Assembly (NCBI RefSeq): GCF_900104525.1
Contig: NZ_LT629711.1
Span: 2,418,001-2,482,000, forward strand
Direction of reading: 5' to 3'
DNA length: 64,000 nt
DNA from: Pedococcus dokdonensis
Lineage (GTDB): Bacteria > Actinomycetota > Actinomycetes > Actinomycetales > Dermatophilaceae
Below the pieces are notes generated by a model. That model was not told where the DNA came from, made no database searches, and saw only the letters and a list, made by a program, of their open reading frames with translations. This document shows positions 1-64,000 of this stretch, in pieces. Numbering within the stretch: the stretch's first letter is position 1; each line of letters begins with the position of its first letter. A program made the position numbers and the translations under genes.

Positions 1-773
1 CGTTCGGTGGTGCGGCGGTTGAGCTCCTTGCCGAGCCGGGCGAGCTGCACACGGTCGTTGACCCCCTCGGTCTGCCACAGGTCGTCGATCAGGTGGGCGC
101 TGACCCGGCCACCGGCCCTGCGGGCGATGGCGAGGACGTCCGTGAGGTACTTCTCCCCCTGGGCGTTGTCGGTGCCGACCTGGCCGAGCGCGTCGACGAG
201 CACAGCGGCGTCGAAGGCGTAGATGCCCGAGTTGATCTCGGTGATGGCGCGCTGCTCGTCGGTCGCGTCCTTCTGCTCGACGATCCCCTCGACGCCGTCG
301 TCGGCGCCACGCAGGATCCGGCCGTAGCCGGTCGGGTCGTCGAGGTGAGCCGTGATCACGGTGACCGCGCTCTGGGTGGCGACGTGCTCCTCGACCAGGG
401 ACTGCAGCGTCTCACCGGACAGCAGCGGGACGTCGCCGTAGGTCACCAGCACGGTGCCGGTGAGGTCGCCCGGTAGCGCGTCGAGGGCGCACTCGGTGGC
501 CCGGCCGGTGCCCTTGACCTCGTCCTGGTCGGCGATCACGGCCTCGGGGTCGACCTCGGCGACGTGCGCCGCGACCAGGTCGCGCTCGTGCCGCACGACC
601 ACGGCGAGGTGCTCGGGACCGACCGCGCGGGCGGCGGCGATCGCGTGGCCGACGAGGGTGCGGCCCCCGATCCGGTGCAGCACCTTGGGGGTCGAGGACT
701 TCATCCGGGTGCCCTCACCTGCGGCGAGGACGATGACAGCGGCAAGGCGGTGCGAGCCGGTGGGGGTGTTCAC
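1..773 (-). CDS. glmU: GlmU, UTP/GlcNAc-1-P uridylyltransferase and acetyltransferase (5' part)
   Basis: GlmU makes UDP-GlcNAc for peptidoglycan in the cytosol: acetylation of GlcN-1-P (C-terminal domain), then uridylyl transfer (N-terminal domain). Reading leftward, about 257 codons are present, beginning MNTPTGSHRLAAVIVLAAGE. The nucleotide-binding loop LAAGEGTRMKS and following PKVLHRIGG are classic for the pyrophosphorylase domain. The window ends near NDRVQLARLGKELNRR, just as the left-handed beta-helix acetyltransferase should begin, so that domain lies outside. The GTG start at 773 has a GGAG about 9 nt upstream. Glm genes beside tRNA-Gln, a TetR gene and the ispE block are usual in Actinobacteria. 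Confidence 0.93.
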   Translation of the reverse strand, partial: MNTPTGSHRLAAVIVLAAGEGTRMKSSTPKVLHRIGGRTLVGHAIAAARAVGPEHLAVVVRHERDLVAAHVAEVDPEAVIADQDEVKGTGRATECALDALPGDLTGTVLVTYGDVPLLSGETLQSLVEEHVATQSAVTVITAHLDDPTGYGRILRGADDGVEGIVEQKDATDEQRAITEINSGIYAFDAAVLVDALGQVGTDNAQGEKYLTDVLAIARRAGGRVSAHLIDDLWQTEGVNDRVQLARLGKELNRRTTE

Positions 774-1005
774 GCGCGAGGCTCCAGCGATCTGGTCGGG
801 TGCGACGGGACGGGCGTCATGCTACCCGCCGGTCGCCCGCCGTTCGTCCGGCGGTCATCCGGCTCAATTCGGACATTTCGGCACGACCTGCGCCGTCTCT
901 CATACCAACGATGGAGGCACTGATCGAACATCGACGCGATTCGATGTCGGGCCTGCGTGGCGAGACTGGAGGCTCCATGCAGGGGGACGACGGAAAGGTC
1001 AGTCA
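774..1005. other. Divergent intergenic region, glmU / secreted protein
   Basis: This 232-nt gap separates divergent starts and must hold promoters for both genes. A ribosome binding site (GGAAAGG) precedes the 1006 start. I see no convincing hairpin, riboswitch or small gene here. Confidence 0.5.
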
Positions 1006-1473
1006 ATGAAGACACTCACGATCAGCCGGTGGACGCTGCCGGCAGCCGGAGTCGCCCTGGTCGCATCTGCAGCGATCGCCATCAGCATGGGGCCGGCGCA
1101 AGCCGCCGACACCATGACGGTCCACGTCAAGCAGGCCAGCGTCGCCGACCACGCCGGCGACTGCCCCGATGGCGTGACCGGCGCGCACTTCGTGATCAAC
1201 CAGATCGCCTCCGGCCCGGCCTCCATCGACGTCGAGCTCGCCGACGGCAGCTCGCAGACGGTGCCGAAGTCGAAGCAGAGCGGCCCCGTCGCCCACTACG
1301 ACGTGTGGTTCACCGGCACCCTCGTGAAGGACGCGACCGCGGTCGTCCCGAACACCTGGCGCGGCCAGTTCGTGCTGTCCAACTACTACTGCGGGCCCAG
1401 CACGTCGACGACGTCCAGCTCCAGCTCGTCCAGCTCTTCCAGCTCCAGCTCGTCGACACAGCCGACCAGCTGA
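1006..1473 (+). CDS. Small secreted protein with poly-Ser tail
   Basis: I do not recognise this 155-residue protein. A Sec signal peptide is clear: basic start MKTLTISR, a hydrophobic stretch at about 11-30, and AQA-A cleavage near residue 35. The mature domain is short, with two Cys (CPDG and YYCG) that could form a disulfide. The last 25 or so residues are almost all Ser/Thr, a likely extended or glycosylated tail. There is no LPXTG-like signal or lipobox, so it is probably released. The ATG at 1006 was chosen over the longer upstream frame because it has a ribosome binding site and opens the signal peptide. It stands alone and ends at a strong hairpin. Confidence 0.75.
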   Translation: MKTLTISRWTLPAAGVALVASAAIAISMGPAQAADTMTVHVKQASVADHAGDCPDGVTGAHFVINQIASGPASIDVELADGSSQTVPKSKQSGPVAHYDVWFTGTLVKDATAVVPNTWRGQFVLSNYYCGPSTSTTSSSSSSSSSSSSSSTQPTS

Positions 1474-1517
1474 CCGGCTGACGCCGCGGCCCTGCCCCCT
1501 GCTGGCCGCACCCCCAG

Positions 1518-1565
1518 CGAAGGGCTCGACCCCGCACCCGTCCCGGGTGCCGGTCGGGCCCTTCG
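1518..1565 (+). terminator. Intrinsic terminator-like hairpin
   Basis: Arms of about 21 nt (CGAAGGGCTCGACC... and ...GGTCGGGCCCTTCG) surround a 5-nt loop, 45 nt after the secreted protein stop. There are few mismatches and a weak U-tract, as usual in high-GC genomes. Confidence 0.7.
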
Positions 1566-1602
1566 TGCATCCCCGGACCGGCCCTTCACCAGCGTGCGGT
1601 GA

Positions 1603-1666
1603 TCTGCACAGAACCTCCACAGTTCCTCCCCCCGTCCCGACCACGGGTCGCCCTAGCGTCCGGGTC
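1603..1666 (+). promoter_or_regulatory. Direct-repeat box and leaderless promoter of the ABC exporter
   Basis: TGCACA-GAACC-TCCACA (from 1605) is a direct repeat with 11-bp period, the spacing used by OmpR/PhoB-family regulators. Nearly the same box lies at 11831 before the response regulator gene. A TAGCGT -10 element (1654-1659) sits 7 nt before the ATG and no Shine-Dalgarno is present, so the mRNA is probably leaderless. Confidence 0.6.
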
Positions 1667-2635
1667 ATGATCAGCGTGGCAGGACTCACCAAGCGGTACG
1701 GCCCGGTGACCGCCGTGGACGACCTCACCTTCGAGGTCGCCGCGGGCAAGGTCACCGGCTTCCTCGGGCCCAACGGGGCGGGCAAGTCGACGACGATGCG
1801 GATGGTGCTCGGCCTCGACCGGCCCACCGCCGGCACCGCGACCGTCAACGGCAAGCGGTATGCCGGCCTGTCCGCTCCGTTGCGCGAGGTCGGGGCGTTG
1901 CTCGACGCGGGTGCCATGCACCCGGGGCGCACCGGGCGGGCGCACCTTCGGATCGGGGCCCGCAGCAACGGCATACCCCTCTCGCGGGTGGACGCCGTCA
2001 TCGAGCAAGCCGGCCTCGGGTCAGCGGCCCGGCGCCGGGTCAAGGGCTACTCGCTCGGGATGCGGCAACGGCTGGGCATCGCAACCGCACTGCTCGGCGA
2101 CCCCGAGGTGCTGCTGTTCGACGAACCGGTGAACGGGCTCGACCTGGACGGCGTGCGCTGGATCCGCGCCCTGCTACGCGGGTTCGCCGACGAGGGACGG
2201 ACCGTGCTGGTGTCGAGCCACCTGATGAGCGAGATGCAGCTGATCGCCGACCGGGTCGTCATCATCGGCGGCGGACGGCTCATCGCCGACTCCGACATCG
2301 GTGCCGTCCTGCACGGGCTCGGCGGGCAGCGCGTCCTGGTGCGCACCCCTGCGGCGGACGAACTCCACCGGGCGCTCGCCGAGCGAGCGTCCGTGTCGCG
2401 CACCGCCCAGGACGAGCTGGAGGTCACCGGCCTGGAGGCTGCCGAGGTGGGCGACCTCGCGCACGCCGCCGGCGTGCGGCTGCACCACCTCGCGGAGGTC
2501 GAGGAGTCGCTCGAGCAGGCCTACCTCTCCCTCACCGAGGACAGCGTGGACTACCACGGCGCAGTCCCTGGGCAGGTCCGGGAGCAAGTCACGGAGCCGG
2601 TCACGGAGCGGCTGGCGGACGGGCCGGTCCGATGA
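1667..2635 (+). CDS. ABC transporter ATP-binding protein
   Basis: Cytoplasmic ATPase (322 residues) of an ABC-2 type exporter of the DrrA/CcmA class. Visible motifs are Walker A GPNGAGKS (about residue 38), signature SLGMRQR, Walker B LLFDEPVNGLD and the switch His in SSHLMSEM. The C-terminal ~90 residues form the regulatory tail common in this class. The start at 1667 opens with MISVAGLTKRYGPV, where the fold begins. The next gene overlaps by 4 nt (ATGA), so the two are translationally coupled. The substrate is unknown; the upstream box suggests control by the two-component system at 11.9 kb. Confidence 0.9.
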   Translation: MISVAGLTKRYGPVTAVDDLTFEVAAGKVTGFLGPNGAGKSTTMRMVLGLDRPTAGTATVNGKRYAGLSAPLREVGALLDAGAMHPGRTGRAHLRIGARSNGIPLSRVDAVIEQAGLGSAARRRVKGYSLGMRQRLGIATALLGDPEVLLFDEPVNGLDLDGVRWIRALLRGFADEGRTVLVSSHLMSEMQLIADRVVIIGGGRLIADSDIGAVLHGLGGQRVLVRTPAADELHRALAERASVSRTAQDELEVTGLEAAEVGDLAHAAGVRLHHLAEVEESLEQAYLSLTEDSVDYHGAVPGQVREQVTEPVTERLADGPVR

Positions 2636-3396
2636 GCGGCACTGCGCTGGTCCGCAACGGCCGGGCCGAGTGGACGCGGATCTGGAGCGTGCGGTCGAGC
2701 TGGATCCTGGTGCTGACGACCGCAGCAGCGGTCCTCGGGATCGGCACCATCATCGGCCTCGACACGGCGGACGACCCGTCCGGGCTGACGCCTGGCTCCA
2801 CCGCGTGGGAGGGCATCACGCCGACCGCGATGTTCGCCCTCTTCGGCGTGCTCGCCACCGCGGTCGTGACCGGCACCGCCGACCACGGCACCGGTGCGAT
2901 CGTGCCGACCCTGCAGTGGACCCCGCGCCGGGGCGTCCTGCTCGCGTCCCGGGTCGGTGTGGTCGTCGGGACGGTGAGCGCGCTCGGGACGCTCCTGGTC
3001 GCCGGCGCCGCCCTCATCGTGCGGGTGCTCGTGCCGGCGGTCGACCTGCCACTCGGGGACGGCGTCTCGTTCCTCGGCGGGCTGCTCTTCGTCTACGCGA
3101 CCGGCTCCGCGCTGGGCGTCGGGCTCGGGCTGCTGCTGCGCAACACGGCCGGGGCGCTCGTCACGGTGATCGGGCTCGTGCTGGTGCTGCCCCCGCTGGT
3201 CGCCAACCTCCCCTACGACTGGGCAGCCACGCTGTCGGCATCCCTCCCGGGGTCGTGCGCGCTCTTCCTGATCTTCGGCGAGGGCCCGAGCGACGACGTC
3301 ACGGTCACCTCGGCCCGGATCACCCTGCTGCTCTGGGCCGCGGGAGCCCTGGCTGCGGGTGGGTGGCGGCTGGTCCGCCACGACGCCCAGCGCTAG
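2632..3396 (+). CDS. ABC-2 transporter permease
   Basis: Membrane partner of the preceding ATPase, 254 residues. About six hydrophobic segments are visible, near 22-45, 60-85, 110-135, 145-170, 178-200 and 228-248. Residues around EWTRIWSVRSSW resemble the amphipathic N-terminus of ABC-2 permeases, and STAWEGITPTAMFALFG is typical of the first extracytoplasmic turn. The start overlaps the ATPase stop (ATGA). Like the ATPase it has no linked substrate gene, so drug, lipid or peptide export are all possible. Confidence 0.85.
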   Translation: MSGTALVRNGRAEWTRIWSVRSSWILVLTTAAAVLGIGTIIGLDTADDPSGLTPGSTAWEGITPTAMFALFGVLATAVVTGTADHGTGAIVPTLQWTPRRGVLLASRVGVVVGTVSALGTLLVAGAALIVRVLVPAVDLPLGDGVSFLGGLLFVYATGSALGVGLGLLLRNTAGALVTVIGLVLVLPPLVANLPYDWAATLSASLPGSCALFLIFGEGPSDDVTVTSARITLLLWAAGALAAGGWRLVRHDAQR

Positions 3397-3427
3397 CCGG
3401 GACCCGGGACCCCGGCCACCGACGCCG

Positions 3428-3481
3428 AGAGGGTGGCAGATCGACGCCTCGCGGGGAGTTGAGGTCGATCTGCCACCCTCT
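3428..3481. terminator. Bidirectional inverted repeat between convergent genes
   Basis: AGAGGGTGGCAGATCGAC at 3428 is mirrored exactly by GTCGATCTGCCACCCTCT ending at 3481, with extra pairing inward. It lies between the permease (+) and PspC (-) ends and probably terminates both. A one-mismatch copy of the arm occurs inside the helicase gene near 52752. Confidence 0.8.
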
Positions 3482-3503
3482 GGGCAAGCGGTGGCTGCGT
3501 GGG

Positions 3504-3767
3504 TCAGGCGACCTGGCTGGGCGCGGGGCCCTGGTAGGTCGCCGCGACGGGCGCCGAGTGCTCGGACGGCATGAGGATCCAGAGGATCGGGTAGATCAGG
3601 ATCTGGCTGCCGGGAATCACCATGAGCAACAGCACGAACAGGATTCGTGCGGGCCAGGGGGCGATGCCGAAGCGTCGGCCGAGCCCGGAGGCGACCCCGC
3701 CGAGCACACGCTCGTCGCGCGGCCGGACCAGGCCCTGCTGGGCGAAGCTCGAGTGGATGTCGTTCAT
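3504..3767 (-). CDS. PspC-domain membrane protein
   Basis: Small (87 residues) PspC-family protein. The PspC signature is clear: RVLGGVASGLGRRFGIAPW, then one hydrophobic stretch ILFVLLLMVIPGSQILIYPILWILM, ending in a short polar tail. PspC proteins respond to envelope stress; in Actinobacteria short versions often stand alone, and there is no PspA here. The start MNDIHSSFAQQG was preferred to an upstream in-frame start because AAAGGAC lies about 13 nt before it. Confidence 0.85.
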   Translation of the reverse strand: MNDIHSSFAQQGLVRPRDERVLGGVASGLGRRFGIAPWPARILFVLLLMVIPGSQILIYPILWILMPSEHSAPVAATYQGPAPSQVA

Positions 3768-3982
3768 GGGTGACGCACGTCCTTTGGTAGGTGTCAGGGG
3801 CTTTCCCTGACACCTCAAGAGTGCGGGTATGCCGCCCTGCCGCCCATCGGGTGCGCCCCTGACCCGACCCCGATCGTGCCCGACCCGGCTCAGGGTCGGG
3901 CCCCGCTGATCCAGCAGGCACTTTGTCAGGACTTTGAGGGATCCGGCGGGTCCTGGTCCGTCGGATCGCTCAAACTCTCCGG

Positions 3983-4061
3983 CTCCCCGGGTAGGAATCG
4001 AACCTACGTCGCTTGTCCTGATTCAAAGTCAGGCGGGCCCTACCAGCAGACCAACCGGGGA
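3983..4061 (-). tRNA. tRNA-Gln (anticodon TTG)
   Basis: The minus strand folds as a full cloverleaf: acceptor TCCCCGG/CCGGGGA, anticodon stem CCTGA/TCAGG around loop CTTTGAA (anticodon TTG, reads CAA), and T-arm GTAGG-TTCGATT-CCTAC. CCA is not encoded. Confidence 0.93.
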
Positions 4062-4186
4062 ACGGCCCCGACGCCGCACGGCGAGGGGACGCGCCAAGGG
4101 TAGCCAAGCACGCGGCATACCCCGGCATCCGTGGGCCGCCCCGACCGGGGAACCCGACCGCATGCGGCGCCGTTGCTCCCCATGAC

Positions 4187-4219
4187 AACCTACGATTCCG
4201 TAGGTTACGGTTTCGTAAG
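4187..4219. promoter_or_regulatory. Tandem palindromic operators of the desaturase
   Basis: AACCTACG-ATTC-CGTAGGTT is a perfect 8-bp inverted repeat with 4-nt spacer. It overlaps a second copy, GTTACG-GTTT-CGTAAG. Such tandem palindromes in front of a fatty-acid desaturase are typical TetR-family operators; which regulator binds is not shown. Confidence 0.7.
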
Positions 4220-4263
4220 TTGGCGACGAAGCCACCGGCGACCCCCGGAGGAAGGCCCCCTCG

Positions 4264-5199
4264 ATGACGACCGCGACACCCTCGGCCACCACCGCCCCAT
4301 CCGTCGAGCGCGAGACGAAAGGCAACGGCGAGCAGGTCGCGCTCGCGTTGTTCATCGGCGTCCCGTTCCTCGCCCTGCTCGCGGCGATCCCCGTGGCGTG
4401 GGGCTGGGGACTGGGCTGGCACGACATCGTCATCGCCGTCGTGATGTATGCGATCGCGGGGCACGGCATCACGGTCGGCTTCCACCGGCACTTCACGCAC
4501 GGGTCGTTCAAGGCCAACCGCGGGCTCAAGATCGCGCTGGCCGTGGCAGGTTCGATGGCCATCCAGGGCCCGGTCGTGCGCTGGGTCGCCGACCACCGCC
4601 GGCACCACGCCTTCTCCGACCGCGAGGGCGACCCGCACAGCCCGTGGCGCTACGGCGAGACGATCCCCGCGCTCGCCAAGGGACTCTGGTGGGCCCACAC
4701 CGGCTGGCTCTTCGACGTCGAGCAGACGCCACGCAGCAAGTACGCCCCCGACCTGATCGCCGACGAGGACCTGCAGAAGGTGGACCGGGCCTTCCCGCTC
4801 ATCGTCGCCGGGTCGATGCTGCTGCCCGCTGTCGTCGGCGGCCTCTGGTCGATGAGCTGGCAGGGCGCACTGACGGCCTTCTTCTGGGCCTCCCTCGTGC
4901 GGGTGTCGCTGCTGCACCACGTGACCTGGTCCATCAACTCGATCTGCCACACCATCGGCGAGCGGCCGTTCAAGAGCCGTGACAGGTCCGGCAACGTGTG
5001 GTGGCTGGCGCTCCTCTCGATGGGCGAGTCGTGGCACAACCTGCACCACGCCGACCCCACGTGCGCCCGCCACGGCGTGGAGAAGGGTCAGATCGACTCG
5101 ACGGCGCGCGTCATCTGGGCCTTCGAGAAGCTGGGCTGGGCGACCGACGTCCGCTGGCCGGTGGCCAAGCGGATCGACGCACGCAGGGTTGCCGCCTGA
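4264..5199 (+). CDS. Acyl-CoA / acyl-lipid fatty acid desaturase
   Basis: Membrane di-iron desaturase (311 residues) that puts a double bond (probably delta-9) into fatty acyl chains and so tunes membrane fluidity. Three His clusters bind the irons: HGITVGFHRHFTH (about 67-79), HRRHH (about 114-118) and HNLHH in GESWHNLHHADP (about 258-265). Hydrophobic segments lie near 25-65 and 175-220. GGAGGAA precedes the ATG. The length fits the actinobacterial DesA3/Ole1-like group. The gene is monocistronic and probably repressed through the tandem operators upstream; electrons would come from an unlinked ferredoxin reductase. Confidence 0.92.
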   Translation: MTTATPSATTAPSVERETKGNGEQVALALFIGVPFLALLAAIPVAWGWGLGWHDIVIAVVMYAIAGHGITVGFHRHFTHGSFKANRGLKIALAVAGSMAIQGPVVRWVADHRRHHAFSDREGDPHSPWRYGETIPALAKGLWWAHTGWLFDVEQTPRSKYAPDLIADEDLQKVDRAFPLIVAGSMLLPAVVGGLWSMSWQGALTAFFWASLVRVSLLHHVTWSINSICHTIGERPFKSRDRSGNVWWLALLSMGESWHNLHHADPTCARHGVEKGQIDSTARVIWAFEKLGWATDVRWPVAKRIDARRVAA

Positions 5200-5243
5200 C
5201 CGGTCTCCCGAGAGACGGGGTCCCTCGCGGGCGCTCGGCTCAC

Positions 5244-6038
5244 TCAGGGCGCCGTCGCGAGCAGCCGCCGGAACGCGACGACCTCTGGCTGCTGCCAGTC
5301 GACGTGGTCGTTGCGCCATCCTTCGAGATCGCGAAATGCCTTGCTGTCATTGGCCATCGCATGGCCGATGACCGCTTGGTCGGGGATGTCGAAGCGGCGT
5401 TGTAGGTGCTCCACCAGCGATGCACCGGCCAGCGCCTGGGCGCGCCGGGCCAGCACCTGCTGGGCGGCCCACCGGGGGTCGTGGCCGTGCGACGCCTGCA
5501 CGAACTCGATCCCGATCGCGACGTGGTTGAGTCCCACGGTGTGCCGGCACCGCAGCGTCGGCGGCACCAGCTCGTGGATCGTGCCGTCCTGGTCGACGAC
5601 GTAGTGCGCGCAGGTGCCAGGCGCCTCACCGCGGTTGGGCAGGTCGGCGGCGAACAGCGACCGCACCGAGGCGTACGTGTCGCTCTCGGTGTAGTGCAGG
5701 ACGATCATCGAGGGCTGCAACCGCGCCGTGCGGACACCGTAGTGACGCAAGGAGTACGCCGCCGTCTCGGCCTTCCGCGCAGCCTCGAACGCCAGGTGGT
5801 CGCTGACGATGCGCGGCGCAGCGGGGACATCGAGAGGAGCCGAGGGCGGGGTGCTCGGGGTCGCGGCGCTCGTCACCGACGGGGGAGGCTTCGGCGGGGA
5901 CTCCGCGCGCCCCACGAGCCCTCCACCCAGCGCGACGCCGACCCCGGCCAGGGTCAGCACGACGGCAGCCGCACCGACCAACCGCCGCGCGCCACCGGCA
6001 TACCCGCCCTCTCCCCTCACGACCACCACGCTACGCAC
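5244..6038 (-). CDS. N-acetylmuramoyl-L-alanine amidase (amidase_2 / PGRP fold), secreted
   Basis: Predicted zinc amidase that splits the MurNAc-L-Ala bond of peptidoglycan outside the membrane. Residues ~17-47 form a signal or anchor segment, followed by a Pro/Ser-rich linker. The catalytic domain begins near 105: MIVLHYTES (first zinc His), GTCAHYVVDQDGTIHELV, RCRHTVGLNHVAIGIEFV and VIGHAMAND. The GTG start at 6038 gives 264 residues but its upstream spacing is tight: the divergent TetR gene starts only 5 nt away. A start a few codons later is possible. Substrate details are unknown. Confidence 0.8.
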   Translation of the reverse strand: MRSVVVVRGEGGYAGGARRLVGAAAVVLTLAGVGVALGGGLVGRAESPPKPPPSVTSAATPSTPPSAPLDVPAAPRIVSDHLAFEAARKAETAAYSLRHYGVRTARLQPSMIVLHYTESDTYASVRSLFAADLPNRGEAPGTCAHYVVDQDGTIHELVPPTLRCRHTVGLNHVAIGIEFVQASHGHDPRWAAQQVLARRAQALAGASLVEHLQRRFDIPDQAVIGHAMANDSKAFRDLEGWRNDHVDWQQPEVVAFRRLLATAP

Positions 6039-6043
6039 GAGGC

Positions 6044-6703
6044 ATGATGGAGCGCGTGACCGACGCCCGCGAGAAGTCCACCGGCCCGAGCTCCCGCTCC
6101 CGCATGACGGGGAAGCAGCGGCGTGAGCAGCTCATCGAGGTGGGCCGGAAGCTGTTCGCGGACAAGGGTTTCGAGGGCACCACGGTCGAGGAGATCGCTG
6201 CGAAGGCGAGCGTCTCCAAGCCGGTCGTCTACGAGCACTTCGGTGGCAAGGAAGGGCTCTACGCCGTCGTCGTCGACCGCGAGATCGCCGCCCTCCTCGG
6301 CGGCATCACCGGCGCCCTCAGCGCCGACCTGAACAGCCGCGAGACCCTCGAGCGCGCGGCGGGGGCACTGCTCGACTACATCGAGAGCAACACCGACGGC
6401 TTCCGGATCCTGGTGCGCGACAGCCCCGCCGGCCAGTCCACCGGGTCGTTCGCCAGCCTCATCTCCGACGTGGCCAGCCAGGTCGAGCACATCCTCGCGG
6501 CCGAGTACAAGCGGCGCCGCCTCGACCCGAAGACGGCTCCGCTCTATGCCCAGATGCTCGTCGGGATGGTGGCCCTCACCGGCCAGTGGTGGCTCGACTC
6601 GCGCAAGATGAAGAAGGCCGACGTCGCGGCCCACCTGGTCAACCTCGCCTGGAACGGCCTGGCCGGGCTCGAGAAGAAGCCGACCCTGATCAGCGCCGAC
6701 TAG
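6044..6703 (+). CDS. TetR-family transcriptional regulator
   Basis: 219 residues. The helix-turn-helix domain is at about 22-75 (RREQLIEVGRKLFADKGF ... TVEEIAAKASVSKPVVYEHF), followed by a divergent ligand-binding helical domain. TetR genes next to glmU are common in Actinobacteria (Rv1019 in Mycobacterium tuberculosis is one), so this is likely the orthologue. The start abuts the divergent amidase start; ATG 6044 and ATG 6047 are both possible. It could control the amidase, itself or the desaturase 1.8 kb away; the sequence does not decide. Confidence 0.85.
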   Translation: MMERVTDAREKSTGPSSRSRMTGKQRREQLIEVGRKLFADKGFEGTTVEEIAAKASVSKPVVYEHFGGKEGLYAVVVDREIAALLGGITGALSADLNSRETLERAAGALLDYIESNTDGFRILVRDSPAGQSTGSFASLISDVASQVEHILAAEYKRRRLDPKTAPLYAQMLVGMVALTGQWWLDSRKMKKADVAAHLVNLAWNGLAGLEKKPTLISAD

Positions 6704-6709
6704 CCCCAC

Positions 6710-7048
6710 TCAGGTTTCGACGCAGAACTCGTTGCCCTCGGGGTCGGCCATCACGACGAGGTCGGTCCCGTCGCGGAGCACGGTGGCACCCAGTGCGGAG
6801 AGCCGCTCGACCTCCTCGGCGACCGTCCCCATCGCCCGCAGGTCGAAGTGCTGCCGGTTCTTGGCGGTCTTGCCCTCCGGGACGCGCTGGAACCACAGGG
6901 TGGGGCCGCCCCAACCGGCCGGCTCCACGAAGGCGCGGTCGTCGGTGCTGTCCTCGTCGACATCGGATCCGAGCGCCGCCGCCCAGAAACCCGCGACCAG
7001 CATGGGGCTCGCGCAGTCGAAGGTCACTGATTTCACGAAGGAGGTCAT
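6710..7048 (-). CDS. VOC / glyoxalase-like domain protein
   Basis: 112-residue single-domain protein of the vicinal-oxygen-chelate superfamily (Glyoxalase_6 type). Features are VTFDCASPMLVAGFWAAALG at the first beta-alpha unit, the GGPTLWFQRVPEGKTAKNR segment, the HFDLRA strand and the final VVMADPEGNEFCVE. Such proteins act in small-molecule modification or antibiotic binding, but no substrate can be read here. It ends 7 nt from the TetR stop (convergent) and is separate from the next VOC gene. Confidence 0.82.
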   Translation of the reverse strand: MTSFVKSVTFDCASPMLVAGFWAAALGSDVDEDSTDDRAFVEPAGWGGPTLWFQRVPEGKTAKNRQHFDLRAMGTVAEEVERLSALGATVLRDGTDLVVMADPEGNEFCVET

Positions 7049-7090
7049 GCTCCGACGGTAGGACGCGCGTCAACGGATTTGCGGGACGGC

Positions 7091-7450
7091 TCAGACCTGT
7101 TGGAGCTCCACGCGATTGCCGACCGGGTCGTTCGTGTGGAACCGGCGCACCCCTGGGAGGTTCGTGTCCCAGCTCAATACGTGCCCGGCGGCCTCCAGGG
7201 TGGCGGCCATGGCGTCGACGTCCGTCACCGCGAACGCCGGATGGGCCTTGCGGGCCGGGACGAAGTCTTCCTCGACGCCGCAGTGCAGTTCGTGCGCCCC
7301 CGCCCTGAACCACACCCCGCCGCGCGCCGCGAGAACCGGTGGTTTGGGGATCTCGGGCAGGCCCAGCAGCTCTCCGTAGAACGCGCGCAGCAGGTCCTCG
7401 CTGCCCTCTGGGCAGGCGATCTGCACGTGGTGGAGCCCCACCAGGCTCAT
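7091..7450 (-). CDS. VOC / glyoxalase family protein coupled to tam
   Basis: 119 residues. The VOC fold starts MSLVGLHHVQIACPEGSE and ends FHTNDPVGNRVELQQV. The pattern of H (HHVQIA), H (ELHCGV) and terminal E (NRVELQ) supports a metal-binding dioxygenase/isomerase-like site. The ATG overlaps the tam stop (ATGA), so it is co-translated with the trans-aconitate methyltransferase and should fall under the TamR-type regulator. A role on a trans-aconitate-related metabolite is an inference. Confidence 0.83.
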   Translation of the reverse strand: MSLVGLHHVQIACPEGSEDLLRAFYGELLGLPEIPKPPVLAARGGVWFRAGAHELHCGVEEDFVPARKAHPAFAVTDVDAMAATLEAAGHVLSWDTNLPGVRRFHTNDPVGNRVELQQV

Positions 7451-8259
7451 GACGCAGCATCCGTGCGGTGGGCGACGAGGAAGATGCGACGGAACGGGAA
7501 GATGACGCCGATCGGCGTCCTCGGGTATGCCGCGCGGAGCCTTGCGTCGTAGTCCGCCAGGAAGGCGCCGCGCTGTGACTCGTCGGTGAGGGTCTCGAGC
7601 ACCGGTCGCAGGCCGGTGCCGCGCACCCACTCGAGGACCGGGTTCGCCTGTCGCGCTTCGGGATCGAGGACGTGCTGGTAGGTCGTCTCCCACCCGTCGA
7701 CGTCGAGTCCGGCACCGCCGAGCAGCTCGACGTAGGCCGACGGCCGGTCGACCGCGAGCCGGTCGAGAGCGGGCCGGAGGCGTTCGGACTCGGGATGACC
7801 CGCGGCCACCTCGCGCATGAGGGCATGGGAGGGCGCGTCGAGGTTGCCCGGCACCTGCATCGCGAGCCACCCACCGGGCGCGAGGGCGGCCGCCCACGCT
7901 GTCAGCAGGTCGCGGTGTCCCGGCACCCACTGCAAGGTCGCATTCGTGACGATGACGTCGGGAGCCTCGCCCAGGGATGCCGGATCCCATTGCGCCACAT
8001 CGGACTCCACCCACTCGACCCGACCCGCCGCATCGAGCGACCTGGCCGAGTCGAGCATCTGCGGGCTGTGGTCGACACCCACGATGCGCGCGTCCGGCCA
8101 GCGCTCGGCCAGCGACAGGGTGAGCGGGCCGTTGCCGCAGCCGAGGTCGACGACGATGCTCGGGGCAACCGCCCCGACCCTGGCCAGGAGGTCGCCGAAG
8201 GGTCGCGACCGGTGGTCGGAGAACTTCGCGTACTGCTGCGGGTCCCACGTGGTGCTCAT
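7447..8259 (-). CDS. tam: Trans-aconitate 2-methyltransferase
   Basis: SAM-dependent methyltransferase (270 residues) that methyl-esterifies trans-aconitate, a toxic isomer that inhibits aconitase. Opening MSTTWDPQQYAKFSDHRSRPF and motif I VVDLGCGNGPLT match Tam, as do VGVDHSPQMLDSA, NATLQWVPGHRDLL and LAMQVPGNLDAPSH. Length is normal. It is divergent from the MarR gene at 8341 across a perfect palindrome, the arrangement known for tam/tamR in Streptomyces. It is followed by a coupled VOC gene. Confidence 0.9.
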   Translation of the reverse strand: MSTTWDPQQYAKFSDHRSRPFGDLLARVGAVAPSIVVDLGCGNGPLTLSLAERWPDARIVGVDHSPQMLDSARSLDAAGRVEWVESDVAQWDPASLGEAPDVIVTNATLQWVPGHRDLLTAWAAALAPGGWLAMQVPGNLDAPSHALMREVAAGHPESERLRPALDRLAVDRPSAYVELLGGAGLDVDGWETTYQHVLDPEARQANPVLEWVRGTGLRPVLETLTDESQRGAFLADYDARLRAAYPRTPIGVIFPFRRIFLVAHRTDAAS

Positions 8260-8297
8260 GGCGGCGCCTCTCAGGTCGATGGTGACGACTCGTCACT

Positions 8298-8315
8298 TAT
8301 CTTGATATCAAGATA
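8298..8315. promoter_or_regulatory. Perfect 18-bp operator palindrome (TamR/UrtR type)
   Basis: TATCTTGATATCAAGATA is fully self-complementary and lies between divergent tam and the MarR gene, 13 nt before the TAGAGT -10 of the latter. Its length and central GATATC match operators of the urate/TamR subfamily of MarR proteins. Confidence 0.85.
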
Positions 8316-8340
8316 CTTGACGAAGGGTAGAGTTGTCACC

Positions 8341-8841
8341 ATGTCGAGTCCCCCGCCCGACGACGTCGACCGCATCGTCGACGCGTGGCACCGCGAGCGT
8401 CCTGACCTCGACGTCGCTCCCCTCCAGGTGCTCTCCCGGGTCTCCCGGCTCGCCCGCCGGCTCGACCTCGACCGCGCGCAGGCGTTCGCTCGCCACCAGC
8501 TCGAGGGGTGGGAGTTCGACGTGCTGTCCGCGCTGCGGCGAGCCGGGGCACCATACGAGCTCTCTCCCGGCCAGCTGATCCGCCAGACCCTCGTCACCAG
8601 CGGCACCATGACCAACCGGGTCGACCGCCTGGAGCGTCGCGGGCTGGTCGGGCGCAGTCCCGACCCCTCCGATCGTCGGGGGGTGATCGTGCGACTGACC
8701 CCGGCGGGGCAGCGCGCCGTCGACGACGCCATGGCCGACCTGCTGGACCGCGAGCGCGACCTGCTCGCCGAGCTGTCGACCGACGACCGCGACGAGCTCG
8801 CGGCGATGCTCCGTCGCCTGCTCTCACCCTTCGAGGCCTGA
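8341..8841 (+). CDS. MarR-family regulator, TamR-like
   Basis: 166-residue winged-helix repressor. The extra N-terminal helix (DDVDRIVDAWHRERPDLD) with its Trp, plus LVTSGTMTNRVDRLERRGLV and DPSDRRGVIVRLTPAG, fits the UrtR/TamR subfamily of MarR proteins. Streptomyces TamR senses trans-aconitate/citrate and controls tam and TCA genes. It is divergent from tam and probably represses both through the palindrome at 8298. Its promoter is leaderless: TAGAGT, 7 nt, then ATG. Confidence 0.87.
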   Translation: MSSPPPDDVDRIVDAWHRERPDLDVAPLQVLSRVSRLARRLDLDRAQAFARHQLEGWEFDVLSALRRAGAPYELSPGQLIRQTLVTSGTMTNRVDRLERRGLVGRSPDPSDRRGVIVRLTPAGQRAVDDAMADLLDRERDLLAELSTDDRDELAAMLRRLLSPFEA

Positions 8842-8866
8842 GCAGCCCGCCTGGCTCCCCAACCGA

Positions 8867-8937
8867 CGCTATCTCATGCAAAAGGCGAGTTAGCGCCGCC
8901 CCAGACGTCGCTAACTCGCCTTTTGCATGAGATAGCG
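8867..8937. repeat. Perfect 29-bp inverted repeat between convergent genes
   Basis: The arm at 8867-8895 is mirrored without error at 8909-8937 around a 13-nt loop. Each arm begins CGCTA and ends TAGCG. It lies between tamR (+) and ABC-F (-) and can terminate both. The arms are AT-richer than the surroundings and the arm length is beyond a normal terminator. Confidence 0.85.
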
Positions 8938-8968
8938 ACGGGGGCGGGGGGCGCTGGTGGGTCTGCGC

Positions 8969-10804
8969 TCAGCCGACGATCTCGGCGGCCTCCAGCCACT
9001 CCAGCTCCAGGCCCTCGCGCTCGTCGACGATCTCGCGCAGCTGGCCGTTGAGGGTCAGCACCTTCGCGTGGTCGGTGGCCGACGCGGCCATCTCGGCGTG
9101 GATCCGCTCCTCACGCTGGGCCAGTCGGGCCAGCTGCTTCTCGACCCGCGCCATGTCCTTGCGCGCCTCGCGCAGCTCCGCCGGTGTGCGGAGCGGCGCA
9201 CCCGCGGCCCCGTCGGTGCCAGCTGCGGCGACTGCAGGTTTCGCTCCGAATGGGTGGGAGACCTGCGGCCGGGCGGCGGGCTGGGCGTGCCGCAGCTCGA
9301 GGTACTGCTCCACGCCGCCGGGGAGCTCGCGGACCTTGCCGTCACCCATCAGCGCGACCTGCTTGTCGCAGGCCCGCTCGAGCAGGTAGCGGTCGTGCGA
9401 CACCACGAGCAGCGTGCCGGCCCAGCCGTCGAGCACGTCCTCGAGCGAGGTCAGCGTCTCGATGTCGAGGTCGTTGGTGGGTTCGTCGAGGAGCAGCACG
9501 TTGGGCTCGTCCATCAGCAGCCGGGTCAGCTGCAGCCGCCGCCGCTCGCCACCGGACAGGTCGGACACCCGCGTCTGCTGGCGACCACCCGTGAAGCCGA
9601 GCCGTTGCGCGAGCTGCGAGGCACTGATCTCCTTCTTGCCCAGGCGGATGTACTTGCGCACGTCCTCGATCGCCTCGATGACCCGCCAGTCGGCGTAGCG
9701 CTCCAGCTCGCGCACCTCCTGCGTGAGGTAGGCGAGCCGCACCGTCACCCCCTGCTTGCGCTTGCCCGAGGACAGGGCGATCGTCCCCGCGATGGCGCGC
9801 AGCAGGGTCGACTTGCCGGCGCCGTTGACGCCGACGATGCCGACCCGCTCGCCGGGAGCGAGGTGCCAGGTGATCCGGTCGAGCAGGACGCGGTCTCCGA
9901 GCGTCACCGAGGCATCCAGCAGGTCGACCACGTCCTTGCCCAGCCGGGTCGTGGCGAAGCGCATCAGCTCGACGTCGTCGCGCGGGGGCGGCTCGTCGGC
10001 GATGAGGGTGTTGGCCGCGTCGATGCGGAACTTCGGCTTGGAGGTGCGCGCCGGCGGGCCGCGGCGCAGCCAGGCCAGCTCCTTGCGGAGCAGGTTGTCA
10101 CGGCGTTCGGCGGTGACCGCCGCCATCCGCTCACGCTCGGCCTTCGCGAGCACGTATGCCGCGTAGCCTCCCTCGAACGCGTTGACCGAGCCGTCGACGA
10201 CCTCCCACGTGGCGGTCGCGATGGCGTCGAGGAACCAGCGGTCGTGGGTGATCGCGACGACGGCGTTGTCGGGGCGGGCGCGGTGCCGCACGAGGTGCTC
10301 GGCCAGCCAGGCCACCCCCTCGACGTCGAGGTGGTTGGTCGGCTCGTCGAGGAACAGCACCGTCGGGTCCTGCACCAGCAGCCTGGCCAGAGCGAGGCGC
10401 CGTCGCTCGCCACCGGACAACGGACCGACGAGCGCGTCGAACCCACCCACGGCCTCGGCCCCGATCCCGCCGAGCAGCCCGGTCAGGACGTCGCGGATGC
10501 GCGGGTCGCCGGCCCAGACGTGTTCGGGGAGGTCGCCGAGCACCTCCTCGCGGACCGTGTGGGCGGGGTCGAGGACGTCTTCCTGGGCGAGCACACCCAC
10601 GCTGGAGACGCCCGCGCGGGTGACCCGGCCGCTGTCGACGGACCGCTGCCCGGCGAGCACCCGGAGCAAGGTGGTCTTGCCGCCACCATTGCGGCCGACC
10701 ACCCCGATCCGGTCGCCGCCGAGCACGCCGAGCGAGACCTCGTCGAGCACCTGAGCGGTGCCGAGGGCCAGCGAGGCGCGCTCGACACTGATGAGGTTGG
10801 CCAT
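8969..10804 (-). CDS. ABC-F family ATP-binding cassette protein
   Basis: Soluble twin-ATPase (611 residues) acting on ribosomes (translation factor or antibiotic protection type), without membrane segments. First cassette: Walker A VGRNGGGKTTLL, signature LSGGERRRL, Walker B LFLDEPTNHLD. Second: VGVNGAGKSTLL, LSGGERRRLQLTR, LLLDEPTNDLD. The linker lies between, and a C-terminal charged coiled-coil (ARKDMARVEKQLARLAQREERI) ends the protein. It starts by ATGA overlap with ispE, a conserved actinobacterial pairing (Uup-like). A housekeeping role is likelier than resistance. Confidence 0.92.
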   Translation of the reverse strand: MANLISVERASLALGTAQVLDEVSLGVLGGDRIGVVGRNGGGKTTLLRVLAGQRSVDSGRVTRAGVSSVGVLAQEDVLDPAHTVREEVLGDLPEHVWAGDPRIRDVLTGLLGGIGAEAVGGFDALVGPLSGGERRRLALARLLVQDPTVLFLDEPTNHLDVEGVAWLAEHLVRHRARPDNAVVAITHDRWFLDAIATATWEVVDGSVNAFEGGYAAYVLAKAERERMAAVTAERRDNLLRKELAWLRRGPPARTSKPKFRIDAANTLIADEPPPRDDVELMRFATTRLGKDVVDLLDASVTLGDRVLLDRITWHLAPGERVGIVGVNGAGKSTLLRAIAGTIALSSGKRKQGVTVRLAYLTQEVRELERYADWRVIEAIEDVRKYIRLGKKEISASQLAQRLGFTGGRQQTRVSDLSGGERRRLQLTRLLMDEPNVLLLDEPTNDLDIETLTSLEDVLDGWAGTLLVVSHDRYLLERACDKQVALMGDGKVRELPGGVEQYLELRHAQPAARPQVSHPFGAKPAVAAAGTDGAAGAPLRTPAELREARKDMARVEKQLARLAQREERIHAEMAASATDHAKVLTLNGQLREIVDEREGLELEWLEAAEIVG

Positions 10805-11739
10805 CAGCCCGGCCGTGGGGAGCTGATGACGTGGGCACCGTGCGCGGGCCCGGTGGCCCGGCGCACGTCCTGCACGGCACCCGATGCCGTCAGCGACACG
10901 GCGAGGTCGAGGGCCGCCTCGTTGGACTCCGCGACGAACGCCACGGTGGGGCCTGATCCCGACACGACTCCACCGAGGGCACCGAACTCGAGCCCGGCGT
11001 CCAGCACGTCGCCCAGGGCCGGCATCAGCGAGATGGCCGCGGCCTGGAGATCGTTCGACAGGGCGGCCCCGAGGGCCCGCGCGTCGCCGGACCGCAGCGC
11101 AGTCATCATCTCCGGGCTCGGCGACGGCTCGGGGACGGGACGGTCGCCCCGCAGCCGGTCGCACTCGGCATACACGGCGGGGGTGGACAGCCCGCCCTCG
11201 CTGAGGGCGAACACCCAGTGGTAGCTGCCGCGCGCGAGCACCGGCGCCAGCACCTCGCCGCGCCCCGAGCCCATCGCGGTCCCGCCACCGAGGAGAAAGG
11301 GGACGTCGCTGCCGAGGCCCGCGGCGAGCTCCTCGAGCTCCGAGCGGCTGAGTCCGGTGCCCCAGAGGTGGTCGCACGCGACGAGGGTGGCAGCCGCGTC
11401 GGCCGAGCCCCCGGCCATACCACCGGCGACGGGGATGTCCTTGCGGATCGTGATGTGCACCGGCTCGTCGACCCCACCGACCTCGGCGAGCCGCTGGGCC
11501 GCCCGCGCCGCGAGGTTCGTGCCGTCCACCGGCACCCCCAGCGCCTGCGGGCCCGACACGGCGATCCCCCACTCGGGCGCAGTCGTGACGGTGACCTCGT
11601 CGAAGAGGTTGACGGCGTGGAAGACCGTGGCGAGCGGGTGGTAGCCGTCGGGCCGCGGTGCACCGACGAGCAGCTCGAGGTTGACCTTCGCCGGGACGCG
11701 CACCGTCACCGACGACGGCGGCAGGGCTGCGGAGGTCAT
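10804..11739 (-). CDS. ispE: 4-diphosphocytidyl-2-C-methyl-D-erythritol kinase
   Basis: GHMP kinase of the MEP isoprenoid pathway that phosphorylates CDP-ME at the 2-hydroxyl with ATP. 311 residues. VPAKVNLELLVG is motif 1, IPVAGGMAGGSADAAATL the ATP-binding motif 2 and GGVVSGSGPTVAFVA motif 3. The ATG at 11739 follows TAGGGT by 7 nt, so translation is probably leaderless. The stop overlaps the ABC-F start. rsmA normally sits just upstream in this block; here a two-component system and a membrane domain have been placed between them. Confidence 0.93.
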   Translation of the reverse strand: MTSAALPPSSVTVRVPAKVNLELLVGAPRPDGYHPLATVFHAVNLFDEVTVTTAPEWGIAVSGPQALGVPVDGTNLAARAAQRLAEVGGVDEPVHITIRKDIPVAGGMAGGSADAAATLVACDHLWGTGLSRSELEELAAGLGSDVPFLLGGGTAMGSGRGEVLAPVLARGSYHWVFALSEGGLSTPAVYAECDRLRGDRPVPEPSPSPEMMTALRSGDARALGAALSNDLQAAAISLMPALGDVLDAGLEFGALGGVVSGSGPTVAFVAESNEAALDLAVSLTASGAVQDVRRATGPAHGAHVISSPRPG

Positions 11740-11828
11740 GGCCGCCACCCTAACGGGGTGTGGGGCAGCGCGCGGATCGGCCGGCGTGGACCCGAGCGGC
11801 TCGTTCCCGTGCAGGCCGGACCGGGACA

Positions 11829-11892
11829 TCTGCACAGAACCTTCACACCATCTCCGCCTCCCCTGCCGGGCCGCTCTCCTACGCTCGTTGAC
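11829..11892 (+). promoter_or_regulatory. Direct-repeat box and leaderless promoter of the response regulator
   Basis: TGCACA-GAACC-TTCACA (from 11831) matches the box at 1605 in almost every base and is likely the regulator's own binding site. TACGCT (11880-11885) plus 7 nt to the GTG forms a leaderless promoter. Confidence 0.6.
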
Positions 11893-12588
11893 GTGACCAC
11901 CAAGCCCCGTGTCCTCGTGGTCGAGGACGAACCCACCATCGCCGAGGCGATCGCCGCGCGCCTCGCCGCCGAGGGTTTCGACGTCGAGCAGGTGCACGAC
12001 GGACTGGTGGCCCTCGAGCGTGCCACGGCCTGGGACCCGCAGCTGGTGGTGCTCGACGTGATGCTCCCCGGCCTGGACGGCCACGAGGTGTGCCGGCGGC
12101 TCCAGGCCGAGCGCCCGGTGCCGGTGCTCATGCTCACCGCCCGCGACGACGAGACCGACATGCTCGTGGGGCTCGGCATCGGCGCGGACGACTACATGAC
12201 CAAGCCGTTCTCGATGCGCGAGCTGGTCGCGCGGATCCGCGCGCTGCTGCGACGCGTCGAGCGCGCGGCGGCGGCCGGAGCCACCCCCGCGGCATCGCCG
12301 ACGGTCGACGTGAACGGGCTGCGGATCGACGGTGCCCAGCGGCGCGTCTGGGCGCGCGACGACGAGGTGCACCTGACCCCCACCGAGTTCGACCTGCTGG
12401 CCTGCCTCGCGGCCAGGCCGGGGACGGTGCTGACCCGCGAGGCCCTGCTCGCCGAGGTGTGGGGCTGGGCCGACGCGTCCGGCACCCGCACCGTCGACAG
12501 CCACGTGAAGTCGTTGCGCCGCAAGCTCGGTGCCGACCTCCTGCGCACCGTGCACGGGGTGGGCTACGCGCTGGAGGTGGGCCCGTGA
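11893..12588 (+). CDS. OmpR/PhoB-family response regulator
   Basis: 231 residues. The receiver domain 1-120 has acidic pair VVEDEP, phospho-Asp in VVLDVMLPGLDG (about residue 56), LMLTARDD and the invariant Lys in YMTKPF. The C-terminal winged helix (about 140-230) contains VHLTPTEFDLLACLAARPG and GTRTVDSHVKSLRRKLG. The following kinase gene overlaps by GTGA. The repeat box upstream suggests autoregulation and control of the ABC exporter at 1.7 kb. Confidence 0.93.
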   Translation: MTTKPRVLVVEDEPTIAEAIAARLAAEGFDVEQVHDGLVALERATAWDPQLVVLDVMLPGLDGHEVCRRLQAERPVPVLMLTARDDETDMLVGLGIGADDYMTKPFSMRELVARIRALLRRVERAAAAGATPAASPTVDVNGLRIDGAQRRVWARDDEVHLTPTEFDLLACLAARPGTVLTREALLAEVWGWADASGTRTVDSHVKSLRRKLGADLLRTVHGVGYALEVGP

Positions 12589-15125
12589 AGTACGACGTGC
12601 GCCCGCTCGACGCCGTCCGTTCGATCAAGGTCAAGCTCGGACTGCTCGTCGCCGTGACGGTCACCGTCGCGTCGGTGCTGGCGGTCGTCGTGACCCGGGC
12701 CGGGGTAACGCCGTGGGCCACCGTCGTGGTCGCCGTCGTGGTGGCGCTCGGGGTGACCCAGCTGCTCGCCCGGGGCATGACCTCACCCTTGCGCGAGATG
12801 ACGCAGGCCGCCCAGCGGATGGCGACCGGCGACTACTCACAGCGGGTGCACGCCTCCTCGCGCGACGAGGTCGGTGAGCTGGCACGGGCCTTCAACCGGA
12901 TGGCGGCCACCCTCGAGCTGGTGGACCGTCAGCGGCGCGACCTCGTCGCGAACGTCTCGCACGAGCTGCGGACGCCGATCTCGGCCCTGCAGGCCGTCCT
13001 CGAGAACCTCGTCGACGGGGTCTCACAGCCCGGCCCCGAGGAGCTGCGGCTCGCCCTCGCCCAGACCGAGCGGCTCGGCCGGCTCGTGAGCGACCTGCTC
13101 GACCTGTCGAGGGTCGAGGAGGGGGTGACGCCGTTGCGGGTCAAGGACGTCCGGCTCTCCGAGTTCCTCACCGAGGCGGTCGCGCAGGCGCGGGTCGACG
13201 GCCTGCGGTATGCCGTGACGGTCCAGCCCGAGGGCCTCACCGTGCCGGCCGACCCCGACCGGCTGCACCAGCTGCTGGCCAACCTCGTCGACAACGCGTC
13301 GCGGCACAGCCCGCAGGGCGGCCTCGTCCAGGTCACCGCCGAGGTGGTCGGTGACGACGTGCTGGTCGCAGTGGCCGACGAGGGCCCCGGCATCGCCGCC
13401 TCGGACCGCAAGGCGGTCTTCGAGCGCTTCACCACCAGTGCCGCACAACACAGCGGCACCGGCCTGGGCCTGGCCATCTCGCGCTGGGTCGCCCAGCTGC
13501 ACGGCGGCAGCATCGCGGTCGCCGACAGCGCCGAGGGCGCCCGCATCCACGTCCTGCTGCCGACGGACGCCGATCGTCCGACCACCACCAAGGAGCCCGT
13601 CATGAGCACCCTCACCCCGCCCGCCCCGCTGCCCGAGAGTCCGCCCGCGCCGCCCCGCGACTCACTGGCGTCCTGGTGGCCCGACGCCCCGCGGCGGCGC
13701 CCTGCGATCGTCGCCGCGGCGCTCGTCACCGGAGCCGCGGCCGCCATCATCCTCCCGGACCGCAGCGAGGGGCTCGGCACGACGCTGGTCTTCGCCGCCG
13801 TGGCCGCAACGGTCTTCGCCGCCCGCACGGTGCGGGGTGGGACCGCCCGCTGGTCGTGGCGCGACGGGGTCGACGCCGCGGTGGTGGCACTGCTCCTCGC
13901 CACCCTCGTCCTGCGCGACGCCGAGTGGATCACCATCCTCTGCCTGCTCGCCGCCCTCGCCCTGGTCGCGGTCAACTCGACCCGCGCCCGCAGCATCCTC
14001 GGCCTGCTCGCCACGGCTGCGGCCGTGCCGCTGGCAGGCCTGCGTGGTCTGCCGTGGCTGGGCCGAACGCTGAAGCCCCGCACCAGCATCGCCGCGTGGA
14101 TCCCGGCCGCTCGCACGGCCCTGGTCTCGCTGGTGCTGCTGCTCGTCTTCGGGGCCCTCTTCGCCTCCGCAGACGCGTTGTTCGCGTCCTGGGTCGACAG
14201 CATCACTCCCGACATCACCTGGAACGACCTCCCGGCCCGGGTGGTCCTGGCCCTGTTCATCGCGGCTGGGACGCTCGCCGCGGCATACGTCAGCATGACC
14301 CCGCCGACCGTCGACCGGCTGCAGCTGCCCCTGCGACCCAGCCGCCGGCCGTTCGAGTGGCTGGCTCCGGTGATGGTCGTGAACGCGGTGTTCCTGCTCT
14401 TCCTCGTCGCCCAGGCCACGGCCATGTTCGGAGGCCACGGCTACCTGCAGCGCACGACCGGGCTCACGTACGCCGACTACGTCCACGAAGGCTTCGGCCA
14501 GCTGACCGTCGCGACCATCCTCACCCTGACCGTGGTCGGGTGGGCCGCCCGCAAGGCCAGCCCCGGTCGGCAGCGCGACCTCGCCCTCGGGGCGCTCTGC
14601 CTGATGACCATCGTCGTCGTGGTCTCGGCGCTCTACCGGATGCACCTCTACGAAGAGGCCTACGGGTTCACCCGGCTGCGGCTGCTGGTCTCGGTGTTCG
14701 AGGGCTGGCTCGGGGTGGTCGTGCTGCTGGTCATGGCCGCCGGGATCGTCAAGGCGCGGGGCTGGCTGGTGCCGATGGCGGTGCGGCTCGGTGCGGTCGG
14801 CCTCCTCGGGCTCGCGGTGTTCAACCCCGACCTCTACATCGCCGAGCAGAACATCGCGCGGGTCGACTCCAGCGTCGGGACCGACTACTCCTACCTCGCC
14901 ACCCTGTCCGCCGACGCCTACCCGGCGATCTGGAAGCTGCCGCAGGACCAGTTCGAGTGCGTCACCGGCACCGGCGAGTTGTCGCGCCTCACCGGCGACG
15001 ACTGGCTGGAGTGGAACCTCGGCCGGTCCCGGGCCCGCGACCTGGTGGCCGAGCGCCCGCTCGACGCGAGCCGGACCGACTCCTCGACCGCGATCGGCTC
15101 CTCTACCTGCCGCCGCGCCGGCTGA
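12585..15125 (+). CDS. Sensor histidine kinase fused in frame to a DUF4153/DUF4173-like membrane domain
   Basis: One uninterrupted 846-codon frame. Residues 1-335 are a complete histidine kinase: two membrane segments (18-38, 44-62), HAMP (~63-115), HisKA with phospho-acceptor His126 in VSHELRTP, N box NLVDNASRHSP, G1 ADEGPGIA and G2 GTGLGLAIS. No stop follows; the frame runs into MSTLTPPAPLPESPP (Met340) and a domain with about ten membrane segments that resembles DUF4153/DUF4173. AAGGAG lies 6 nt before that Met, so the second domain may also be made as a separate protein. A stop-loss fusion and internal initiation are both possible. Confidence 0.85.
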   Translation: MKYDVRPLDAVRSIKVKLGLLVAVTVTVASVLAVVVTRAGVTPWATVVVAVVVALGVTQLLARGMTSPLREMTQAAQRMATGDYSQRVHASSRDEVGELARAFNRMAATLELVDRQRRDLVANVSHELRTPISALQAVLENLVDGVSQPGPEELRLALAQTERLGRLVSDLLDLSRVEEGVTPLRVKDVRLSEFLTEAVAQARVDGLRYAVTVQPEGLTVPADPDRLHQLLANLVDNASRHSPQGGLVQVTAEVVGDDVLVAVADEGPGIAASDRKAVFERFTTSAAQHSGTGLGLAISRWVAQLHGGSIAVADSAEGARIHVLLPTDADRPTTTKEPVMSTLTPPAPLPESPPAPPRDSLASWWPDAPRRRPAIVAAALVTGAAAAIILPDRSEGLGTTLVFAAVAATVFAARTVRGGTARWSWRDGVDAAVVALLLATLVLRDAEWITILCLLAALALVAVNSTRARSILGLLATAAAVPLAGLRGLPWLGRTLKPRTSIAAWIPAARTALVSLVLLLVFGALFASADALFASWVDSITPDITWNDLPARVVLALFIAAGTLAAAYVSMTPPTVDRLQLPLRPSRRPFEWLAPVMVVNAVFLLFLVAQATAMFGGHGYLQRTTGLTYADYVHEGFGQLTVATILTLTVVGWAARKASPGRQRDLALGALCLMTIVVVVSALYRMHLYEEAYGFTRLRLLVSVFEGWLGVVVLLVMAAGIVKARGWLVPMAVRLGAVGLLGLAVFNPDLYIAEQNIARVDSSVGTDYSYLATLSADAYPAIWKLPQDQFECVTGTGELSRLTGDDWLEWNLGRSRARDLVAERPLDASRTDSSTAIGSSTCRRAG

Positions 15126-15142
15126 CTCCCCTCCCAGCACAA

Positions 15143-15188
15143 GAAACCGGGTGAAGGACAGGTTGCTACCTGTCCCTCACCCGGTTTC
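15143..15188. terminator. Bidirectional hairpin between kinase fusion and rsmA
   Basis: 21-bp arms (GAAACCGGGTGA-AGGACAGGT and complement) with one mismatch and a 4-nt TTGC-type loop lie between two convergent genes. A 16-bp perfect palindrome CCTTTGCTAGCAAAGG (15188-15203) follows and contains the rsmA stop. Confidence 0.85.
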
Positions 15189-15193
15189 CTTTG

Positions 15194-16078
15194 CTAGCAA
15201 AGGTTCGTGGAGGGAGGTGGGGGGAGGGTGTCGCGGGCGGCGGCGATCGCGGCGAACTCGTCGATGCCCAGCTGCTCACCCCGGGTGCGGTGGTCGATCC
15301 CCGCGGCGCGTAGGCACTCCTCGGCCCGCGGCGCCGACCCGGCCCATCCGGCCAGCGCCGCGCGCAGGGTCTTGCGACGCTGGGCGAACGCCGCGTCGAT
15401 GCAGGTGAAGACGTCCCGTCGGGTGGCCGTGGTCGACGGCTCGGCCCGGCGCTCCAGGAGGACCAACCCCGACTCGACGTTGGGCACCGGCCAGAACACG
15501 CTGCGGGGCACGGTCCCCGCGAGGCGCACCGCGGCATACCAGGCGGCTTTGACGCTCGGCACCCCGTAGGCCTTCGACCCCGGCTTCGCCGCGAGCCGCT
15601 CGGCGACCTCGAGCTGCACCATCACCAGCACCCGCTCGAGGGTGGGGAACGCCTCGAGGAAGTTCAGCACGACCGGCACCGAGACGTTGTAGGGCAGGTT
15701 GGCGACCAGGGCGGTGGGCTGGGGGTCGGGCAGCTCGCGCACCTGCATCGCGTCGGCGGGCACGAGCGTCAACCGGTCCGCGTATGCCGGTGCGAGCCGG
15801 CCGACCGTCCCCGGCAGGGCTTGCGCGAGGGTCGGGTCCACCTCCACCGCGGTGACGTGCCCCGCCTCGGGGAGCAGGGCGAGGGTGAGCGAACCCAGCC
15901 CCGGGCCGACCTCGACCACGGAGTCGTCGGCGGTGACCCCGGCGAGGCGCACGATCCGCTTGACCGTGTTGGCGTCGACGACGAAGTTCTGGCCCCACTG
16001 CTTGGTCGGGCGCAGTCCGAGGTCGGCCGCGATCTGCCGGATCTGCGCGGCTCCGAGGAACCCGCTCTGCTCGACCAT
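15194..16078 (-). CDS. rsmA: 16S rRNA dimethyladenosine transferase
   Basis: RsmA/KsgA dimethylates A1518 and A1519 of 16S rRNA late in small-subunit assembly. 294 residues. [18 protein letters not shown] is the family opening, [16 protein letters not shown] the SAM-binding motif I, and [14 protein letters not shown] the catalytic motif IV (NLPY). [12 protein letters not shown] marks the C-terminal domain. TAGAGT lies 7 nt before the ATG (leaderless). It sits downstream of rpfB but behind a hairpin, so it is transcribed from its own promoter. Confidence 0.94.
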
Positions 16079-16103
16079 GGCGCCGACTCTAGGGGCGCAC
16101 AGA

Positions 16104-16154
16104 CGAATCGAGGTATTCGGCTACCGGGATGCGGTGGCCGAATACCTCGATTCG
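16104..16154 (-). terminator. Hairpin between rpfB and rsmA
   Basis: 22-bp arms (CGAATCGAGGTATTCGGCTACC and complement) with one mismatch and a 7-nt loop. It lies 17 nt past the rpfB stop and directly before the rsmA promoter. Confidence 0.8.
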
Positions 16155-16170
16155 GGTGGAGCGGTGGGGG

Positions 16171-17530
<1,360 letters not shown>

Positions 17531-17575
17531 ATTCGCGGCGCCGTCCTGCCTCACCGGACCAGCCCGTCCGAGCCC

Positions 17576-18436
17576 TCACCAGGGGCCGTAGACCGCCTCC
17601 GCGTTGTCGCTGACGGCTTGGCAGAGGGTCGGCACGGCGACCCCGAGCACCCCCGCCATGGCCCGCACGGTGAGCGGCACCAGGTAGGGCGCGTTCGTCG
17701 CCCCGCGCCACGGCGCCGGCGTGAGGTAGGGGGCATCGGTCTCGACCATGACGCGGTCGAGCGGGGTGACCGACAGCGCATCGCGCAGGCCCCGGGCGTT
17801 CTTGAACGTCACCGTGCCGGCGAACGACAGGTAGTAGCCGCGTTCGGCGCAGGTGCGGGCCATCGACACGTCACCCGAGAAGCAGTGCATGACGGTGCGC
17901 TCCGGCGCCCCCTCCTCGTCGAGGATGCGCAGCACGTCGTCATGGGAGTCGCGGTCGTGGATCTGGAGCGCCTTGCCGGTGCGCTTCGCGAGGTCGATGT
18001 GCCACCGGAACGAGTCCTGTTGCGTCCCAACGCCTTCCGGGCCAGTGCGGAAGTAGTCGAGTCCGGTCTCGCCGACGACGCGCACTCTGGGGTGCGCGGC
18101 CAGCGCCTCGATCTCGGCATATGCCGCGTCGAGGGCCCCTGCGCGGGCGAGCCTCGGCGCCTCGTTCGGGTGCAGCGCCACGCCGCCGAGCATGGCGGGG
18201 TGCCGGTCGACCATTTCCACGGTGAACCGGGCACCGGGGAGGTCACAGCCGATCTGCACCAGCCGGTCGACGCCCACCGCCGTCGCGGCGGCGATGGCGG
18301 CGGCGACGTCGGGAGCCTCCTCGCCGTCGCGCGCGATGTCGAGGTGGGTGTGGTTGTCGACGACCGGGATGGGCAGCGGGTCGGGAGCCTCGGGCACCCG
18401 GTGGTGGCCGCCCTGCCCCGGCTCAGCCGTCGCCAT
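17576..18436 (-). CDS. tatD: TatD-family metal-dependent hydrolase
   Basis: 286-residue TIM-barrel metallohydrolase with DNase-type activity in characterised relatives. Metal ligands: HTHLD near residue 30, E in [10 protein letters not shown] in [11 protein letters not shown] and H in VMHCFSGD, then Asp in [12 protein letters not shown]. Start ATG 18436 (GTG 18439 also possible) overlaps the end of metG, so they are translated together. The metG-tatD-rpfB-rsmA order is highly conserved in Actinobacteria. Confidence 0.92.
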
Positions 18437-20267
18437 CACCAGTGGCGTCGCCGTCCGTCGCTGCCTCGCCGCGCAGCCGCGCCAGCTCCTCGTCGACCAC
18501 GGCCTCGTCGAGCTTGGTGAAGATCGGTGTGGGCTTGACCACAGTCGCCCCGACCGTGACCGGCACCGACTCCCAGCGAGGGGTCTGCGTGTACTCGCCG
18601 GTGATCACCGGGTAGGTGCGGTCGGCGTCTGCGGGGTCGAGCCCCGACACGTGCTCCAGCACCGGCATCGGCATGAAGTCACCCGCACCGCCCAGGGCGG
18701 CGTGGACGGCGTTCGAGGAGTGCGGCAGGAACGGCGCGAGCACCCGGTTGAGGTCGGCCACGCACTGGGTCAGCGTGTGCAGCACGGTGGCCAGCCGCTC
18801 GCGCTGGTCGTCACCCTTGAGCTTGAACGGCTCGGTGTCGGTGACGTACTTGTTCACCTCGCCGACGGTGCGCATCGCCTCCGCCACCGCGGCCTTGACC
18901 CGCTGCCGGGCCAGGAGGTCGCCCACCACGTCGAACGCCGCCAGCACCTTGGCGCGGACCGCCTCGTCGACCGGCTCGAGCGAGCCCGGCTGCGGCACCT
19001 CGCCGAAGTTCTTCGCGACCATCGAGGCGGTGCGGTTGACCAGGTTGCCCCAGCCAGCGACGAGCTCGGAGTTGTTGCGCTGGACGAACTCGGCCCAGGT
19101 GAAGTTCGCGTCCTGGTTCTCGGGGCCGGCTGCGCAGATGTAGTAGCGGATCGCGTCGGGACCGTAGCGCTCCAGGACGTCACGGATGTGGATGACGTAT
19201 CCGCGCGAGGTCGAGAACTGCTTGCCCTCCATGGTGAGGTACTCGCTCGACACGACCTCGGTCGGCAGGTTCAGCACCCCGAACGCACCGGGCTCTCCCC
19301 CACGACTGCCGCGACCGGCATACCCGAGGAGCTCGGCCGGCCAGATCTGGGAGTGGAAGGTGATGTTGTCCTTGCCCATGAAGTAGTAGGACAGCGCCTC
19401 CGGGTCGTTCCACCAGTCGCGCCAGCGGTCGGGCTCGCCGAGGCGGCGGGCCCACTCGACCGACGCGGACAGGTAGCCGATCACCGCGTCGAACCAGACG
19501 TAGAGCCGCTTGGCCGGCTGGTCGCGCCAGCCGTCGAGCGGCACGGGGATGCCCCAGTCGATGTCGCGGGTCATCGCCCGCGGGCGGATGTCGTCGAGGA
19601 TGTTGAGGCTGAACTTGATGACGTTCGGGCGCCAGGTGCCGCTCTCCTCGCGACCGACCAGCCACTCGCGCAGGGCGTCGGCGAGCGCGGGCAGGTCGAG
19701 GAAGAAGTGCTGCGTCTCGATGAACTCGGGCACCTCGCCGTTGATCTTCGACCGCGGGTTGATCAGGTCGGTCGGCTCGAGCTGGTTGCCGCAGTTGTCA
19801 CACTGGTCGCCGCGCGCCTCGGGGTAGGAGCAGATCGGGCAGGTGCCCTCGATGTAGCGGTCGGGCAGGGTGCGGCCGGTCGACGGGGAGATCGCGCCAC
19901 GGGTGGTCTGCTCGACCATGTAGCCGTTCTGCCAGACCTGGGTGAAGAGCTCCTGGGCGACCGCGTAGTGGTTGGCCGTCGTGGTGCGCGTGTAGAGGTC
20001 GTAGGAGCAACCCAGGTCGGCGAGCTCGGCCGCGATGATCGCGTGGTTGGTGTCGACCAGCTGCTGCGGGGTCACGCCCTCCTGGTCGGCGAGGACCAGG
20101 ATCGGGGTGCCGTGCTCGTCGGAGCCGCTGACCATGAGCACCTCGTGACCGGCCATCCGCATGTAGCGGCTGAAGACGTCGGAGGGCACGGCGAACCCGG
20201 CCACGTGGCCGAGGTGCCGTGGGCCGTTGGCATACGGCCAGGCGACAGCAGAGAGGACCTTTGACAC
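18423..20267 (-). CDS. metG: Methionyl-tRNA synthetase
   Basis: 614-residue class I synthetase charging tRNA-Met. Signature 1 is [12 protein letters not shown] near the N-terminus; the KMSKS loop is KQFSTSRG, the form common in Actinobacteria. A zinc knuckle is [17 protein letters not shown] (about 143-159). The anticodon-binding helical domain follows; there is no C-terminal EMAP-like domain, so it is a short monomeric form. The GTG start has TAGGAT 6 nt upstream (leaderless). Confidence 0.95.
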
Positions 20268-20385
20268 ACCTGAATCCTAGGGGTGGGTGCCAAGCAGGTT
20301 TCCGGCGCTCCGGTGTGCCGGGTGCCCGGCGTGCTTTCGGTCGCGGTGGCGGCCCCTTTCGGTGGCGGTGGCGGCCGCGGCCGGG

Positions 20386-21177
20386 TCAGCTCGCGGACTC
20401 GGCAGCGGCGAGCTCGGACTTCCAGTCGCGGAAGCCCTCCTCGGTCCGACCCTGGCGCCAGTAGCCGGAGATCGACACCTGGTCGCGGGACAGTCCGCGG
20501 TCCTTGAAGAAGTACGGGCGCAGGCCGTGCATCACCGACTGCCCTTCGCCGTGCACGAAGACGTGCACGCGACCCGGCAGCCAGTCGACCGACCGGACCG
20601 CCTCGACCAGGTCCCCGCCCCCGGCGCGGTGCACGAAGGCCAGCTCCGCTCCGTCGGGCACGGTCAGAGCCGGCTCGTGGTCGGCGTCGTCGACGAGGAC
20701 GACCACGCGGGCGGTGCAGGCTGCTGGCAGTGCGTCGAGGGCGGCCGTGATGGCCGGGACCGCGGACTCGTCACCGGCGAGCAGGTGCCAGTCGGCGTCC
20801 GGGTCAGGGCGGTAGCCACCACCAGGACCGTTGGCCAGCAAGGTGTCCCCGGGCTTCGCGGCGGCCGCCCACGGCCCGGCCACGCCCTCGTCGCCGTGGA
20901 CGACGAAGTCGATCGCGAGCGTCCCGGCGGCGACGTCCGGGAAGAGCGCCGTGTAGGTGCGCACCACCGGCAGGTGCTCGGGCGGCATCGTGCCGCGCAG
21001 CGCCCGCATGTCCAGCGGCTCGGGGTAGACGACACCCGGCTTGGGAAAGACGAGCTTCACGTAGCGGTCGGTCTGGTCGCTCTCGGCGAAGGCGGACAGG
21101 TCGTCGGTGTGGAACCACAGCCGGCGCAGCCGCGGGGTCAGCTGCTCCGTGCGGGTGACGGTGAGGTGGGTGGTCAC
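20386..21177 (-). CDS. Siderophore-interacting protein (FAD ferric-siderophore reductase)
   Basis: 263-residue SIP/ViuB-family flavoprotein that releases iron from siderophores by reduction with NAD(P)H. N-terminal FAD-binding barrel (TPRLRRLWFHTDDL, then VRTYTALF in place of the usual R-x-Y-T/S), NAD-binding half (WHLLAGDESAVPAITAALDAL) and terminal SISGYWRQGRTEEGF are all characteristic. The GTG at 21177 follows GAGGAGA. It stands alone, without siderophore genes or a visible iron box, though uptake genes may be elsewhere. Confidence 0.9.
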   Translation of the reverse strand: MTTHLTVTRTEQLTPRLRRLWFHTDDLSAFAESDQTDRYVKLVFPKPGVVYPEPLDMRALRGTMPPEHLPVVRTYTALFPDVAAGTLAIDFVVHGDEGVAGPWAAAAKPGDTLLANGPGGGYRPDPDADWHLLAGDESAVPAITAALDALPAACTARVVVLVDDADHEPALTVPDGAELAFVHRAGGGDLVEAVRSVDWLPGRVHVFVHGEGQSVMHGLRPYFFKDRGLSRDQVSISGYWRQGRTEEGFRDWKSELAAAESAS

Positions 21178-21238
21178 GGCTCTCCTCAGGTTCGGGACGC
21201 TCGGGTCAACTCTGCGCCACCCCTGCGCGCGACGCCCC

Positions 21239-21278
21239 ACCGGCCCCTCCTCGGCCGACGTGCCGACCTGGGGCCGGT
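21239..21278 (-). terminator. Hairpin after LuxR-type response regulator
   Basis: ACCGGCCCC / GGGGCCGGT arms enclose a further GGC-GCC pairing. It overlaps the stop of the regulator gene and separates it from the siderophore-interacting protein. Confidence 0.6.
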
Positions 21279-21952
21279 CAGTCGCGCTGACCCATGCCGG
21301 CGTCGCGGGCCCGGATGATGACCTCGGCCCGGTCGGTCGCCTGGAGCTTGGAGAGGATCGCGGACACGTTGTTGCGCACCGTCTTCGGCGCGAGGAAGAG
21401 CTCCGCGGCGATCTGGCCGTTCGAGCGCCCGGCAGCGATGAGGTCGAGCACCTCCCGCTCCCGCTCGGTCAGCATCGGGAACTCGGTGGCCTGCCGTGTC
21501 TGCGACGGCGACAGCAGCTCACCGATCCGGGCCGCCAGCGACGCCCCGAAGACCACGCCTCCCGCCGCGACCGCCGTGATCGCGCGGACCACCTCGTCCT
21601 GCGCCGCCCCCTTCACGAGGTAGCCACGGGCACCCGCCCGCATCGCCGACAACAGCGTGCTGTCGTCCTCCCCCATGGTGAAGACCAGCACCCCCACGCT
21701 CGGCTGCTCGGCCAGCACCCGCCGGGTGGCCTCGATCCCGTTGACGTGCGGCATCTGGATGTCCATGACGATGACGTCAGGACGGTGCTCGGACGCGAGC
21801 GCGACCGCCTCGGCACCGTCCGCTGCGCGGGCGACGACCTCGATGTCGGGGTGCGGCTCGAGCAGGGTCGCCAGACCGTCGCGGAAGATCGGGTGGTCGT
21901 CCGCGATCAGCACCCGCACGGGTTGCGCCGTCATGCGCCCTTCATTCGTCAT
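21278..21952 (-). CDS. NarL/LuxR-family response regulator
   Basis: 224 residues. Receiver: IADDHPIFRDGL, phospho-Asp in VIVMDIQMPHVNG, LVFTMGEDD and Lys in YLVKGA. LuxR-type helix-turn-helix: LTEREREVLDLIAAGRSNGQIAAELFLAPKTVRNN. The start at 21952 follows GGGAG; a Met six codons later (21934) is equally usual for the family. It is cotranscribed with the sensor kinase just upstream, whose stop is 14 nt away. Targets are unknown. Confidence 0.9.
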   Translation of the reverse strand: MTNEGRMTAQPVRVLIADDHPIFRDGLATLLEPHPDIEVVARAADGAEAVALASEHRPDVIVMDIQMPHVNGIEATRRVLAEQPSVGVLVFTMGEDDSTLLSAMRAGARGYLVKGAAQDEVVRAITAVAAGGVVFGASLAARIGELLSPSQTRQATEFPMLTEREREVLDLIAAGRSNGQIAAELFLAPKTVRNNVSAILSKLQATDRAEVIIRARDAGMGQRD

Positions 21953-21966
21953 GCGTTCTCCCACCA

Positions 21967-24081
21967 TCATTCGCGTCCTCCCACAGGCAACCAGGCCCGC
22001 ACCGTGGTGCCACCCTCGGGCGGGCACACCACTTCATACCGGCCGCCGAGCTCCTCGGCCCGCTCGCGCAACGAGCGCAGCCCCACCCCGGCGACCACGT
22101 CGGCTGCGATGCCGCGTCCGTCGTCGCGCACCTCGACCGCCAGGTCGGCACGACCGCTCGCCAACGTCACCGTGCAGTGGGCGGCGTCCGCGTGGCGGGC
22201 GACGTTGGCCAGCGCCTCCGACACGATCCGGTATGCCGCCACCTCCACGGCCGCGGGCAGGCTCGCCAGGTCGTCGGCCTGCACCGTGACGGCGAGGCCC
22301 GCGGCGCGGGTGCGGTCGGCCTGTTGCTCCACCGCGGCGAGGAGGCCGAGGTCGTCGAGCGCCGGCGGGCGCAGGCCGTGGACGAGCCGGCGCACGTCGG
22401 CGAGCGCCTCGGTGATCTCGGCCCGCGACTGGACGACGAGCCGGTGCGCCGTCGCGGGGTCGGACTCCACCGCGTTGCCGGCCGCGTCGAGTCGCATCGC
22501 CACCCCACCCAGGACCGGGCCGAGCCCGTCGTGCAGGTCGCGGCGGATCCTGCGGCGGTCCTCCTCGCGGGCCAGCACCAGCTGCTCGCGGGACTCCTGC
22601 AGCTCGCGGGCGAGCAGGCTGCTGCGCGCGGCGATGGCGGCCTGCCGGACGACGTCGACGAGCAGGACGTGGTCGCGCCGCGAGAGCATGCCGCGGATCC
22701 CGCCGTCGGGGAGCTCGATCGACCCGATCCGCTCTCCGCGGTAGGAGATCGGGAAGGCGCGGGTCGCGGCCGGCTCGGCGCCGTGGGTGGCGGCCAGGCC
22801 CTGTCCACCGTGGCCGAGCACCTCGACCCGCACGAAGGGCACCCGGAACGCCTCGGCGACGGCCGCCGCGAGGGCCGGCAGCTGCTGCTCGAGGCCACCG
22901 GACTCCTCGAGCCGCTCGGCCAGCGCCGAGACCACCTCGTAGCGCTCACCCCTGCGGCCGAGCACGCGACGACGCACCTGGGCCGTGAGCCACGACCGCA
23001 GCGGCCCGTAGGCCGCGACGGCCAGCACGAGGACGAGCACGGTGACCTGCCGCTCCTGGAAGCGGTCGCCCAGGACGGCGGCCGCGCCGGCGACGACGGC
23101 CAGGTCGACCAGCACGAAGAGTGCCGCGATCCCGCCGTAGACCAGGGTGCCGCCGACGAGGGCGTCGATGTCACCGGTGTCGGGCCGCACCACCCCGATC
23201 ACGACGGAGATGCTGGTCGCGACCAGCGCGAGGACCAGCGCCCCGAACCCCACCGGACCGTTGAGGTCGAGGAGCATCACCCCCCCGGCGAGCAGGCAGA
23301 CGATGGCGGCCCAGAGCAACCACCGCAGCTGGGTGCGCTCGACCCCGGTCGACCGCGCGTGCCGGGCGAAGACGGTGGCTGCGGCCAGCGGCATCGCGAG
23401 CATGGTCAGCACCTGTCCCACGCGAATCGTCGCGACCGCCGCGGCGTTCGACCACGGGAGCGAGATCTGCGGGAGGAGGCGCACCACGTCATCCGACAGC
23501 CGGCCGTCGTAGATCGCGCTGTCCGGCGCGAGGACGAGGCTCAGGGGGAGCGCGAACGCCATGACCAGGGCGGCCACCGCCACCGTGCGCCAGCGGCCCT
23601 GCGGCAGGCGACCGGTCGGATACAGCACCAGCACGAGCGGAAGTGCCACCAACAGCAGGGACCCCGCCTCGGAGACCACCCAGTACGCGAGCCCGGTCAG
23701 CGGAAGCGTCGGCTGCGCGTGCAGGCCCAGCACGGCATACGACTCGCAGAACCCGTCGAGCGCCCAGAAGGCGCCGGTCACCGCGAGCACCACGCCCACG
23801 ACATGACGGGGACGGAAGGCCAGGATCGCGGCACCGCAGCACCCGACGAGGGCGCCGATGGCGCCGCTCACCACCCCGCGCTCCGAGACGTACAAGGCGC
23901 GCTGGGCGTCGGTGGACCTCGCGTCGAGCACCAGGCAGCCGACGACGAGCGCGGCCAGGACCACCACGAGCAGGCCGGGGCCGACGAGGTGCGGCCGAGC
24001 CATCGGGCCGGTGCCGGGCCCTGCGCCCGGGCCTGCCTCGGCGCCCGAGGCTTCGGCACGCAGGGCTGGCACGGCGGTCAC
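21967..24081 (-). CDS. Membrane sensor histidine kinase, HisKA_3 (NarL-type)
   Basis: 704 residues from the GTG at 24081. About nine or ten hydrophobic segments fill residues ~30-370, a GAF-like domain lies near ~400-510, and HisKA_3 carries phospho-His in RRIRRDLHDGLGPVLGG. The HATPase domain is near the C-terminus (EALANVARHADAAH, DDGRGIAADVVAGVGLRSLRERAEELGG). The large membrane part suggests an envelope signal. Partner is the downstream LuxR-type regulator. The start is uncertain; Met at 24003 would remove 26 residues. Confidence 0.88.
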   Translation of the reverse strand: MTAVPALRAEASGAEAGPGAGPGTGPMARPHLVGPGLLVVVLAALVVGCLVLDARSTDAQRALYVSERGVVSGAIGALVGCCGAAILAFRPRHVVGVVLAVTGAFWALDGFCESYAVLGLHAQPTLPLTGLAYWVVSEAGSLLLVALPLVLVLYPTGRLPQGRWRTVAVAALVMAFALPLSLVLAPDSAIYDGRLSDDVVRLLPQISLPWSNAAAVATIRVGQVLTMLAMPLAAATVFARHARSTGVERTQLRWLLWAAIVCLLAGGVMLLDLNGPVGFGALVLALVATSISVVIGVVRPDTGDIDALVGGTLVYGGIAALFVLVDLAVVAGAAAVLGDRFQERQVTVLVLVLAVAAYGPLRSWLTAQVRRRVLGRRGERYEVVSALAERLEESGGLEQQLPALAAAVAEAFRVPFVRVEVLGHGGQGLAATHGAEPAATRAFPISYRGERIGSIELPDGGIRGMLSRRDHVLLVDVVRQAAIAARSSLLARELQESREQLVLAREEDRRRIRRDLHDGLGPVLGGVAMRLDAAGNAVESDPATAHRLVVQSRAEITEALADVRRLVHGLRPPALDDLGLLAAVEQQADRTRAAGLAVTVQADDLASLPAAVEVAAYRIVSEALANVARHADAAHCTVTLASGRADLAVEVRDDGRGIAADVVAGVGLRSLRERAEELGGRYEVVCPPEGGTTVRAWLPVGGRE

Positions 24082-24266
24082 CCGGTCAGTGTGCCAACGG
24101 CGGTGTCCCGTCGTCAGGGGATTGCTGTCCCGACCCGACGGGACAACTCCGAGGACGCACAAGGGGACGCCGGCCCCTGCTGCCCGGGTCGCGGGGCGCC
24201 CGAGAGTTCTCGGCAACGGCACCGACCCGGCGCCGACCACACCGATCCGACACCAAGGAGCACCCC

Positions 24267-24893
24267 ATGACCATCACCAAGACCTCAGCCCCGGCCCGGT
24301 CCGACCTTCCCGCGGCGACGCCAGGGACCACCACCGACCGTCCCTACTTCCGGCACGGCACCATGCTCACCGTCGGCGCCCTCGCCTGGTCGAGCATGAT
24401 CGCGGTGTTCGGGCTCAACAACGAGAGCACCGTCTACCAGTACGCCCACAACGCCAGCGCCTTCCTCTTCCAGGTCGGCGTGCTCGCCCTGGTGCGGGTG
24501 CTGTGGCGCACCAAGGCGATCGGCGGCGGCAAGGTCGCCCGCACGGTGCTCCGGATCGAGACGGGGGCACTCGCCCTGGCGATGGCCTCCACCGCATCGG
24601 ACTTCCTCGGGCTCACCGACCTCGACAACCCGGCGTCGCTGGCGCTCGACCTGTTCTGGCCGATCTCGATGCTCGGCATGTTCCTGATCGGCATCCGGAT
24701 CGCGATCGCCGGTCGCTGGAAGGGTGTGTCGCGCTTCTACCCGATCGTCGCCGAGAGCTGGGCCGTCGTCACCGTCCCGGCCATGGGCATCTTCGGGGAG
24801 GGCGTGGCCCGCTGGGTCGGCGCCGCCCACCTGGTCGTCGGCTACGCCGTCCTGGGCCAGATCGTCGCCCGCAAGAGGGCCGACGGCAGCTGA
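24267..24893 (+). CDS. Membrane protein of unknown function
   Basis: Unrecognised 208-residue protein divergent from the sensor kinase. A polar N-terminus (~30) precedes about five hydrophobic segments: 34-52, 63-82, 100-117, 130-150 and 165-197. AAGGAG sits before the ATG. The layout suggests it is a target or accessory of the divergent kinase/regulator pair, but that is only positional. It ends at a perfect palindromic hairpin. Confidence 0.72.
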   Translation: MTITKTSAPARSDLPAATPGTTTDRPYFRHGTMLTVGALAWSSMIAVFGLNNESTVYQYAHNASAFLFQVGVLALVRVLWRTKAIGGGKVARTVLRIETGALALAMASTASDFLGLTDLDNPASLALDLFWPISMLGMFLIGIRIAIAGRWKGVSRFYPIVAESWAVVTVPAMGIFGEGVARWVGAAHLVVGYAVLGQIVARKRADGS

Positions 24894-24902
24894 CCACCCC
24901 GT

Positions 24903-24944
24903 GCAGGTGTGCCGCGAGCGGACGTCCGCTCGCGGCACCCCTGT
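24903..24944 (+). terminator. Long palindromic terminator
   Basis: Positions 24909-24938 form a perfect 30-nt palindrome (GTGCCGCGAGCGGAC and its complement, no spacer), with further pairing outwards. Confidence 0.75.
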
Positions 24945-25034
24945 GCCTGCGGCTCGCGCGGAACCGGGCACGGCGACCCGGCGTCGAGTAGACATGTCCC
25001 CACAGGTGCACCGCACCCGCACAGGAGGTGGCCG

Positions 25035-25634
25035 ATGTTCGCAGCACTGACCGGCATGGGGTTGTCCGCAGCCGCGGGCCTCAACGCCTACATCCCGTTC
25101 CTCGTCGTCGCCCTGATCGCGCGGTTCACCGACGTCATCACGCTGCCTCAGTCGTACTCGTGGATCGAGTCGTGGTGGGCGATCGGGGTCGGCGCGGTGC
25201 TGCTGCTCACCGAGGTGGTGCTCGACAAGATCCCGGCCGTCGACACGGTCAACGACCTGGTGCAGACGTTCATCCGACCGAGCATGGGCGGGCTGATCTT
25301 CGCCGCGACGTCGGCAGCCGAGGGACTGGACAACTCGACCTGGATGACGCAGAACCCGTGGGTCGGCGTCGTCCTCGGCATCATCGTCTCGGGGCTGGTG
25401 CACGGCGGGAAGACCGCAGCGCGCCCCGCGATCAACGCGGGCACCCTCGGCTTCGGAGCCCCGGTCGCGTCGACCGTGGAGGACGGCGCGTCGGTGGGGC
25501 TGAGCCTCGTGGCGGTCTTCCTCCCGCTCCTCGTGATCCTCTTCCTCGTGCTCCTGGCCTGGCTGCTCGGGTGGCTCTGGCTCAAGGTGCGTCGATGGCG
25601 CAAGCGGCGCAACGGTCGCGCCGCCCTGGCCTGA
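25035..25634 (+). CDS. DUF4126 membrane protein
   Basis: 199 residues, start MFAALTGMGLSAAAGLNAYIPFLVVALIA, the hallmark N-terminus of DUF4126 (AGLNAY). Four or five hydrophobic segments are visible, and VVLDKIPAVDTVND is the conserved motif after helix 2. AGGAGG 9 nt before the ATG is an ideal ribosome binding site. The function of the family is not known. The CPBP gene follows 69 nt later on the same strand and may share a transcript. Confidence 0.88.
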   Translation: MFAALTGMGLSAAAGLNAYIPFLVVALIARFTDVITLPQSYSWIESWWAIGVGAVLLLTEVVLDKIPAVDTVNDLVQTFIRPSMGGLIFAATSAAEGLDNSTWMTQNPWVGVVLGIIVSGLVHGGKTAARPAINAGTLGFGAPVASTVEDGASVGLSLVAVFLPLLVILFLVLLAWLLGWLWLKVRRWRKRRNGRAALA

Positions 25635-25703
25635 CCCTGCCACGACGCACCCGACCGACGCGCCTCGCAGCGTTCACCCAGCCGCGACCGCGAGGATGTC
25701 CCC

Positions 25704-26477
25704 ATGACCGTCGTCGCCGCCCCAGCCCCCACGCGCCGTTCGCTGGTCACCGAGACGGTGCTGGTGCTCGGGGTCAGCCTGGGGTCCTCGGGCATCTACG
25801 CGTTGCTCTCGTTGGTCAACAAGCTGACCCGCAACGTCCCGCTCAACCAGCAGACCACGGCGATGAACTCGTCGGTGACACCGGACCGGCCGTGGCTCGA
25901 CCTCGCCTACCAGCTGGTCGGCATCGTCCTCGCGCTCGTGCCGGTGGCCCTCGCGCTCTACCTGCTGACCCGGGACCGCGCCGACGCGCGGCACGCGATC
26001 GGCTTCGACCTGCGCCAGCCGGGGCGTGACCTGGTGCGCGGGCTCGCGCTCGCCGCCGCGGTCGGGCTGCCGGGGCTGGGACTGTATGCGGCCGCGCGGG
26101 CCCTGGGCCTCAACACCACCATCGCGGCGGCGAACCTCACCGACACCTGGTGGACGATCCCGGTGCTCGTCCTGGCTGCGGCGCAGAACGCGGTGCTGGA
26201 GGAGGTCGTGATGATCGGCTACCTCTACACCCGGTGGCTGCGCGCCGGCTGGTCGCTGCCCGCGGTGGTGGTGGTGTCGGCCCTCATCCGTGGCTCCTAC
26301 CACCTCTACCAGGGCTTCGGTGGGTTCGTCGGCAACGTCGTCATGGGCCTGCTCTTCGGCTGGGTCTACACCCGGACCAAGCGGGTCGGTCCGCTCGTCG
26401 TGGCGCACACCCTGCTCGACGTGGTGGCGTTCGTGGGCTACGCCCTGCTCAAGGACCACCTGGCCTGGCTCAGCTGA
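25704..26477 (+). CDS. CPBP family intramembrane metalloprotease
   Basis: 257-residue polytopic protein of the CAAX protease / bacteriocin-processing (CPBP, Abi) family. Motif 1 is LEEVVMIGYLYTRWL with the Glu pair, motif 2 is SALIRGSYHLYQGF with the His, and motif 3 is AHTLLDVV. About seven hydrophobic segments are present. Members process proteins or act in bacteriocin immunity; the substrate is unknown here. It ends in a hairpin shared with the convergent lipoprotein gene. Confidence 0.88.
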   Translation: MTVVAAPAPTRRSLVTETVLVLGVSLGSSGIYALLSLVNKLTRNVPLNQQTTAMNSSVTPDRPWLDLAYQLVGIVLALVPVALALYLLTRDRADARHAIGFDLRQPGRDLVRGLALAAAVGLPGLGLYAAARALGLNTTIAAANLTDTWWTIPVLVLAAAQNAVLEEVVMIGYLYTRWLRAGWSLPAVVVVSALIRGSYHLYQGFGGFVGNVVMGLLFGWVYTRTKRVGPLVVAHTLLDVVAFVGYALLKDHLAWLS

Positions 26478-26488
26478 ACCAGGCCAGG
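26459..26488. terminator. Hairpin spanning the CPBP stop
   Basis: CCTGGCCTGG and CCAGGCCAGG pair over a 10-nt loop containing the stop codon, between two convergent genes 17 nt apart. It may act in both directions. Confidence 0.65.
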
Positions 26489-26494
26489 TAGCGC

Positions 26495-27259
26495 TCACTT
26501 GGGGAGGTTGATGACCTTCGACGCGGCGGGGGCCGCGATCGTGGCGACCTTGTCCCACTCGCTGAACTCGAGCGTGCCCGTGTCGTCGTCCGGCCCGACG
26601 ATCTTGAAGATGGTGGCCTTGCCGTCGGCGCTGACCAGGAGCTCGCCGTTCTCCTTGCCGGACTTGTCGGTGATCGAGTAGGCCTCGGCACCGTCGTAGG
26701 TCGCCTTGCTCACCTTGGAGTCCTCGGCCTTGAGCGCGGCCTGCATCTCCTTGTCGTCGAACAGCTCCTTGAGCAGGCTCTTGATCGTCATGTCACCGAA
26801 GTCCTTGGCCTGCTCGGCCGGCATCCGCACGTACTTGCCACCCAACAGCTTCGCCGCGTCCGCCGAGATCTGCTTGGTCCAGAACTCGTCGTTGCCGAGC
26901 AGGTAGTACTTGCCGCCGACCGTGAGGATGGTCGCCTTCTGGGAGCCACCCACGCCGAGCTCGAGCGACTGGTTGGAACCGTCGGTGGTGCCGGCGAGGT
27001 CGATCGTCATCGACGTGCCGTCGTTCTCGACCGAGCCGGTGATGTGGGCGCTCTTGGCCGCGAGAGCGGACTTCTCGGCCTGGTCGAAGAGCTCGGCCGC
27101 CGTGGGCAGCGTGGCCTCGGTGGTCGTCGACGACGACGAGCTGGAGCTGGTCGACGACGAGGTCGTCGGGTCGCCCTTGTCGCTGCCACAGCCTGCGAGC
27201 GCGGTCGCGGCGAGGAGCGGGACGGCGAGGGCCGCGAGGACCCGGTGGTTGACCTGCAT
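26495..27259 (-). CDS. Exported lipoprotein, LppX/LprG-like
   Basis: 254 residues. Lipoprotein signal peptide: basic start MQVNHRV, hydrophobic core, lipobox ALAGC with Cys ~24. A Ser/Thr-rich linker (~30-50) precedes a domain with alternating strands (SVENDGTSMTIDLAGT, KATILTVGGKYYLLGNDEFW, KATYDGAEAYSITDKSG). This resembles the LppX_LprAFG half-barrel that binds lipids in mycobacteria, but the identity is weak. GGAGGGG lies 12 nt before ATG 27259, which is favoured over an upstream in-frame start. Confidence 0.78.
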   Translation of the reverse strand: MQVNHRVLAALAVPLLAATALAGCGSDKGDPTTSSSTSSSSSSSTTTEATLPTAAELFDQAEKSALAAKSAHITGSVENDGTSMTIDLAGTTDGSNQSLELGVGGSQKATILTVGGKYYLLGNDEFWTKQISADAAKLLGGKYVRMPAEQAKDFGDMTIKSLLKELFDDKEMQAALKAEDSKVSKATYDGAEAYSITDKSGKENGELLVSADGKATIFKIVGPDDDTGTLEFSEWDKVATIAAPAASKVINLPK

Positions 27260-27281
27260 GGTGGTGATCCCCTCCAAGACG

Positions 27282-27303
27282 GGTGACGCCCCTTCGCGTC
27301 ACC
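27282..27303 (-). terminator. Hairpin downstream of rsmI
   Basis: GGTGACGC / GCGTCACC with a 6-nt loop lies 11 nt after the rsmI stop and just before the lipoprotein leader. Confidence 0.5.
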
Positions 27304-27314
27304 GCTGAGGCACC

Positions 27315-28163
27315 TTAACGCGCCAAACGCCGCAATTCGACCGCAGCGTCGTACAGCTGCTTCTTCGACAGGCCGGTGGCCGCTGCGACGTCGGCGCACA
27401 CGTCCTTGAGCCGCTCACCTGCGGCAACGCGCTCCTGTATGCCGGGCAGCGCCTTCTCGACGGTGGTCACCACCGGGCTCGCGCCGGCCACCACGACGGT
27501 GATCTCACCGCGCACCCCTTCGGCGGCCCAGGCGGCCAGCTCGGCCAGGCCGCCGCGGCGCACCTCCTCGTAGGTCTTCGTCAGCTCGCGGCAGACGGCG
27601 GCGCGGCGATCCGGCCCGAACGCGTCGGCCATCGCGGCCAGGGTCGCGTCGATCCGGTGTGGCGCCTCGAAGAAGACCATCGTGCGGCGCTCCCCCGCCA
27701 GCGCCTCGAGGCCGCGCGCCCGCTCGCCCGGCTTGCGCGGCAGGAAGCCCTCGAAGCAGAACCGGTCGACCGGCAGGCCCGAGACGGCCAGCGCCATCAG
27801 GACCGCGCTCGGCCCCGGCACGCAGGTGACCCGGACGCCGGCGGCGACCGCCGCGTCGACCAGGCGGTACCCGGGGTCCGACACGGACGGCATACCGGCA
27901 TCGGTCACGACGACCACCCGCGCGCCGCCACGCAGGCGCTCGACGAGCTCTGCGGTCCGCGACGCCTCGTTGTGCTCGTGGTAGCTGAGCACCGCCCCGG
28001 TGGGCGTGACGCCGAGGTCGGCGCACAGCCGCCGCAGCCGCCGGGTGTCCTCGGCCGCCACCACGTCGGCGGTCTCCAGCTCGGCACCGAGGCGGGGTGC
28101 CGCGTCGCGCGGGTCGCCGATCGGGGTGGCGGCGAGGACGAGGACACCGGCGTCGGAGGTCAC
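27315..28163 (-). CDS. rsmI: 16S rRNA 2'-O-ribose C1402 methyltransferase
   Basis: 282-residue SAM enzyme (YraL family) modifying the P-site region of 16S r[57 protein letters not shown] and [17 protein letters not shown] are all diagnostic. The C-terminal helix-turn-helix-like tail ([18 protein letters not shown]) is present. The GTG start at 28163 is divergent from pmt by 50 nt. The rsmI/pmt divergent pair is conserved in Actinobacteria. Confidence 0.94.
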
Positions 28164-28213
28164 CCGACCATCCTGTCAGGGGCAGCACCGGTGCTGTGCA
28201 TACGATGGCGCGC

Positions 28214-29770
28214 ATGACCCGGATCGAGCAGCTGCGCTTCCGGCTGCTCGGGTTCCGGCCCACCGACGCCCTCTGGGGGTGGCTCGGCCCGCTCTTCTTC
28301 GCCGTCGTGGGCGGGGTCATGCGGTTCTGGTCGCTGGGGCGGCCGCACCAGCTGGTGTTCGACGAGACGTACTACGTCAAGCAGGGTGTCTCGATGCTCG
28401 AGTACGGCGTCGAGATGCGGGTGCCCGGCACCATCAAGAAGCCCGACGAGCTGTTCACCCAGGGCACGCCCGACGTCTTCGGCACCGAGGGCGACCTCGT
28501 CGTGCACCCGCCCGTCGGCAAGTGGGTCATCGCCGCCGGGGAGCACCTGTTCGGACAGACGTCGTCGTTCGGGTGGCGGTTCTCGGTGTGCGTCCTCGGC
28601 ACGCTGTCGATCCTGATGATCGGCCGCGCCGCCCGCCGCATGTTCGGGTCCTCGTTGCTGGGCACGATCGCTGCCTTCCTCGTCGCCTTTGAGGGCCACC
28701 ACTTCGTCCAGTCGCGCACCGGCCTGCTCGACCTGATCGTGATGTTCTGGGCGCTCCTGGCGTTCTGCGCGCTGCTCATCGACCGCGACCGCTCGCGGGC
28801 GCTGCTGGCCGAGCGCGCCGCCGGACTGTCCGACCACGAGCTCGCCACGCGGCTCGGGCCGTGGCTCGGGGCCAGGCCGTGGCGGTGGGTCGCCGGCATC
28901 AGCCTGGGCCTGTGCGCCGGCACCAAGTGGTCGGGGCTGTTCTTCCTCGTGGCGTTCGGGCTGATGACGGTGTGGTGGGACATGGGCGCCCGCCGTGCCG
29001 TCGGGGTGCGGCACTGGTTCACCTCGGCGATCGTCACCGACGGCCTGTGGGCCGCCCTGGTGATGTGCTCGACGGCCTTCGCGACCTACCTCGCGTCGTG
29101 GGTGGGGTGGTTCCGGTCCACCCTGGGCTACGACCGCACGTGGGGGGCGGTCCACCCGTCCCGCGACACGCCCTGGGTGCCGGACGCGCTGCGCTCGTTG
29201 TGGCACTACCACCAGGAGATCTACACCTTCCACGTCAACCTGCACGACAACCACCCGTACCGCACCAACCCCTGGTCGTGGATCATCCAGGGCCGGCCGA
29301 CCTCCTTCTTCTACGAGGGCCCCAAGCGCGGCGACGGCGGGTGCGCCGTCGCGCAGTGCTCCAAGGCGATCACCTCGATCGGCACGGTCTCGGTCTGGTG
29401 GCTCGGGGCGGCCGCGGTGTTCGTGCTGCTCTACCACTGGCTGTTCAAGCGCGACTGGCGGGCCGGCGGCATCCTGGCCGGTCTGGTCGGTGGCTACCTG
29501 CCGTGGTTCTGGCTCGAGGAGCGCACCATCTACTCCTTCTACACGGTGGCCTTCGAGCCCTGGGTGATCTTCGCCGTGGTGTTCGTCCTCGGCCTGGCCC
29601 TGGGCAAGGGCACCGACTCGTGGCGCCGTCGCGAGCTCGGCCTTCTCGTGGTGGGGTCCTACTGCCTGCTGACGCTGGCGATCTTCGCCTTCTTCTGGCC
29701 GATCTACACCGCTCAGGTGATCCCCCAGAGCCAGTGGTCGCTGCGGATGTGGTTCCCCAGCTGGGTGTGA
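28214..29770 (+). CDS. pmt: Protein O-mannosyltransferase (PMT family, GT39)
   Basis: 518-residue integral membrane enzyme moving mannose from polyprenyl-phosphate-mannose to Ser/Thr of exported proteins. First loop acidic motif VFDETYYVKQG (DE), HPPVGKWVIAAG and EGHHFVQSRTGLLDL are typical, with about ten membrane segments. TACGAT (28201-28206) 7 nt before the ATG makes the mRNA leaderless. Thr/Pro- and Ser-rich exported proteins in this window (1006, 26495, 30112) are plausible substrates by inference. Confidence 0.92.
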   Translation: MTRIEQLRFRLLGFRPTDALWGWLGPLFFAVVGGVMRFWSLGRPHQLVFDETYYVKQGVSMLEYGVEMRVPGTIKKPDELFTQGTPDVFGTEGDLVVHPPVGKWVIAAGEHLFGQTSSFGWRFSVCVLGTLSILMIGRAARRMFGSSLLGTIAAFLVAFEGHHFVQSRTGLLDLIVMFWALLAFCALLIDRDRSRALLAERAAGLSDHELATRLGPWLGARPWRWVAGISLGLCAGTKWSGLFFLVAFGLMTVWWDMGARRAVGVRHWFTSAIVTDGLWAALVMCSTAFATYLASWVGWFRSTLGYDRTWGAVHPSRDTPWVPDALRSLWHYHQEIYTFHVNLHDNHPYRTNPWSWIIQGRPTSFFYEGPKRGDGGCAVAQCSKAITSIGTVSVWWLGAAAVFVLLYHWLFKRDWRAGGILAGLVGGYLPWFWLEERTIYSFYTVAFEPWVIFAVVFVLGLALGKGTDSWRRRELGLLVVGSYCLLTLAIFAFFWPIYTAQVIPQSQWSLRMWFPSWV

Positions 29771-30111
29771 CGCCTCCTCCGGAGCAGTGAGGGCCGGGAT
29801 CAGCCGTTTGGTCAGGAACAGCCACTTTTCCTTACTGTTTCTTTACCCTCTCTTGACCTCCCCTTGTCAGGACAAATGCCCGCAATCGGGACGAATCGAC
29901 GAGGTCGCGATCCTGTCCCTTGGGCCCTTTTGACCGCGTTCAGGGTCCAACGCGCCAATTTACGTTTCGTATACCGTCTCTTTACTATCTCTTGACCATT
30001 ACCACGGCCCCACCCAAACTCCTCGAAGAACGCTCAGGTGGACCGCGATGGACTCGCACCCCACCCCCGGGCGTCACCACATCGGGGCAGTTGAGGGGCA
30101 GGGGCTCTTTC
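29771..30111 (+). promoter_or_regulatory. Long AT-rich upstream region with two OmpR-type boxes
   Basis: 341 nt without a gene, far lower in GC than its surroundings. TTTACC-CTCTC-TTGACC (29842-29858) and TTTACT-ATCTC-TTGACC (29981-29997) are near-identical 17-bp elements 139 nt apart. The same pattern occurs before rpfB (17478) and, less exactly, before the TasA-like operon. They may be regulator sites, -35 regions or both. I saw no classical riboswitch. Confidence 0.6.
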
Positions 30112-31635
30112 ATGAACAGCAAGCGTGTTTCCATCGCGGTCGCCGTCACCGCGATCGGTCTGGCCGTGGCGCCGGGCGTCGCGTTCGCCGCGGACGGCCA
30201 GGTGCCGTGCGGCACCGCCGCAGTGCCGGCCGTCTACTCCACCGTGGTCGTGCCGGGCACCCCGGCCGTGACCCACGAGGAGTCCGAGTGGAGCTTGGTC
30301 TCCCAGGTCGTCGAGAAGAAGTGGCACCGGTGGGTCGTGGACACCCCGGCCCAGCCCGAGGTCATGGGGACCATCCACCACGACGCCGTCTACGAGACGG
30401 TGGTCGTCACGCCGGCCAAGGCCGCCTACGACGAGCCGGTCCTGGTCTCGGACGCCTACGACGAGCCGGTGACCGTCCCGGCGCACGACGCGCAGGAGGT
30501 CGACGTCCCCGAGCACCAGGTGCAGGAGGTCGACGTCCCCGAGCACCAGGTGCAGGAGGTCGACGTCCCCGAGCACCAGGTGCAGGAGGTCGACGTCCCG
30601 GAGCACCAGGTGCAGGAGGTCGACGTCCCCGAGCACCAGGTGCAGGAGCTGGTGACCGCCGCCTACGACGACCCGCCGGTGATGACCTCGCCTGCCGTGT
30701 ACGTGATCGAGTACAAGTTCATCAGCAAGAACGGCGCCGTCCGTTGGGAGTCCGACCCGAACTGGAACGCCAACGGCAACAGCAGCTCCGGCGGCTGGGT
30801 CGGCACGGGCGAGACCCGACAGGGGGCGCTCATCTCCCCGGCCGTCTACGCCCCGGCCGTGCACCACGACGCCGTCTACAAGACCGTCACCGTCCCGGCG
30901 ACCTACAAGACCGTCACCGTCCCGGCGACCTACAAGACCGTCACCGTCCCGGCCACCTACAAGTGGGTCACCGTCCCGGCCACGTACAAGTGGGTCACCG
31001 TCCCGGCGACCTACAAGACCGTGCACTACGACGCCGTCACCACGATCGTCCACCACGACGCCGTCTGGGACACGATCCACCACGACGCCGTCCCGGAGGT
31101 CACGAAGCAGGAGCTGGTCACGGAGGCCTACGACGAGGACGTCGTGGTCACCCCGGCCACGCCCGAAGTGGGGCACTGGGACGAGGCCTGGGGCGTCGAC
31201 TCCCCCGGCGACGACTGGTCCGACACCGGTGAGACCCGCACGGTCGACGGTGACACCCAGCTCGTCTGGGCAGCCGAGTCGCCTGGCCAGTACTGGACCG
31301 CCACCGGCCAGACCCGGACGGTGGAGGACACCCCGGCGGTGCCGGACTCGACCACGCAGGTGCTCGTCACCGAGGCCATCCCGGCAGGTCCCGCCTGCCC
31401 GACGCCCGGGGAGCCCACGACCGGCAACGGTGAAGAGGTCGTCCCCGAGCCCGCCGACCCGGCGTCGGCGGTCCCCGGTGCCGCAGGTCTCGGCAAGCCC
31501 GCTGCGGCAGCCAACCCGACCACCGAGCTCGCCTTCACCGGCTCGGACCCGCGTCTCGCGCTGCTCGGCCTGGGCTTCGTGCTCACCGGGCTCGGCGTCT
31601 CGGCCGGCTACCGCAAGGTGGCTCGCCAGCGCTGA
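30112..31635 (+). CDS. Repeat-rich LAXTG-anchored surface protein
   Basis: 507 residues, not recognised beyond its layout. Signal peptide 1-26 (AFA-A). Tandem unit QEVDVPEHQV x5 (~128-177) and YKTVTVPAT / YKWVTVPAT x5 (~256-300). Short motifs H-H-D-A-V-Y/W recur and flank the repeats, giving a His/Asp/Val-rich, beta-prone body. A Pro/Glu spacer leads to LAFTG near residue 478, a class-E sortase signal, then a membrane helix and YRKVARQR tail. It is probably a wall-anchored fibre or adhesin and perhaps O-mannosylated. The repeat-type His clusters could bind metal; this is untested. Confidence 0.8.
   Translation: MNSKRVSIAVAVTAIGLAVAPGVAFAADGQVPCGTAAVPAVYSTVVVPGTPAVTHEESEWSLVSQVVEKKWHRWVVDTPAQPEVMGTIHHDAVYETVVVTPAKAAYDEPVLVSDAYDEPVTVPAHDAQEVDVPEHQVQEVDVPEHQVQEVDVPEHQVQEVDVPEHQVQEVDVPEHQVQELVTAAYDDPPVMTSPAVYVIEYKFISKNGAVRWESDPNWNANGNSSSGGWVGTGETRQGALISPAVYAPAVHHDAVYKTVTVPATYKTVTVPATYKTVTVPATYKWVTVPATYKWVTVPATYKTVHYDAVTTIVHHDAVWDTIHHDAVPEVTKQELVTEAYDEDVVVTPATPEVGHWDEAWGVDSPGDDWSDTGETRTVDGDTQLVWAAESPGQYWTATGQTRTVEDTPAVPDSTTQVLVTEAIPAGPACPTPGEPTTGNGEEVVPEPADPASAVPGAAGLGKPAAAANPTTELAFTGSDPRLALLGLGFVLTGLGVSAGYRKVARQR
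30493..30642 (+). repeat. Five 30-bp tandem repeats in the surface protein
   Basis: Five consecutive copies of a 30-bp unit encoding QEVDVPEHQV, with a single base difference (position 30600). This near-identity at third positions indicates recent expansion by slippage or recombination. Confidence 0.95.
30877..31011 (+). repeat. Five 27-bp tandem repeats in the surface protein
   Basis: Five copies of a 27-bp unit encoding YK(T/W)VTVPAT: three with Thr, then two with Trp at position 3, followed by a diverged copy. Silent changes are few. Confidence 0.93.
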
Positions 31636-31654
31636 CGTACGACGTGATCGGCGG

Positions 31655-31691
31655 AGGGGTTCGCGGCCCAGGGGGTGGGCCGCGGACCCCT
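31655..31691. terminator. Strong bidirectional terminator
   Basis: AGGGGTTCGCGGCCCA / TGGGCCGCGGACCCCT with a 5-nt G loop and a following TTTC, between the surface protein (+) and aldolase (-). Confidence 0.85.
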
Positions 31692-31724
31692 TTCACGCAG
31701 GCCCGTGACGCTCGGGGTGGGGAC

Positions 31725-32561
31725 TCAGGTCGCGGCGAGCAGGCGCAGCAGCCGGGCGGTCTCGGCCTGCACGGCGGCGCGACCGGCGCCGAGGTACTTG
31801 CGCGTGTCGACCACCGTGGGGTCATCCGCGAGGAAGTCGCGGACTGCGCCGGTGAACGCCGCGTTGAGGTGCGTCGCGATGTTCACCTTGGTCATGCCGT
31901 TGCGAACGGCGGCGACCAGCGAGTCGTCGTCGACGCCGGAGGAGCCGTGCAGCACCAACGGCACCGGTGACACGGCGCGGATGCGCGCGATGAGGTCGAG
32001 GTCGAGGGTGGCCGTCCGGCTCGTCATGGCGTGCGACGACCCGACCGCCACCGCTAGCGCGTCGACCCCGGTCTCGTGGGCGAAGGCCGCCGCGTCGGTC
32101 GGGTCGGTGCGCACCCCGGGGGCGTGCACCCCGTCCTTGCCCCCGATCTCGCCGAGCTCGGCCTCGACGGAGACGCCGAACTCGTGACAGCGCTCCACCA
32201 CCGCTCGAGTGGTCTCGCGGTTGGTCGCGTCGTCGAGCTTCGACCCGTCGAACATGACGGAGGTGAAGCCGAGTGCGACGGCCTCGTCGACCAGGCTCTC
32301 GCTCTCGGCGTGGTCGAGGTGCAGCACGCACCGCGCCGACGAGCGGTTGGCGACGGCCATGGTCGCGAGCGCGACCGGCGCAAGGGCGCCGTGGTAGCGC
32401 ACGGCGTTCTCGCTGATCTGCAGCACCACCGGGAGACCGGTCTCCTCGGCGGCCGCGACCAGCGCCTCGGCGTGCTCGAGCTGGATCACGTTGAAGGCAC
32501 CGACTCCGCGCCCTTCACCCGCGGCGTCGGCGAGCACGTCGGCCAGGTTCACCAGGGTCAT
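31725..32561 (-). CDS. Class II ketose-bisphosphate aldolase (GatY/KbaY-like)
   Basis: 278-residue zinc aldolase splitting tagatose- or fructose-1,6-bisphosphate. MTLVNLADVLADAAGEGRGVGAFNV opens the barrel; zinc ligands lie in LHLDHAES, AELGEIGG and VGSSHAM, and VLHGSSGVDDD binds phosphate. The ATG overlaps the upstream kinase stop (ATGA). The paired sugar-phosphate kinase suggests a short pathway: hexose or hexitol-1/6-phosphate to bisphosphate to triose phosphates. Fructose versus tagatose cannot be decided from sequence. Confidence 0.87.
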   Translation of the reverse strand: MTLVNLADVLADAAGEGRGVGAFNVIQLEHAEALVAAAEETGLPVVLQISENAVRYHGALAPVALATMAVANRSSARCVLHLDHAESESLVDEAVALGFTSVMFDGSKLDDATNRETTRAVVERCHEFGVSVEAELGEIGGKDGVHAPGVRTDPTDAAAFAHETGVDALAVAVGSSHAMTSRTATLDLDLIARIRAVSPVPLVLHGSSGVDDDSLVAAVRNGMTKVNIATHLNAAFTGAVRDFLADDPTVVDTRKYLGAGRAAVQAETARLLRLLAAT

Positions 32562-33484
32562 CTCTCGTCCTCCACCAGGGTCTGCAGCTCGAGTCGGTGG
32601 ACGTCGGACGGGTCCACCTCGCCGGCGACGGGCTGCAGGACAGCCGCCGCGGACCACGCCACAGCATCGCGGACCGCGTCCTCGCGTGGGCGGCCTTCGG
32701 CGAGACCCGCGGCGAGCGCGGCGACCACGGCGTCACCGGCACCGGTCGGGTTCCCGTCCAGCGACACGTGCAGGCGGGCGCGCACGGCGCTTCCGTCGGC
32801 GGCATACCAGGTCAGCCCGTCGGGGCCGGCGGAGACGACCACGTCGCGGGCACCCAGGTCGCGAAGTGCTTGCACCGCAAGCGGAATGTCCTCGACACCG
32901 GTGGTCTCGGTGAGCTCCACGCGGTTGGGCTTGACGAGGTCCGGGCGCTCGGCGAGTCCCAGTCGCAAGGCGTCCCCGTCCGCGTCGAGGACCACGACGG
33001 CGCCCTCGTCGTGGCAGCGCCGGACGAGGGCGGCATACCCGTCCTGCGGACAGCCGGGGGGCAGGCTGCCGGACAGCACGACGACCCTGGCGCCGGACCC
33101 GGTGACGAGCGCGGCGACGTGGTCGAGCAGCCGCTGCCACGCCCCCGGCGACTGGTGTGGCCCCGGCTCGTTGAACACGGTGGCATCACCGTCGGAGGTG
33201 GAGACGACGGTGAGGGTGCGCCGCGACTCGCCATCGGCCGCCGCGAAGTCGTGCCGCAGACCGCGCGCGTCGAGATCGGCCCGGATCCGGGCGCCCGAGG
33301 CGCCACCGGCCAGACCCGTGACGAGGACGTCGCGGCCCATGGTCGCCAGGACGGCGGCGACGTTGACCCCCTTGCCGCCCGCACGTTCGGTGACGGTCCC
33401 GACCCGGTGGCTGGTATGCCGCGTGAGCGCGTCGACCTCGTAGGTCACGTCGAGCGCGGCATTGGGGGTGACGGTGATGATCAC
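32558..33484 (-). CDS. PfkB-family 1-phosphofructokinase / tagatose-6-phosphate kinase
   Basis: 308-residue ribokinase-fold sugar-phosphate kinase. IITVTPNAALDVTYEV, RAGGKGVNVAAVLATMG (PfkB signature 1) and DGNPTGAGDAVVAALAAG (signature 2 with catalytic Asp) are clear. These motifs group it with LacC/FruK rather than ribokinase. It is directly coupled to the class II aldolase (4-nt overlap). No phosphotransferase or transporter gene is linked. Confidence 0.88.
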   Translation of the reverse strand: MIITVTPNAALDVTYEVDALTRHTSHRVGTVTERAGGKGVNVAAVLATMGRDVLVTGLAGGASGARIRADLDARGLRHDFAAADGESRRTLTVVSTSDGDATVFNEPGPHQSPGAWQRLLDHVAALVTGSGARVVVLSGSLPPGCPQDGYAALVRRCHDEGAVVVLDADGDALRLGLAERPDLVKPNRVELTETTGVEDIPLAVQALRDLGARDVVVSAGPDGLTWYAADGSAVRARLHVSLDGNPTGAGDAVVAALAAGLAEGRPREDAVRDAVAWSAAAVLQPVAGEVDPSDVHRLELQTLVEDER

Positions 33485-33612
33485 GCCGGGGCCTCGGCAC
33501 CGGAGGGTGGACGACGGGTCACGACACGCAGCCTAGGGGCGCGGCGTCGCCGACCGCTGGCGGGTCCGTGGACGGGACGCGGTGCTGGCCCGCCCTTCCT
33601 GCACCGCACGAG

Positions 33613-34197
33613 TCAGCGCTGGGCGGGGGCCACCTTGCGCACCATCACGCAGTTGCCCAGACCCTTGGGCCGGTCGTAGGTGAAGCCCTCGCGCTCGTAC
33701 ATCGTGCGGGTGCCGTTGTAGAGGAACGACGAGTTCTTCTTGCGCACCCCACCGGTGTCGTGCGGATAGCCCTCGACCACTCCACCGCCGGCCTGCGCGA
33801 TCAGGTCGACCGCCCCACGCAGGGCGACGGAGGCGAGGCCCTGACCGCGGTGCACCCTCTCGACCTGGATGCAGGTGATCCGGTAGTCGGGCAGCTGCTC
33901 GGCGGTGGCGAGGTACTCCTTGCGGTGGTGGATGCGGGGCAGCTCGTCCGGAGTGCCGTACTCCGCCCAGGCGATGGCCAGGTCGCCGTCGTAGACCAGG
34001 GCCGCGTGCGCGATCCCCTCGTCGACGCGACGCTGCTTGAACGACTTGTTGTCCTCGGTGGTGGTGTCGGGGTCGCGGTCCTCGGGGTGGAACCAGGTGC
34101 ACCAGCAGTTCGCGAACATCCCCTTGTTGCGCTCGACCAGCGCCGCGAAGTCCCCGAACGTCTCGGGCGTCAGCGCGTTGATCGTGTAGTCGGACAT
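33613..34197 (-). CDS. GNAT-family N-acetyltransferase
   Basis: 194 residues. The acetyl-CoA site is ITCIQVERVHRGQGLASVALRGAVD (R/Q-x-x-G-x-G/A). The N-terminus with NCWCTWFHPED (two Cys) and KQRRVDEGIAHAALVYDG is a recurrent actinobacterial subgroup. Substrate is unknown. ATG 34197 is divergent from the DUF1232 gene across a 77-nt gap. Confidence 0.85.
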   Translation of the reverse strand: MSDYTINALTPETFGDFAALVERNKGMFANCWCTWFHPEDRDPDTTTEDNKSFKQRRVDEGIAHAALVYDGDLAIAWAEYGTPDELPRIHHRKEYLATAEQLPDYRITCIQVERVHRGQGLASVALRGAVDLIAQAGGGVVEGYPHDTGGVRKKNSSFLYNGTRTMYEREGFTYDRPKGLGNCVMVRKVAPAQR

Positions 34198-34274
34198 GTC
34201 GGCAACGTACCCGGCATACCGGACGGTCCGCGTCCCCCACCGCGGCTGGCCTGGGACTGGTGGAGACTGGGCGC

Positions 34275-34676
34275 ATGTCCTGGTGGCCCGACACGGTGAT
34301 CGGCGTCGTCGGCGGCGTCGTGGTGCTCTGGGTCGCCCTGGTGGTCGCCCTCTGGCTGAGCAGGCCTGACGAGCTGAGGCTGCGCGAGGCGATCCGCCTG
34401 CTCCCCGACGTGGTGCGACTGTTGAGGCGGATCGCGGCGGACGACTCCCTTCCCCGGGGAGTGCGGGTGCGGCTGTGGCTCCTGCTGGCGTATCTCGCCC
34501 TCCCCCTCGACCTCGTGCCGGACTTCATCCCGGTGATCGGGTGGGCCGACGACGCGGTCGTGGTGGCGCTCGCCCTGCGTTCGGTGACCCGGCGAGCCGG
34601 GCCCGACGCGATCGACCGGCACTGGCCGGGTACCCCCGAAGGACTGGCCGCGGTCCGGAGGCTGGCTCGCGTCTGA
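34275..34676 (+). CDS. DUF1232 membrane protein
   Basis: 133 residues. One N-terminal membrane helix (TVIGVVGGVVVLWVALVVALWL) is followed by a DUF1232 core: RLWLLLAYLALPLDLVPDFIPVIGWADDAVVVALALR, in which PLDLVPDFIPVIGWADD is the family signature. Start ATG 34275 was preferred over GTG 34260. The function of the family is unknown; it ends 41 nt before the transpeptidase gene. Confidence 0.88.
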   Translation: MSWWPDTVIGVVGGVVVLWVALVVALWLSRPDELRLREAIRLLPDVVRLLRRIAADDSLPRGVRVRLWLLLAYLALPLDLVPDFIPVIGWADDAVVVALALRSVTRRAGPDAIDRHWPGTPEGLAAVRRLARV

Positions 34677-34717
34677 AGTGGCACGTGGCGGTGTCGGGCT
34701 CCACCTACGATGGGGTG

Positions 34718-35623
34718 GTGCCTGGGCCTGAGAACTCCGACGCGAGCCGCGCGGGCCGACTCCATCGACAACGCCGATCACGTCGGCTCCGCGGCTCCCT
34801 GCTCGCGGGTCTCCTCACGGTGGCCACTGCGGTGACGTATGCGCTGCACCCGGAGGCCTTCACCCGCCGGGTCGACGCGGCCGTGTCCTTCGTCGCGCCA
34901 CGCACCCCAGCCGCACAGGTGACCGACAGCGCGGACCGAGCCCGGTCGGCCCTCCCGAGCCCGACGGGCGGCCCCTCCACCTCTCCCACTGCCCCTGCGC
35001 CCGACGCCTCGACCACCGGGGCCCCGGCCAACGGGGCCTCGGCCAACGCGAGCCTCCCGCTCGGCGCCGCCATGCTCGCCAAGGTCCCCGCGACGAGCCG
35101 GCAGGTCCTGGTCGTCGAGGGCGCGGGCCCGTCCAGCAGCAAGGCGACGGTCCGCTACTACGAACGACGCGACGGGTGGGTCCAGGTGGCCTCGTGGAAG
35201 GGCCACGTCGGCAAGTCGGGTTGGGCCAGCAAGCACCGAGAGGGCGACCTGAAGACCCCGGTGGGCGTGTTCGGACTCACCGACGCGGGCGGTCGACTGG
35301 CCGACCCGGGAACGAAGCTGTCGTACGACCGGTCGTCCGCGTTCAGGGCTCCGGACGCCGGCCCCGCCTTCGGCGACTCGGCAGCGGACTCCTTCGACTA
35401 CGTCATCGCGATCAACTACAACCGCGTCAAGGGGCGTTCACCCCTCGACTGGGAGCGCCCGGCTGGCGTCGCCCGCGGCGGCGGCATCTGGCTGCACGTC
35501 GACCACGACGGCCCTACGCACGGCTGCGTGACCATCCCCAAGTCCGCGCTCCGCTACCTGCTCGGCCGGCTCCAGCCCAGCCAGAAGCCGGTCGTCGTCA
35601 TGGGTCCGGCGCAGTCGCTCTAG
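34718..35623 (+). CDS. L,D-transpeptidase (YkuD-like), secreted
   Basis: 301 residues. A basic N-terminus precedes a membrane/signal segment (LLAGLLTVATAVTYAL, ~29-44), then a long Ser/Thr/Pro linker (~65-115). The YkuD-type domain runs to the end, with SKHREGDLKTPVGVFGL and catalytic DGPTHGCVTIPKSAL (His and Cys). GCVTI replaces the usual GCIRM, so the site is slightly unusual. It would form 3-3 crosslinks or attach proteins to peptidoglycan. TACGAT lies 6 nt before the GTG (leaderless). Confidence 0.85.
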   Translation: MPGPENSDASRAGRLHRQRRSRRLRGSLLAGLLTVATAVTYALHPEAFTRRVDAAVSFVAPRTPAAQVTDSADRARSALPSPTGGPSTSPTAPAPDASTTGAPANGASANASLPLGAAMLAKVPATSRQVLVVEGAGPSSSKATVRYYERRDGWVQVASWKGHVGKSGWASKHREGDLKTPVGVFGLTDAGGRLADPGTKLSYDRSSAFRAPDAGPAFGDSAADSFDYVIAINYNRVKGRSPLDWERPAGVARGGGIWLHVDHDGPTHGCVTIPKSALRYLLGRLQPSQKPVVVMGPAQSL

Positions 35624-35742
35624 CCCCGCAGCGCGGTCTTGGCGGTACTGGGGCACGCGCGAGGGGGCGGCGTCGGAATGCCAAAGCAGAAACCCCGCCC
35701 GACCGAGCACGTTGGTGCAGGTCAGACGGGGTCCCGATGGGG

Positions 35743-35815
35743 TGGAGCTGAGGGGATTCGAACCCCTGGCCTTCTCATTGCGAACGAGACGCGCTACCAA
35801 CTGCGCCACAGCCCC
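35743..35815 (-). tRNA. tRNA-Ala (anticodon CGC)
   Basis: Acceptor GGGGCTG / CAGCTCC pairing (one wobble), anticodon loop TTCGCAA (anticodon CGC, reads GCG) and T-arm CAGGGGTTCGAATCCCCT give a full cloverleaf. CCA is not encoded. Confidence 0.93.
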
Positions 35816-35884
35816 ATGATGCGGACGAAACAATAACACCAGCACCGGGCCCGACGGAAAACGGCTCCGACGGGCCGAGGGGGC

Positions 35885-36691
35885 TCACGTCAGGTTCGCC
35901 CGCATCACGGTGTGGCCGGTGTTGACCTGCCGGATCTCGACCGAGGCGATCTGCGCCACGGGCAGTGCCGACACCCCGACCGGGTGCATGATCCGGTCCG
36001 GTCGCGCCGTCCAGTCGCGCAGCTCGGTCGCCTTGCCGGACCGGTCCACCACCCAGATCGCGTAGTCGATCCGATAGTCGCCGCCCGACCCGTCGCCGCC
36101 ACCGGTGGGCCGGCTCGTGGGCGAGCCGGTACTGGTCGCACCACCCGTCTGCCGGGCGTACTGGCACTCCACGCGCAGCTCGGTGCCGTTCGCGATCGGC
36201 ACGACGTCGACCACAGCCGTCATCAGCGAGGGCTCGACCGCGGTGAACGCCAACCGCCCCGGCGCGGCGACTGGTCGGGTGCCGGCGCCACCCGCGGTGG
36301 AGGTGATGCCCGGGTCAGGTGACCCGTCGCGCCCGGCCGACGACGCGGCATACCCACCGACGCCTCCGATGAGGAGAGCGGCAGCCGCAGCGGCGACCGG
36401 CACCAGCCAGCGGCGGCGGCGGCGGTCAGCCACGGCATCGTGCGAGGTGGGTAGCACCGGCATCAGCGACGCCGGCGGGTGGAGGTCGGACCCACCATCG
36501 AGGTCCATCGCGAGCACCTCGCCCGGAGGCAGCTGGGCGAGCAGACCCGGCATCCCGGCCAGCTCGGTGACCGCCGCGCGGCACGCGTCGCACTCCGCGA
36601 GGTGGTGTTCGTACTCCCGGCGCTGGTCGGCGGGCAGCGCGCCGAGGACGTAGGCGGCATCCCAGTCGGCGTACTCGTCGATCGTGCTCAT
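35885..36691 (-). CDS. Anti-sigma factor (zinc-binding ZAS domain, RskA type)
   Basis: 268 residues. N-terminal anti-sigma domain with zinc motif HHLAECDACRAAV (HxxxCxxC), a flexible region, one membrane helix (WLVPVAAAAAALLIGGVGGYAA, ~100-121) and an extracytoplasmic beta-rich RskA-like domain. ATG 36691 overlaps the sigma stop (ATGA). It should hold the ECF factor at the membrane until regulated proteolysis. The Gly/Ser-rich loop (~215-230) is longer than usual. Confidence 0.9.
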   Translation of the reverse strand: MSTIDEYADWDAAYVLGALPADQRREYEHHLAECDACRAAVTELAGMPGLLAQLPPGEVLAMDLDGGSDLHPPASLMPVLPTSHDAVADRRRRRWLVPVAAAAAALLIGGVGGYAASSAGRDGSPDPGITSTAGGAGTRPVAAPGRLAFTAVEPSLMTAVVDVVPIANGTELRVECQYARQTGGATSTGSPTSRPTGGGDGSGGDYRIDYAIWVVDRSGKATELRDWTARPDRIMHPVGVSALPVAQIASVEIRQVNTGHTVMRANLT

Positions 36692-37200
36692 GGGCTCGTC
36701 ACCCCCTTCTCCTGAAGCACCAGTCGCAGGCTCCGCAACCCGTAGTGGAGCCGTGACTTCACGGTGCCCTCCGGCACCCTCAGCTCGGCGGCGATCTCGG
36801 CCACCGTCCTCCCTTCGTAGTACGCGGCGGCGATCACCTGGCGGTGTTCTCGCGACACGGACCCCAGCGCATCCGCGATCAGCCACCGGTCGAGCACCTC
36901 GCCGGACCGGTCCGCCACCCCCGCCTCGACGAAGTCGATCCCGGCCACCTCGTGCCGGTTGGCCGCGCTGCGCCACCGGTCGACGACGAGGTTGCGCACC
37001 ACGGTGAACAGCCAGGCGCGGGCCTGCGGCTCGGTGCGGGTGCCGAGGGCCGGGTCACGCCAGGCGCGCAGCAGCGACTCCTGCACGACGTCCTCGGCGA
37101 CCTGCGGGTCACGGGTCAGCCGCAGCGCGAACCGCCACAGCTCCGCAGCGTGGCGGTCGTGCAGCCCCTGCAGGGCAGCCTCCCGCTGGCTCGTCGTCAC
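36688..37200 (-). CDS. ECF RNA polymerase sigma factor
   Basis: 170 residues. Sigma-2 region is RDPQVAEDVVQESLLRAWRD and sigma-4 is VSREHRQVIAAAYYEGRTVAEIAAELRVPEGTVKSRLHYGLRSLRLVLQ. The GTG start at 37200 has AAGGAG 10 nt upstream. With its coupled RskA-type anti-sigma it fits the SigK/SigL group of Actinobacteria. Regulon cannot be read from the window. Confidence 0.93.
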   Translation of the reverse strand: MTTSQREAALQGLHDRHAAELWRFALRLTRDPQVAEDVVQESLLRAWRDPALGTRTEPQARAWLFTVVRNLVVDRWRSAANRHEVAGIDFVEAGVADRSGEVLDRWLIADALGSVSREHRQVIAAAYYEGRTVAEIAAELRVPEGTVKSRLHYGLRSLRLVLQEKGVTSP

Positions 37201-37358
37201 CCACCGCTCCTTCGACCTCGCGCACCGACCTCGGCCGCCGACGCGACCGATCCTCCCCGCTCGGGGAAGGCCCAGTAAAGACGAGGCACGGCGCCGGCGG
37301 GTTCACCGAGCGCGCCGCCCTAGGTGAACCACAGCGGGCTCGGCTACGTTCACCCGGC

Positions 37359-37799
37359 ATGGAGATCAACGGACTGCCCGCACACGCCCTGCTCGTGCAC
37401 CTCGTCGTCGTGCTGCTGCCGCTGACCGCCGTGGCCGCCATCGTGGTCAGCGCGTGGCCGGCCGCCCAGCGCAAGCTCACCTTCCTCGTGCCGGTCGGGG
37501 CGGTGATCGGTGCGATCGCCGTGCCCATCACCACGAGCGCCGGCGAGGACCTGGCCAAGAAGCTCGGCAACCCGCCGTTCCTCGAGAAGCACGAGAACTT
37601 CGGCGACATGGTGCTCCCCTGGGCGGCCGCGCTGGCCGTCACGACGATCGCCCAGTGGCTCTACCTGCGTCGTGACGCGGTCTCGACCGTGCCGAGGATC
37701 GTGCTCGCCGTGCTCGTGGTGGCCGCCGCCGTCGGCACCGCCACCATCGTCGCGCTCACCGGCGACTCGGGCGCGCAGGCCGTGTGGGGCAACAGCTAG
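37359..37799 (+). CDS. DUF2231 membrane protein
   Basis: 146 residues. MEINGLPAHALLVHLVVVLLPLTAVAAIVV is the DUF2231 start (His in HALLVHLVV is conserved). Four hydrophobic segments lie at 12-32, 42-60, 80-100 and 108-128. Members are sometimes fused to or linked with redox or cytochrome genes; the function is unknown. TACGTT 8 nt before the ATG suggests leaderless expression. Its stop overlaps the convergent map stop by 3 nt. Confidence 0.85.
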   Translation: MEINGLPAHALLVHLVVVLLPLTAVAAIVVSAWPAAQRKLTFLVPVGAVIGAIAVPITTSAGEDLAKKLGNPPFLEKHENFGDMVLPWAAALAVTTIAQWLYLRRDAVSTVPRIVLAVLVVAAAVGTATIVALTGDSGAQAVWGNS

Positions 37800-38572
37800 G
37801 AGCCGGTCGGCAGGGTCAGGATGTCGGCGCCGTCGTCCGTGATCGCGATGGTGTGCTCGCTGTGCGCGGTGCGGCACCCGGTCGCGCTGCGCAGCGTCCA
37901 GCCGTCGTCGTCGGTGACCAGCTGGTCGGTGTCGGCCATCACCCACGGCTCGAGGCAGAGCAGCAACCCCGGCTGCAGCTGGTAGCCCCGCCCCGGCCGA
38001 CCGGTGTTGGAGACGTGCGGGTCCTGGTGCATGGTCGACCCGATGCCGTGACCGCCGAACTGGGTGTTGACCTGGTAGCCGTCGGCCCTGAGTGACTCGC
38101 CGATCGCGTGCGAGAGGTCACCGATCCGGGCACCCGGCCCGGCCGCGGCGATCCCCGCGGCCAGTGCCCGCTGCGTCGACTCGACCAGCGCGACGCTCTC
38201 GGCCGGGCGCGACTCCCCCACGACGAAGCTGATCGCCGAGTCGGCCGCGATCCCGCCCAGCAGCACGGCCAGGTCGAGGGTGAGCAGGTCACCGTCGGCG
38301 AGCGCGTAGTCGCGCGGCAGCCCGTGCAGCACCGCGTCGTTGACCGAGGTGCAGATGTAGTGGCCGAACGGGCCGCGCCCGAACGACGGCTCGTAGTCGA
38401 CGTAGCACGACTCGGCCCCCGCCCCGAGGATCATCGCCCTGGCCCACTGGTCGATCTCCAGCAGGTTGGTGCCGACCTCGGCCCGCCCTGCGAGCGTGTG
38501 CAGGATGTCGGCGACCAGGGTGCCGGTGGCCCGGGCGCGGGTCACCTCGGCCGGACTGAGGATCTCGATCAT
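37796..38572 (-). CDS. map: Type I methionine aminopeptidase
   Basis: 258-residue metalloprotease removing N-terminal Met. The five ligands are visible: Asp in TLDLAVL, Asp in IAADSA, His in GGHGIGSTMHQ, Glu in LCLEPW and Glu in AHSEHTIA. LEIDQWARAMILGAGAESCY and YICTSVNDAVLHGLP are family typical. Residues usually found as KPG near the N-terminus are absent and the gene is not near ribosomal genes. It is therefore probably an extra copy rather than the essential adk-linked map. Confidence 0.9.
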   Translation of the reverse strand: MIEILSPAEVTRARATGTLVADILHTLAGRAEVGTNLLEIDQWARAMILGAGAESCYVDYEPSFGRGPFGHYICTSVNDAVLHGLPRDYALADGDLLTLDLAVLLGGIAADSAISFVVGESRPAESVALVESTQRALAAGIAAAGPGARIGDLSHAIGESLRADGYQVNTQFGGHGIGSTMHQDPHVSNTGRPGRGYQLQPGLLLCLEPWVMADTDQLVTDDDGWTLRSATGCRTAHSEHTIAITDDGADILTLPTGS

Positions 38573-38584
38573 GCAGCCAGCGTC

Positions 38585-39589
38585 TCAGGCGCCGGCGACG
38601 CGCCGCTCAGGGGTCTGGTCGTATGCCGTGTGCTCGCCGTCGGCGTACTCCGTGTCGGCGTCGCCGACCAGGTCAGCCGCGGTCGGGGCGGGACGGGTGA
38701 CCCGCGCCTTCATCGTGTAGGTCGGGCGCGGCACCGGCACCGGGTCCCAGGTCAGCGGGATGTCGTCCTCGTCCACCAGCGGGCGGGCCGGCACGAGTGA
38801 TTGGCTGGGCTCGACGGTCGTCGACGCGACCGCCGCGGGCTCGGGCGTGGCGGGCTGGCGCCGGCCGGTCTCGATCGCCTGCACGTCGTAGAGCTCGTCG
38901 CGCTGCTTCGCGGGAGCGGCCTCGGGCGTCGGAGCCAAGATCTTCTCGTCGTTCGAGGTGGACGCGCCCGGGTGCCCCGACGTGTTGACCTCGACCCGAC
39001 CGGCAGCAGGAGCAACGGGGGCCGCAGGACGAGGCGCAGGGCGCACGGACCGCCGGGCAGCGAGCCGGGCCCGGCGCTCGGCCTGCACCGTGGCACGCGA
39101 CCAGGTGAGCGCGCCGCCCACGGCCACGACCGGCACGGCGATCGCGGCGAGCGGCACGAGGGCCATCGCCACCAGGGGGGCGACGACGAGCACCGTGGCG
39201 AGCGCGCCGAGCATGATGACGGCCCGGGTGCGCCGGGCCGTCGAGGGCGTGCGCCGTGGTGCGGACGGCGTGGGTGTCTCGGTGACCGCGGCGGCTGGCG
39301 ACTTCGAGGCGGCCGGCGGCTCCGGGGCGGACGGCGTGTTGACGGCCCGCTTCACCAGCACCTGGGGGCGGGCCACACGGGCCGGCGTCACGGCATACGA
39401 ACGCGGCTGGGGCGTGGACAGGTCGGAGGCGGGCAGCGGGCTGCGCCGCTCGAGGACGCGCATCGACTCGGAGAACTGGTCGACGGAGCGCGCGGTCGCG
39501 AGGTGCTCGCGGCGCCGGACCCAGTACTGCACGAAATAGGCAGCCCAGACCGCGATGATGACGAGGAAGACGAGACTGCTGGGCTGCAC
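38585..39589 (-). CDS. glpR: GlpR/SepX-like membrane protein (gephyrin-like Glp receptor)
   Basis: 334 residues. Membrane segment MQPSSLVFLVIIAVWAAYFVQYW (the actinobacterial opening), VRRREHLATARSVDQFSESMRVLERR, and a second hydrophobic pair at ~120-160; the C-terminus is disordered with short Glu/Asp-rich tracts. This matches GlpR of Corynebacterium/SepX of Streptomyces, a divisome protein that binds the gephyrin-like Glp (here at 41322). The GTG start has TAACGT 7 nt upstream (leaderless). It sits in the molybdopterin cluster, as elsewhere. The assignment rests on topology, opening motif and position. Confidence 0.82.
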   Translation of the reverse strand: MQPSSLVFLVIIAVWAAYFVQYWVRRREHLATARSVDQFSESMRVLERRSPLPASDLSTPQPRSYAVTPARVARPQVLVKRAVNTPSAPEPPAASKSPAAAVTETPTPSAPRRTPSTARRTRAVIMLGALATVLVVAPLVAMALVPLAAIAVPVVAVGGALTWSRATVQAERRARLAARRSVRPAPRPAAPVAPAAGRVEVNTSGHPGASTSNDEKILAPTPEAAPAKQRDELYDVQAIETGRRQPATPEPAAVASTTVEPSQSLVPARPLVDEDDIPLTWDPVPVPRPTYTMKARVTRPAPTAADLVGDADTEYADGEHTAYDQTPERRVAGA

Positions 39590-39599
39590 GGATACGACG

Positions 39600-40262
39600 T
39601 TAGGTGTCCGTGGAGGATGCGCCGGGGACGTGGGGCGGTGTGTCGCCAATGTGACTGGTGTGATTGGTGTGGATTCGTTCGAGCAGGGATTCCCCCCGGA
39701 GGTCCTCGACGGTCAGCGCGAAGGTCCGGTGGTCGCGCCACGCCCCGTCGATGTGCAGGTATGCCGTCCGCACACCTTCGTCGCGAAAGCCCAGCTTGTG
39801 GACCACGGCCAGGCTGTTGGCGTTCTCGGGGCGGATGTTGACCTCGATGCGGTGCAGCCCCATCGCACCGAAGGCGTGGTCGCCCGCGAGCGCCAGGGCG
39901 GTGGGGGCGATGCCCCGCCCGGCGACCGCCTCGTCGACCCAGTAGCCCGCCGCCACCGACAGCAGCGAGCCGTAGGAGATGCCGAAGAGCACGAGCTGGC
40001 CGACCACCCGGCCCTCGAGCCGGATCGTGAAGGGGAGCATCCGGCCGGCGCGCGCCTCCGTGCGGTAGTGCCGGACCAGGGCCGGGAACGACACGTAGGT
40101 CGGCTCGGCCTCGGGTGACGTGGCGTCCCAGGGACCCAGCCAGTTCCGGTTGCGGCTGCGCACCTCGACCCACTCACCCCGGTCGCGGCGGCGCAGCGGG
40201 TCGAGCCGCAGCTGCTCCCCACCCGGGGTCTCACCCCGGAGCACGACCGGCCAGGTGCTCAT
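39600..40262 (-). CDS. RimJ/RimL-type N-acetyltransferase
   Basis: 220-residue GNAT enzyme probably acetylating a protein N-terminus. LDPLRRRDRGEWVEVRSRNRNWLGPWDAT is the RimJ-like start; YWVDEAVAGRGIAPTALALAGDHAF is the acetyl-CoA loop; HRIEVNIRPENANSLAVVHKLGF the conserved NxxS/L motif. The ATG overlaps the mog stop (ATGA). It is the third-from-last member of the UGP-glp-moaC-mog-rimJ chain typical of Actinobacteria. The downstream glpR gene has its own promoter. Confidence 0.9.
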   Translation of the reverse strand: MSTWPVVLRGETPGGEQLRLDPLRRRDRGEWVEVRSRNRNWLGPWDATSPEAEPTYVSFPALVRHYRTEARAGRMLPFTIRLEGRVVGQLVLFGISYGSLLSVAAGYWVDEAVAGRGIAPTALALAGDHAFGAMGLHRIEVNIRPENANSLAVVHKLGFRDEGVRTAYLHIDGAWRDHRTFALTVEDLRGESLLERIHTNHTSHIGDTPPHVPGASSTDT

Positions 40263-40813
40263 CAGTGGTCGCCGCCGCGAATCTGCGAGAGCGCGTGCGG
40301 CAGGATCGCCTCGAGCACCCCCAACCCGTCGCGGACGCCGCCGGTCGACCCGGGCAGGTTGACCACCAGCGTGCTCCCGGCGACCCCGACCAGGCCGCGG
40401 GAGAGGGCCGCCGTGGGCACCCCCGCCGCGAGCCCGGCACCGCGGATCGCCTCGGCCAGCCCGGGCACCTCCCGGTCGAGCACCGCGCGGGTGGCTTCCG
40501 GGGTGCCGTCGGTGGGCGAGAGACCGGTGCCACCGGTGGTGATGACGACCTCGGGCTCGGCAGCCAACGCGGCCTGCAGCGCCTCCGTCACGTCGGGACC
40601 GTCGGGCACCACGAGGGGGTCGCCGACCTCGAAACCCCACTGCCGCAGCGTCTCGACGATGAGCGGGCCGCCCCGGTCGGGGTAGACCCCGCCGGCCGCG
40701 CGGGTCGAGCAGGTGATCACGATGGCGCGACCGGCCGATCCCGCACTCCCGCCACCGCCGACGCCACCACCTGTCTCGACGCCCATGCCGGCGTCGGCGA
40801 CCGGCTCGCTCAC
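40262..40813 (-). CDS. mog: MogA/MoaB family molybdopterin adenylyltransferase
   Basis: 183 residues. VITCSTRAAGGVYPDRGGP, VITTGGTGLSPTDGTPEATRAVLDREVPGL and LVVNLPGSTGGVRDGLG are hallmark motifs. An N-terminal ~28 residue Gly-rich extension (GGGVGGGGSAGSAG) is unusual. It would adenylylate molybdopterin before molybdenum insertion by Glp/MoeA. The GTG start overlaps the moaC end. Confidence 0.9.
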   Translation of the reverse strand: MSEPVADAGMGVETGGGVGGGGSAGSAGRAIVITCSTRAAGGVYPDRGGPLIVETLRQWGFEVGDPLVVPDGPDVTEALQAALAAEPEVVITTGGTGLSPTDGTPEATRAVLDREVPGLAEAIRGAGLAAGVPTAALSRGLVGVAGSTLVVNLPGSTGGVRDGLGVLEAILPHALSQIRGGDH

Positions 40814-41325
40814 GGCTCCTCCACCCAGTCGCCCGAGCGGCCGCCGGACTTCGCGGTGACCCGCACGTCGGTGATCCGCGCGTGCTTGTCGACGGCCTTG
40901 ACCATGTCGATGAGGGCGAGGGCTGCGACCGAGACGGCGGTGAGGGCCTCCATCTCGATCCCGGTGCGGTCCGCGGTGCGGACCGTCGCGAGGACGTCGA
41001 CCCCGTCGTCGGCGACGGACAGGTCGACCTCGACGGCGTGCACGGCGACCGGGTGGGCCAGCGGGATCAGCTCGGGCGTGCGCTTGACGGCCTGGATGCC
41101 GGCGATGCGGGCCACCGCGAGCGCGTCGCCCTTGGGGACGGTGCCGTCGCGCAGCGCCGCGACCGCAGCCGTCGAGAGCAGGACGCGACCGGCAGCCGAG
41201 GCCTGCCGGGCGGTGACCGCCTTGGCCGACACGTCGACCATGTGGGCGGTGCCGTCCGGGCGCACGTGGGTCAGGCCGGACGGCTGCCCGGCAGGGCCGC
41301 GGTGCTCCGGTTGTCCGGTCGTCAC
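40810..41325 (-). CDS. moaC: Cyclic pyranopterin monophosphate synthase
   Basis: 171 residues. KGDALAVARIAGIQAVKRTPELIPLAHPV contains the catalytic Lys region and the two central motifs of MoaC; TGIEMEALTAVSVAALALIDMVKAVD and the C-terminal KSGGRSGDW close the fold. It converts the MoaA product to cPMP. The GTG start at 41325 overlaps the glp stop (GTGA). moaA is not in the window. Confidence 0.94.
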   Translation of the reverse strand: MTTGQPEHRGPAGQPSGLTHVRPDGTAHMVDVSAKAVTARQASAAGRVLLSTAAVAALRDGTVPKGDALAVARIAGIQAVKRTPELIPLAHPVAVHAVEVDLSVADDGVDVLATVRTADRTGIEMEALTAVSVAALALIDMVKAVDKHARITDVRVTAKSGGRSGDWVEEP

Positions 41326-42542
41326 TGGCCCTCCCTCCCGAGCAGCGGCAGGCACATCAGCTCGTCACCGGCCGCGACCTCGGCGACGTCGGCGGGGACG
41401 ACCGCGAGGGCGTCGGCGGCGGCCAGCGCGCCGAGCATGTGCGACCCCTGCCCACCGGCCAGCCGGGCCCGGTCGTCGTCGAGGACCACTCGCACGAACT
41501 CCATCTTGCCGGGCACCGACGTGAACGGCTCGGCCGCGACGGCGGGGACGTAGCCCGGCGGGTACGAAGGCTCGGGGCGACCGGCCATCGCGCGCAGCGC
41601 CGGGGCGACGAAGACGTGGAACGACACCAGCGCGCTGACCGGGTTGCCGGGGAGCGTGAACACCGGCACCTGCTCCTCGCCGAGCACCCCGAAGCCCTGC
41701 GGCATGCCCGGCCGCATCGCCACCTTGTCGAACTGCACCGTCCCGACCCGGGACAGCACCTCCTTCACGGTGTCGAACGCGCCCATCGAGACCCCGCCGG
41801 TCGTGATGATCACGTCGGCCCGGACGAGCTGGCCCTCGAGGGTGTCCATCAGGGTGCGCGCGTCATCGGGCACCCCACCGACGCGGAACGGGGTCGCCCC
41901 GACCGCGGTGACGGCAGCAGTCAGCATCACCGAGTTGGAGTCGACGATCTGGCCGAAGCCCGGCGTGCGACCCACCTCGACCAGCTCGTCGCCGGTCGAG
42001 ACGACGACCACCCGCGGGCGCGGGACGACCCGCACGCGGGCGATGCCGGCCGCTGCGAGGAGCGCGATCTGACCCGGCCCCAGCAGGGTGCCGCGACGCA
42101 GCACGACGTTGCCGGCCTCGACGTCCTCGCCGGCCTCGCGCACGTGGGCGCCGGCCAGCCGCCGCTCCCGGATCGCCACCCGGACGACTCCGCCGTCGGT
42201 CGCCTCGACCGGCACCACGGCGTCGGCGCCGTGCGGCATCGGGGCCCCGGTCATGATCCGCATGGTCTGACCCTGCGCGAGCGACAGCGCCTGGGTGTTG
42301 CCGGCCGCGATGTCGTTGACCACGGGCAGGACGACCGGGTCCTCGGCGGTGGCCGTCGCGATGTCGGCGGCGTGCACGGCATACCCGTCCATCGCCGAGT
42401 TGGTGAAGCCGGGCAGCGAGCCGCGCGCCTCGACATCGGCGGCGAGGATGCACCCCTGGGCGTCGAGCACACCGAGCTCGAAGGGGCGGATCACCTTGAC
42501 GGTGTTGAGGATCCGATCGAGATGCTGCTCGACGCTGATCAC
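41322..42542 (-). CDS. glp: Gephyrin-like molybdotransferase Glp (MoeA family)
   Basis: 406 residues. Visible: SAMDGYAVHAADI, MRIMTGAPMPHGADAVVPVE, VSTGDELVEVG, QIVDSNSVMLTAAVTAVG, TTGGVSMGAFDTVKEVL and LPGNPVSALVSFHVF. It inserts molybdate into adenylylated molybdopterin; in Corynebacterium the paralogue Glp also joins the divisome by binding GlpR, whose gene is nearby. The GTG start overlaps the UGP stop. Both roles are possible here. Confidence 0.92.
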   Translation of the reverse strand: MISVEQHLDRILNTVKVIRPFELGVLDAQGCILAADVEARGSLPGFTNSAMDGYAVHAADIATATAEDPVVLPVVNDIAAGNTQALSLAQGQTMRIMTGAPMPHGADAVVPVEATDGGVVRVAIRERRLAGAHVREAGEDVEAGNVVLRRGTLLGPGQIALLAAAGIARVRVVPRPRVVVVSTGDELVEVGRTPGFGQIVDSNSVMLTAAVTAVGATPFRVGGVPDDARTLMDTLEGQLVRADVIITTGGVSMGAFDTVKEVLSRVGTVQFDKVAMRPGMPQGFGVLGEEQVPVFTLPGNPVSALVSFHVFVAPALRAMAGRPEPSYPPGYVPAVAAEPFTSVPGKMEFVRVVLDDDRARLAGGQGSHMLGALAAADALAVVPADVAEVAAGDELMCLPLLGREGQ

Positions 42543-43936
42543 GGTGCGACCGTCTCGCGCGCGTCGAGGGTGCTGCCGTCGGGGATGCGGCGGGCTTCCT
42601 CTGCCTCGACGACCACGTCGCCCACGCAGCGCACCCCGGCGCCGAAGGTGACGTCGCCCCGGACGGCCAGCGAGGTGCACTCGACGAGTGACGGCGCGTC
42701 CTCGGGGAATCGCGCGTCGAAGTCGTCGATCAGCGTGTAGTGCTCGTCGAGGTCGACGCGGGGGTCGGGGCGGTCGGTCTGCGCGACCACCTCGTGACCG
42801 TCGCCGAAGCCGTAGAGGTCTGACCGCAGCAGCAGCAGCTCGTTGGTGGTCTTCACCGGGCGGAACCTGCGGCGGGGCACGTGCACCGCCCGGGACCCGT
42901 CGAACACCTCGATCGCCGTGCCCATCGCCGACTCGACCTGGATCACCGGGGTGGAGTCCTTGCGGCTGGGGTCGACGGTCTTGCGGTTGATGATGATCGG
43001 CAGCCCCAGCACGCCGTCTCGGGCCCGGAGCTGCTCGTGCAGCTCGTCGAGGTCGACCCACAGGTTGTTGGCGTGGAACAGCGCGTGCCGGTCGGTGTCC
43101 TCGAAGTACTGCTCGTCCTCGGGTGCCACCATCGCCCGCTCGCGCAGGACGACCCGGCCGTCGCTGCGCCTGACCGCGAGGTGCCCGCCCTTGCGGTCGT
43201 TGACGGTGCGCTCGCACACCTCGGAGACATAGGTGATCGACTCCCTGGCCATCCACGCCGGGATCGCCGGGTCGCAGGTAGCTCCCAGGTTGTCGGAGTT
43301 GGACAGGAAGGCGTAGCGGAAACCCTTGTCGCGCAAGGCTTGCAGCACTCCACTGGCCGCGAGCGCGACGTAGACGTCGCCGTGCCCGGGAGGACACCAC
43401 TCGAGGTCGGGGTCGTCGGGCCAGGACACCGGCGTGAGGTCGTCGGCCCGGAGCTTGGGCTCGGCGTTCTGGAGGAAGTCGAGCGGCAGACCGTCGACCG
43501 GCAGGTCGTCGTAGGCGGCGAGCACCTCGAGAGACTGGTCGCGGGTGCGGAACGAGTTCATCAGCACCAGGGGCACCTGCACGCCGTGCTGCTCGCGCAG
43601 GGCCAGCACCTGTCGGGCCACGACGTCGAGGAAGGTCAGCCCGTCGCGGACCTCGAGCACCGACTTGGGCCCCGAGAGACCCATGCTGGTGCCGAGCCCG
43701 CCGTTGAGCTTCACCACTGCGGTGTGGGCCAGCGCCTCAGCGAGCTGGTCGGCGTCGGCCTCGAGGTCCTCGAGCCGGGGCACGTCGGTGAGCGGGTCGA
43801 TGTCAGCCTCGGGGATCAGGCCGGTGTTGCCACCCTCGAGCTGCGCGTACGCGTCCTCGAAGACGTGCACCGCCAGCGGGTCGACACCCCGCTGTGTCAT
43901 GCGCTCGACCGCCTGCGCCAGCCCGTCCTTGCTCAT
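42539..43936 (-). CDS. UTP-glucose-1-phosphate uridylyltransferase (UDPGP family)
   Basis: 465 residues. This is the eukaryote-like UDPGP type, not the bacterial GalU type: VVKLNGGLGTSMGLSGPKS is the nucleotide loop, with NSDNLGA and HANNLWVDL further on. It supplies UDP-glucose for trehalose, glycogen and wall glycans. TAGGCT sits 7 nt before the ATG (leaderless). It is first in the coupled chain with glp, moaC, mog and rimJ. Confidence 0.93.
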   Translation of the reverse strand: MSKDGLAQAVERMTQRGVDPLAVHVFEDAYAQLEGGNTGLIPEADIDPLTDVPRLEDLEADADQLAEALAHTAVVKLNGGLGTSMGLSGPKSVLEVRDGLTFLDVVARQVLALREQHGVQVPLVLMNSFRTRDQSLEVLAAYDDLPVDGLPLDFLQNAEPKLRADDLTPVSWPDDPDLEWCPPGHGDVYVALAASGVLQALRDKGFRYAFLSNSDNLGATCDPAIPAWMARESITYVSEVCERTVNDRKGGHLAVRRSDGRVVLRERAMVAPEDEQYFEDTDRHALFHANNLWVDLDELHEQLRARDGVLGLPIIINRKTVDPSRKDSTPVIQVESAMGTAIEVFDGSRAVHVPRRRFRPVKTTNELLLLRSDLYGFGDGHEVVAQTDRPDPRVDLDEHYTLIDDFDARFPEDAPSLVECTSLAVRGDVTFGAGVRCVGDVVVEAEEARRIPDGSTLDARETVAP

Positions 43937-43965
43937 GACTCGCAGCCTAGTGGGACGATCTGGAC

Positions 43966-44013
43966 GTGCCCCCGTCCGTGCCCCCGTCCGTGCCCCCGTC
44001 CGTGCCCCCGTCT
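43966..44013 (+). repeat. Four 12-bp tandem repeats at the 5-FCL start
   Basis: GTGCCCCCGTCC is repeated four times (last copy ends T). Every copy begins with a potential GTG start codon in the same frame. Confidence 0.92.
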
Positions 44014-44583
44014 ACCAAGGCCGTGGTGCGGCAGCGGCTGCGCGGCCTGCGGCGCGAGCGCGTGCCGGGCCGGGACCGCGCGCGAGATGCCACCGAGCTG
44101 GAGCTCGCCGCCCTCGAGGTCGGGTATGCCGCCGGGCTGGGTCCGGGCGACTGGGTCGCCGCCTACGAGTCCACCTCGTCGGAGCCACCCACGGAGGCGC
44201 TGGTCGCCGCGTTGGTGGCGCGCGGCATACGGGTCATGGTGCCGGTGACGCTCGAGGACTGGGATCTGGACTGGCACGAGGTCTCGCCCGATCGCTCATC
44301 GGCCGACGCCGCCGCCGACGACTCCGGCATGGAGCTGTTGGGGCCGGAGGCGATCGGGCGTGCGGCGGTGGTCTTCGTCCCGGCGCACGGCGTGGACCGG
44401 TCCGGGACGCGGATCGGCCAGGGCAGGGGGTGCTACGACCGGGCGCTCCCCCTCACCGCGGCTCGGGTCGTCGCGGTCGTGCACCCGTGGGAGGTGCTCG
44501 ACGAGCGGCTGCCGAGCGAGCCGCACGACCGCCGCGTCGACGCCGTGATCGCGGCCGGTCTCGGCGTCATCGACCTGACGTAG
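43966..44583 (+). CDS. 5-formyltetrahydrofolate cyclo-ligase
   Basis: 205-residue ATP-dependent enzyme returning 5-formyl-THF to methenyl-THF. Conserved KAVVRQRLRGLRRER and the phosphate/ATP loop GQGRGCYDRALPL near residue ~148, followed by VVAVVHPWEVLDERLPSEPHDRRVDAVI. The N-terminus is unusual: four 12-bp repeats give (VPPS)x4 and four in-frame GTG codons (43966, 43978, 43990, 44002). The true start could be any of them. Divergent from UGP across 29 nt. Confidence 0.9.
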   Translation: MPPSVPPSVPPSVPPSTKAVVRQRLRGLRRERVPGRDRARDATELELAALEVGYAAGLGPGDWVAAYESTSSEPPTEALVAALVARGIRVMVPVTLEDWDLDWHEVSPDRSSADAAADDSGMELLGPEAIGRAAVVFVPAHGVDRSGTRIGQGRGCYDRALPLTAARVVAVVHPWEVLDERLPSEPHDRRVDAVIAAGLGVIDLT

Positions 44584-44696
44584 CTCTCGTCAGAAGGTGC
44601 ACGCGGACTGCGACGCGTCCGGGTGCGCCCGCCACGAGATCAGGCACCCCGGCATCCCCGCCGGATTCGGGCGATCGGCCGAATTTCGCGGAGCGC

Positions 44697-47372
44697 TCAG
44701 CTGGTCGAGCCTGGGTTGAGGGTGAGCTCGTCGCCGCCGGCGTCGCGGACCGCCCTCTCGGTGAACGGCCAGTCGTAGAGCTCGTTGTTCACCCAGGCGT
44801 CGGTCTGGTCGCTGTAGTGCGCGCTGTAGGTGTGGCCACTGTTGCCGGTCTGGTTCACCCACCTGGACTTGTCGAGGTTCGACAGGTCCACCACCATCCG
44901 CATCGACGGCGCCCAGTCGACGTCGAAGGCCTTGTCGGAGTCCTTCTCGTCGAGCCCGACGCTGGCGTCCCAACCGTTCGCGTCGACGATGGCGGAGCCG
45001 CCCGGCATGTTGATCGGGCCGCGGTTGAACAGCATCCGCACGGGCCCGGGGATGTCGTCGCCGCCGAGGACCTGGTGGGTCAGCGTGAGCTGGTGCAGCC
45101 GGCCCCACTGCCAGTCGGCGGGATCCTTGCCGAGCTCCTTGGTGAGCTGCAGCCGCGCGGCCACCAGCGCACGGCGCAGGATCTCGGACTGTCCCTCGGC
45201 CACACCCGGTGTGAGCTTGTCGTCCCACCACGGCGACCCCTGCTTGGTCAGCAGGACGGTCATCGCGCGCATCCACTGGTCGCCACCGTCGGCGCGCAGG
45301 TCCTTGGGCAGCTCGTCGTTGAAGGTGAGGTTGAGCAGGTTGGACCACACCGCGTTGTAGTAGGCGGCGGCCGCGCCGGCCTCGCTGTCACCCACCGGGT
45401 TGGTGTAGTCCCAGCCGCGCAACAGGTCCTGCGCCTGCTTGGTGAAGTCGTCCCTGCCGAGGTCCACCTTGAGCAGCGCCTTGACCAGGGTCGGGGCGAA
45501 CTGGCTGCGCGTGTCGCCCTGGATCGTCGACATCATCGCCGGCGTGATCTTCTGCTGCTTCTCGACCAGCGTGCGGATCCGCTGGCTGCGGTAGCCGTAG
45601 TCCCACTCGGTGGTGAGGAACGGCGTCCCGCTCTCGGTCACCGCCTGGTTGGCCGCGACGATGAAGCCCTCGGGCGGGTTGTAGGTGTGCGGCATCTGCT
45701 CGAACGGCACGTAGCCCTTCCAGTCCCACGACGACACCCAGCCCGGTCGGATCCAGAAGCCCGGCGGAGCCTCCATGTAGCGGCTGCGGACCGGGATCCG
45801 GCCCGGCGCCTGGTAGCCGATGTTGCCAGCGGTGTCGGCGTAGAGGAGGTTCTGCGACGGCACCGCGAAGGCCTTGGCCGCCTCGCGGAACTGGTCGAAG
45901 TTCTGCGCCGTGTTGAGCCCGAACACCGCGTCGGCGGTCTGGCTCACCTCGATGCCGGTCCACTGGAGCGCCACCTCGTAGGCCCCGGCGCTGGGCCGGC
46001 CGTTGACGGGTGGCCGGTCGCCCGCGTCCGCGACGTTCTCGATCGCGTCGGACAGGATCGGGCCGTGGACCGTGCTGCGGACCGTGATGGTCTGCTCGCC
46101 GCCGCCGCCGATCTTGATCGTCTCGGTGCGCATCGTCAGCGGCACCTGCTTGCCGTCGCGCAGGTAGGTGTTGCCCCGCACCTGCTCGAGGAAGAAGTCG
46201 CTGACGTCGGGGCCGAGGTTGGTGAAACCCCACGCGATCGACTGGTTGTGGCCGATCACGATCCCCGGCAGCCCGGAGAAGGAGTAGCCGGCCATGTCGA
46301 ACGGACAGGAGCTGCCGACCGACCGGCAGTGCAGGCCGACCTGGTACCAGATGCCCGGGATCGAGACCCCGAGGTGGGGATCGTTGGCCAGCAACGGTTT
46401 CCCGGTGCTCGTGCGGTTGCCACCCACGACCCAGGAGTTCGAGCCGATGCCGTCTCCCCGGCCCATCGTGACGGGGACCGCGTCCAGCGCGCGCTGCACC
46501 ACGGCATACGCACGCTCGGCCGCCGGGCCGGTCGCGGCGGCAAGCTCACCCTTGACGCCCTTGCCCTGCTTGGTGGCGTCCTGCTCGGCCGCGCCCTGCT
46601 TGCTCCCGCTGGGCGGCGCGACCGAGGGGACCGCGGAGTTGGCGTTGGAGGTGGTCGGCGACCAGTCCTGGGGCGAGAGGATCGGCTTGTTCGCGCCGTA
46701 GTCGTAGGGCGGGAACAGCTCGTTGATCTGGTTGATGGACATCGAGCCGGCGAGCCGGGCCCGCATCAGCTCGGCGCTGTAGTCACCGCGCAGGTCCCAG
46801 GCCATCGCCTTGAGCCAGGCGAGGGAGTCGGCGGGGGTCCAGTCCTCGACGCGGTAGCCCTTGACCTGCTGGCCGAGCACGACGTACTCGAGCGACATCT
46901 TGGCGGGGTCGCCCTGCTGCTTGATGTAGGCGTTGACCCCGTCGGCGTAGGCCTGGAGGTATCGGCGGGTCTCGGGCTTGAGGGTCGGCAGCTCGGCCTC
47001 GGCGACCCGACGCCAGCCCAGCGTCCGGATCACCCGGTCGGTCTCGAGCCCTCCTTCGCCGACCAGCTCGGACAGCCGCCCGGCGGTGATGTGACGGCGC
47101 AGGTCCATCTCGAAGAAGCGGTCCTGGGCGTGCACGAAGCCCTCGGCCTTGAACAGGTCGTCGGCGCTGTCGGCGTAGATCTGCGGGATGCCGCGGTCGT
47201 CGCGCAGCACCGTGACCTTGGCCGACAGCCCCGGCACCGTGATCTCCCCCGAGGTCGTCGGGAACGGACGGCGCACCCACGTGACCGCGAGGACAGCGAC
47301 GATTCCGATGACGACGACGAGGAGAGCCGCCACGGCCAGTGAGATGCGGCGGGCGAGAATGGCGCGAGACAC
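44697..47372 (-). CDS. Penicillin acylase family protein (Ntn hydrolase S45)
   Basis: 891 residues. N-terminal membrane anchor (~10-32), alpha-chain region with GIPQIYADSADDLFKAEGFVHAQDRFFEMD, then a beta-chain nucleophile at Ser311 in GIGSNSWVVGGN, followed by LLANDPHLG and GHNQSIAWGFTNLGPD. A low-complexity spacer (~245-290, Lys/Gln rich) precedes the cleavage site. Family members self-process and hydrolyse amides such as N-acyl-homoserine lactones or beta-lactams; no substrate is evident. The GTG start is divergent from the antiporter, and synteny with 5-FCL is common. Confidence 0.9.
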   Translation of the reverse strand: MSRAILARRISLAVAALLVVVIGIVAVLAVTWVRRPFPTTSGEITVPGLSAKVTVLRDDRGIPQIYADSADDLFKAEGFVHAQDRFFEMDLRRHITAGRLSELVGEGGLETDRVIRTLGWRRVAEAELPTLKPETRRYLQAYADGVNAYIKQQGDPAKMSLEYVVLGQQVKGYRVEDWTPADSLAWLKAMAWDLRGDYSAELMRARLAGSMSINQINELFPPYDYGANKPILSPQDWSPTTSNANSAVPSVAPPSGSKQGAAEQDATKQGKGVKGELAAATGPAAERAYAVVQRALDAVPVTMGRGDGIGSNSWVVGGNRTSTGKPLLANDPHLGVSIPGIWYQVGLHCRSVGSSCPFDMAGYSFSGLPGIVIGHNQSIAWGFTNLGPDVSDFFLEQVRGNTYLRDGKQVPLTMRTETIKIGGGGEQTITVRSTVHGPILSDAIENVADAGDRPPVNGRPSAGAYEVALQWTGIEVSQTADAVFGLNTAQNFDQFREAAKAFAVPSQNLLYADTAGNIGYQAPGRIPVRSRYMEAPPGFWIRPGWVSSWDWKGYVPFEQMPHTYNPPEGFIVAANQAVTESGTPFLTTEWDYGYRSQRIRTLVEKQQKITPAMMSTIQGDTRSQFAPTLVKALLKVDLGRDDFTKQAQDLLRGWDYTNPVGDSEAGAAAAYYNAVWSNLLNLTFNDELPKDLRADGGDQWMRAMTVLLTKQGSPWWDDKLTPGVAEGQSEILRRALVAARLQLTKELGKDPADWQWGRLHQLTLTHQVLGGDDIPGPVRMLFNRGPINMPGGSAIVDANGWDASVGLDEKDSDKAFDVDWAPSMRMVVDLSNLDKSRWVNQTGNSGHTYSAHYSDQTDAWVNNELYDWPFTERAVRDAGGDELTLNPGSTS

Positions 47373-47419
47373 CCTGCGAGACTATCCGCACCACACCGAG
47401 GGAAAGGACGTGACGGGCC

Positions 47420-49117
47420 GTGCGCGCTGCGATCCTCCCGGGTGCGCTCGGTGGCGTGTTCCCGGGCGGTGTGCCGGGCGTGATCCCGGGGGCCGAGGCG
47501 TCCGAAGGCTTCACCCTCCACGACCTCACGCCCGCCCTGTTGGTGGGCTCGCTCGTCCTGCTGGTCTCGGTCGCGGCCGTGCGCCTGTCGCTGAAGTCGG
47601 GGCTCCCGTCGCTGCTGATCTACCTCGGGATCGGGCTGGCCATCGGCGAGGCCGGCCCGTTCATCGCGATCCGGTTCGACTCCAACGAGCTCACCCAGGT
47701 GCTCGGGTACGCCGCCCTGATCCTCATCCTCGGCGAAGGTGGGCTGAGCACGAGGTGGGACGGCATCCGCCGGTCGGTCGGCCCCGCGGCGGTGCTGTCG
47801 ACCGTCGGCGTCATCGTGTCGGTGGCGGTGGTTGCGCTGGCCGCGCGGTTCGTGCTGCACCACGACTGGAACACCGCCCTTCTCATCGGCGCGATCCTGT
47901 CGTCGACCGACGCCGCCGCAGTCTTCTCGGTGTTGCGACGGGTGCCGCTCCCCCGGCGGATCACCGGGATGCTCGAGGCCGAGTCCGGGTTCAACGACGC
48001 GCCCGTGGTGATCCTCGTGACCGCGCTGGCGGTGCGGTCGGCGAACCCCGCGGAGGCCGAGGGATGGATCACCCTCGCGCTCAAGGCGGTGGCCGAGCTC
48101 GGCGCCGGTGCCGCCATCGGGCTGGCGATCGGGTGGGCCGGTGGGCAGTTCATGCGGCGCACCGCGTCCGGTTCGTCTGGCCTGTTCAGCATCGGGGTGG
48201 TCGCCCTCACGGTGCTCGCGTATGCCGCCGCGGCCAGCGTGCACGCCAGTGGCTTCCTCGCCTGTTACCTCGCGGCGCTGGTGCTCGGCAACCTCAAGCT
48301 CCCGCACGGGCCGGCCGTGCTCGGCCTGTCCACCGCGCTCGGGTGGCTGGCCCAGATCGGCCTGTTCGTGCTGCTGGGGCTGCTCGCGTCGCCCAGCCGG
48401 ATGGGCGCCCAGGTCCTGCCGGCCATCGTCATCGGACTCGTGCTGCTGCTCGTGGCGCGGCCCCTGTCGGTGCTGGTGTCGGCCTCCCCCTTCGGGCTCG
48501 GTTGGCGCGACCAGGCGTTCCTGTCGTGGGCCGGGCTGCGCGGTGCCGTGCCCGTCGTGCTCGCCACCGTGCCCCTCACGGTCGGTGCCCGCAACGTCGA
48601 CTGGATCTTCGAGCTCGTCTTCGTCCTCGTCGTGATCTTCACCCTCGTGCAGGCGCCGACCCTGCCGTGGGTCGCTCAGCGGCTCGGGATCGTGGAGGAC
48701 TACCGCAGTCTCGACCTGGCCGTGGAGGCGACCCCCCTGGAGGAGCTGCGGGCCGAGCTCATGCAGGTGACCGTGGGTCCTGCCTCCAGGCTGCACGGTG
48801 TCGAGGTGTTCGAGCTGCGCCTGCCGGAGGGCGCCAACGTGACCCTCGTCGTGCGGGGCGGCAAGGGCTTCGTCCCCGAGAACAACACCGTCATCCGGCG
48901 CGGCGACCAGCTGCTCGTCGTGTCGACCGCCGAGGTGAAGGCGTTGGCCGAGAAGCGGGTCCGCTCGGTCAGCCAGCACGGCCGGCTCGCCGGCTGGCGC
49001 GACCAGGGCACCCGTCCGGGTGGTCGGAACCCCCGCACCGCCCGGCTGCGGGACGTCGGAGCACGCCTGCGTGCGGCGGCCGGGGCCCGCCCCGAGGTCA
49101 GCGACGGGAAGAAGTAG
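47420..49117 (+). CDS. K+/H+ antiporter with TrkA_C domain (CvrA/NhaP2-like)
   Basis: 565-residue CPA1-type exchanger. About 12 or 13 membrane segments lie between ~35 and ~425; functional motifs LLIGAILSSTDAAAVFSVLRR, MLEAESGFNDAPVVILV and SWAGLRGAVPVVLATVPL are clear. A cytosolic TrkA_C regulatory domain (~450-530) has GVEVFELRLPEGANVTLVVRGGKGFVPE. Start is GTG 47420. The C-terminal basic tail is Arg-rich. Confidence 0.9.
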   Translation: MRAAILPGALGGVFPGGVPGVIPGAEASEGFTLHDLTPALLVGSLVLLVSVAAVRLSLKSGLPSLLIYLGIGLAIGEAGPFIAIRFDSNELTQVLGYAALILILGEGGLSTRWDGIRRSVGPAAVLSTVGVIVSVAVVALAARFVLHHDWNTALLIGAILSSTDAAAVFSVLRRVPLPRRITGMLEAESGFNDAPVVILVTALAVRSANPAEAEGWITLALKAVAELGAGAAIGLAIGWAGGQFMRRTASGSSGLFSIGVVALTVLAYAAAASVHASGFLACYLAALVLGNLKLPHGPAVLGLSTALGWLAQIGLFVLLGLLASPSRMGAQVLPAIVIGLVLLLVARPLSVLVSASPFGLGWRDQAFLSWAGLRGAVPVVLATVPLTVGARNVDWIFELVFVLVVIFTLVQAPTLPWVAQRLGIVEDYRSLDLAVEATPLEELRAELMQVTVGPASRLHGVEVFELRLPEGANVTLVVRGGKGFVPENNTVIRRGDQLLVVSTAEVKALAEKRVRSVSQHGRLAGWRDQGTRPGGRNPRTARLRDVGARLRAAAGARPEVSDGKK

Positions 49118-49206
49118 GCCTCCGGCGGCCTTATAGTTGGCAGTCGAACCACGACAGTGCCAGCGCCGCGACCCGTGCCCTGGCCGGAACCAGCTTTGGA
49201 GGAACC

Positions 49207-49530
49207 GTGCCGACGTACTCCTACGCCTGCACCGAGTGCGACCACCGCTTCGACGCCGTGCAGTCGTTCAGCGACGACTCCCTGACCGTCTGCCCCGAGT
49301 GCCAGGGCCGGCTGCGCAAGGTCTTCAACGCCGTGGGCGTCGTGTTCAAGGGTGGCGGCTTCTACCGCACCGACTCGCGCAGTGGCTCGTCGTCCTCGGT
49401 GCCGGCCGCGAGCTCCGGCGACTCGTCGTCGGCCTCGTCGTCGTCGTCCTCCGACTCCTCGGGCACGTCGTCGTCCGGATCGGCCAAGGCGAGCTCGTCC
49501 TCCGGCAAGGCCGACGGCTCCGCCGCCTGA
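49207..49530 (+). CDS. FmdB-family zinc ribbon protein
   Basis: 107 residues. MPTYSYACTECDHRFDAVQSFSDD ... CPECQGRLRKVFNAVGVVFKGGGFYRTDSR carries two CxxC zinc pairs and is a typical FmdB regulator-like ribbon. The last ~45 residues are Ser-rich and disordered. GGAGGAACC precedes the GTG. It sits between the antiporter and the nucleoside phosphorylase; a role is not established for the family. Confidence 0.9.
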   Translation: MPTYSYACTECDHRFDAVQSFSDDSLTVCPECQGRLRKVFNAVGVVFKGGGFYRTDSRSGSSSSVPAASSGDSSSASSSSSSDSSGTSSSGSAKASSSSGKADGSAA

Positions 49531-49659
49531 GCGCAGGCCGCGAGCCCGCGGCATACGGCATCCGCCCGCCCTGTCCACAGGGCGGGCGTCGTCGTCCGCC
49601 CGCCCACAGGACCCGCTCGCGGGAGGTGCGCGGCCCGGGCGGCTGCGTAGGCTGGCGGC

Positions 49660-50493
49660 ATGACCTCGACCCCTCGCGCCGACCTCGGCCTCATCGGCGG
49701 CTCCGGCTTCTACGAGTTCTTCGAGGCGGCCGAGCGGGTGAGCGTGACCACCCCGTTCGGCGACCCCAGCGACGACCTCGTCATCGGCGAGGTGGGCGGG
49801 CGCCGGGTGGCCTTCATCGCCCGGCACGGCCAGGGACACCGGTTCCCCCCGCACAGGGTCAACTACCGCGCGAACCTCTGGGCGCTGCGCTCCGTCGGCG
49901 TCCGTCAGGTGCTCGCGCCGTGCGCGGTGGGTTCGCTCGAGCCCAGGCTGGGACCCGGGACGATCGTGGTCCCCGACCAGGTGGTCGACCGCACCTGGGG
50001 TCGCGCGCACACCGTGTATGACGCCGAGGGCCCAGTCGTGCACGTCGGGTTCGCAGACCCCTACTGCCCGCGCGGACGGGCGATCGCCATCGAGTCCGCG
50101 TCAGCAGCCGGCAAGCCGGTCGCCGACACGGGGACGCTCGTGGTGGTCAACGGGCCGCGGTTCTCGTCCAAGGCCGAGTCCGCGTGGCACCAGCAGGCCG
50201 GGTGGACCGTGGTCGGGATGACCGGTATGCCCGAGGCCTCGATCGCGCGCGAGCTGGCGATGTGCTTCACCACCATCGCCCTGGTGACCGACCACGACGC
50301 CGGGGTGGACGGTGGCGAGGCGGTCACCCACGAGGAGGTGCTCGCCGTGTTCGCCAAGAACGTCGACGGGCTCAAGGAGATCCTTCGCTCGGCCCTGGGC
50401 GCGATGCCGGCCGACGAGCCTGACGACACCGCCTCGTGCGCCTGCCGTCGCAGCCTCGACGGGATCAGCCTGCCGTTCGAGCTGCCGGGCTGA
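49660..50493 (+). CDS. S-methyl-5'-thioadenosine / purine nucleoside phosphorylase
   Basis: 277-residue MTAP/PNP-family enzyme. GLIGGSGFYEFFE, FIARHGQGHRFPPHRVNYRANLWAL, VVVNGPRFSSKAES and VGMTGMPEASIARELAMCFTTIALVTDHDAG match the MTA phosphorylase class (type II). It phosphorolyses MTA or related nucleosides in methionine salvage. A C-terminal CACRRSLDG segment carries two Cys. TAGGCT 6 nt before the ATG indicates leaderless expression. Confidence 0.9.
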   Translation: MTSTPRADLGLIGGSGFYEFFEAAERVSVTTPFGDPSDDLVIGEVGGRRVAFIARHGQGHRFPPHRVNYRANLWALRSVGVRQVLAPCAVGSLEPRLGPGTIVVPDQVVDRTWGRAHTVYDAEGPVVHVGFADPYCPRGRAIAIESASAAGKPVADTGTLVVVNGPRFSSKAESAWHQQAGWTVVGMTGMPEASIARELAMCFTTIALVTDHDAGVDGGEAVTHEEVLAVFAKNVDGLKEILRSALGAMPADEPDDTASCACRRSLDGISLPFELPG

Positions 50494-50503
50494 GGACGAC
50501 GAC

Positions 50504-51247
50504 GTGCCTGCGACCCTCCACCGAGGTCCCGCACCCGACGCGACGGCGCCGGACCGGACGGCGCGGACGGGGTGGCTGCGCGGGCCGGGCCGTCGCCGGC
50601 AGTGGCGTCGGCGCGTCGTGCGTCGCTCGCTCGCAGTGGTGTGCGCGATGGCAGCCGTCGTCGGGGTGCTCGCGGCGGCGCGGTCCGACGACGCCCGGCC
50701 GATGGTGCGGGTCGTGGTCGCAGTGCGGCCGGTGGCCGTCGGTGAGGTCGCGACCCCCGCGGCGCTGCGCGAGGTGTGGTGGCCGGCCGACATCGCCCCG
50801 CAGACGAGCGTCCACGACCTCTCCTCGGTGCTGGGACGACGACTCACGGTGCCGCTCGACCGCGGCGAGCCGTTGACGACCACGAGGGTGCGCCCCGGGT
50901 CGCTCCTGCTGGGCCAGCCCGTCGACCTGGTCGCGGTGCACGTCCGGGTGCCCGACCCCCAGATGCTGGCGATGGTCGCGGCCGGCGACCGGGTCGACCT
51001 CTGGGGCCCCGACGGCGTGGTGGCGCGCTCGGTGCAGGTGCTCAGCGTCGACCTGCCCCAGACCACCGACTTCGGTGCGGTCATCCAGGGGCAGGGATCC
51101 TCCAGCGGCTACGACCTCGACGGCGGTGGCATGGTCGTCTCCGCAGGTCACGACGTCGTGGGGCGGATCCTGGGCGTCCCGGACGACGCGGCCGGGCGGC
51201 CACAGCTCACCGTGGTGCTGACCCACGACTGGCCCGAGAGCCGCTGA
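50504..51247 (+). CDS. SAF-domain protein (CpaB/RcpC-like)
   Basis: 247 residues. Short basic N-terminus, one membrane helix (SLAVVCAMAAVVGVLAAA, ~40-57), then a SAF domain (VVVAVRPVAVGEVATPAALREVWWP...VPLDRGEPLTTTRV) and a C-terminal part like RcpC (VHVRVPDPQMLAMVAAGDRVDLWG). CpaB-type proteins support Flp/Tad pilus assembly; no other pilus genes are near. The start is GTG 50504, 11 nt past the phosphorylase stop. Confidence 0.83.
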   Translation: MPATLHRGPAPDATAPDRTARTGWLRGPGRRRQWRRRVVRRSLAVVCAMAAVVGVLAAARSDDARPMVRVVVAVRPVAVGEVATPAALREVWWPADIAPQTSVHDLSSVLGRRLTVPLDRGEPLTTTRVRPGSLLLGQPVDLVAVHVRVPDPQMLAMVAAGDRVDLWGPDGVVARSVQVLSVDLPQTTDFGAVIQGQGSSSGYDLDGGGMVVSAGHDVVGRILGVPDDAAGRPQLTVVLTHDWPESR

Positions 51248-51334
51248 GCGACATCCTCTCTTCGCGCACAACCTGTCCCGCAGTGGCTACCTTGTTACCG
51301 GCAGGTCACCAACTAGGGAAAGGTCGCGACACCC

Positions 51335-51694
51335 ATGAAGGGTTTCAAGGACTTCGTCATGCGGGGCAATCTCGTCGAGCTTGCAGTCGCCTTCATCATC
51401 GCCGGGGCCTTCGGCACCGTCGTCAAGACATTCACCGAACTCCTCCTGGGGATCATCGGCAAGGCCGGGGGGCGCCCTGACTTCAACTCGTACAAGCCGG
51501 CCGGTCTGCCCGTCGGCATCTTCATCACGGCGCTGGTGTCATTCCTCATCCTCGCCTTCATCGTCTACTTCTTCGTCGTGAAGCCGTACGAGATGGCCAA
51601 GGCCCGTTACGCCAAGGTCGAGGAGGACGCCGCCCCCGACGAGAGCGTCGTGCTCCTCAAGGAGATCCGCGACGCGCTGCAGAGCCGCGCCTGA
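51335..51694 (+). CDS. mscL: Large-conductance mechanosensitive channel
   Basis: 119 residues. MKGFKDFVMRGNLVELAVAFIIAGAFGTVVKTF is the MscL first helix with its GNLVELAVAFIIG-like core; a short loop leads to TM2 (PVGIFITALVSFLILAFIVYFFVV) and a charged C-terminal helix. It opens under membrane tension and protects against hypo-osmotic shock. The loop is slightly shorter than in E. coli. A strong terminator follows. Confidence 0.94.
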   Translation: MKGFKDFVMRGNLVELAVAFIIAGAFGTVVKTFTELLLGIIGKAGGRPDFNSYKPAGLPVGIFITALVSFLILAFIVYFFVVKPYEMAKARYAKVEEDAAPDESVVLLKEIRDALQSRA

Positions 51695-51716
51695 CCGACC
51701 AGCTTCACTGCGCGAG

Positions 51717-51745
51717 GGCGCCGGACCCAGGCGGGGTCCGGCGCC
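51717..51745 (+). terminator. Intrinsic terminator after mscL
   Basis: GGCGCCGGACCC / GGGTCCGGCGCC is a perfect 12-bp stem with a 5-nt loop and TTCGTC tail. Confidence 0.85.
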
Positions 51746-51838
51746 TTCGTCGTCTGTCCAGCCGCCAGTCCCCAACCGTTCGATGCAAACGCGCCGGGGA
51801 TTCCGGGCGTGTTGACCTCGAATCGCGAGAGAAGCAGG

Positions 51839-54800
51839 TCAGTCGGAGCCCCAGTGCGGCGGGCGCTGCTCGCGCAGCCAGCGGTCGTGGGCCGAGTCGT
51901 CCGCGCCCTCGCCCCAGCCGGCGTCGGTGTCGTCCTTGGTCTGCTGTGCCGGGAGGTCGAACAACGCCGAGTCGTCCGCATCGCCGGTCCCGGGCGCGAT
52001 CACCCGCTTGCCCTTGCGCCCCCGGACGCGGCGCTGGCGGGCACCCTCGTCGGTGGTGGGCACGAAGTCGTCGGATCCGGCCGGAGCCGATCCGCCCTCG
52101 ATCGGCAGCCGGTCCTCGCCGCCAGACTCAGCCCCGGGCTCGGGGGTGGTCGGCTCGGGGGTGGCGGACTCGGCGGCGGGGTCCGGCTCGGGGGTGGTGG
52201 AGTCGGGGGTGGAGGACTCGGCGGCGGGGTCCGGCTCGGGGGTGGTGGAGTCGGGGGTGGTGGAGTCGGGGGTGGTGGACTCGGCGGCGGGGTCCGGCTC
52301 GGGGGTGGTGGGCTCCGGGCCGGTCGGCTCGACCGCGACCGGGAGGGCTGCGGCACGGGCAGCGGCGGCCTGTTGCACGGCTGCGTGCACCCGGGCGACG
52401 TCGCGGGCGGGGTCGCGGAACAGGTCGGTCGACCACACCCGCACGTGCATCCAGCCGAGTCGGCCGAGCTGCTCGCCGCGCAGCCGGTCACGGTCGCGGC
52501 TGGACCGCATGGCGGCGTAGGACGGGCCGTCCGTCTCGACCGCGACCAGCACGTGTCCGCGGTGGTCGGGGTCCTCCACGGCGAGGTCGATCGGGTGCGC
52601 CGCAGACCCGTATCCCTCGTGCACGACCAAGCCGGTGTCCCGCAGCCGCCGGGCGAACTCGGCCCGCAGCGGGTCGGCCGGTGGGTCCGTCGCGGCGACC
52701 GGCACCGGTGCGTCGAGAGGGTGGGAAACCGTCCCCACCGCGGCGGGTGAGGTCGATCCGCCACCCTGTCGGGACGGCTCGGGCTGTCGTGACGCCTCGG
52801 GGTCGGTGGACGCGGCAGGGAGGGTGCCGTCCGCGGCATACGCGAGGAAGTCACGCAGCATCACCGCTCCCCGGGCCCTGAGGCGCGCCGGGTCGAGGTC
52901 GCTCGCGACCAGGGACGAGACCACGGTCATCCGGCGACGGGCACGGGTGATGGCGACGTTGAGGCGGCGTTCGCCACCTTCGAGGTTGAGCGGCCCGAAC
53001 CGGTGCAGCACCCGGCCGTGCGGCGTCTTGCCGTAGCCGACCGACAGGATGATCGCGTCGCGCTCGTCGCCCTGGACGCGCTCGAGGTTCTTGACGAAGA
53101 ACCGCTCGGGCCGGTCCTCGTCGAAGAAGTCGCCGACCCCGGCTGCGGCGTCGGTCGCGAGCGCGCGACGCAGGGCGTCGTCGAGCCGGGTCGCGTGCTT
53201 GATGCCGAGCGCGATGACCCCGAGCGACTCGTGCGGGCGGGTGCGGGCGTGCTCGAGCACGAGGTCGACGACCCGGGACACCTCGGCCTCGGTCGACTCG
53301 ATCGCCTCGTCGCCGGGGGTGACGACGCCGGAGCCCTCGACCGTCTCCAGGCGCACGACCGGGTCGGTGCCGGTGCCGGGGAAGGTGACGAGCGAGCCGT
53401 CGTACATCTCGCGGTTCGCGAAGGCGACCAACCGCTCGTCGAGCGACCGGTAGTGCCACGACAGGCGCCGGGTCGGCAGTGCGGCGGTGAGCACGTCGAG
53501 CACCGACTCGAATCCTTCGGTCAGGGCATCGGACTCCGGGGCGGAGTCCTCGTCAACCGCGGCCGTGAAGAAGCTGGTCGGCGGCAGCTGACGCTCGTCG
53601 CCGGCCACGACGACCTGGTGGGCGCGCGAGATGGCGGACACCGCCTGGGCCGGCGGGATCTGCGAGGCCTCGTCGAAGATCACGACGTCGAACCAGCGGC
53701 CCGGCGGCAGCACCGACGCGACCACCAGCGGCGACATCGCCCAGGCCGGCTTGGCGGCGGTGAGGGTCTCGGCCGCCCGTGGGAGCAGGTCGCGCAGGGC
53801 ACGGTGCCGGCGGGCCTTGCCGGCCTCGGCGCGCACCAGCGCCTCCTGGTCGGGGTGGTCGGCGAGCACCTCGCGCAGCCGGCGTGCGGCCCCTGCGCGC
53901 ACCCGGTCAGCGCTGGCGCGCAGGTGGGCGTGGTCGGCGGCGACGTACTCCCGGGCGACGCGCTGGAGCTGCGCTCCGTCGTGCGCGCCGTAGCGCGGGT
54001 CGCGGACGGTGAGGTCCTCGGACAGCGAGGTCCACCAGACGAAGTCGAGCTCGGCGGCCACGTCGTCGGGTTCCACACCACGTCGGGCGAGGTCGTCCAG
54101 GAGGGCGCCCATGCCCGACTCGCGCAGGGCGTCCAGCGCCCCGAGCACCCGGGGCACGACGGTGAGCCGGTCGGGGCGGCTGTCGAGCTCGGCCATCCGC
54201 TCGCGCAGCTGGGCGAGGGTGGCGCCGAAGAGGTCGCCACCGCCGTGGGTGGCCGCGAGCCGGTCACCCAGCCAGGCCAGGTCGGCGGCGAGGGCGGTGT
54301 ATGCCGTGCGCGCCCGGTCCAGGTCGACCGGGATCTCGGGACGGCCACCTGCGCCGGCCATCTGCTGCCAGGCGGTGCGTTGGGTCTGGGCGTCCAGCAG
54401 CGCGAGGTGCAGGTCGGCCGGCGGCGGCCCGGGACGCAGCAGCGACCGGGCCTGGCGGCGCAACCGCCAGCGCGCCAACCAGCCGAGGGCCACACCGTCG
54501 GCCTCGCGCTGGGCCTTGCTGCCCGTCGCCGCCACGAGGTCACCCAGCGGGATGTCGAAGATCTCCGGCCGGAACACCTCGAGGGTGTCGCGGACCCGCC
54601 CGACCGAGTCGAGCACGGCCCCCCAGTCGCCCACGCGGTCGGCCCGCGGCAGGCTGACGTCGGCGAAGACCTCCTGCATGGTCTGCTCCACGTCCTGGAG
54701 CCCGCCCTGGCTGAGTCGGCTGGTGATGTCGCGGGCGCGGACGGCCTCCTCGGAGGTGACGATGCGGGCGCCGAACCACGGGTCGGACCCCTCCTCGGTG

Positions 54801-56266
54801 GACCAGGCACCCAGGCTCGCGGCCTCGGTGAGCTGACGGCCGAGCTCCTGCACCCGCTGGCGGTCGAGGGCCGCGAGCTGGTCTCCCCGCACCCGCACCC
54901 GCGACGTGGGTGGGTGGGGCCGGCCGCCGAGGGTGGAGATCGCCTGCTGCGCCTGGTGGGCGGAGACCCCCCACGGCTGCCGCACCTCGTGGAGCGCAGC
55001 CGTGTGCTGCACGAGCGTCGCCCGACGCTCGACCAGGGCTTGCTCGAGCTCGGCGGTGTCGGGCTCCCTGACCTGGCTGCCGCGCTCGAGGGCGGCCCCG
55101 AACTGCTGCGCGAGCCGGCGCCGGTTGCTCGCGCCGTCGTAGGCGTCGAGGACGAGGTCGCCGAGGCCGACGCCGTCGAGCCGTGACAGCACCGCGTCGA
55201 TGGCCGCGCGCTTCTCCGCGACGAAGAGCACCCGCTTGCCCTCGCCCGCGAGGCTGGCCACGAGGTTGGCGATGGTCTGCGACTTGCCGGTGCCGGGCGG
55301 TCCCTTGATGACGAGGTGGGCGCCCGACCGCACCGCGTCGATCGCGGCCTGCTGGGTCGAGTCGGCATCGAGGATGAGCAGCTCGTGCGACGGGTCGGAG
55401 TCGGCCGGCGAGTCGGGCACCGAGGCGCGGACCGCGCGCAACGCGCCCGGGTCGCCGGCGAGCGCTGCGACGACGTCGTGGTTGGCCAGCGAATCCCCTT
55501 GCGCTGCAAGGTCGGCCACCATCGGCAGCTTGGCGTAGGAGAAAGTGCCGACGACCAGGCGCGGCGCCACGCTGAAGTCCGGGACCGAAGCGCAGAGCCG
55601 GGTCAGCTCGGCGTAGACGGGGTGGGGGTCGAAGGCGCCCCCGGCGTTGGCCAGCTCCTCGAGGGCCGAGCTGTCGAGCTCGAGGCCCTGTTCGGAGCGC
55701 AGGTAGTGCTCGAGCACCGGGTTGAGCTCGACGTCGTTGCCGAGGTCGAGGTCGAAGTCCTCGCGGGCCGCGCCGGTCGGCTTGAGGACACAGGACCGGA
55801 GGAGGACGGGGGCCGCGGGTGCACGGGAGGCACCGCGCACGGTCCAGCTGGCCATGCCGATGGCGATGAACCCGGCGGCGATGCCCCGCTCCTCGGCCAG
55901 CTCCAAGGTCTTGGCGCGGATCACCCGGGCGCGACGTCGCGCCTCGTCGAGGGCGGCCGGCTCGCGGACCAGGTCGGAGAGCCGGGTCGGGCGTCCGGCG
56001 AGCAGCATGGCCAGCCCGCCGGGGTGCGCGGTGGTGAGGTCGAGGGTGCCGCTGGGCAGGTCGCGGTGCCACAGCAGGGTGTTGCGTCCACCGAGGTCGA
56101 CGAGGTGCCGCTGCCAGGCCTGGACGGCCGCGGCGACCCGCTCACCCCTCGGGTCGGCGTCGCGGTCGGCCGCCACCGCGGACGCCGGAGCACCGGGAGC
56201 CGCGGGGGTGGTCGCGTCAGGGGTCGCCGTCGGCGTTGCAGGGGTCTCGTCGGTCGGCGGGGTCAC
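51839..56266 (-). CDS. DUF4011-type SF1 helicase with C-terminal PD-(D/E)XK-like nuclease domain
   Basis: 1475 residues. N-terminal region (~40-300) resembles DUF4011. The SF1 helicase core has Walker A VIKGPPGTGKSQTIANL (322-329), a long insert, Walker B VVIFDEASQIPP (~860), GDERQLPPTSFF, LSWHYRS and LNVAITRARRRM. A nuclease-like segment (~1190-1290) has IDLAVEDPDHRGHVLVAVETDG, an acidic-x(n)-ExD pattern as in Vsr/MTES_1575 folds. Then a TTPDST/EPDPAAES low-complexity linker and a basic tail. The order DUF4011-helicase-Vsr is that of the Hhe phage-defence protein; whether this is defence or housekeeping is open. Confidence 0.85.
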   Translation of the reverse strand: MTPPTDETPATPTATPDATTPAAPGAPASAVAADRDADPRGERVAAAVQAWQRHLVDLGGRNTLLWHRDLPSGTLDLTTAHPGGLAMLLAGRPTRLSDLVREPAALDEARRRARVIRAKTLELAEERGIAAGFIAIGMASWTVRGASRAPAAPVLLRSCVLKPTGAAREDFDLDLGNDVELNPVLEHYLRSEQGLELDSSALEELANAGGAFDPHPVYAELTRLCASVPDFSVAPRLVVGTFSYAKLPMVADLAAQGDSLANHDVVAALAGDPGALRAVRASVPDSPADSDPSHELLILDADSTQQAAIDAVRSGAHLVIKGPPGTGKSQTIANLVASLAGEGKRVLFVAEKRAAIDAVLSRLDGVGLGDLVLDAYDGASNRRRLAQQFGAALERGSQVREPDTAELEQALVERRATLVQHTAALHEVRQPWGVSAHQAQQAISTLGGRPHPPTSRVRVRGDQLAALDRQRVQELGRQLTEAASLGAWSTEEGSDPWFGARIVTSEEAVRARDITSRLSQGGLQDVEQTMQEVFADVSLPRADRVGDWGAVLDSVGRVRDTLEVFRPEIFDIPLGDLVAATGSKAQREADGVALGWLARWRLRRQARSLLRPGPPPADLHLALLDAQTQRTAWQQMAGAGGRPEIPVDLDRARTAYTALAADLAWLGDRLAATHGGGDLFGATLAQLRERMAELDSRPDRLTVVPRVLGALDALRESGMGALLDDLARRGVEPDDVAAELDFVWWTSLSEDLTVRDPRYGAHDGAQLQRVAREYVAADHAHLRASADRVRAGAARRLREVLADHPDQEALVRAEAGKARRHRALRDLLPRAAETLTAAKPAWAMSPLVVASVLPPGRWFDVVIFDEASQIPPAQAVSAISRAHQVVVAGDERQLPPTSFFTAAVDEDSAPESDALTEGFESVLDVLTAALPTRRLSWHYRSLDERLVAFANREMYDGSLVTFPGTGTDPVVRLETVEGSGVVTPGDEAIESTEAEVSRVVDLVLEHARTRPHESLGVIALGIKHATRLDDALRRALATDAAAGVGDFFDEDRPERFFVKNLERVQGDERDAIILSVGYGKTPHGRVLHRFGPLNLEGGERRLNVAITRARRRMTVVSSLVASDLDPARLRARGAVMLRDFLAYAADGTLPAASTDPEASRQPEPSRQGGGSTSPAAVGTVSHPLDAPVPVAATDPPADPLRAEFARRLRDTGLVVHEGYGSAAHPIDLAVEDPDHRGHVLVAVETDGPSYAAMRSSRDRDRLRGEQLGRLGWMHVRVWSTDLFRDPARDVARVHAAVQQAAAARAAALPVAVEPTGPEPTTPEPDPAAESTTPDSTTPDSTTPEPDPAAESSTPDSTTPEPDPAAESATPEPTTPEPGAESGGEDRLPIEGGSAPAGSDDFVPTTDEGARQRRVRGRKGKRVIAPGTGDADDSALFDLPAQQTKDDTDAGWGEGADDSAHDRWLREQRPPHWGSD
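52140..52330 (-). repeat. Low-complexity repeat array in the helicase linker
   Basis: Degenerate 15-nt and 45-nt repeats encode (S/T)TP(D/E)STTPEPDPAAES in ~60 residues between the nuclease and C-terminal tail. Copies are near identical in DNA. Confidence 0.85.
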
Positions 56267-56275
56267 CCAAGCAGG

Positions 56276-57634
56276 CTAACCAACCTGGTCGCCGTCCCGG
56301 TCGGGCAACACGGCCTCGGACAGCACGGTGTCGGGAGTCACCGACGGGCGGGGTGCAGCGGTGTCGTCCGGAGCGGGCGGCTCGACCCGGATGAGCAGCG
56401 AGGCCAGGGCGACGATCGCGGCGAGGACCGCCGAGCAGGCCCCGAGCACGGAGTAGCCGAGCTGACCGACCACGACCCCGGCCAGCGCGCCGCCACCTCC
56501 GGCAGCCAGTCCCATGACGAGGTCGGAGGCGCCCTGGGCGCCGGCCCGCTCGCCGAGCGGTACCGACTTCACCACCAGGGTCGAACCGCTGACCAGGGTG
56601 AACGACCAGCCGAGACCGAGCAGGAACAGCCCGATGGCGAGCCCGGCCGACCAGCCGATCGGCGCCTGGGCGGCCAGCACCCCGGCGACGACGAGGATGA
56701 CGGCGCCCGCGAGTCCACACGTGCGCCCGCCCCACCGGTCGACGGCCAAGCCGGTCAACGGCGAGAACGCGAACATGCCGAGCACGTGGAGGCTGATCAC
56801 CACCCCGATCACCCGCAGGCTCGCGCCCCCGTGGTGCATGTGCAGGGGGGTCATCACCATGACGCTGACCATGACGGTGTGGCCCAGCGCCATCGTCACC
56901 AGACCCAGCAGCGCGCCCGGGTGGGCGAGGAGGGTGCGCCAGCCCCGCACGATCGACCCGTGCTGCACCTCCATCGGCCCGACCGCGCTCGCGGCTGCCC
57001 GCTCGCGAGCCAGCAGGAGCGGGTCGGGTCGCAGCCGGGTGAAGAGCAGCACGGCACCCAGGACGAGCCCGAGCAGGGAGAAGACGTAGGGACCGGTGAG
57101 CGCGGGGATGCCCAGCCAGTCGGCCACCGGCTCCCCCGGTCCGGCCAGGTTGGGTCCGAACACGGCGCCGATCGTGGTCGCCCACACCACCGTCGAGAGG
57201 TCGCGCCCGCGGTGTGCGTCGTCGGCGAGGTCGGCCGCGGCATACCGGGCCTGGCTGTTGGCGGCGTTGGAGCCGCCGAAGAGCGCGGCACCCACCAGGA
57301 GCAGGGGGAAGCTGCGCACCGCGCCGGCGGTGATCATGAGCACGGCGCCGACGATGCCGACGACATAGCCGACGAGCAGGCCCCAGCGCCGACCACGTGC
57401 GGCCATGACGTGCGCCATCGGGATCGCGATCAGTGCTCCGCCCAGCACCTGGAAGGTGCCGCCCAGCCCAGCGAGGTCGGCCGACCCGCTGACGTCCTCG
57501 GCGAGCAACGCACCCACGCCGGCGCCCGCGGAGACCCCGACGCCGACGAGCACCTGGGTGCCGATCAGGGTGGTGATGGTGCGGCGCTGCACATGCCGGT
57601 CCGCGTGCGGTGAGGGGGCGGGGTGGACGGGCAC
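56276..57634 (-). CDS. MFS transporter
   Basis: 452 residues, twelve hydrophobic segments. The MFS loop motif appears as MAHVMAARGRRWGLLVG (after TM2) and LAVDRWGGRTCGLAG (after TM8). The extended N-terminus (MPVHPAPSPHADRHVQRR) is basic. Start GTG 57634 was chosen over an upstream in-frame Met; CATACT lies 6 nt before it. Substrate unknown. Its gene lies 9 nt from the helicase start, suggesting cotranscription with it. Confidence 0.87.
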   Translation of the reverse strand: MPVHPAPSPHADRHVQRRTITTLIGTQVLVGVGVSAGAGVGALLAEDVSGSADLAGLGGTFQVLGGALIAIPMAHVMAARGRRWGLLVGYVVGIVGAVLMITAGAVRSFPLLLVGAALFGGSNAANSQARYAAADLADDAHRGRDLSTVVWATTIGAVFGPNLAGPGEPVADWLGIPALTGPYVFSLLGLVLGAVLLFTRLRPDPLLLARERAAASAVGPMEVQHGSIVRGWRTLLAHPGALLGLVTMALGHTVMVSVMVMTPLHMHHGGASLRVIGVVISLHVLGMFAFSPLTGLAVDRWGGRTCGLAGAVILVVAGVLAAQAPIGWSAGLAIGLFLLGLGWSFTLVSGSTLVVKSVPLGERAGAQGASDLVMGLAAGGGGALAGVVVGQLGYSVLGACSAVLAAIVALASLLIRVEPPAPDDTAAPRPSVTPDTVLSEAVLPDRDGDQVG

Positions 57635-57668
57635 CGCGCCAGTATGCCGCCCGGCGCGGACACCCGAA

Positions 57669-57700
57669 CCGGCCCGGTCCGCTGATGCGGACCGGGCCGG
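57669..57700 (-). terminator. Terminator of the TasA-like operon
   Basis: CCGGCCCGGTCCG / CGGACCGGGCCGG is a perfect 13-bp stem with a 6-nt loop, 43 nt after the last TasA-like gene. Confidence 0.82.
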
Positions 57701-57742
57701 GGACCCGCCGGCTGGGACCTGCCAGCCCACCGACGGGAGTCT

Positions 57743-58849
57743 CTACCGGGCGCCTGTCACCGTGAGGGTCGAGAGGCCCGGGGCGGTCACGGCGATCGAG
57801 ATCGTCGCGCCGTTGCCGATCTGCACCGAGAAGCCGGGAGCCGCGCTGGCACTCGAGCCTGCGGGGATCACCACGGTCCCGTTGGCGCCGGTGCTCGGGT
57901 CGGCCGTCACGGTCAGCGCCGTCGGGGTGGTTGCGACGTTGCCCCACGTGTCGACGAGCTGCGGGATCGCGGTCCAGGCGTGGTTGCCGTTCTGTCCGGG
58001 GTTGCTCGCGGAGCAGCTGCGGGCCGTGCTCGGGTCGCTGAGTGCGGCGCAGGTGAGCGTGACCGCCGCCCCCTTGCTGCGGGCGTCGAGGAGCATGAAG
58101 TTCCTGGCCGCGGCGGCTTGGACCGTGATCGGCGCGGAGCTGCCGGTGATCCCCTGGTAGCTCGCCGTGATCGCAGTGGTCTCGGCGGCGTAGAGGCGGA
58201 CCGTCGTGGTCGCCTGGCCGGCCCAGAAGAGCACCGTCGAGGTGTAGGTCCAGGCCTTGCCGGAGGGGCTGGCGCTCGGGCCGGTCAGCGTCACCGTGCC
58301 CCAGCTGTAGAAGCTGGTGTCGGTGCTGCCGTCGCAGTTCCTGCGGGTCAGGTCCACGTCGAAGGAGGTGCCCGCGGTGACCGTGGCGGGTGCGCTGACG
58401 GCCAAGGAGTCGGCCGAGCTGCACAGCGTGCTGCCGGTGGTCGCGGCCGATGCGGCGGTCCAGGCGCCGAGGGTGGCGACGACGGTGTAGGAGTAGGTCT
58501 GCCCGCCGGTGAGGCCGGTGTCGGTGCAGCTGTAGGCGCCCGAGCTCGGCAGCGAGCAACCGAGGGTGGTCGAGCCGCGCTTGACCGTGTATGCCGTGCC
58601 GGTCACCTGGGCGGCGGCGGCCGGGAGGGTGCCGCTCACCACGAGCGAGGTCTGGGTCGCGGTGCCGACGGCGGGCGCGGCCGGGGTCGCCAACGTGCGG
58701 GCGGTGGCACCGGCGGTCGCCGTGCCGGAGGTGGACCAGAAGGCCAGCGCGGGGGTGGCACCGAGCGCAGCGACCAGGCCGAGGGCACCGACGGTCAGGG
58801 CGACCCGACGCAGCCCGCGGGCTCCGAGGCGCGCGGTCGGGCGGCTCAT
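57743..58849 (-). CDS. SipW-type signal peptide secreted protein (operon gene 4)
   Basis: 368 residues. Long N-terminal signal with the SipW/TasA hallmark ALAFWSTSGTATAGATA just after the hydrophobic core. The rest is beta-rich with Ig/fibronectin-like segments (ATVTAGTSFDVDLTRRNCDGSTDTSF; PTALTVTADPSTGANGTVVIPAGS) and six or so Cys. It is the largest of four linked proteins and starts by ATGA overlap with the previous gene. TasA-like fibres or pilus-like structures are plausible; no direct homologue recognised. Confidence 0.8.
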   Translation of the reverse strand: MSRPTARLGARGLRRVALTVGALGLVAALGATPALAFWSTSGTATAGATARTLATPAAPAVGTATQTSLVVSGTLPAAAAQVTGTAYTVKRGSTTLGCSLPSSGAYSCTDTGLTGGQTYSYTVVATLGAWTAASAATTGSTLCSSADSLAVSAPATVTAGTSFDVDLTRRNCDGSTDTSFYSWGTVTLTGPSASPSGKAWTYTSTVLFWAGQATTTVRLYAAETTAITASYQGITGSSAPITVQAAAARNFMLLDARSKGAAVTLTCAALSDPSTARSCSASNPGQNGNHAWTAIPQLVDTWGNVATTPTALTVTADPSTGANGTVVIPAGSSASAAPGFSVQIGNGATISIAVTAPGLSTLTVTGAR

Positions 58850-59310
58850 GCCGTCTTCCCCTTGGCGCTCACCGGGATGGTGAAGGTGGCGCCCTGGCAG
58901 TCGGAGGACGACGAAGCGGTCATCGCGATCGCGTCGGTGAAGCTGACCGGGGCGCTGCCCCCGGCTGGGACGGTCACGGAGACCGAGGCCGGCAGGGTCA
59001 CGGTGACACCGGGCGTGGTGCAGCCGGCGCTCGCGGCGACCGAGCCGGCGAGGTCGATCGAGGTGACCGTGACCGGGCGCTGGTTGGGGTTGCTCACGGT
59101 GACGGTGAGGGTGGCGGAGCCACCCGGGTAGAGCGTGTCGCTGACGGCGGCGACGGCCGACAGGGGCGCCGTGGTGCCGGCCGCGGCGGTGCCGGTGCCC
59201 GCGCCGGTCTGGGACCACACGGCATACGCGAGGCCGGCGGCCATGACGATCGCGGCGGTGCCGGTGCCTGCGGCGGCGAGGCGGCGCGTCCAGCGCTGAC
59301 GGGCGGTCAC
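58846..59310 (-). CDS. SipW-type signal peptide secreted protein (operon gene 3)
   Basis: 154 residues. Signal segment AAAGTGTAAIVMAAGLAYAVWSQTGAGTG has the AVWSxTG type hallmark. The mature part is one beta-rich domain with DTLYPGGSATLTVTVSNPNQRPVTVTSIDL, a motif shared with the other operon members (YPGxxxxLxVTVTNPN). Two Cys (AGC, SDCQG). Start GTG 59310 overlaps the preceding stop (GTGA), and its stop overlaps the next start. Confidence 0.82.
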   Translation of the reverse strand: MTARQRWTRRLAAAGTGTAAIVMAAGLAYAVWSQTGAGTGTAAAGTTAPLSAVAAVSDTLYPGGSATLTVTVSNPNQRPVTVTSIDLAGSVAASAGCTTPGVTVTLPASVSVTVPAGGSAPVSFTDAIAMTASSSSDCQGATFTIPVSAKGKTA

Positions 59311-59843
59311 GAGTTGCCGTTCCCCTGGCCCTGGGTGGCGGTGCCACGGAAGGCGAGCGGGAAGGAGACGCCCTTGCAGGCATCCTGCGAGGTGGCGGTG
59401 TTGAGCATCATCACGGTCAGCGGGATGGTGATCGTCGAGTTGCGGGGCACGACGTAGGTCACGGCGCCCGGCTTGGTCGCCTGGTAGGCGCTGACCACGA
59501 GGTTCGTCGTGCCGGTGCACTCGGCGTTCGCGTCCTTGGGGGTCGCGGTGAGCTCGAGGATCCGGTAGGCGACCTGGTCGGGGTTCGTGACGGTGACCTC
59601 GAGGGTCTTCATCTGCCCGGGTCGGAGCTGGTCGACGGCCCCCACGGCCGCGAAGGGCGCGTGCCCCTGGGCGTTCTCCGCCTCGGTGGCGCCGTTGCCC
59701 CGGACCACGCTGAGCGCACCCGGCTGGGGGGCCGGCGCGTCGTCACGGGTCAGCCACACTCCGCACCCGCCCAGGAGGGCGAGGATCACGACGACGACGA
59801 TGACGACCGCGAGGTTGCGGCGCTGTCGAGGTGTGGTGGCCAT
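59307..59843 (-). CDS. Membrane-anchored/secreted TasA-like protein (operon gene 2)
   Basis: 178 residues. N-terminal helix VVIVVVVILALLGGCGVWLTRDD may anchor or be cleaved (a GGC could also be a lipobox). The mature domain repeats the operon's shared features: LRPGQMKTLEVTVTNPDQVAYRILELTATP and a terminal DACKGVSFPLAF like the KGVTVPLVF end of gene 1. The gene follows a minisatellite. C-terminal GTATQGQGNGNS is polar. The assignment comes from internal similarity, not a database match. Confidence 0.8.
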   Translation of the reverse strand: MATTPRQRRNLAVVIVVVVILALLGGCGVWLTRDDAPAPQPGALSVVRGNGATEAENAQGHAPFAAVGAVDQLRPGQMKTLEVTVTNPDQVAYRILELTATPKDANAECTGTTNLVVSAYQATKPGAVTYVVPRNSTITIPLTVMMLNTATSQDACKGVSFPLAFRGTATQGQGNGNS

Positions 59844-59895
59844 GAGGTCATCTCCCGGGTGCGGTGGAACGTGGCAGGTCGTGCGGGTCATGCCT

Positions 59896-60000
59896 TGCTG
59901 GTCTGGCTGGTCGAGCTGGTCTGGCTGGTCGAGCTGGTCTGGCGTGGTCGAGCTGGTCTGGCTGGTCGAGCTGGTCTGGCTGGTCGAGCTGGTCTGGCGT
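59896..60000. repeat. Minisatellite in the TasA-like operon
   Basis: About six copies of CTGGTCGAGCTGGTCTGG-type 17-20 bp units (GGTCGAG and GGTCTGG alternating) fill the gap between operon genes 1 and 2. It is not part of any credible gene. Confidence 0.9.
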
Positions 60001-60080
60001 GGTGCGGCCGGCCGGGCCGCCCGGTGGCGTCGGGGGGAGGTGACACCACCGGACGGCGGATCAGGCTGGCGTCGTCACGC

Positions 60081-60536
60081 TCAGTTGCTGGTGAAGACCA
60101 GCGGGACGGTGACGCCCTTGCAGTTGTCCTGGTTCGTGGCCAGGTTCTTGAGCTGGATGGTCGCGCCGCTCCAGGTGTCGCCGGTGACGATCTGACGCGC
60201 GGTCGCGGTCGGCTGGGTGACCGTGAAGTCGGACGCCGAGCACGGGTTGGTGGTGCCGACGGACCACGCGGGGTCCACTGCGACGGAGACCTGCTGGACG
60301 AACACCGGGCCGACGTTCGGGTTGGTGAAGGTGCCGGAGACGGCCTTGGGGGTGTCGCCCGGGTAGAGACCCGTGACGGCGGTGGAGCTGATCGAGATCG
60401 GGCTGGTGTTGCCAGTGCTGGCGGAACCGGAACCCGAGCCGGTCGTGGTCCAGTAGCCGAAGGCGACGCCGCCGACGATGAAGGTGAGGGCCGCGCCGGT
60501 GGCGACGGCGGCTGCGCGCTTCTTGGAGAACTTCAT
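60081..60536 (-). CDS. SipW-type signal peptide secreted protein (operon gene 1)
   Basis: 151 residues. MKFSKKRAAAVATGAALTFIVGGVAFGYWTTTGSGSGSA is a textbook SipW-dependent signal (GYWTTTGSGSGSA). The mature domain: VTGLYPGDTPKAVSGTFTNPNVGPVFVQQ, two Cys, NQDNCKGVTVPLVF at the end. AGAGGAA lies 7 nt before the ATG. It opens the four-gene operon. TasA/CalY-like fibre subunits carry this signal type. No SipW peptidase is in the window, so processing depends on an unlinked one. Confidence 0.84.
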   Translation of the reverse strand: MKFSKKRAAAVATGAALTFIVGGVAFGYWTTTGSGSGSASTGNTSPISISSTAVTGLYPGDTPKAVSGTFTNPNVGPVFVQQVSVAVDPAWSVGTTNPCSASDFTVTQPTATARQIVTGDTWSGATIQLKNLATNQDNCKGVTVPLVFTSN

Positions 60537-60828
60537 GCGTGATTCCTCTGTTCGTGACTGATGGCCGGCCTGATCGCCGTCGCCCCCTGTGGGACTGATG
60601 AAATCCTCGCCGTCGTCACGGGGGCGCCACATCGACTGTCAAGTCATCCCCGAAAGGTCATTAGTAGGGAAAGAAACCCCCCGGTTGGTTCTAGATTTGG
60701 TAAAAACCCAGCGCACCGGGCTGTCAATGGTGTATGCGTCCTGACCGTTTTGTGGTCATACCGGAGGATTGCCGGTCGAGGCGCCCGCCGGCGGCGGATC
60801 GTGTCGTCAAACGGTCCCCGGACACGAC
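60537..60828 (-). promoter_or_regulatory. AT-rich upstream region of the TasA-like operon
   Basis: No gene found. On the minus strand TTTTTACC-AAATC-TAGAACC (60706-60687) and TTTC-TTTCCC-TACTA-ATGACC (60677-60655) resemble the TTACC-N5-TTGACC element at rpfB and the LAXTG gene. A TTGACA lies further down (about 60635). The leader before the ATG is about 100 nt. Confidence 0.5.
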
Positions 60829-60860
60829 GAAGCCCGCTCGCCGAATGGCGAACGGGCTTC
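60829..60860 (-). terminator. Hairpin after the metzincin protease
   Basis: GAAGCCCG-CTCGCC / GGCGAA-CGGGCTTC, one mismatch, GAAT loop. It lies ~43 nt past the protease stop. Confidence 0.75.
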
Positions 60861-60902
60861 TCCGGGAGCCGGGGGACTCCAGTCGTGGGCGCTCCGGGAC
60901 TA

Positions 60903-61658
60903 CTACAGGTCCCTCACGGGCATGTAGGTCGTGTTGACGCAGCCGGCCGACTTGCCGACCTTGGTCAGTCCGTAGCGATCGCCGGAGTAGTAGAGCTTCG
61001 GCGAGGTGGTGCGCAGCACCGGGTACATCTGCTGGCGGGTGTCGCTCACGTGCTGCAGACCCATGGCGTGGCCGAGCTCGTGGGTCAGCAGGTTGGTCCG
61101 GCGCAGGCCGGTGCCGGTGCCACTGCCCAGCTGGGTCAGCATCTGCGGGGTGTCGATGACGACGAAGCCGCGCTGCGCCGCGACCGTGTAGGTCGTCTTG
61201 CCGTTGACCGTCCGCGAGACCCAGCCGTAGTAGAGACCACCCTGGCCGAGCGTCGAGCCGGTGAGCGAGTAGTTCGTCTTCGACGGCGAGGTGTAGGCGA
61301 TGACCAGCTCGGCGCTCTGCTTGGGCATCGAGCCGACCCGGGGCACCTCGGTGGTGCTGCCCTTGTAGACGAACCGGAAGCCGGTGGAGTTCTGCACCTC
61401 CACCAGCGCTCGCTGCGTGTCGGAGAGCACCGCGGACCGCTTGGCGCTCGGGACCGCGCCGAGGTTGACCTTGTAGGTGATGCCGGTCTGGCAGCCGTTC
61501 CACCGCACGACCTGCTTGGTGCCGTCGGGCAGGGAGGCGTAGGTCAGCTTGTAGGTGGCGACCGCCCCGTCTGCGGCCGTGGTCGCGGTCGCCAGGGCCG
61601 CAGCGGTGAGCGCGACGGGCACCAGGGCTACGCCGAGGGCGACGAGGGGCTTGGGCAT
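60903..61658 (-). CDS. Secreted zinc metalloprotease (metzincin, matrixin-like)
   Basis: 251 residues. Signal peptide ~1-29 (ALTAAALATATTAADGA). Zinc motif HELGHAMGLQHV (HExxHxxGxxH) at ~190, with the Met-turn QQMYP 10 residues later. The mature N-terminus has a Cys (NGCQTG) and a last Cys (AGCVNT). AGAGGAACT precedes ATG. It sits just upstream (by transcription) of the TasA-like operon but is separated by a terminator. It may mature or trim surface proteins; that is an inference. Confidence 0.88.
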   Translation of the reverse strand: MPKPLVALGVALVPVALTAAALATATTAADGAVATYKLTYASLPDGTKQVVRWNGCQTGITYKVNLGAVPSAKRSAVLSDTQRALVEVQNSTGFRFVYKGSTTEVPRVGSMPKQSAELVIAYTSPSKTNYSLTGSTLGQGGLYYGWVSRTVNGKTTYTVAAQRGFVVIDTPQMLTQLGSGTGTGLRRTNLLTHELGHAMGLQHVSDTRQQMYPVLRTTSPKLYYSGDRYGLTKVGKSAGCVNTTYMPVRDL

Positions 61659-61887
61659 TCGAGTTCCTCTGGCTGGGTGGGCCGGATGCGAATCTGGAGG
61701 GTATGCCGGTCCGCGTCACCTTCGTGACCCGATTGCGGCCCGACTCGTCCCTTCGGGGGATGTCCCGTCGACCTGGTGGGCCGATGGCCATTTGCCTGCG
61801 CTGGGTGCTCGTTGCTCCGTGGTGGGGAGACGGACCCGGGCAGCGAGTCGTGACGTCGCGAACCGCAGGTCGCCGGCACCCGCGAGG

Positions 61888-62166
61888 ACCGGCGCTGAAG
61901 TCGGCGGCATACCGCTCCAGGTAGTTGACGAACTGGGAGGCGCTCATGAAGCCGTCGGCGTCGGGGCCGGTGTGTCGCCACTCGGGCAGGCGAGCCATCC
62001 AGTTGGGGGTGAGCAGGTGCAGGCTGTCCCAGCGCGCGGAGCGCCAGCTCTCGGCGACGCGACCGCGGTCGAGGACCACGTGGTCGCGCCCTTCCTTGGT
62101 CAGCAGACGGCTGACGGCGAGGCCTGCGTGGCCGGCACCGATGACGACGGTGTCGATGGCGGGCAT
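61888..62166 (-). pseudogene. Truncated FAD/NAD(P)-dependent monooxygenase
   Basis: The first ~93 residues are a clear FAD-binding start (MPAIDTVVIGAGHAGLAVSRLL ... ESWRSARWDSLHLLTPNWMARLPEW... SQFVNYLERYAADF). After that the reading frame loses all family resemblance (Arg/Pro-rich shadow sequence) and runs into the protease gene in another frame. The NADP domain and catalytic half are missing, so it is a remnant left by deletion. It lies 76 nt downstream of OsmC, a pairing usual for the intact gene. Confidence 0.85.
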
Positions 62167-62241
62167 GGTGATTCACTTTCCGGCGCGCGGCCCCGCCCGG
62201 GTCTCTTGTTGCCCGGGCGGGTCGCGTGCCTGGTGGTCCGC

Positions 62242-62820
62242 TCAGCCGGTCACGACGGAGACGGAGACGGGTGTGGGGTTGGTCAGCGCGTCGTAGACGG
62301 CCGACCGGCGGCGGGACTGCTCGACGATGCCGCGGAGGGTCTCGTCGTCGGCGTCACCTTCGATGTGGAAGGTGACGCGCAGCTCCTGGTAGCCGTTGCG
62401 GACCGAGCCGTCGGAGAGCCCGAGGATGCCGAGCAGGTCGATGTCACCCTCCACGGTCGAGGAGACCTTGGTGAGCTCGACTCCCCTGGCGGAGGCGATG
62501 TTCGCGATGCCGGCGGTGAGGCAGGACGCGATGGCGTGGAGGAGGAACTCGACGGGCGTCGGGGCCTTGTCGGCGCCGGTGAGGACGACCGGGTGGTCGG
62601 CGTCGAGCACCGTCTCGTGGGTGTGCGTCAGCTCCTGGCCGGCTCCGTAGAAGCCGTGGATGCGCGACTGGCTGTGGGTGCCGGTCTGCCAGGTGTTGGT
62701 GGCGCGGAACTGGAACTTGGCGATCTCGTTCTGTCCCTTGACGGCGTCGAGGGTGGCGAAGAGGGTCGCGACGTCCACACCGTTCAGCGGGGTGCGGGTG
62801 GCGTATGCCGTGTTGCTCAT
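62242..62820 (-). CDS. OsmC family protein
   Basis: 192 residues. Characteristic TPVEFLLHAIASCLTAGIANIASARGV with the reactive Cys (SCLT), FYGAGQELTHTHETVLDADHP and ELTKVSSTVEGDIDLLGI. OsmC-type proteins reduce organic hydroperoxides with two Cys; only the first is clear here, so peroxidase activity is uncertain. It is a longer version typical of OsmC/YhfA proteins. The monooxygenase remnant is downstream. Confidence 0.85.
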   Translation of the reverse strand: MSNTAYATRTPLNGVDVATLFATLDAVKGQNEIAKFQFRATNTWQTGTHSQSRIHGFYGAGQELTHTHETVLDADHPVVLTGADKAPTPVEFLLHAIASCLTAGIANIASARGVELTKVSSTVEGDIDLLGILGLSDGSVRNGYQELRVTFHIEGDADDETLRGIVEQSRRRSAVYDALTNPTPVSVSVVTG

Positions 62821-62877
62821 TTCGGTGGTGCCTCTCATCAGGTGCCGGGTCAGCCGGCGTTGGTGGTTGATGAGGAG

Positions 62878-62967
62878 GACCTTCCCGGGTCGACCTTCCG
62901 GCGACCTTCCGCCTGCTCTCGTGCTGCGGAAGGCGGCCTTCCCGGGTGCGGAAGGTTCGCGGAAGGT
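62878..62967. promoter_or_regulatory. Cluster of CCTTCC/GGAAGG half-sites
   Basis: Between divergent osmC and the small gene at 63033 there are three CCTTCC and four GGAAGG-related hexamers in ~90 bp, with the inverted pair GCGACCTTCCGC (from 62902) / GCGGAAGGTCGC (to 62970). Spacing suggests cooperative regulator binding on both promoters. Confidence 0.5.
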
Positions 62968-63032
62968 CGCCGGGCGAACCTCTGTGGCACCGGGGAGAAC
63001 GGCTCCCCGGAACCCACGAGGAGAAACCTGAA

Positions 63033-63230
63033 ATGACTGAGATGACCATGTCGGTCCTGGCCGTGCACCGAGCGGTGGCGGCCGAGGCGCAGCACACGTC
63101 CCACGTGATGGCGTACGACCACGCACTCGCCAAGCGACTCGCCCGTCGGGCTCGCGCGGCTCGCTGGCGGCGCACGACCACGGGACAGGCGGCCGCGCGG
63201 CCTTCAGCCGCCATCAGCGCTGAGTGCTGA
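63033..63230 (+). CDS. Small basic protein of unknown function
   Basis: 65 residues, MTEMTMSVLAVHRAVAAEAQHTSHVMAYDHALAKRLARRARAARWRR..., no recognised domain. The middle is predicted helical and rich in Arg/Ala. GAGGAG lies 9 nt before the ATG and a terminator follows, so it looks expressed. Divergent from OsmC, with a shared regulatory region; a role in the same stress response is only positional. Confidence 0.6.
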   Translation: MTEMTMSVLAVHRAVAAEAQHTSHVMAYDHALAKRLARRARAARWRRTTTGQAAARPSAAISAEC

Positions 63231-63245
63231 GCAATGCCGCTCCAG

Positions 63246-63285
63246 AGGCGGGCGCGTCGGAGAGATCCGGACGCGCCCGCCTTTC
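63246..63285 (+). terminator. Terminator after small gene
   Basis: AGGCGGGCGCGTC / GACGCGCCCGCCT, 13-bp stem with an 11-nt loop and TTCT tail. Confidence 0.85.
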
Positions 63286-63490
63286 TCACGTCTCCGGCTC
63301 CGGGGGGCCCGCGCGTCCCTGCGAGCTGAACGCCCGGTATCGGGTTCCAGGTCGCGGTGTCGCCCCAGTCCCCTGGTGCCGTGCGAAGCGAGTGCCGAGC
63401 CACCGGCCGCGGTCGGATACCCTGCCTGACGCAGGATCGGACCCCATCCCGGACGCCACTAGGTGCCGTGGAAACGGTCCGTCAGCCCCC

Positions 63491-63566
63491 GCCCTCGTAG
63501 CTCAGGGGATAGAGCACCGCTCTCCTAAAGCGGGTGTCGGCAGTTCGAATCTGCCCGAGGGCACCA
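63491..63566 (+). tRNA. tRNA-Arg (anticodon CCT)
   Basis: Acceptor GCCCTCG / CGAGGGC, anticodon loop CTCCTAA (anticodon CCT, reads AGG), T-arm GGCAGTTCGAATCTGCC and an encoded CCA (63564-63566). Confidence 0.94.
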
Positions 63567-64000
63567 CCACAAAATCGCAGGTCAGAGCGTCACAGAGTCC
63601 GCATCGGCTCGGCTCCCTTTCACGAACCCCCGGCTGGGCCCCCGTGAGGCCAAGGCGCCGACGGCGTACGCGACGTACCTCGCCCGGAATGCCCAACGTC
63701 TTGTTCGGCGGACCCAGCCAGACTGCATTGACGTCGTAGATCTCGTCATCGACGGCAAGGCGCATCGGCTCAGCCCGTGACGAGGCCAGCCATCCGGGCC
63801 CCCAGGTTGTCGGCCTGCCCTGAGCTAGCCAGACCAAGCACCGCGAGTGCCACGATGACGCCCGAAACGACCTTCATTGACTTCGCGGTCGCCCCTCTGG
63901 GCGCGCACGAAGAGCTGCCTGCGCCCTAGATCTGACTGCTGATGACCAGCCAAACATTGGCCGCCCAGGCGATCAAGGCAGCGGGGATCCACTCCCTCTC
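63567..64000. other. Unassigned right end with small minus-strand ORFs
   Basis: No gene is certain. On the minus strand: a partial frame from the window edge to a stop at 63924 ending IPAALIAWAANVWLVISSQI (one membrane helix); a 35-codon frame 63877-63770 starting MKVVSGVIVALAVLGLASSGQA (signal-like); and a frame from 63765 opening MRLAVDDEIYDVNAVWLG that runs into the tRNA antisense. These could be small exported or membrane peptides, or eroded remnants next to a tRNA. Confidence 0.35.

Follow-up and report, generated by a model that had tools for sequence, protein, structure and literature searches.

The stretch analysed here (the window) covers 64,000 nt of the genome of Pedococcus dokdonensis (GCF_900104525.1, NZ_LT629711.1, positions 2,418,001–2,482,000 of the forward strand) and contains 40 copies of the octamer GTATGCCG (Table 1), compared to 0.81 expected and a maximum of 4 in dinucleotide shuffles. 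The 7 bp core GTATGCC/GGCATAC was present exactly 42 times. An earlier note on this DNA had given about 42 copies, nearly all extended to the octamer, with about six expected by base composition; indeed, 40 of the 42 corresponded to GTATGCCG, and the expectation was 5.9 by base composition and even lower (2.29) in dinucleotide shuffles.

Genic and intergenic calls refer to stop-to-stop frames passing a crude filter, and a few site assignments are therefore tentative. Among the 13 coordinates quoted in the earlier note, three were off by two to three bases (39762, 58587 and 3825 correspond to 39759, 58589 and 3827, respectively), and 1970 and 44224 were right for the 7-mer. The rare Ile codon ATA, proposed to be used at three of the sites, was found there as GGC ATA C in stop-to-stop frames. 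As to the sites described as intergenic, the one at 3827 was located in no filter-passing frame, whereas those at 4113 and 34212 fell inside possible frames. The site at 39759, described as genic, was within no filter-passing frame.

Table 1. Copies of GTATGCCG in the window, with strand, reading and conservation.
Position	Strand	Remark
1858..1865	+	Tyr TAT-Ala GCC, 435-codon frame
1969..1976	-	GGC ATA C, rare Ile codon, 435-codon frame
3827..3834	+	no filter-passing frame
4113..4120	-	possible 206-codon frame
5996..6003	-	word match
7525..7532	+	GCA TAC, Ala-Tyr on - strand
10154..10161	+	word match
11166..11173	-	word match
13208..13215	+	word match
14281..14288	-	word match
15532..15539	-	word match
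15782..15789	+	word match
19316..19323	-	word match
22231..22238	+	word match
23733..23740	-	word match
27437..27444	+	GGC ATA C on - strand, rare Ile codon, 286-codon frame
27888..27895	-	word match
32800..32807	-	word match
33031..33038	-	word match
33414..33421	+	word match
34212..34219	-	possible 164-codon frame
36346..36353	-	kept in 5/6 aligned congeners
38621..38628	+	kept in 1/2 aligned congeners
39391..39398	-	kept in 9/9 aligned congeners
39759..39766	+	no filter-passing frame; kept in 5/10 aligned congeners
42377..42384	-	kept in 9/10 aligned congeners
44124..44131	+	kept in 4/7 aligned congeners
44223..44230	-	rare Ile ATA, 210-codon frame; kept in 2/9 aligned congeners
46502..46509	-	kept in 8/10 aligned congeners
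48220..48227	+	kept in 9/10 aligned congeners
49549..49556	-	kept in 4/5 aligned congeners
52834..52841	-	kept in 9/10 aligned congeners
54299..54306	+	kept in 4/8 aligned congeners
57238..57245	-	word match
57642..57649	+	word match
58589..58596	+	word match
59220..59227	-	word match
61701..61708	+	word match
61905..61912	-	word match
62803..62810	+	word match

The complete chromosome (3.94 Mb) showed 1,927 copies of GTATGCCG and 57 of the reversed word. In 444 kb of this genome, GTATGCCG was the top-ranked octamer with 233 copies, a clear excess over Markov models of order 2 (5.7 expected) and order 3 (11.3 expected), and across the parts of the chromosome that were sampled it occurred approximately once every 2 kb. 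No strand skew was observed: 973 copies were on the forward strand and 954 on the reverse strand of the chromosome, and the stretches sampled around it carried 121 plus and 112 minus copies, with near-equal numbers in either contig half. The word is thus strongly over-represented genome-wide and on both strands, as expected of an uptake word. A weaker preference extended around it (GTATGCCGYGnnS). A longer repeat was rejected, as the flank columns past +12 all had a divergence of 0.16 or less, much of it due to codon periodicity.

Most of the coding copies are read as Tyr-Ala or Ala-Tyr, and the word might be seen as a by-product of codon pairs or protein composition. This explanation is almost certainly wrong: synonymous-codon shuffling, which refutes it, left 8.5 copies compared to the 162 observed in coding sequence, 71 of the 233 copies lie outside called genes, and rare codons are concentrated within the word. 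Tyr was encoded by TAT in 83 of 95 motif contexts and, for the general class, in 78 of 1,823; the corresponding values for Ile encoded by ATA were 12 of 55 and 12 of 3,724. The form favoured by codon usage, GTACGCCG, was depleted in coding sequence (18 copies, against 53.4 in synonymous shuffles), as if it had been converted to GTATGCCG. Maintenance of GTATGCCG as a DNA word is strongly supported. The earlier note had argued for this, and neither of the outcomes it named as contrary, a count close to the codon-aware expectation and a lack of enrichment in relatives, was observed. "Selection" may be too strong a term, because biased uptake (molecular drive) yields the same pattern.

Within the family, 110 of 186 genomes possessed at least 300 copies of GTATGCCG, compared to none of the 273 genomes of the same order outside the family, and this one word was common to genomes of 31 genera. 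G039 had 3,225 copies. Single members of word-bearing genera, e.g., G084, G008 and G114, were poor in it. Some word-poor relatives had a one-base variant in its place: GGATGCCG, found genome-wide in seven genomes at 2,099 to 4,480 copies, GTACGCCG or GTATGCGG. Sixteen word-poor or intermediate genomes were sampled, and six of them contained related words, in each case above the synonymous-shuffle level. G036 and G037 each contained two words. Further possible dialects were CGATGCGG in G083 and CGAAGGGG in g27 and g36. In g15, the dialect switches between close relatives.

Comparison with ten congeners showed that 69 of 96 aligned GTATGCCG sites were identical, the best value among 688 words whose median was 23%. 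Conservation was weak relative to some congeners (4 of 11 sites for G143 and 4 of 8 for G146). The spacing in the P. dokdonensis genome was even, with a coefficient of variation of 0.71 compared to 0.92 in simulations, of which 0 of 1,000 were as low. Five samples with other words were examined in the same way: 0 of 500 simulations were as low for G025 and 38 of 500 for G093, and the spacing was not even in the remaining three. Inverted pairs of GTATGCCG were more frequent than by chance (48 against about 6), with nine inward and two outward pairs in the sample of this genome, and exceeded 1.5 times the chance level in 17 of 19 word-bearing genomes. The excess was absent in G094 (12 against 19) and barely visible in G136 (8 against 6), and six dialect samples with 0 to 2 pairs each showed no clear excess. 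The thirty transposase loci returned from relatives contained 16 copies of GTATGCCG compared to 62.5 expected, and its one-mismatch neighbours and anagrams were not similarly depleted there; this scarcity also fits any slow word-making process. The single record of phage TJE1, whose host may or may not be word-bearing, had two copies of GTATGCCG and two of the reversed word, and a prophage survey found a portal match in 1 of 40 genomes, too few for a depletion test.

The P. dokdonensis genome possesses comEA/comEC and a Tad locus, a putative DNA-uptake machinery, and gave no match to an N-methyl (N_methyl family) type IV pilin, which was matched in 2 of 78 genomes. The earlier note had suggested testing for co-occurrence with competence genes. 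ComEC was matched in 77 of 78 genomes, whether or not they bore the word; the one without a match, G168, is a word-bearing genome split into many contigs. T2SSE ATPases were matched in 78 of 78, and the gene content of the Tad locus displayed no clear pattern in a noisy, low-stringency tblastn comparison of 20 word-poor and 20 word-bearing loci, so that none of these tested genes followed the word. Apparent com breaks were seen in 4 of 31 word-poor and in 0 of 17 word-bearing genomes (at least 300 copies), 48 loci being scored and G070 excluded as tblastn gave no comEC match there. The four were all GTATGCCG-poor: comEC was in two frames in G084 and comEA in two frames in G022, comEA was unmatched and part of comEC missing in G068, and comEC diverged close to a contig end in G114. 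These breaks are only suggestive of a tie to word loss, as sequencing errors could account for frame changes and the comEA frame often extends beyond the fetched locus. The com genes were intact in G008, word-poor inside a word-bearing genus, and comEC was unbroken in several genomes without the word or a related dialect, e.g., G053, G093 and G096. Among the literature matches listed, no uptake or transformation data were found for members of the family, and no title or abstract opening mentioned an actinobacterial uptake word.

Among the comparisons offered in the earlier note (HIP1, uptake words, Chi/KOPS), uptake words gave the best fit. It is unlikely that the word results from a HIP1-like process, in which an orphan methyltransferase would recognise it, methylation-guided repair would create and maintain the copies, and methylase changes would produce the dialects. 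Cyanobacterial HIP1 is, like GTATGCCG, a very frequent octamer, low or swapped for another word in some genomes, and genomes with an alternate HIP are reported to carry a methylase for that sequence (PMC4390886); such a process would likewise leave young DNA word-poor. The fit is nevertheless poor, as the methylase-linked HIPs are palindromic (PMC4390886), whereas GTATGCCG is not and its flanks do not complete a palindrome. An excess of inverted pairs in a single arrangement is not predicted either, and the same word in 31 genera also argues against this process.

A Chi-like recombination hot-spot word read by a non-RecBCD helicase-nuclease, e.g., AdnAB, appears very unlikely, although GTATGCCG is an asymmetric octamer distributed over the chromosome and over-represented as Chi words are (PMC4390886). 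Chi acts with RecBCD, whereas RecC (PF04257) had no match in the complete P. dokdonensis genome, and the comparison with Chi in the RecBCD sense therefore fails. Genomes with a RecC match numbered 13 of 40 among the word-bearing, 19 of 32 among those poor in GTATGCCG and 3 of 6 among the intermediate ones, and the lack of strand skew also speaks against Chi. A Chi word would not usually exceed the Markov expectation by as much as 20 to 40 times, nor differ by one-base dialects from one sister genus to another. A chromosome-organising role, as the site of a nucleoid protein or of segregation, would agree with the even spacing and is hardly probable: KOPS-type sites are polar and were rejected because the word has no strand skew, and a structural site should persist, whereas the word disappeared from single members of word-bearing genera.

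We propose that GTATGCCG probably serves as the uptake sequence in a transformation system based on a Tad pilus, and the best reading of the genomic data is that this system is independent of the proteobacterial DUS and USS. In this model, competent cells of this actinobacterial family would import DNA via a Tad/Flp-type pilus and ComEA/ComEC, a putative surface DNA receptor preferring GTATGCCG over other DNA. Word-carrying fragments would enter and recombine more often, so that copies would arise and persist at orthologous positions throughout the genome, and foreign DNA, e.g., transposons, would remain word-poor. A one-base shift in receptor preference would lead to the re-tagging of the genome with a new dialect, and the words would decay once competence is lost. 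We infer the sequence-biased uptake, the receptor and the link of the receptor to the Tad pilus; to our knowledge, no sequence-specific receptor is known for any Tad or Gram-positive system.

It seems fairly likely that this is a third, independent origin of sequence-tagged uptake and the first outside Proteobacteria, via Tad/Flp pili in one actinobacterial family, with at least four dialects (GTATGCCG, GGATGCCG, GTACGCCG and GTATGCGS), possibly more (CGATGCGG and CGAAGGGG), repeatedly lost or switched. If true, this would indicate that tagged uptake evolves repeatedly, here in another phylum and with a different pilus, and would make the Tad system a place to search for the receptor. The dialect switches in g15 and the losses in sister lineages would be natural experiments on whether words originate by drive or by benefit, and many actinobacteria of the family would be predicted to be naturally transformable.

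Two distant bacterial families use address-tag words to import mainly their own DNA. In the Neisseriaceae, the minor type IV pilin ComP reads the DUS. The genomes of N. meningitidis and N. gonorrhoeae are each reported to carry about 1,900 copies of the DUS and that of K. oralis nearly 6,000, with dialects one or a few bases apart, two of them within the S. muelleri genome (PMC3630211). Like the DUS, GTATGCCG is short and non-palindromic, has one-base dialects, and coexists with a second word in two genomes; the presence of GTATGCCG in inverted pairs can be likened to that of the DUS in transcriptional terminators. Unlike the DUS, it is a different word in another phylum, and the N-methyl type IV pilin was unmatched in 76 of 78 genomes. 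The segment ATGCCG is common to GTATGCCG and the DUS ATGCCGTCTGAA, but the CTG core described as essential to the DUS (PMC3630211) is missing from GTATGCCG. A kinship between the two words is therefore unlikely. The USS of the Pasteurellaceae has a flanking preference. This asymmetric 9-mer is described as fairly evenly distributed and rarer in newly acquired segments and in coding sequence (PMC7811141, PMC5031613), and its receptor is predicted to be a type IV minor pilin (PMC12616744). GTATGCCG differs from the USS in word and host and resembles it in being asymmetric, evenly spread, scarce in mobile DNA and endowed with a flank preference. In the actinobacterium Micrococcus luteus, which has ComEA/ComEC and tad loci, transformation requires the tad genes (PMC4322843); the accessible part of that report describes no sequence preference and does not use the term "uptake sequence". 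Like M. luteus, P. dokdonensis possesses comEA-comEC together with a Tad locus.

The octamer GTATGCCG, which the earlier note had picked out as over-represented across the window, has 40 copies there, and the chromosome makes the case far stronger: its 3.94 Mb contain 973 forward and 954 reverse copies (1,927), as against 28 and 29 (57) for the reversed control word. In a 444 kb sample of the genome, made up of the window and 19 stretches spread round the chromosome, 233 copies were present (121 plus, 112 minus), for 5.9, 5.7 and 11.3 expected under Markov models of order 1, 2 and 3, respectively, and the word was the top-ranked octamer under all three. No strand skew was visible in either half of the contig in this sample. 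The flanks showed a weak preference for C/T at +8, G at +9 and G/C at +12, and no column past +12 had a divergence above 0.16. Some one-mismatch neighbours were also raised in the window and stretches L043–L061, most clearly GTATGGCG (19 copies, 5.3 expected) and GGATGCCG (78, 42.3 expected); GTATGTCG occurred 9 times for 3.2 expected. The reversed word GCCGTATG was itself elevated (439 to 578 copies) in six relatives (G005, G006, G039, G041, G094 and G102), perhaps because GTATGCCG often has GCC before it (GCCGTATGCCG) or stands in tandem (example in the table).

A crude high-GC gene caller designated 78% of the sample as coding, probably too low a figure, and assigned 162 sites to genes (0.47 per kb), leaving 71 outside them (0.72 per kb). 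Shuffling synonymous codons across all called genes gave only 8.5 ± 2.7 coding copies, and the claim that the word is kept for its DNA, with rare codons used, is thus borne out. Tyrosine is encoded by TAT in 83 of 95 cases within the context G_GCCG, compared to 78 of 1,823 in the general class; the figure is 5 of 45 where GCCG follows but the leading G is missing, and 2 of 16 in G_GCC without the following G. Where CG precedes an alanine that is followed by TAC, GCA is the codon in 47 of 84 cases; elsewhere before TAC it is used in 2 of 171, and 12 of the 24 isoleucine ATA codons in called genes fall within the word. The form favoured by codon usage, GTACGCCG, was depleted (18 coding copies, 53.4 expected), as if it had been converted to GTATGCCG.

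The sites are also retained at orthologous places. Alignment with stretches from ten congeners showed the exact octamer in 69 of 96 site-genome cells, the highest retention among 688 words with enough data; the runner-up was a word overlapping it. The median over these words was 23%, and pooled TAT/ATA words, a pool including overlaps of GTATGCCG, reached 41%. All 10 sites were kept in G141, in which 22% of all aligned octamers were identical, and 4 of 11, 4 of 8 and 5 of 9 in G143, G146 and G138, three congeners with fewer copies themselves.

The genome-wide survey covered the family Dermatophilaceae and the rest of its order. Relatives, which the earlier note had proposed to check, are enriched too: 300 copies or more are present in 110 of 186 family genomes, which represent 31 of 53 genera (maximum 4,724, in G100). 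Elsewhere in the order, none of 273 genomes reached 300 (maximum 177, with 135 for the reversed word). The 22 kb ComEC loci of Humibacillus xanthopallidus and Arsenicicoccus bolidensis contained 13 and 6 copies, and those of Intrasporangium flavum, an uncultured Phycicoccus and Dermacoccus abyssi none. A ComEC tree with 59 rows (25 labelled word-bearing, 33 word-poor, some of these later found to bear a dialect, and 1 unlabelled) requires 9 changes of the label, at least 7 of them forced by supported branches. Since the word is identical everywhere, a single ancient origin, followed by repeated losses or switches, would be the simpler reading.

Such switches may be reflected in related words. 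Among 16 word-poor or intermediate genomes (80 kb sampled in 14, 40 kb in 2), six had a prominent one: GGATGCCG is the top octamer in G158, G178 and G017, GTACGCCG ranks first in G002 and second in G089, and GGTATGCG, along with GTATGCGG, ranks first in G025. Synonymous shuffles again fell short of the coding copies, with 49 vs 9.0 (G178), 43 vs 9.6 (G017) and 20 vs 5.5 (G158) for GGATGCCG, 41 vs 11.9 (G002) and 43 vs 9.4 (G089) for GTACGCCG, and 21 vs 2.1 for GGTATGCG. Genome-wide, GGATGCCG attained 3,816 and 3,838 copies in genus g9, 3,949 in G178, 4,480 in G034 and 3,619 in G035; two words coexist in G036 (2,195 GGATGCCG, 1,217 GTATGCCG) and G037 (2,099 and 1,189). The next-highest count after these seven was 1,336 (G158). 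Less clear cases were GTACGCCG in G084 (18 vs 9.4) and G012 (24 vs a Markov expectation of 3.7), CGATGCGG in G083 (55 vs 9.8), and CGAAGGGG in G093 (36 vs 7.5) and G053. The samples of G019, G021, G022, G038 and G096 showed no prominent related word.

Several of these samples had peculiarities of their own. CGATGCGG, with 69 copies in 80 kb of G083 (g32, L302–L305; 13.1 expected), has ATGCGG in common with the GTATGCGG dialect. CGAAGGGG, possibly an unrelated uptake-like word, is strongly enriched in a clade without GTATGCCG (68 per 80 kb in G093, g36, L294–L297, where it forms 5 inward pairs, and 40 in G053, g27, L254–L257). G053 also carries a longer interspersed repeat round GCGCAACTGCCCGGGCAAAT; AACTGCCC occurs there 27 times in 80 kb, and 23 of these copies lie in no called gene; the octamer behaves otherwise. 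In word-poor G021 (g11, L310–L313), CGGTGACG heads the octamer list (64 in 80 kb, 15.6 expected).

In P. dokdonensis the copies of GTATGCCG are evenly spread: gaps above 80 bases had a coefficient of variation of 0.71, compared to 0.92 (sd 0.057) over 1,000 simulations, not one of which gave so low a value. Among the other words, the one in G025 was spaced significantly evenly (0 of 500 simulations) and CGAAGGGG in G093 less clearly so (38 of 500), and the samples of G178, G089 and G083 lacked this regularity. Inverted pairs GTATGCCG-N4-30-CGGCATAC numbered 48 in P. dokdonensis, 108 in G141 and 207 in G049, where copy numbers predict about 6, 25 and 18. The excess was above 1.5 times chance in 17 of 19 word-bearing genomes (the exceptions being G136 at 1.3 and G094 at 0.6); three word-poor genomes had no pairs, as expected, and six dialect samples had 0 to 2 each, small numbers. 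Several pairs form near-perfect hairpins, and both arms lay outside called genes in 6 of the 9 in our P. dokdonensis sample.

Foreign DNA is poor in the word. Thirty transposase (rve) loci from word-bearing genomes held 16 copies for 62.5 expected from genome density, and the 1.1 kb stretch at the usual match position held 1 for 21.8. Controls were not similarly depleted (one-mismatch neighbours, 0.71 vs 0.78 per kb in host stretches; anagrams, 74 vs 69). Prophages were rare in the genomes searched.

Positions of the loci and sites discussed
Feature	Sequence	Position	Content
comEA and comEC	P. dokdonensis	about 550 kb	comEA (SLBB and HHH domains), then comEC
Tad locus	P. dokdonensis	about 3.60 Mb	T2SSE ATPase, T2SSF, DUF4244 pilin-size protein, TadE-like protein (Pfam score just below cut-off), Tad/TadG-like protein; TadZ and TadC named from position only
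Region aligned with congeners	window	around 36–56 kb	
Tandem GTATGCCG	G005, C1	15914 and 15921	

Biased DNA uptake is the best-supported mechanism and probably the right one, although we infer both the uptake itself and its receptor. P. dokdonensis has five T2SSE matches, and of 78 genomes just 2 had an N_methyl pilin match; in M. luteus, text from PMC4322843 states, deleting any tad gene except tadB abolishes transformation. ComEC matches were obtained for 77 of 78 genomes, word-bearing and word-poor alike, and the general machine therefore cannot account for the word; a preference of the inferred receptor would. In G084 (L042), a single-contig assembly and the sole word-poor genome among three of g33, comEC is split over two frames, which may be a true disruption or a sequencing artefact.

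A codon effect is ruled out by the synonymous shuffles. RecC had no match in P. dokdonensis and was matched in 13 of 40 word-bearing, 19 of 32 word-poor and 3 of 6 intermediate genomes, a distribution that counts against a RecBCD Chi as the cause of the word. The main rival is a HIP1-like loop of methylase and repair that would maintain the word; the HIPs themselves are described in PMC4390886 as palindromic and matched by a methylase.

Uptake biased by a word is known, according to a 2025 paper (PMC12616744, as excerpted), only from Neisseriaceae and Pasteurellaceae, and no actinobacterial uptake word appeared among the literature matches listed. The neisserial DUS ATGCCGTCTGAA (quoted in PMC5031613) and GTATGCCG both contain ATGCCG, probably a coincidence because the DUS core CTG is missing from GTATGCCG. 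In the accounts excerpted from PMC3630211, PMC7811141 and PMC5031613, the DUS/USS uptake words of these two families share much of the same syndrome: their counts, their dialects, two dialects in one genome, a fairly even distribution, low frequency in newly acquired DNA and occurrence at terminators.
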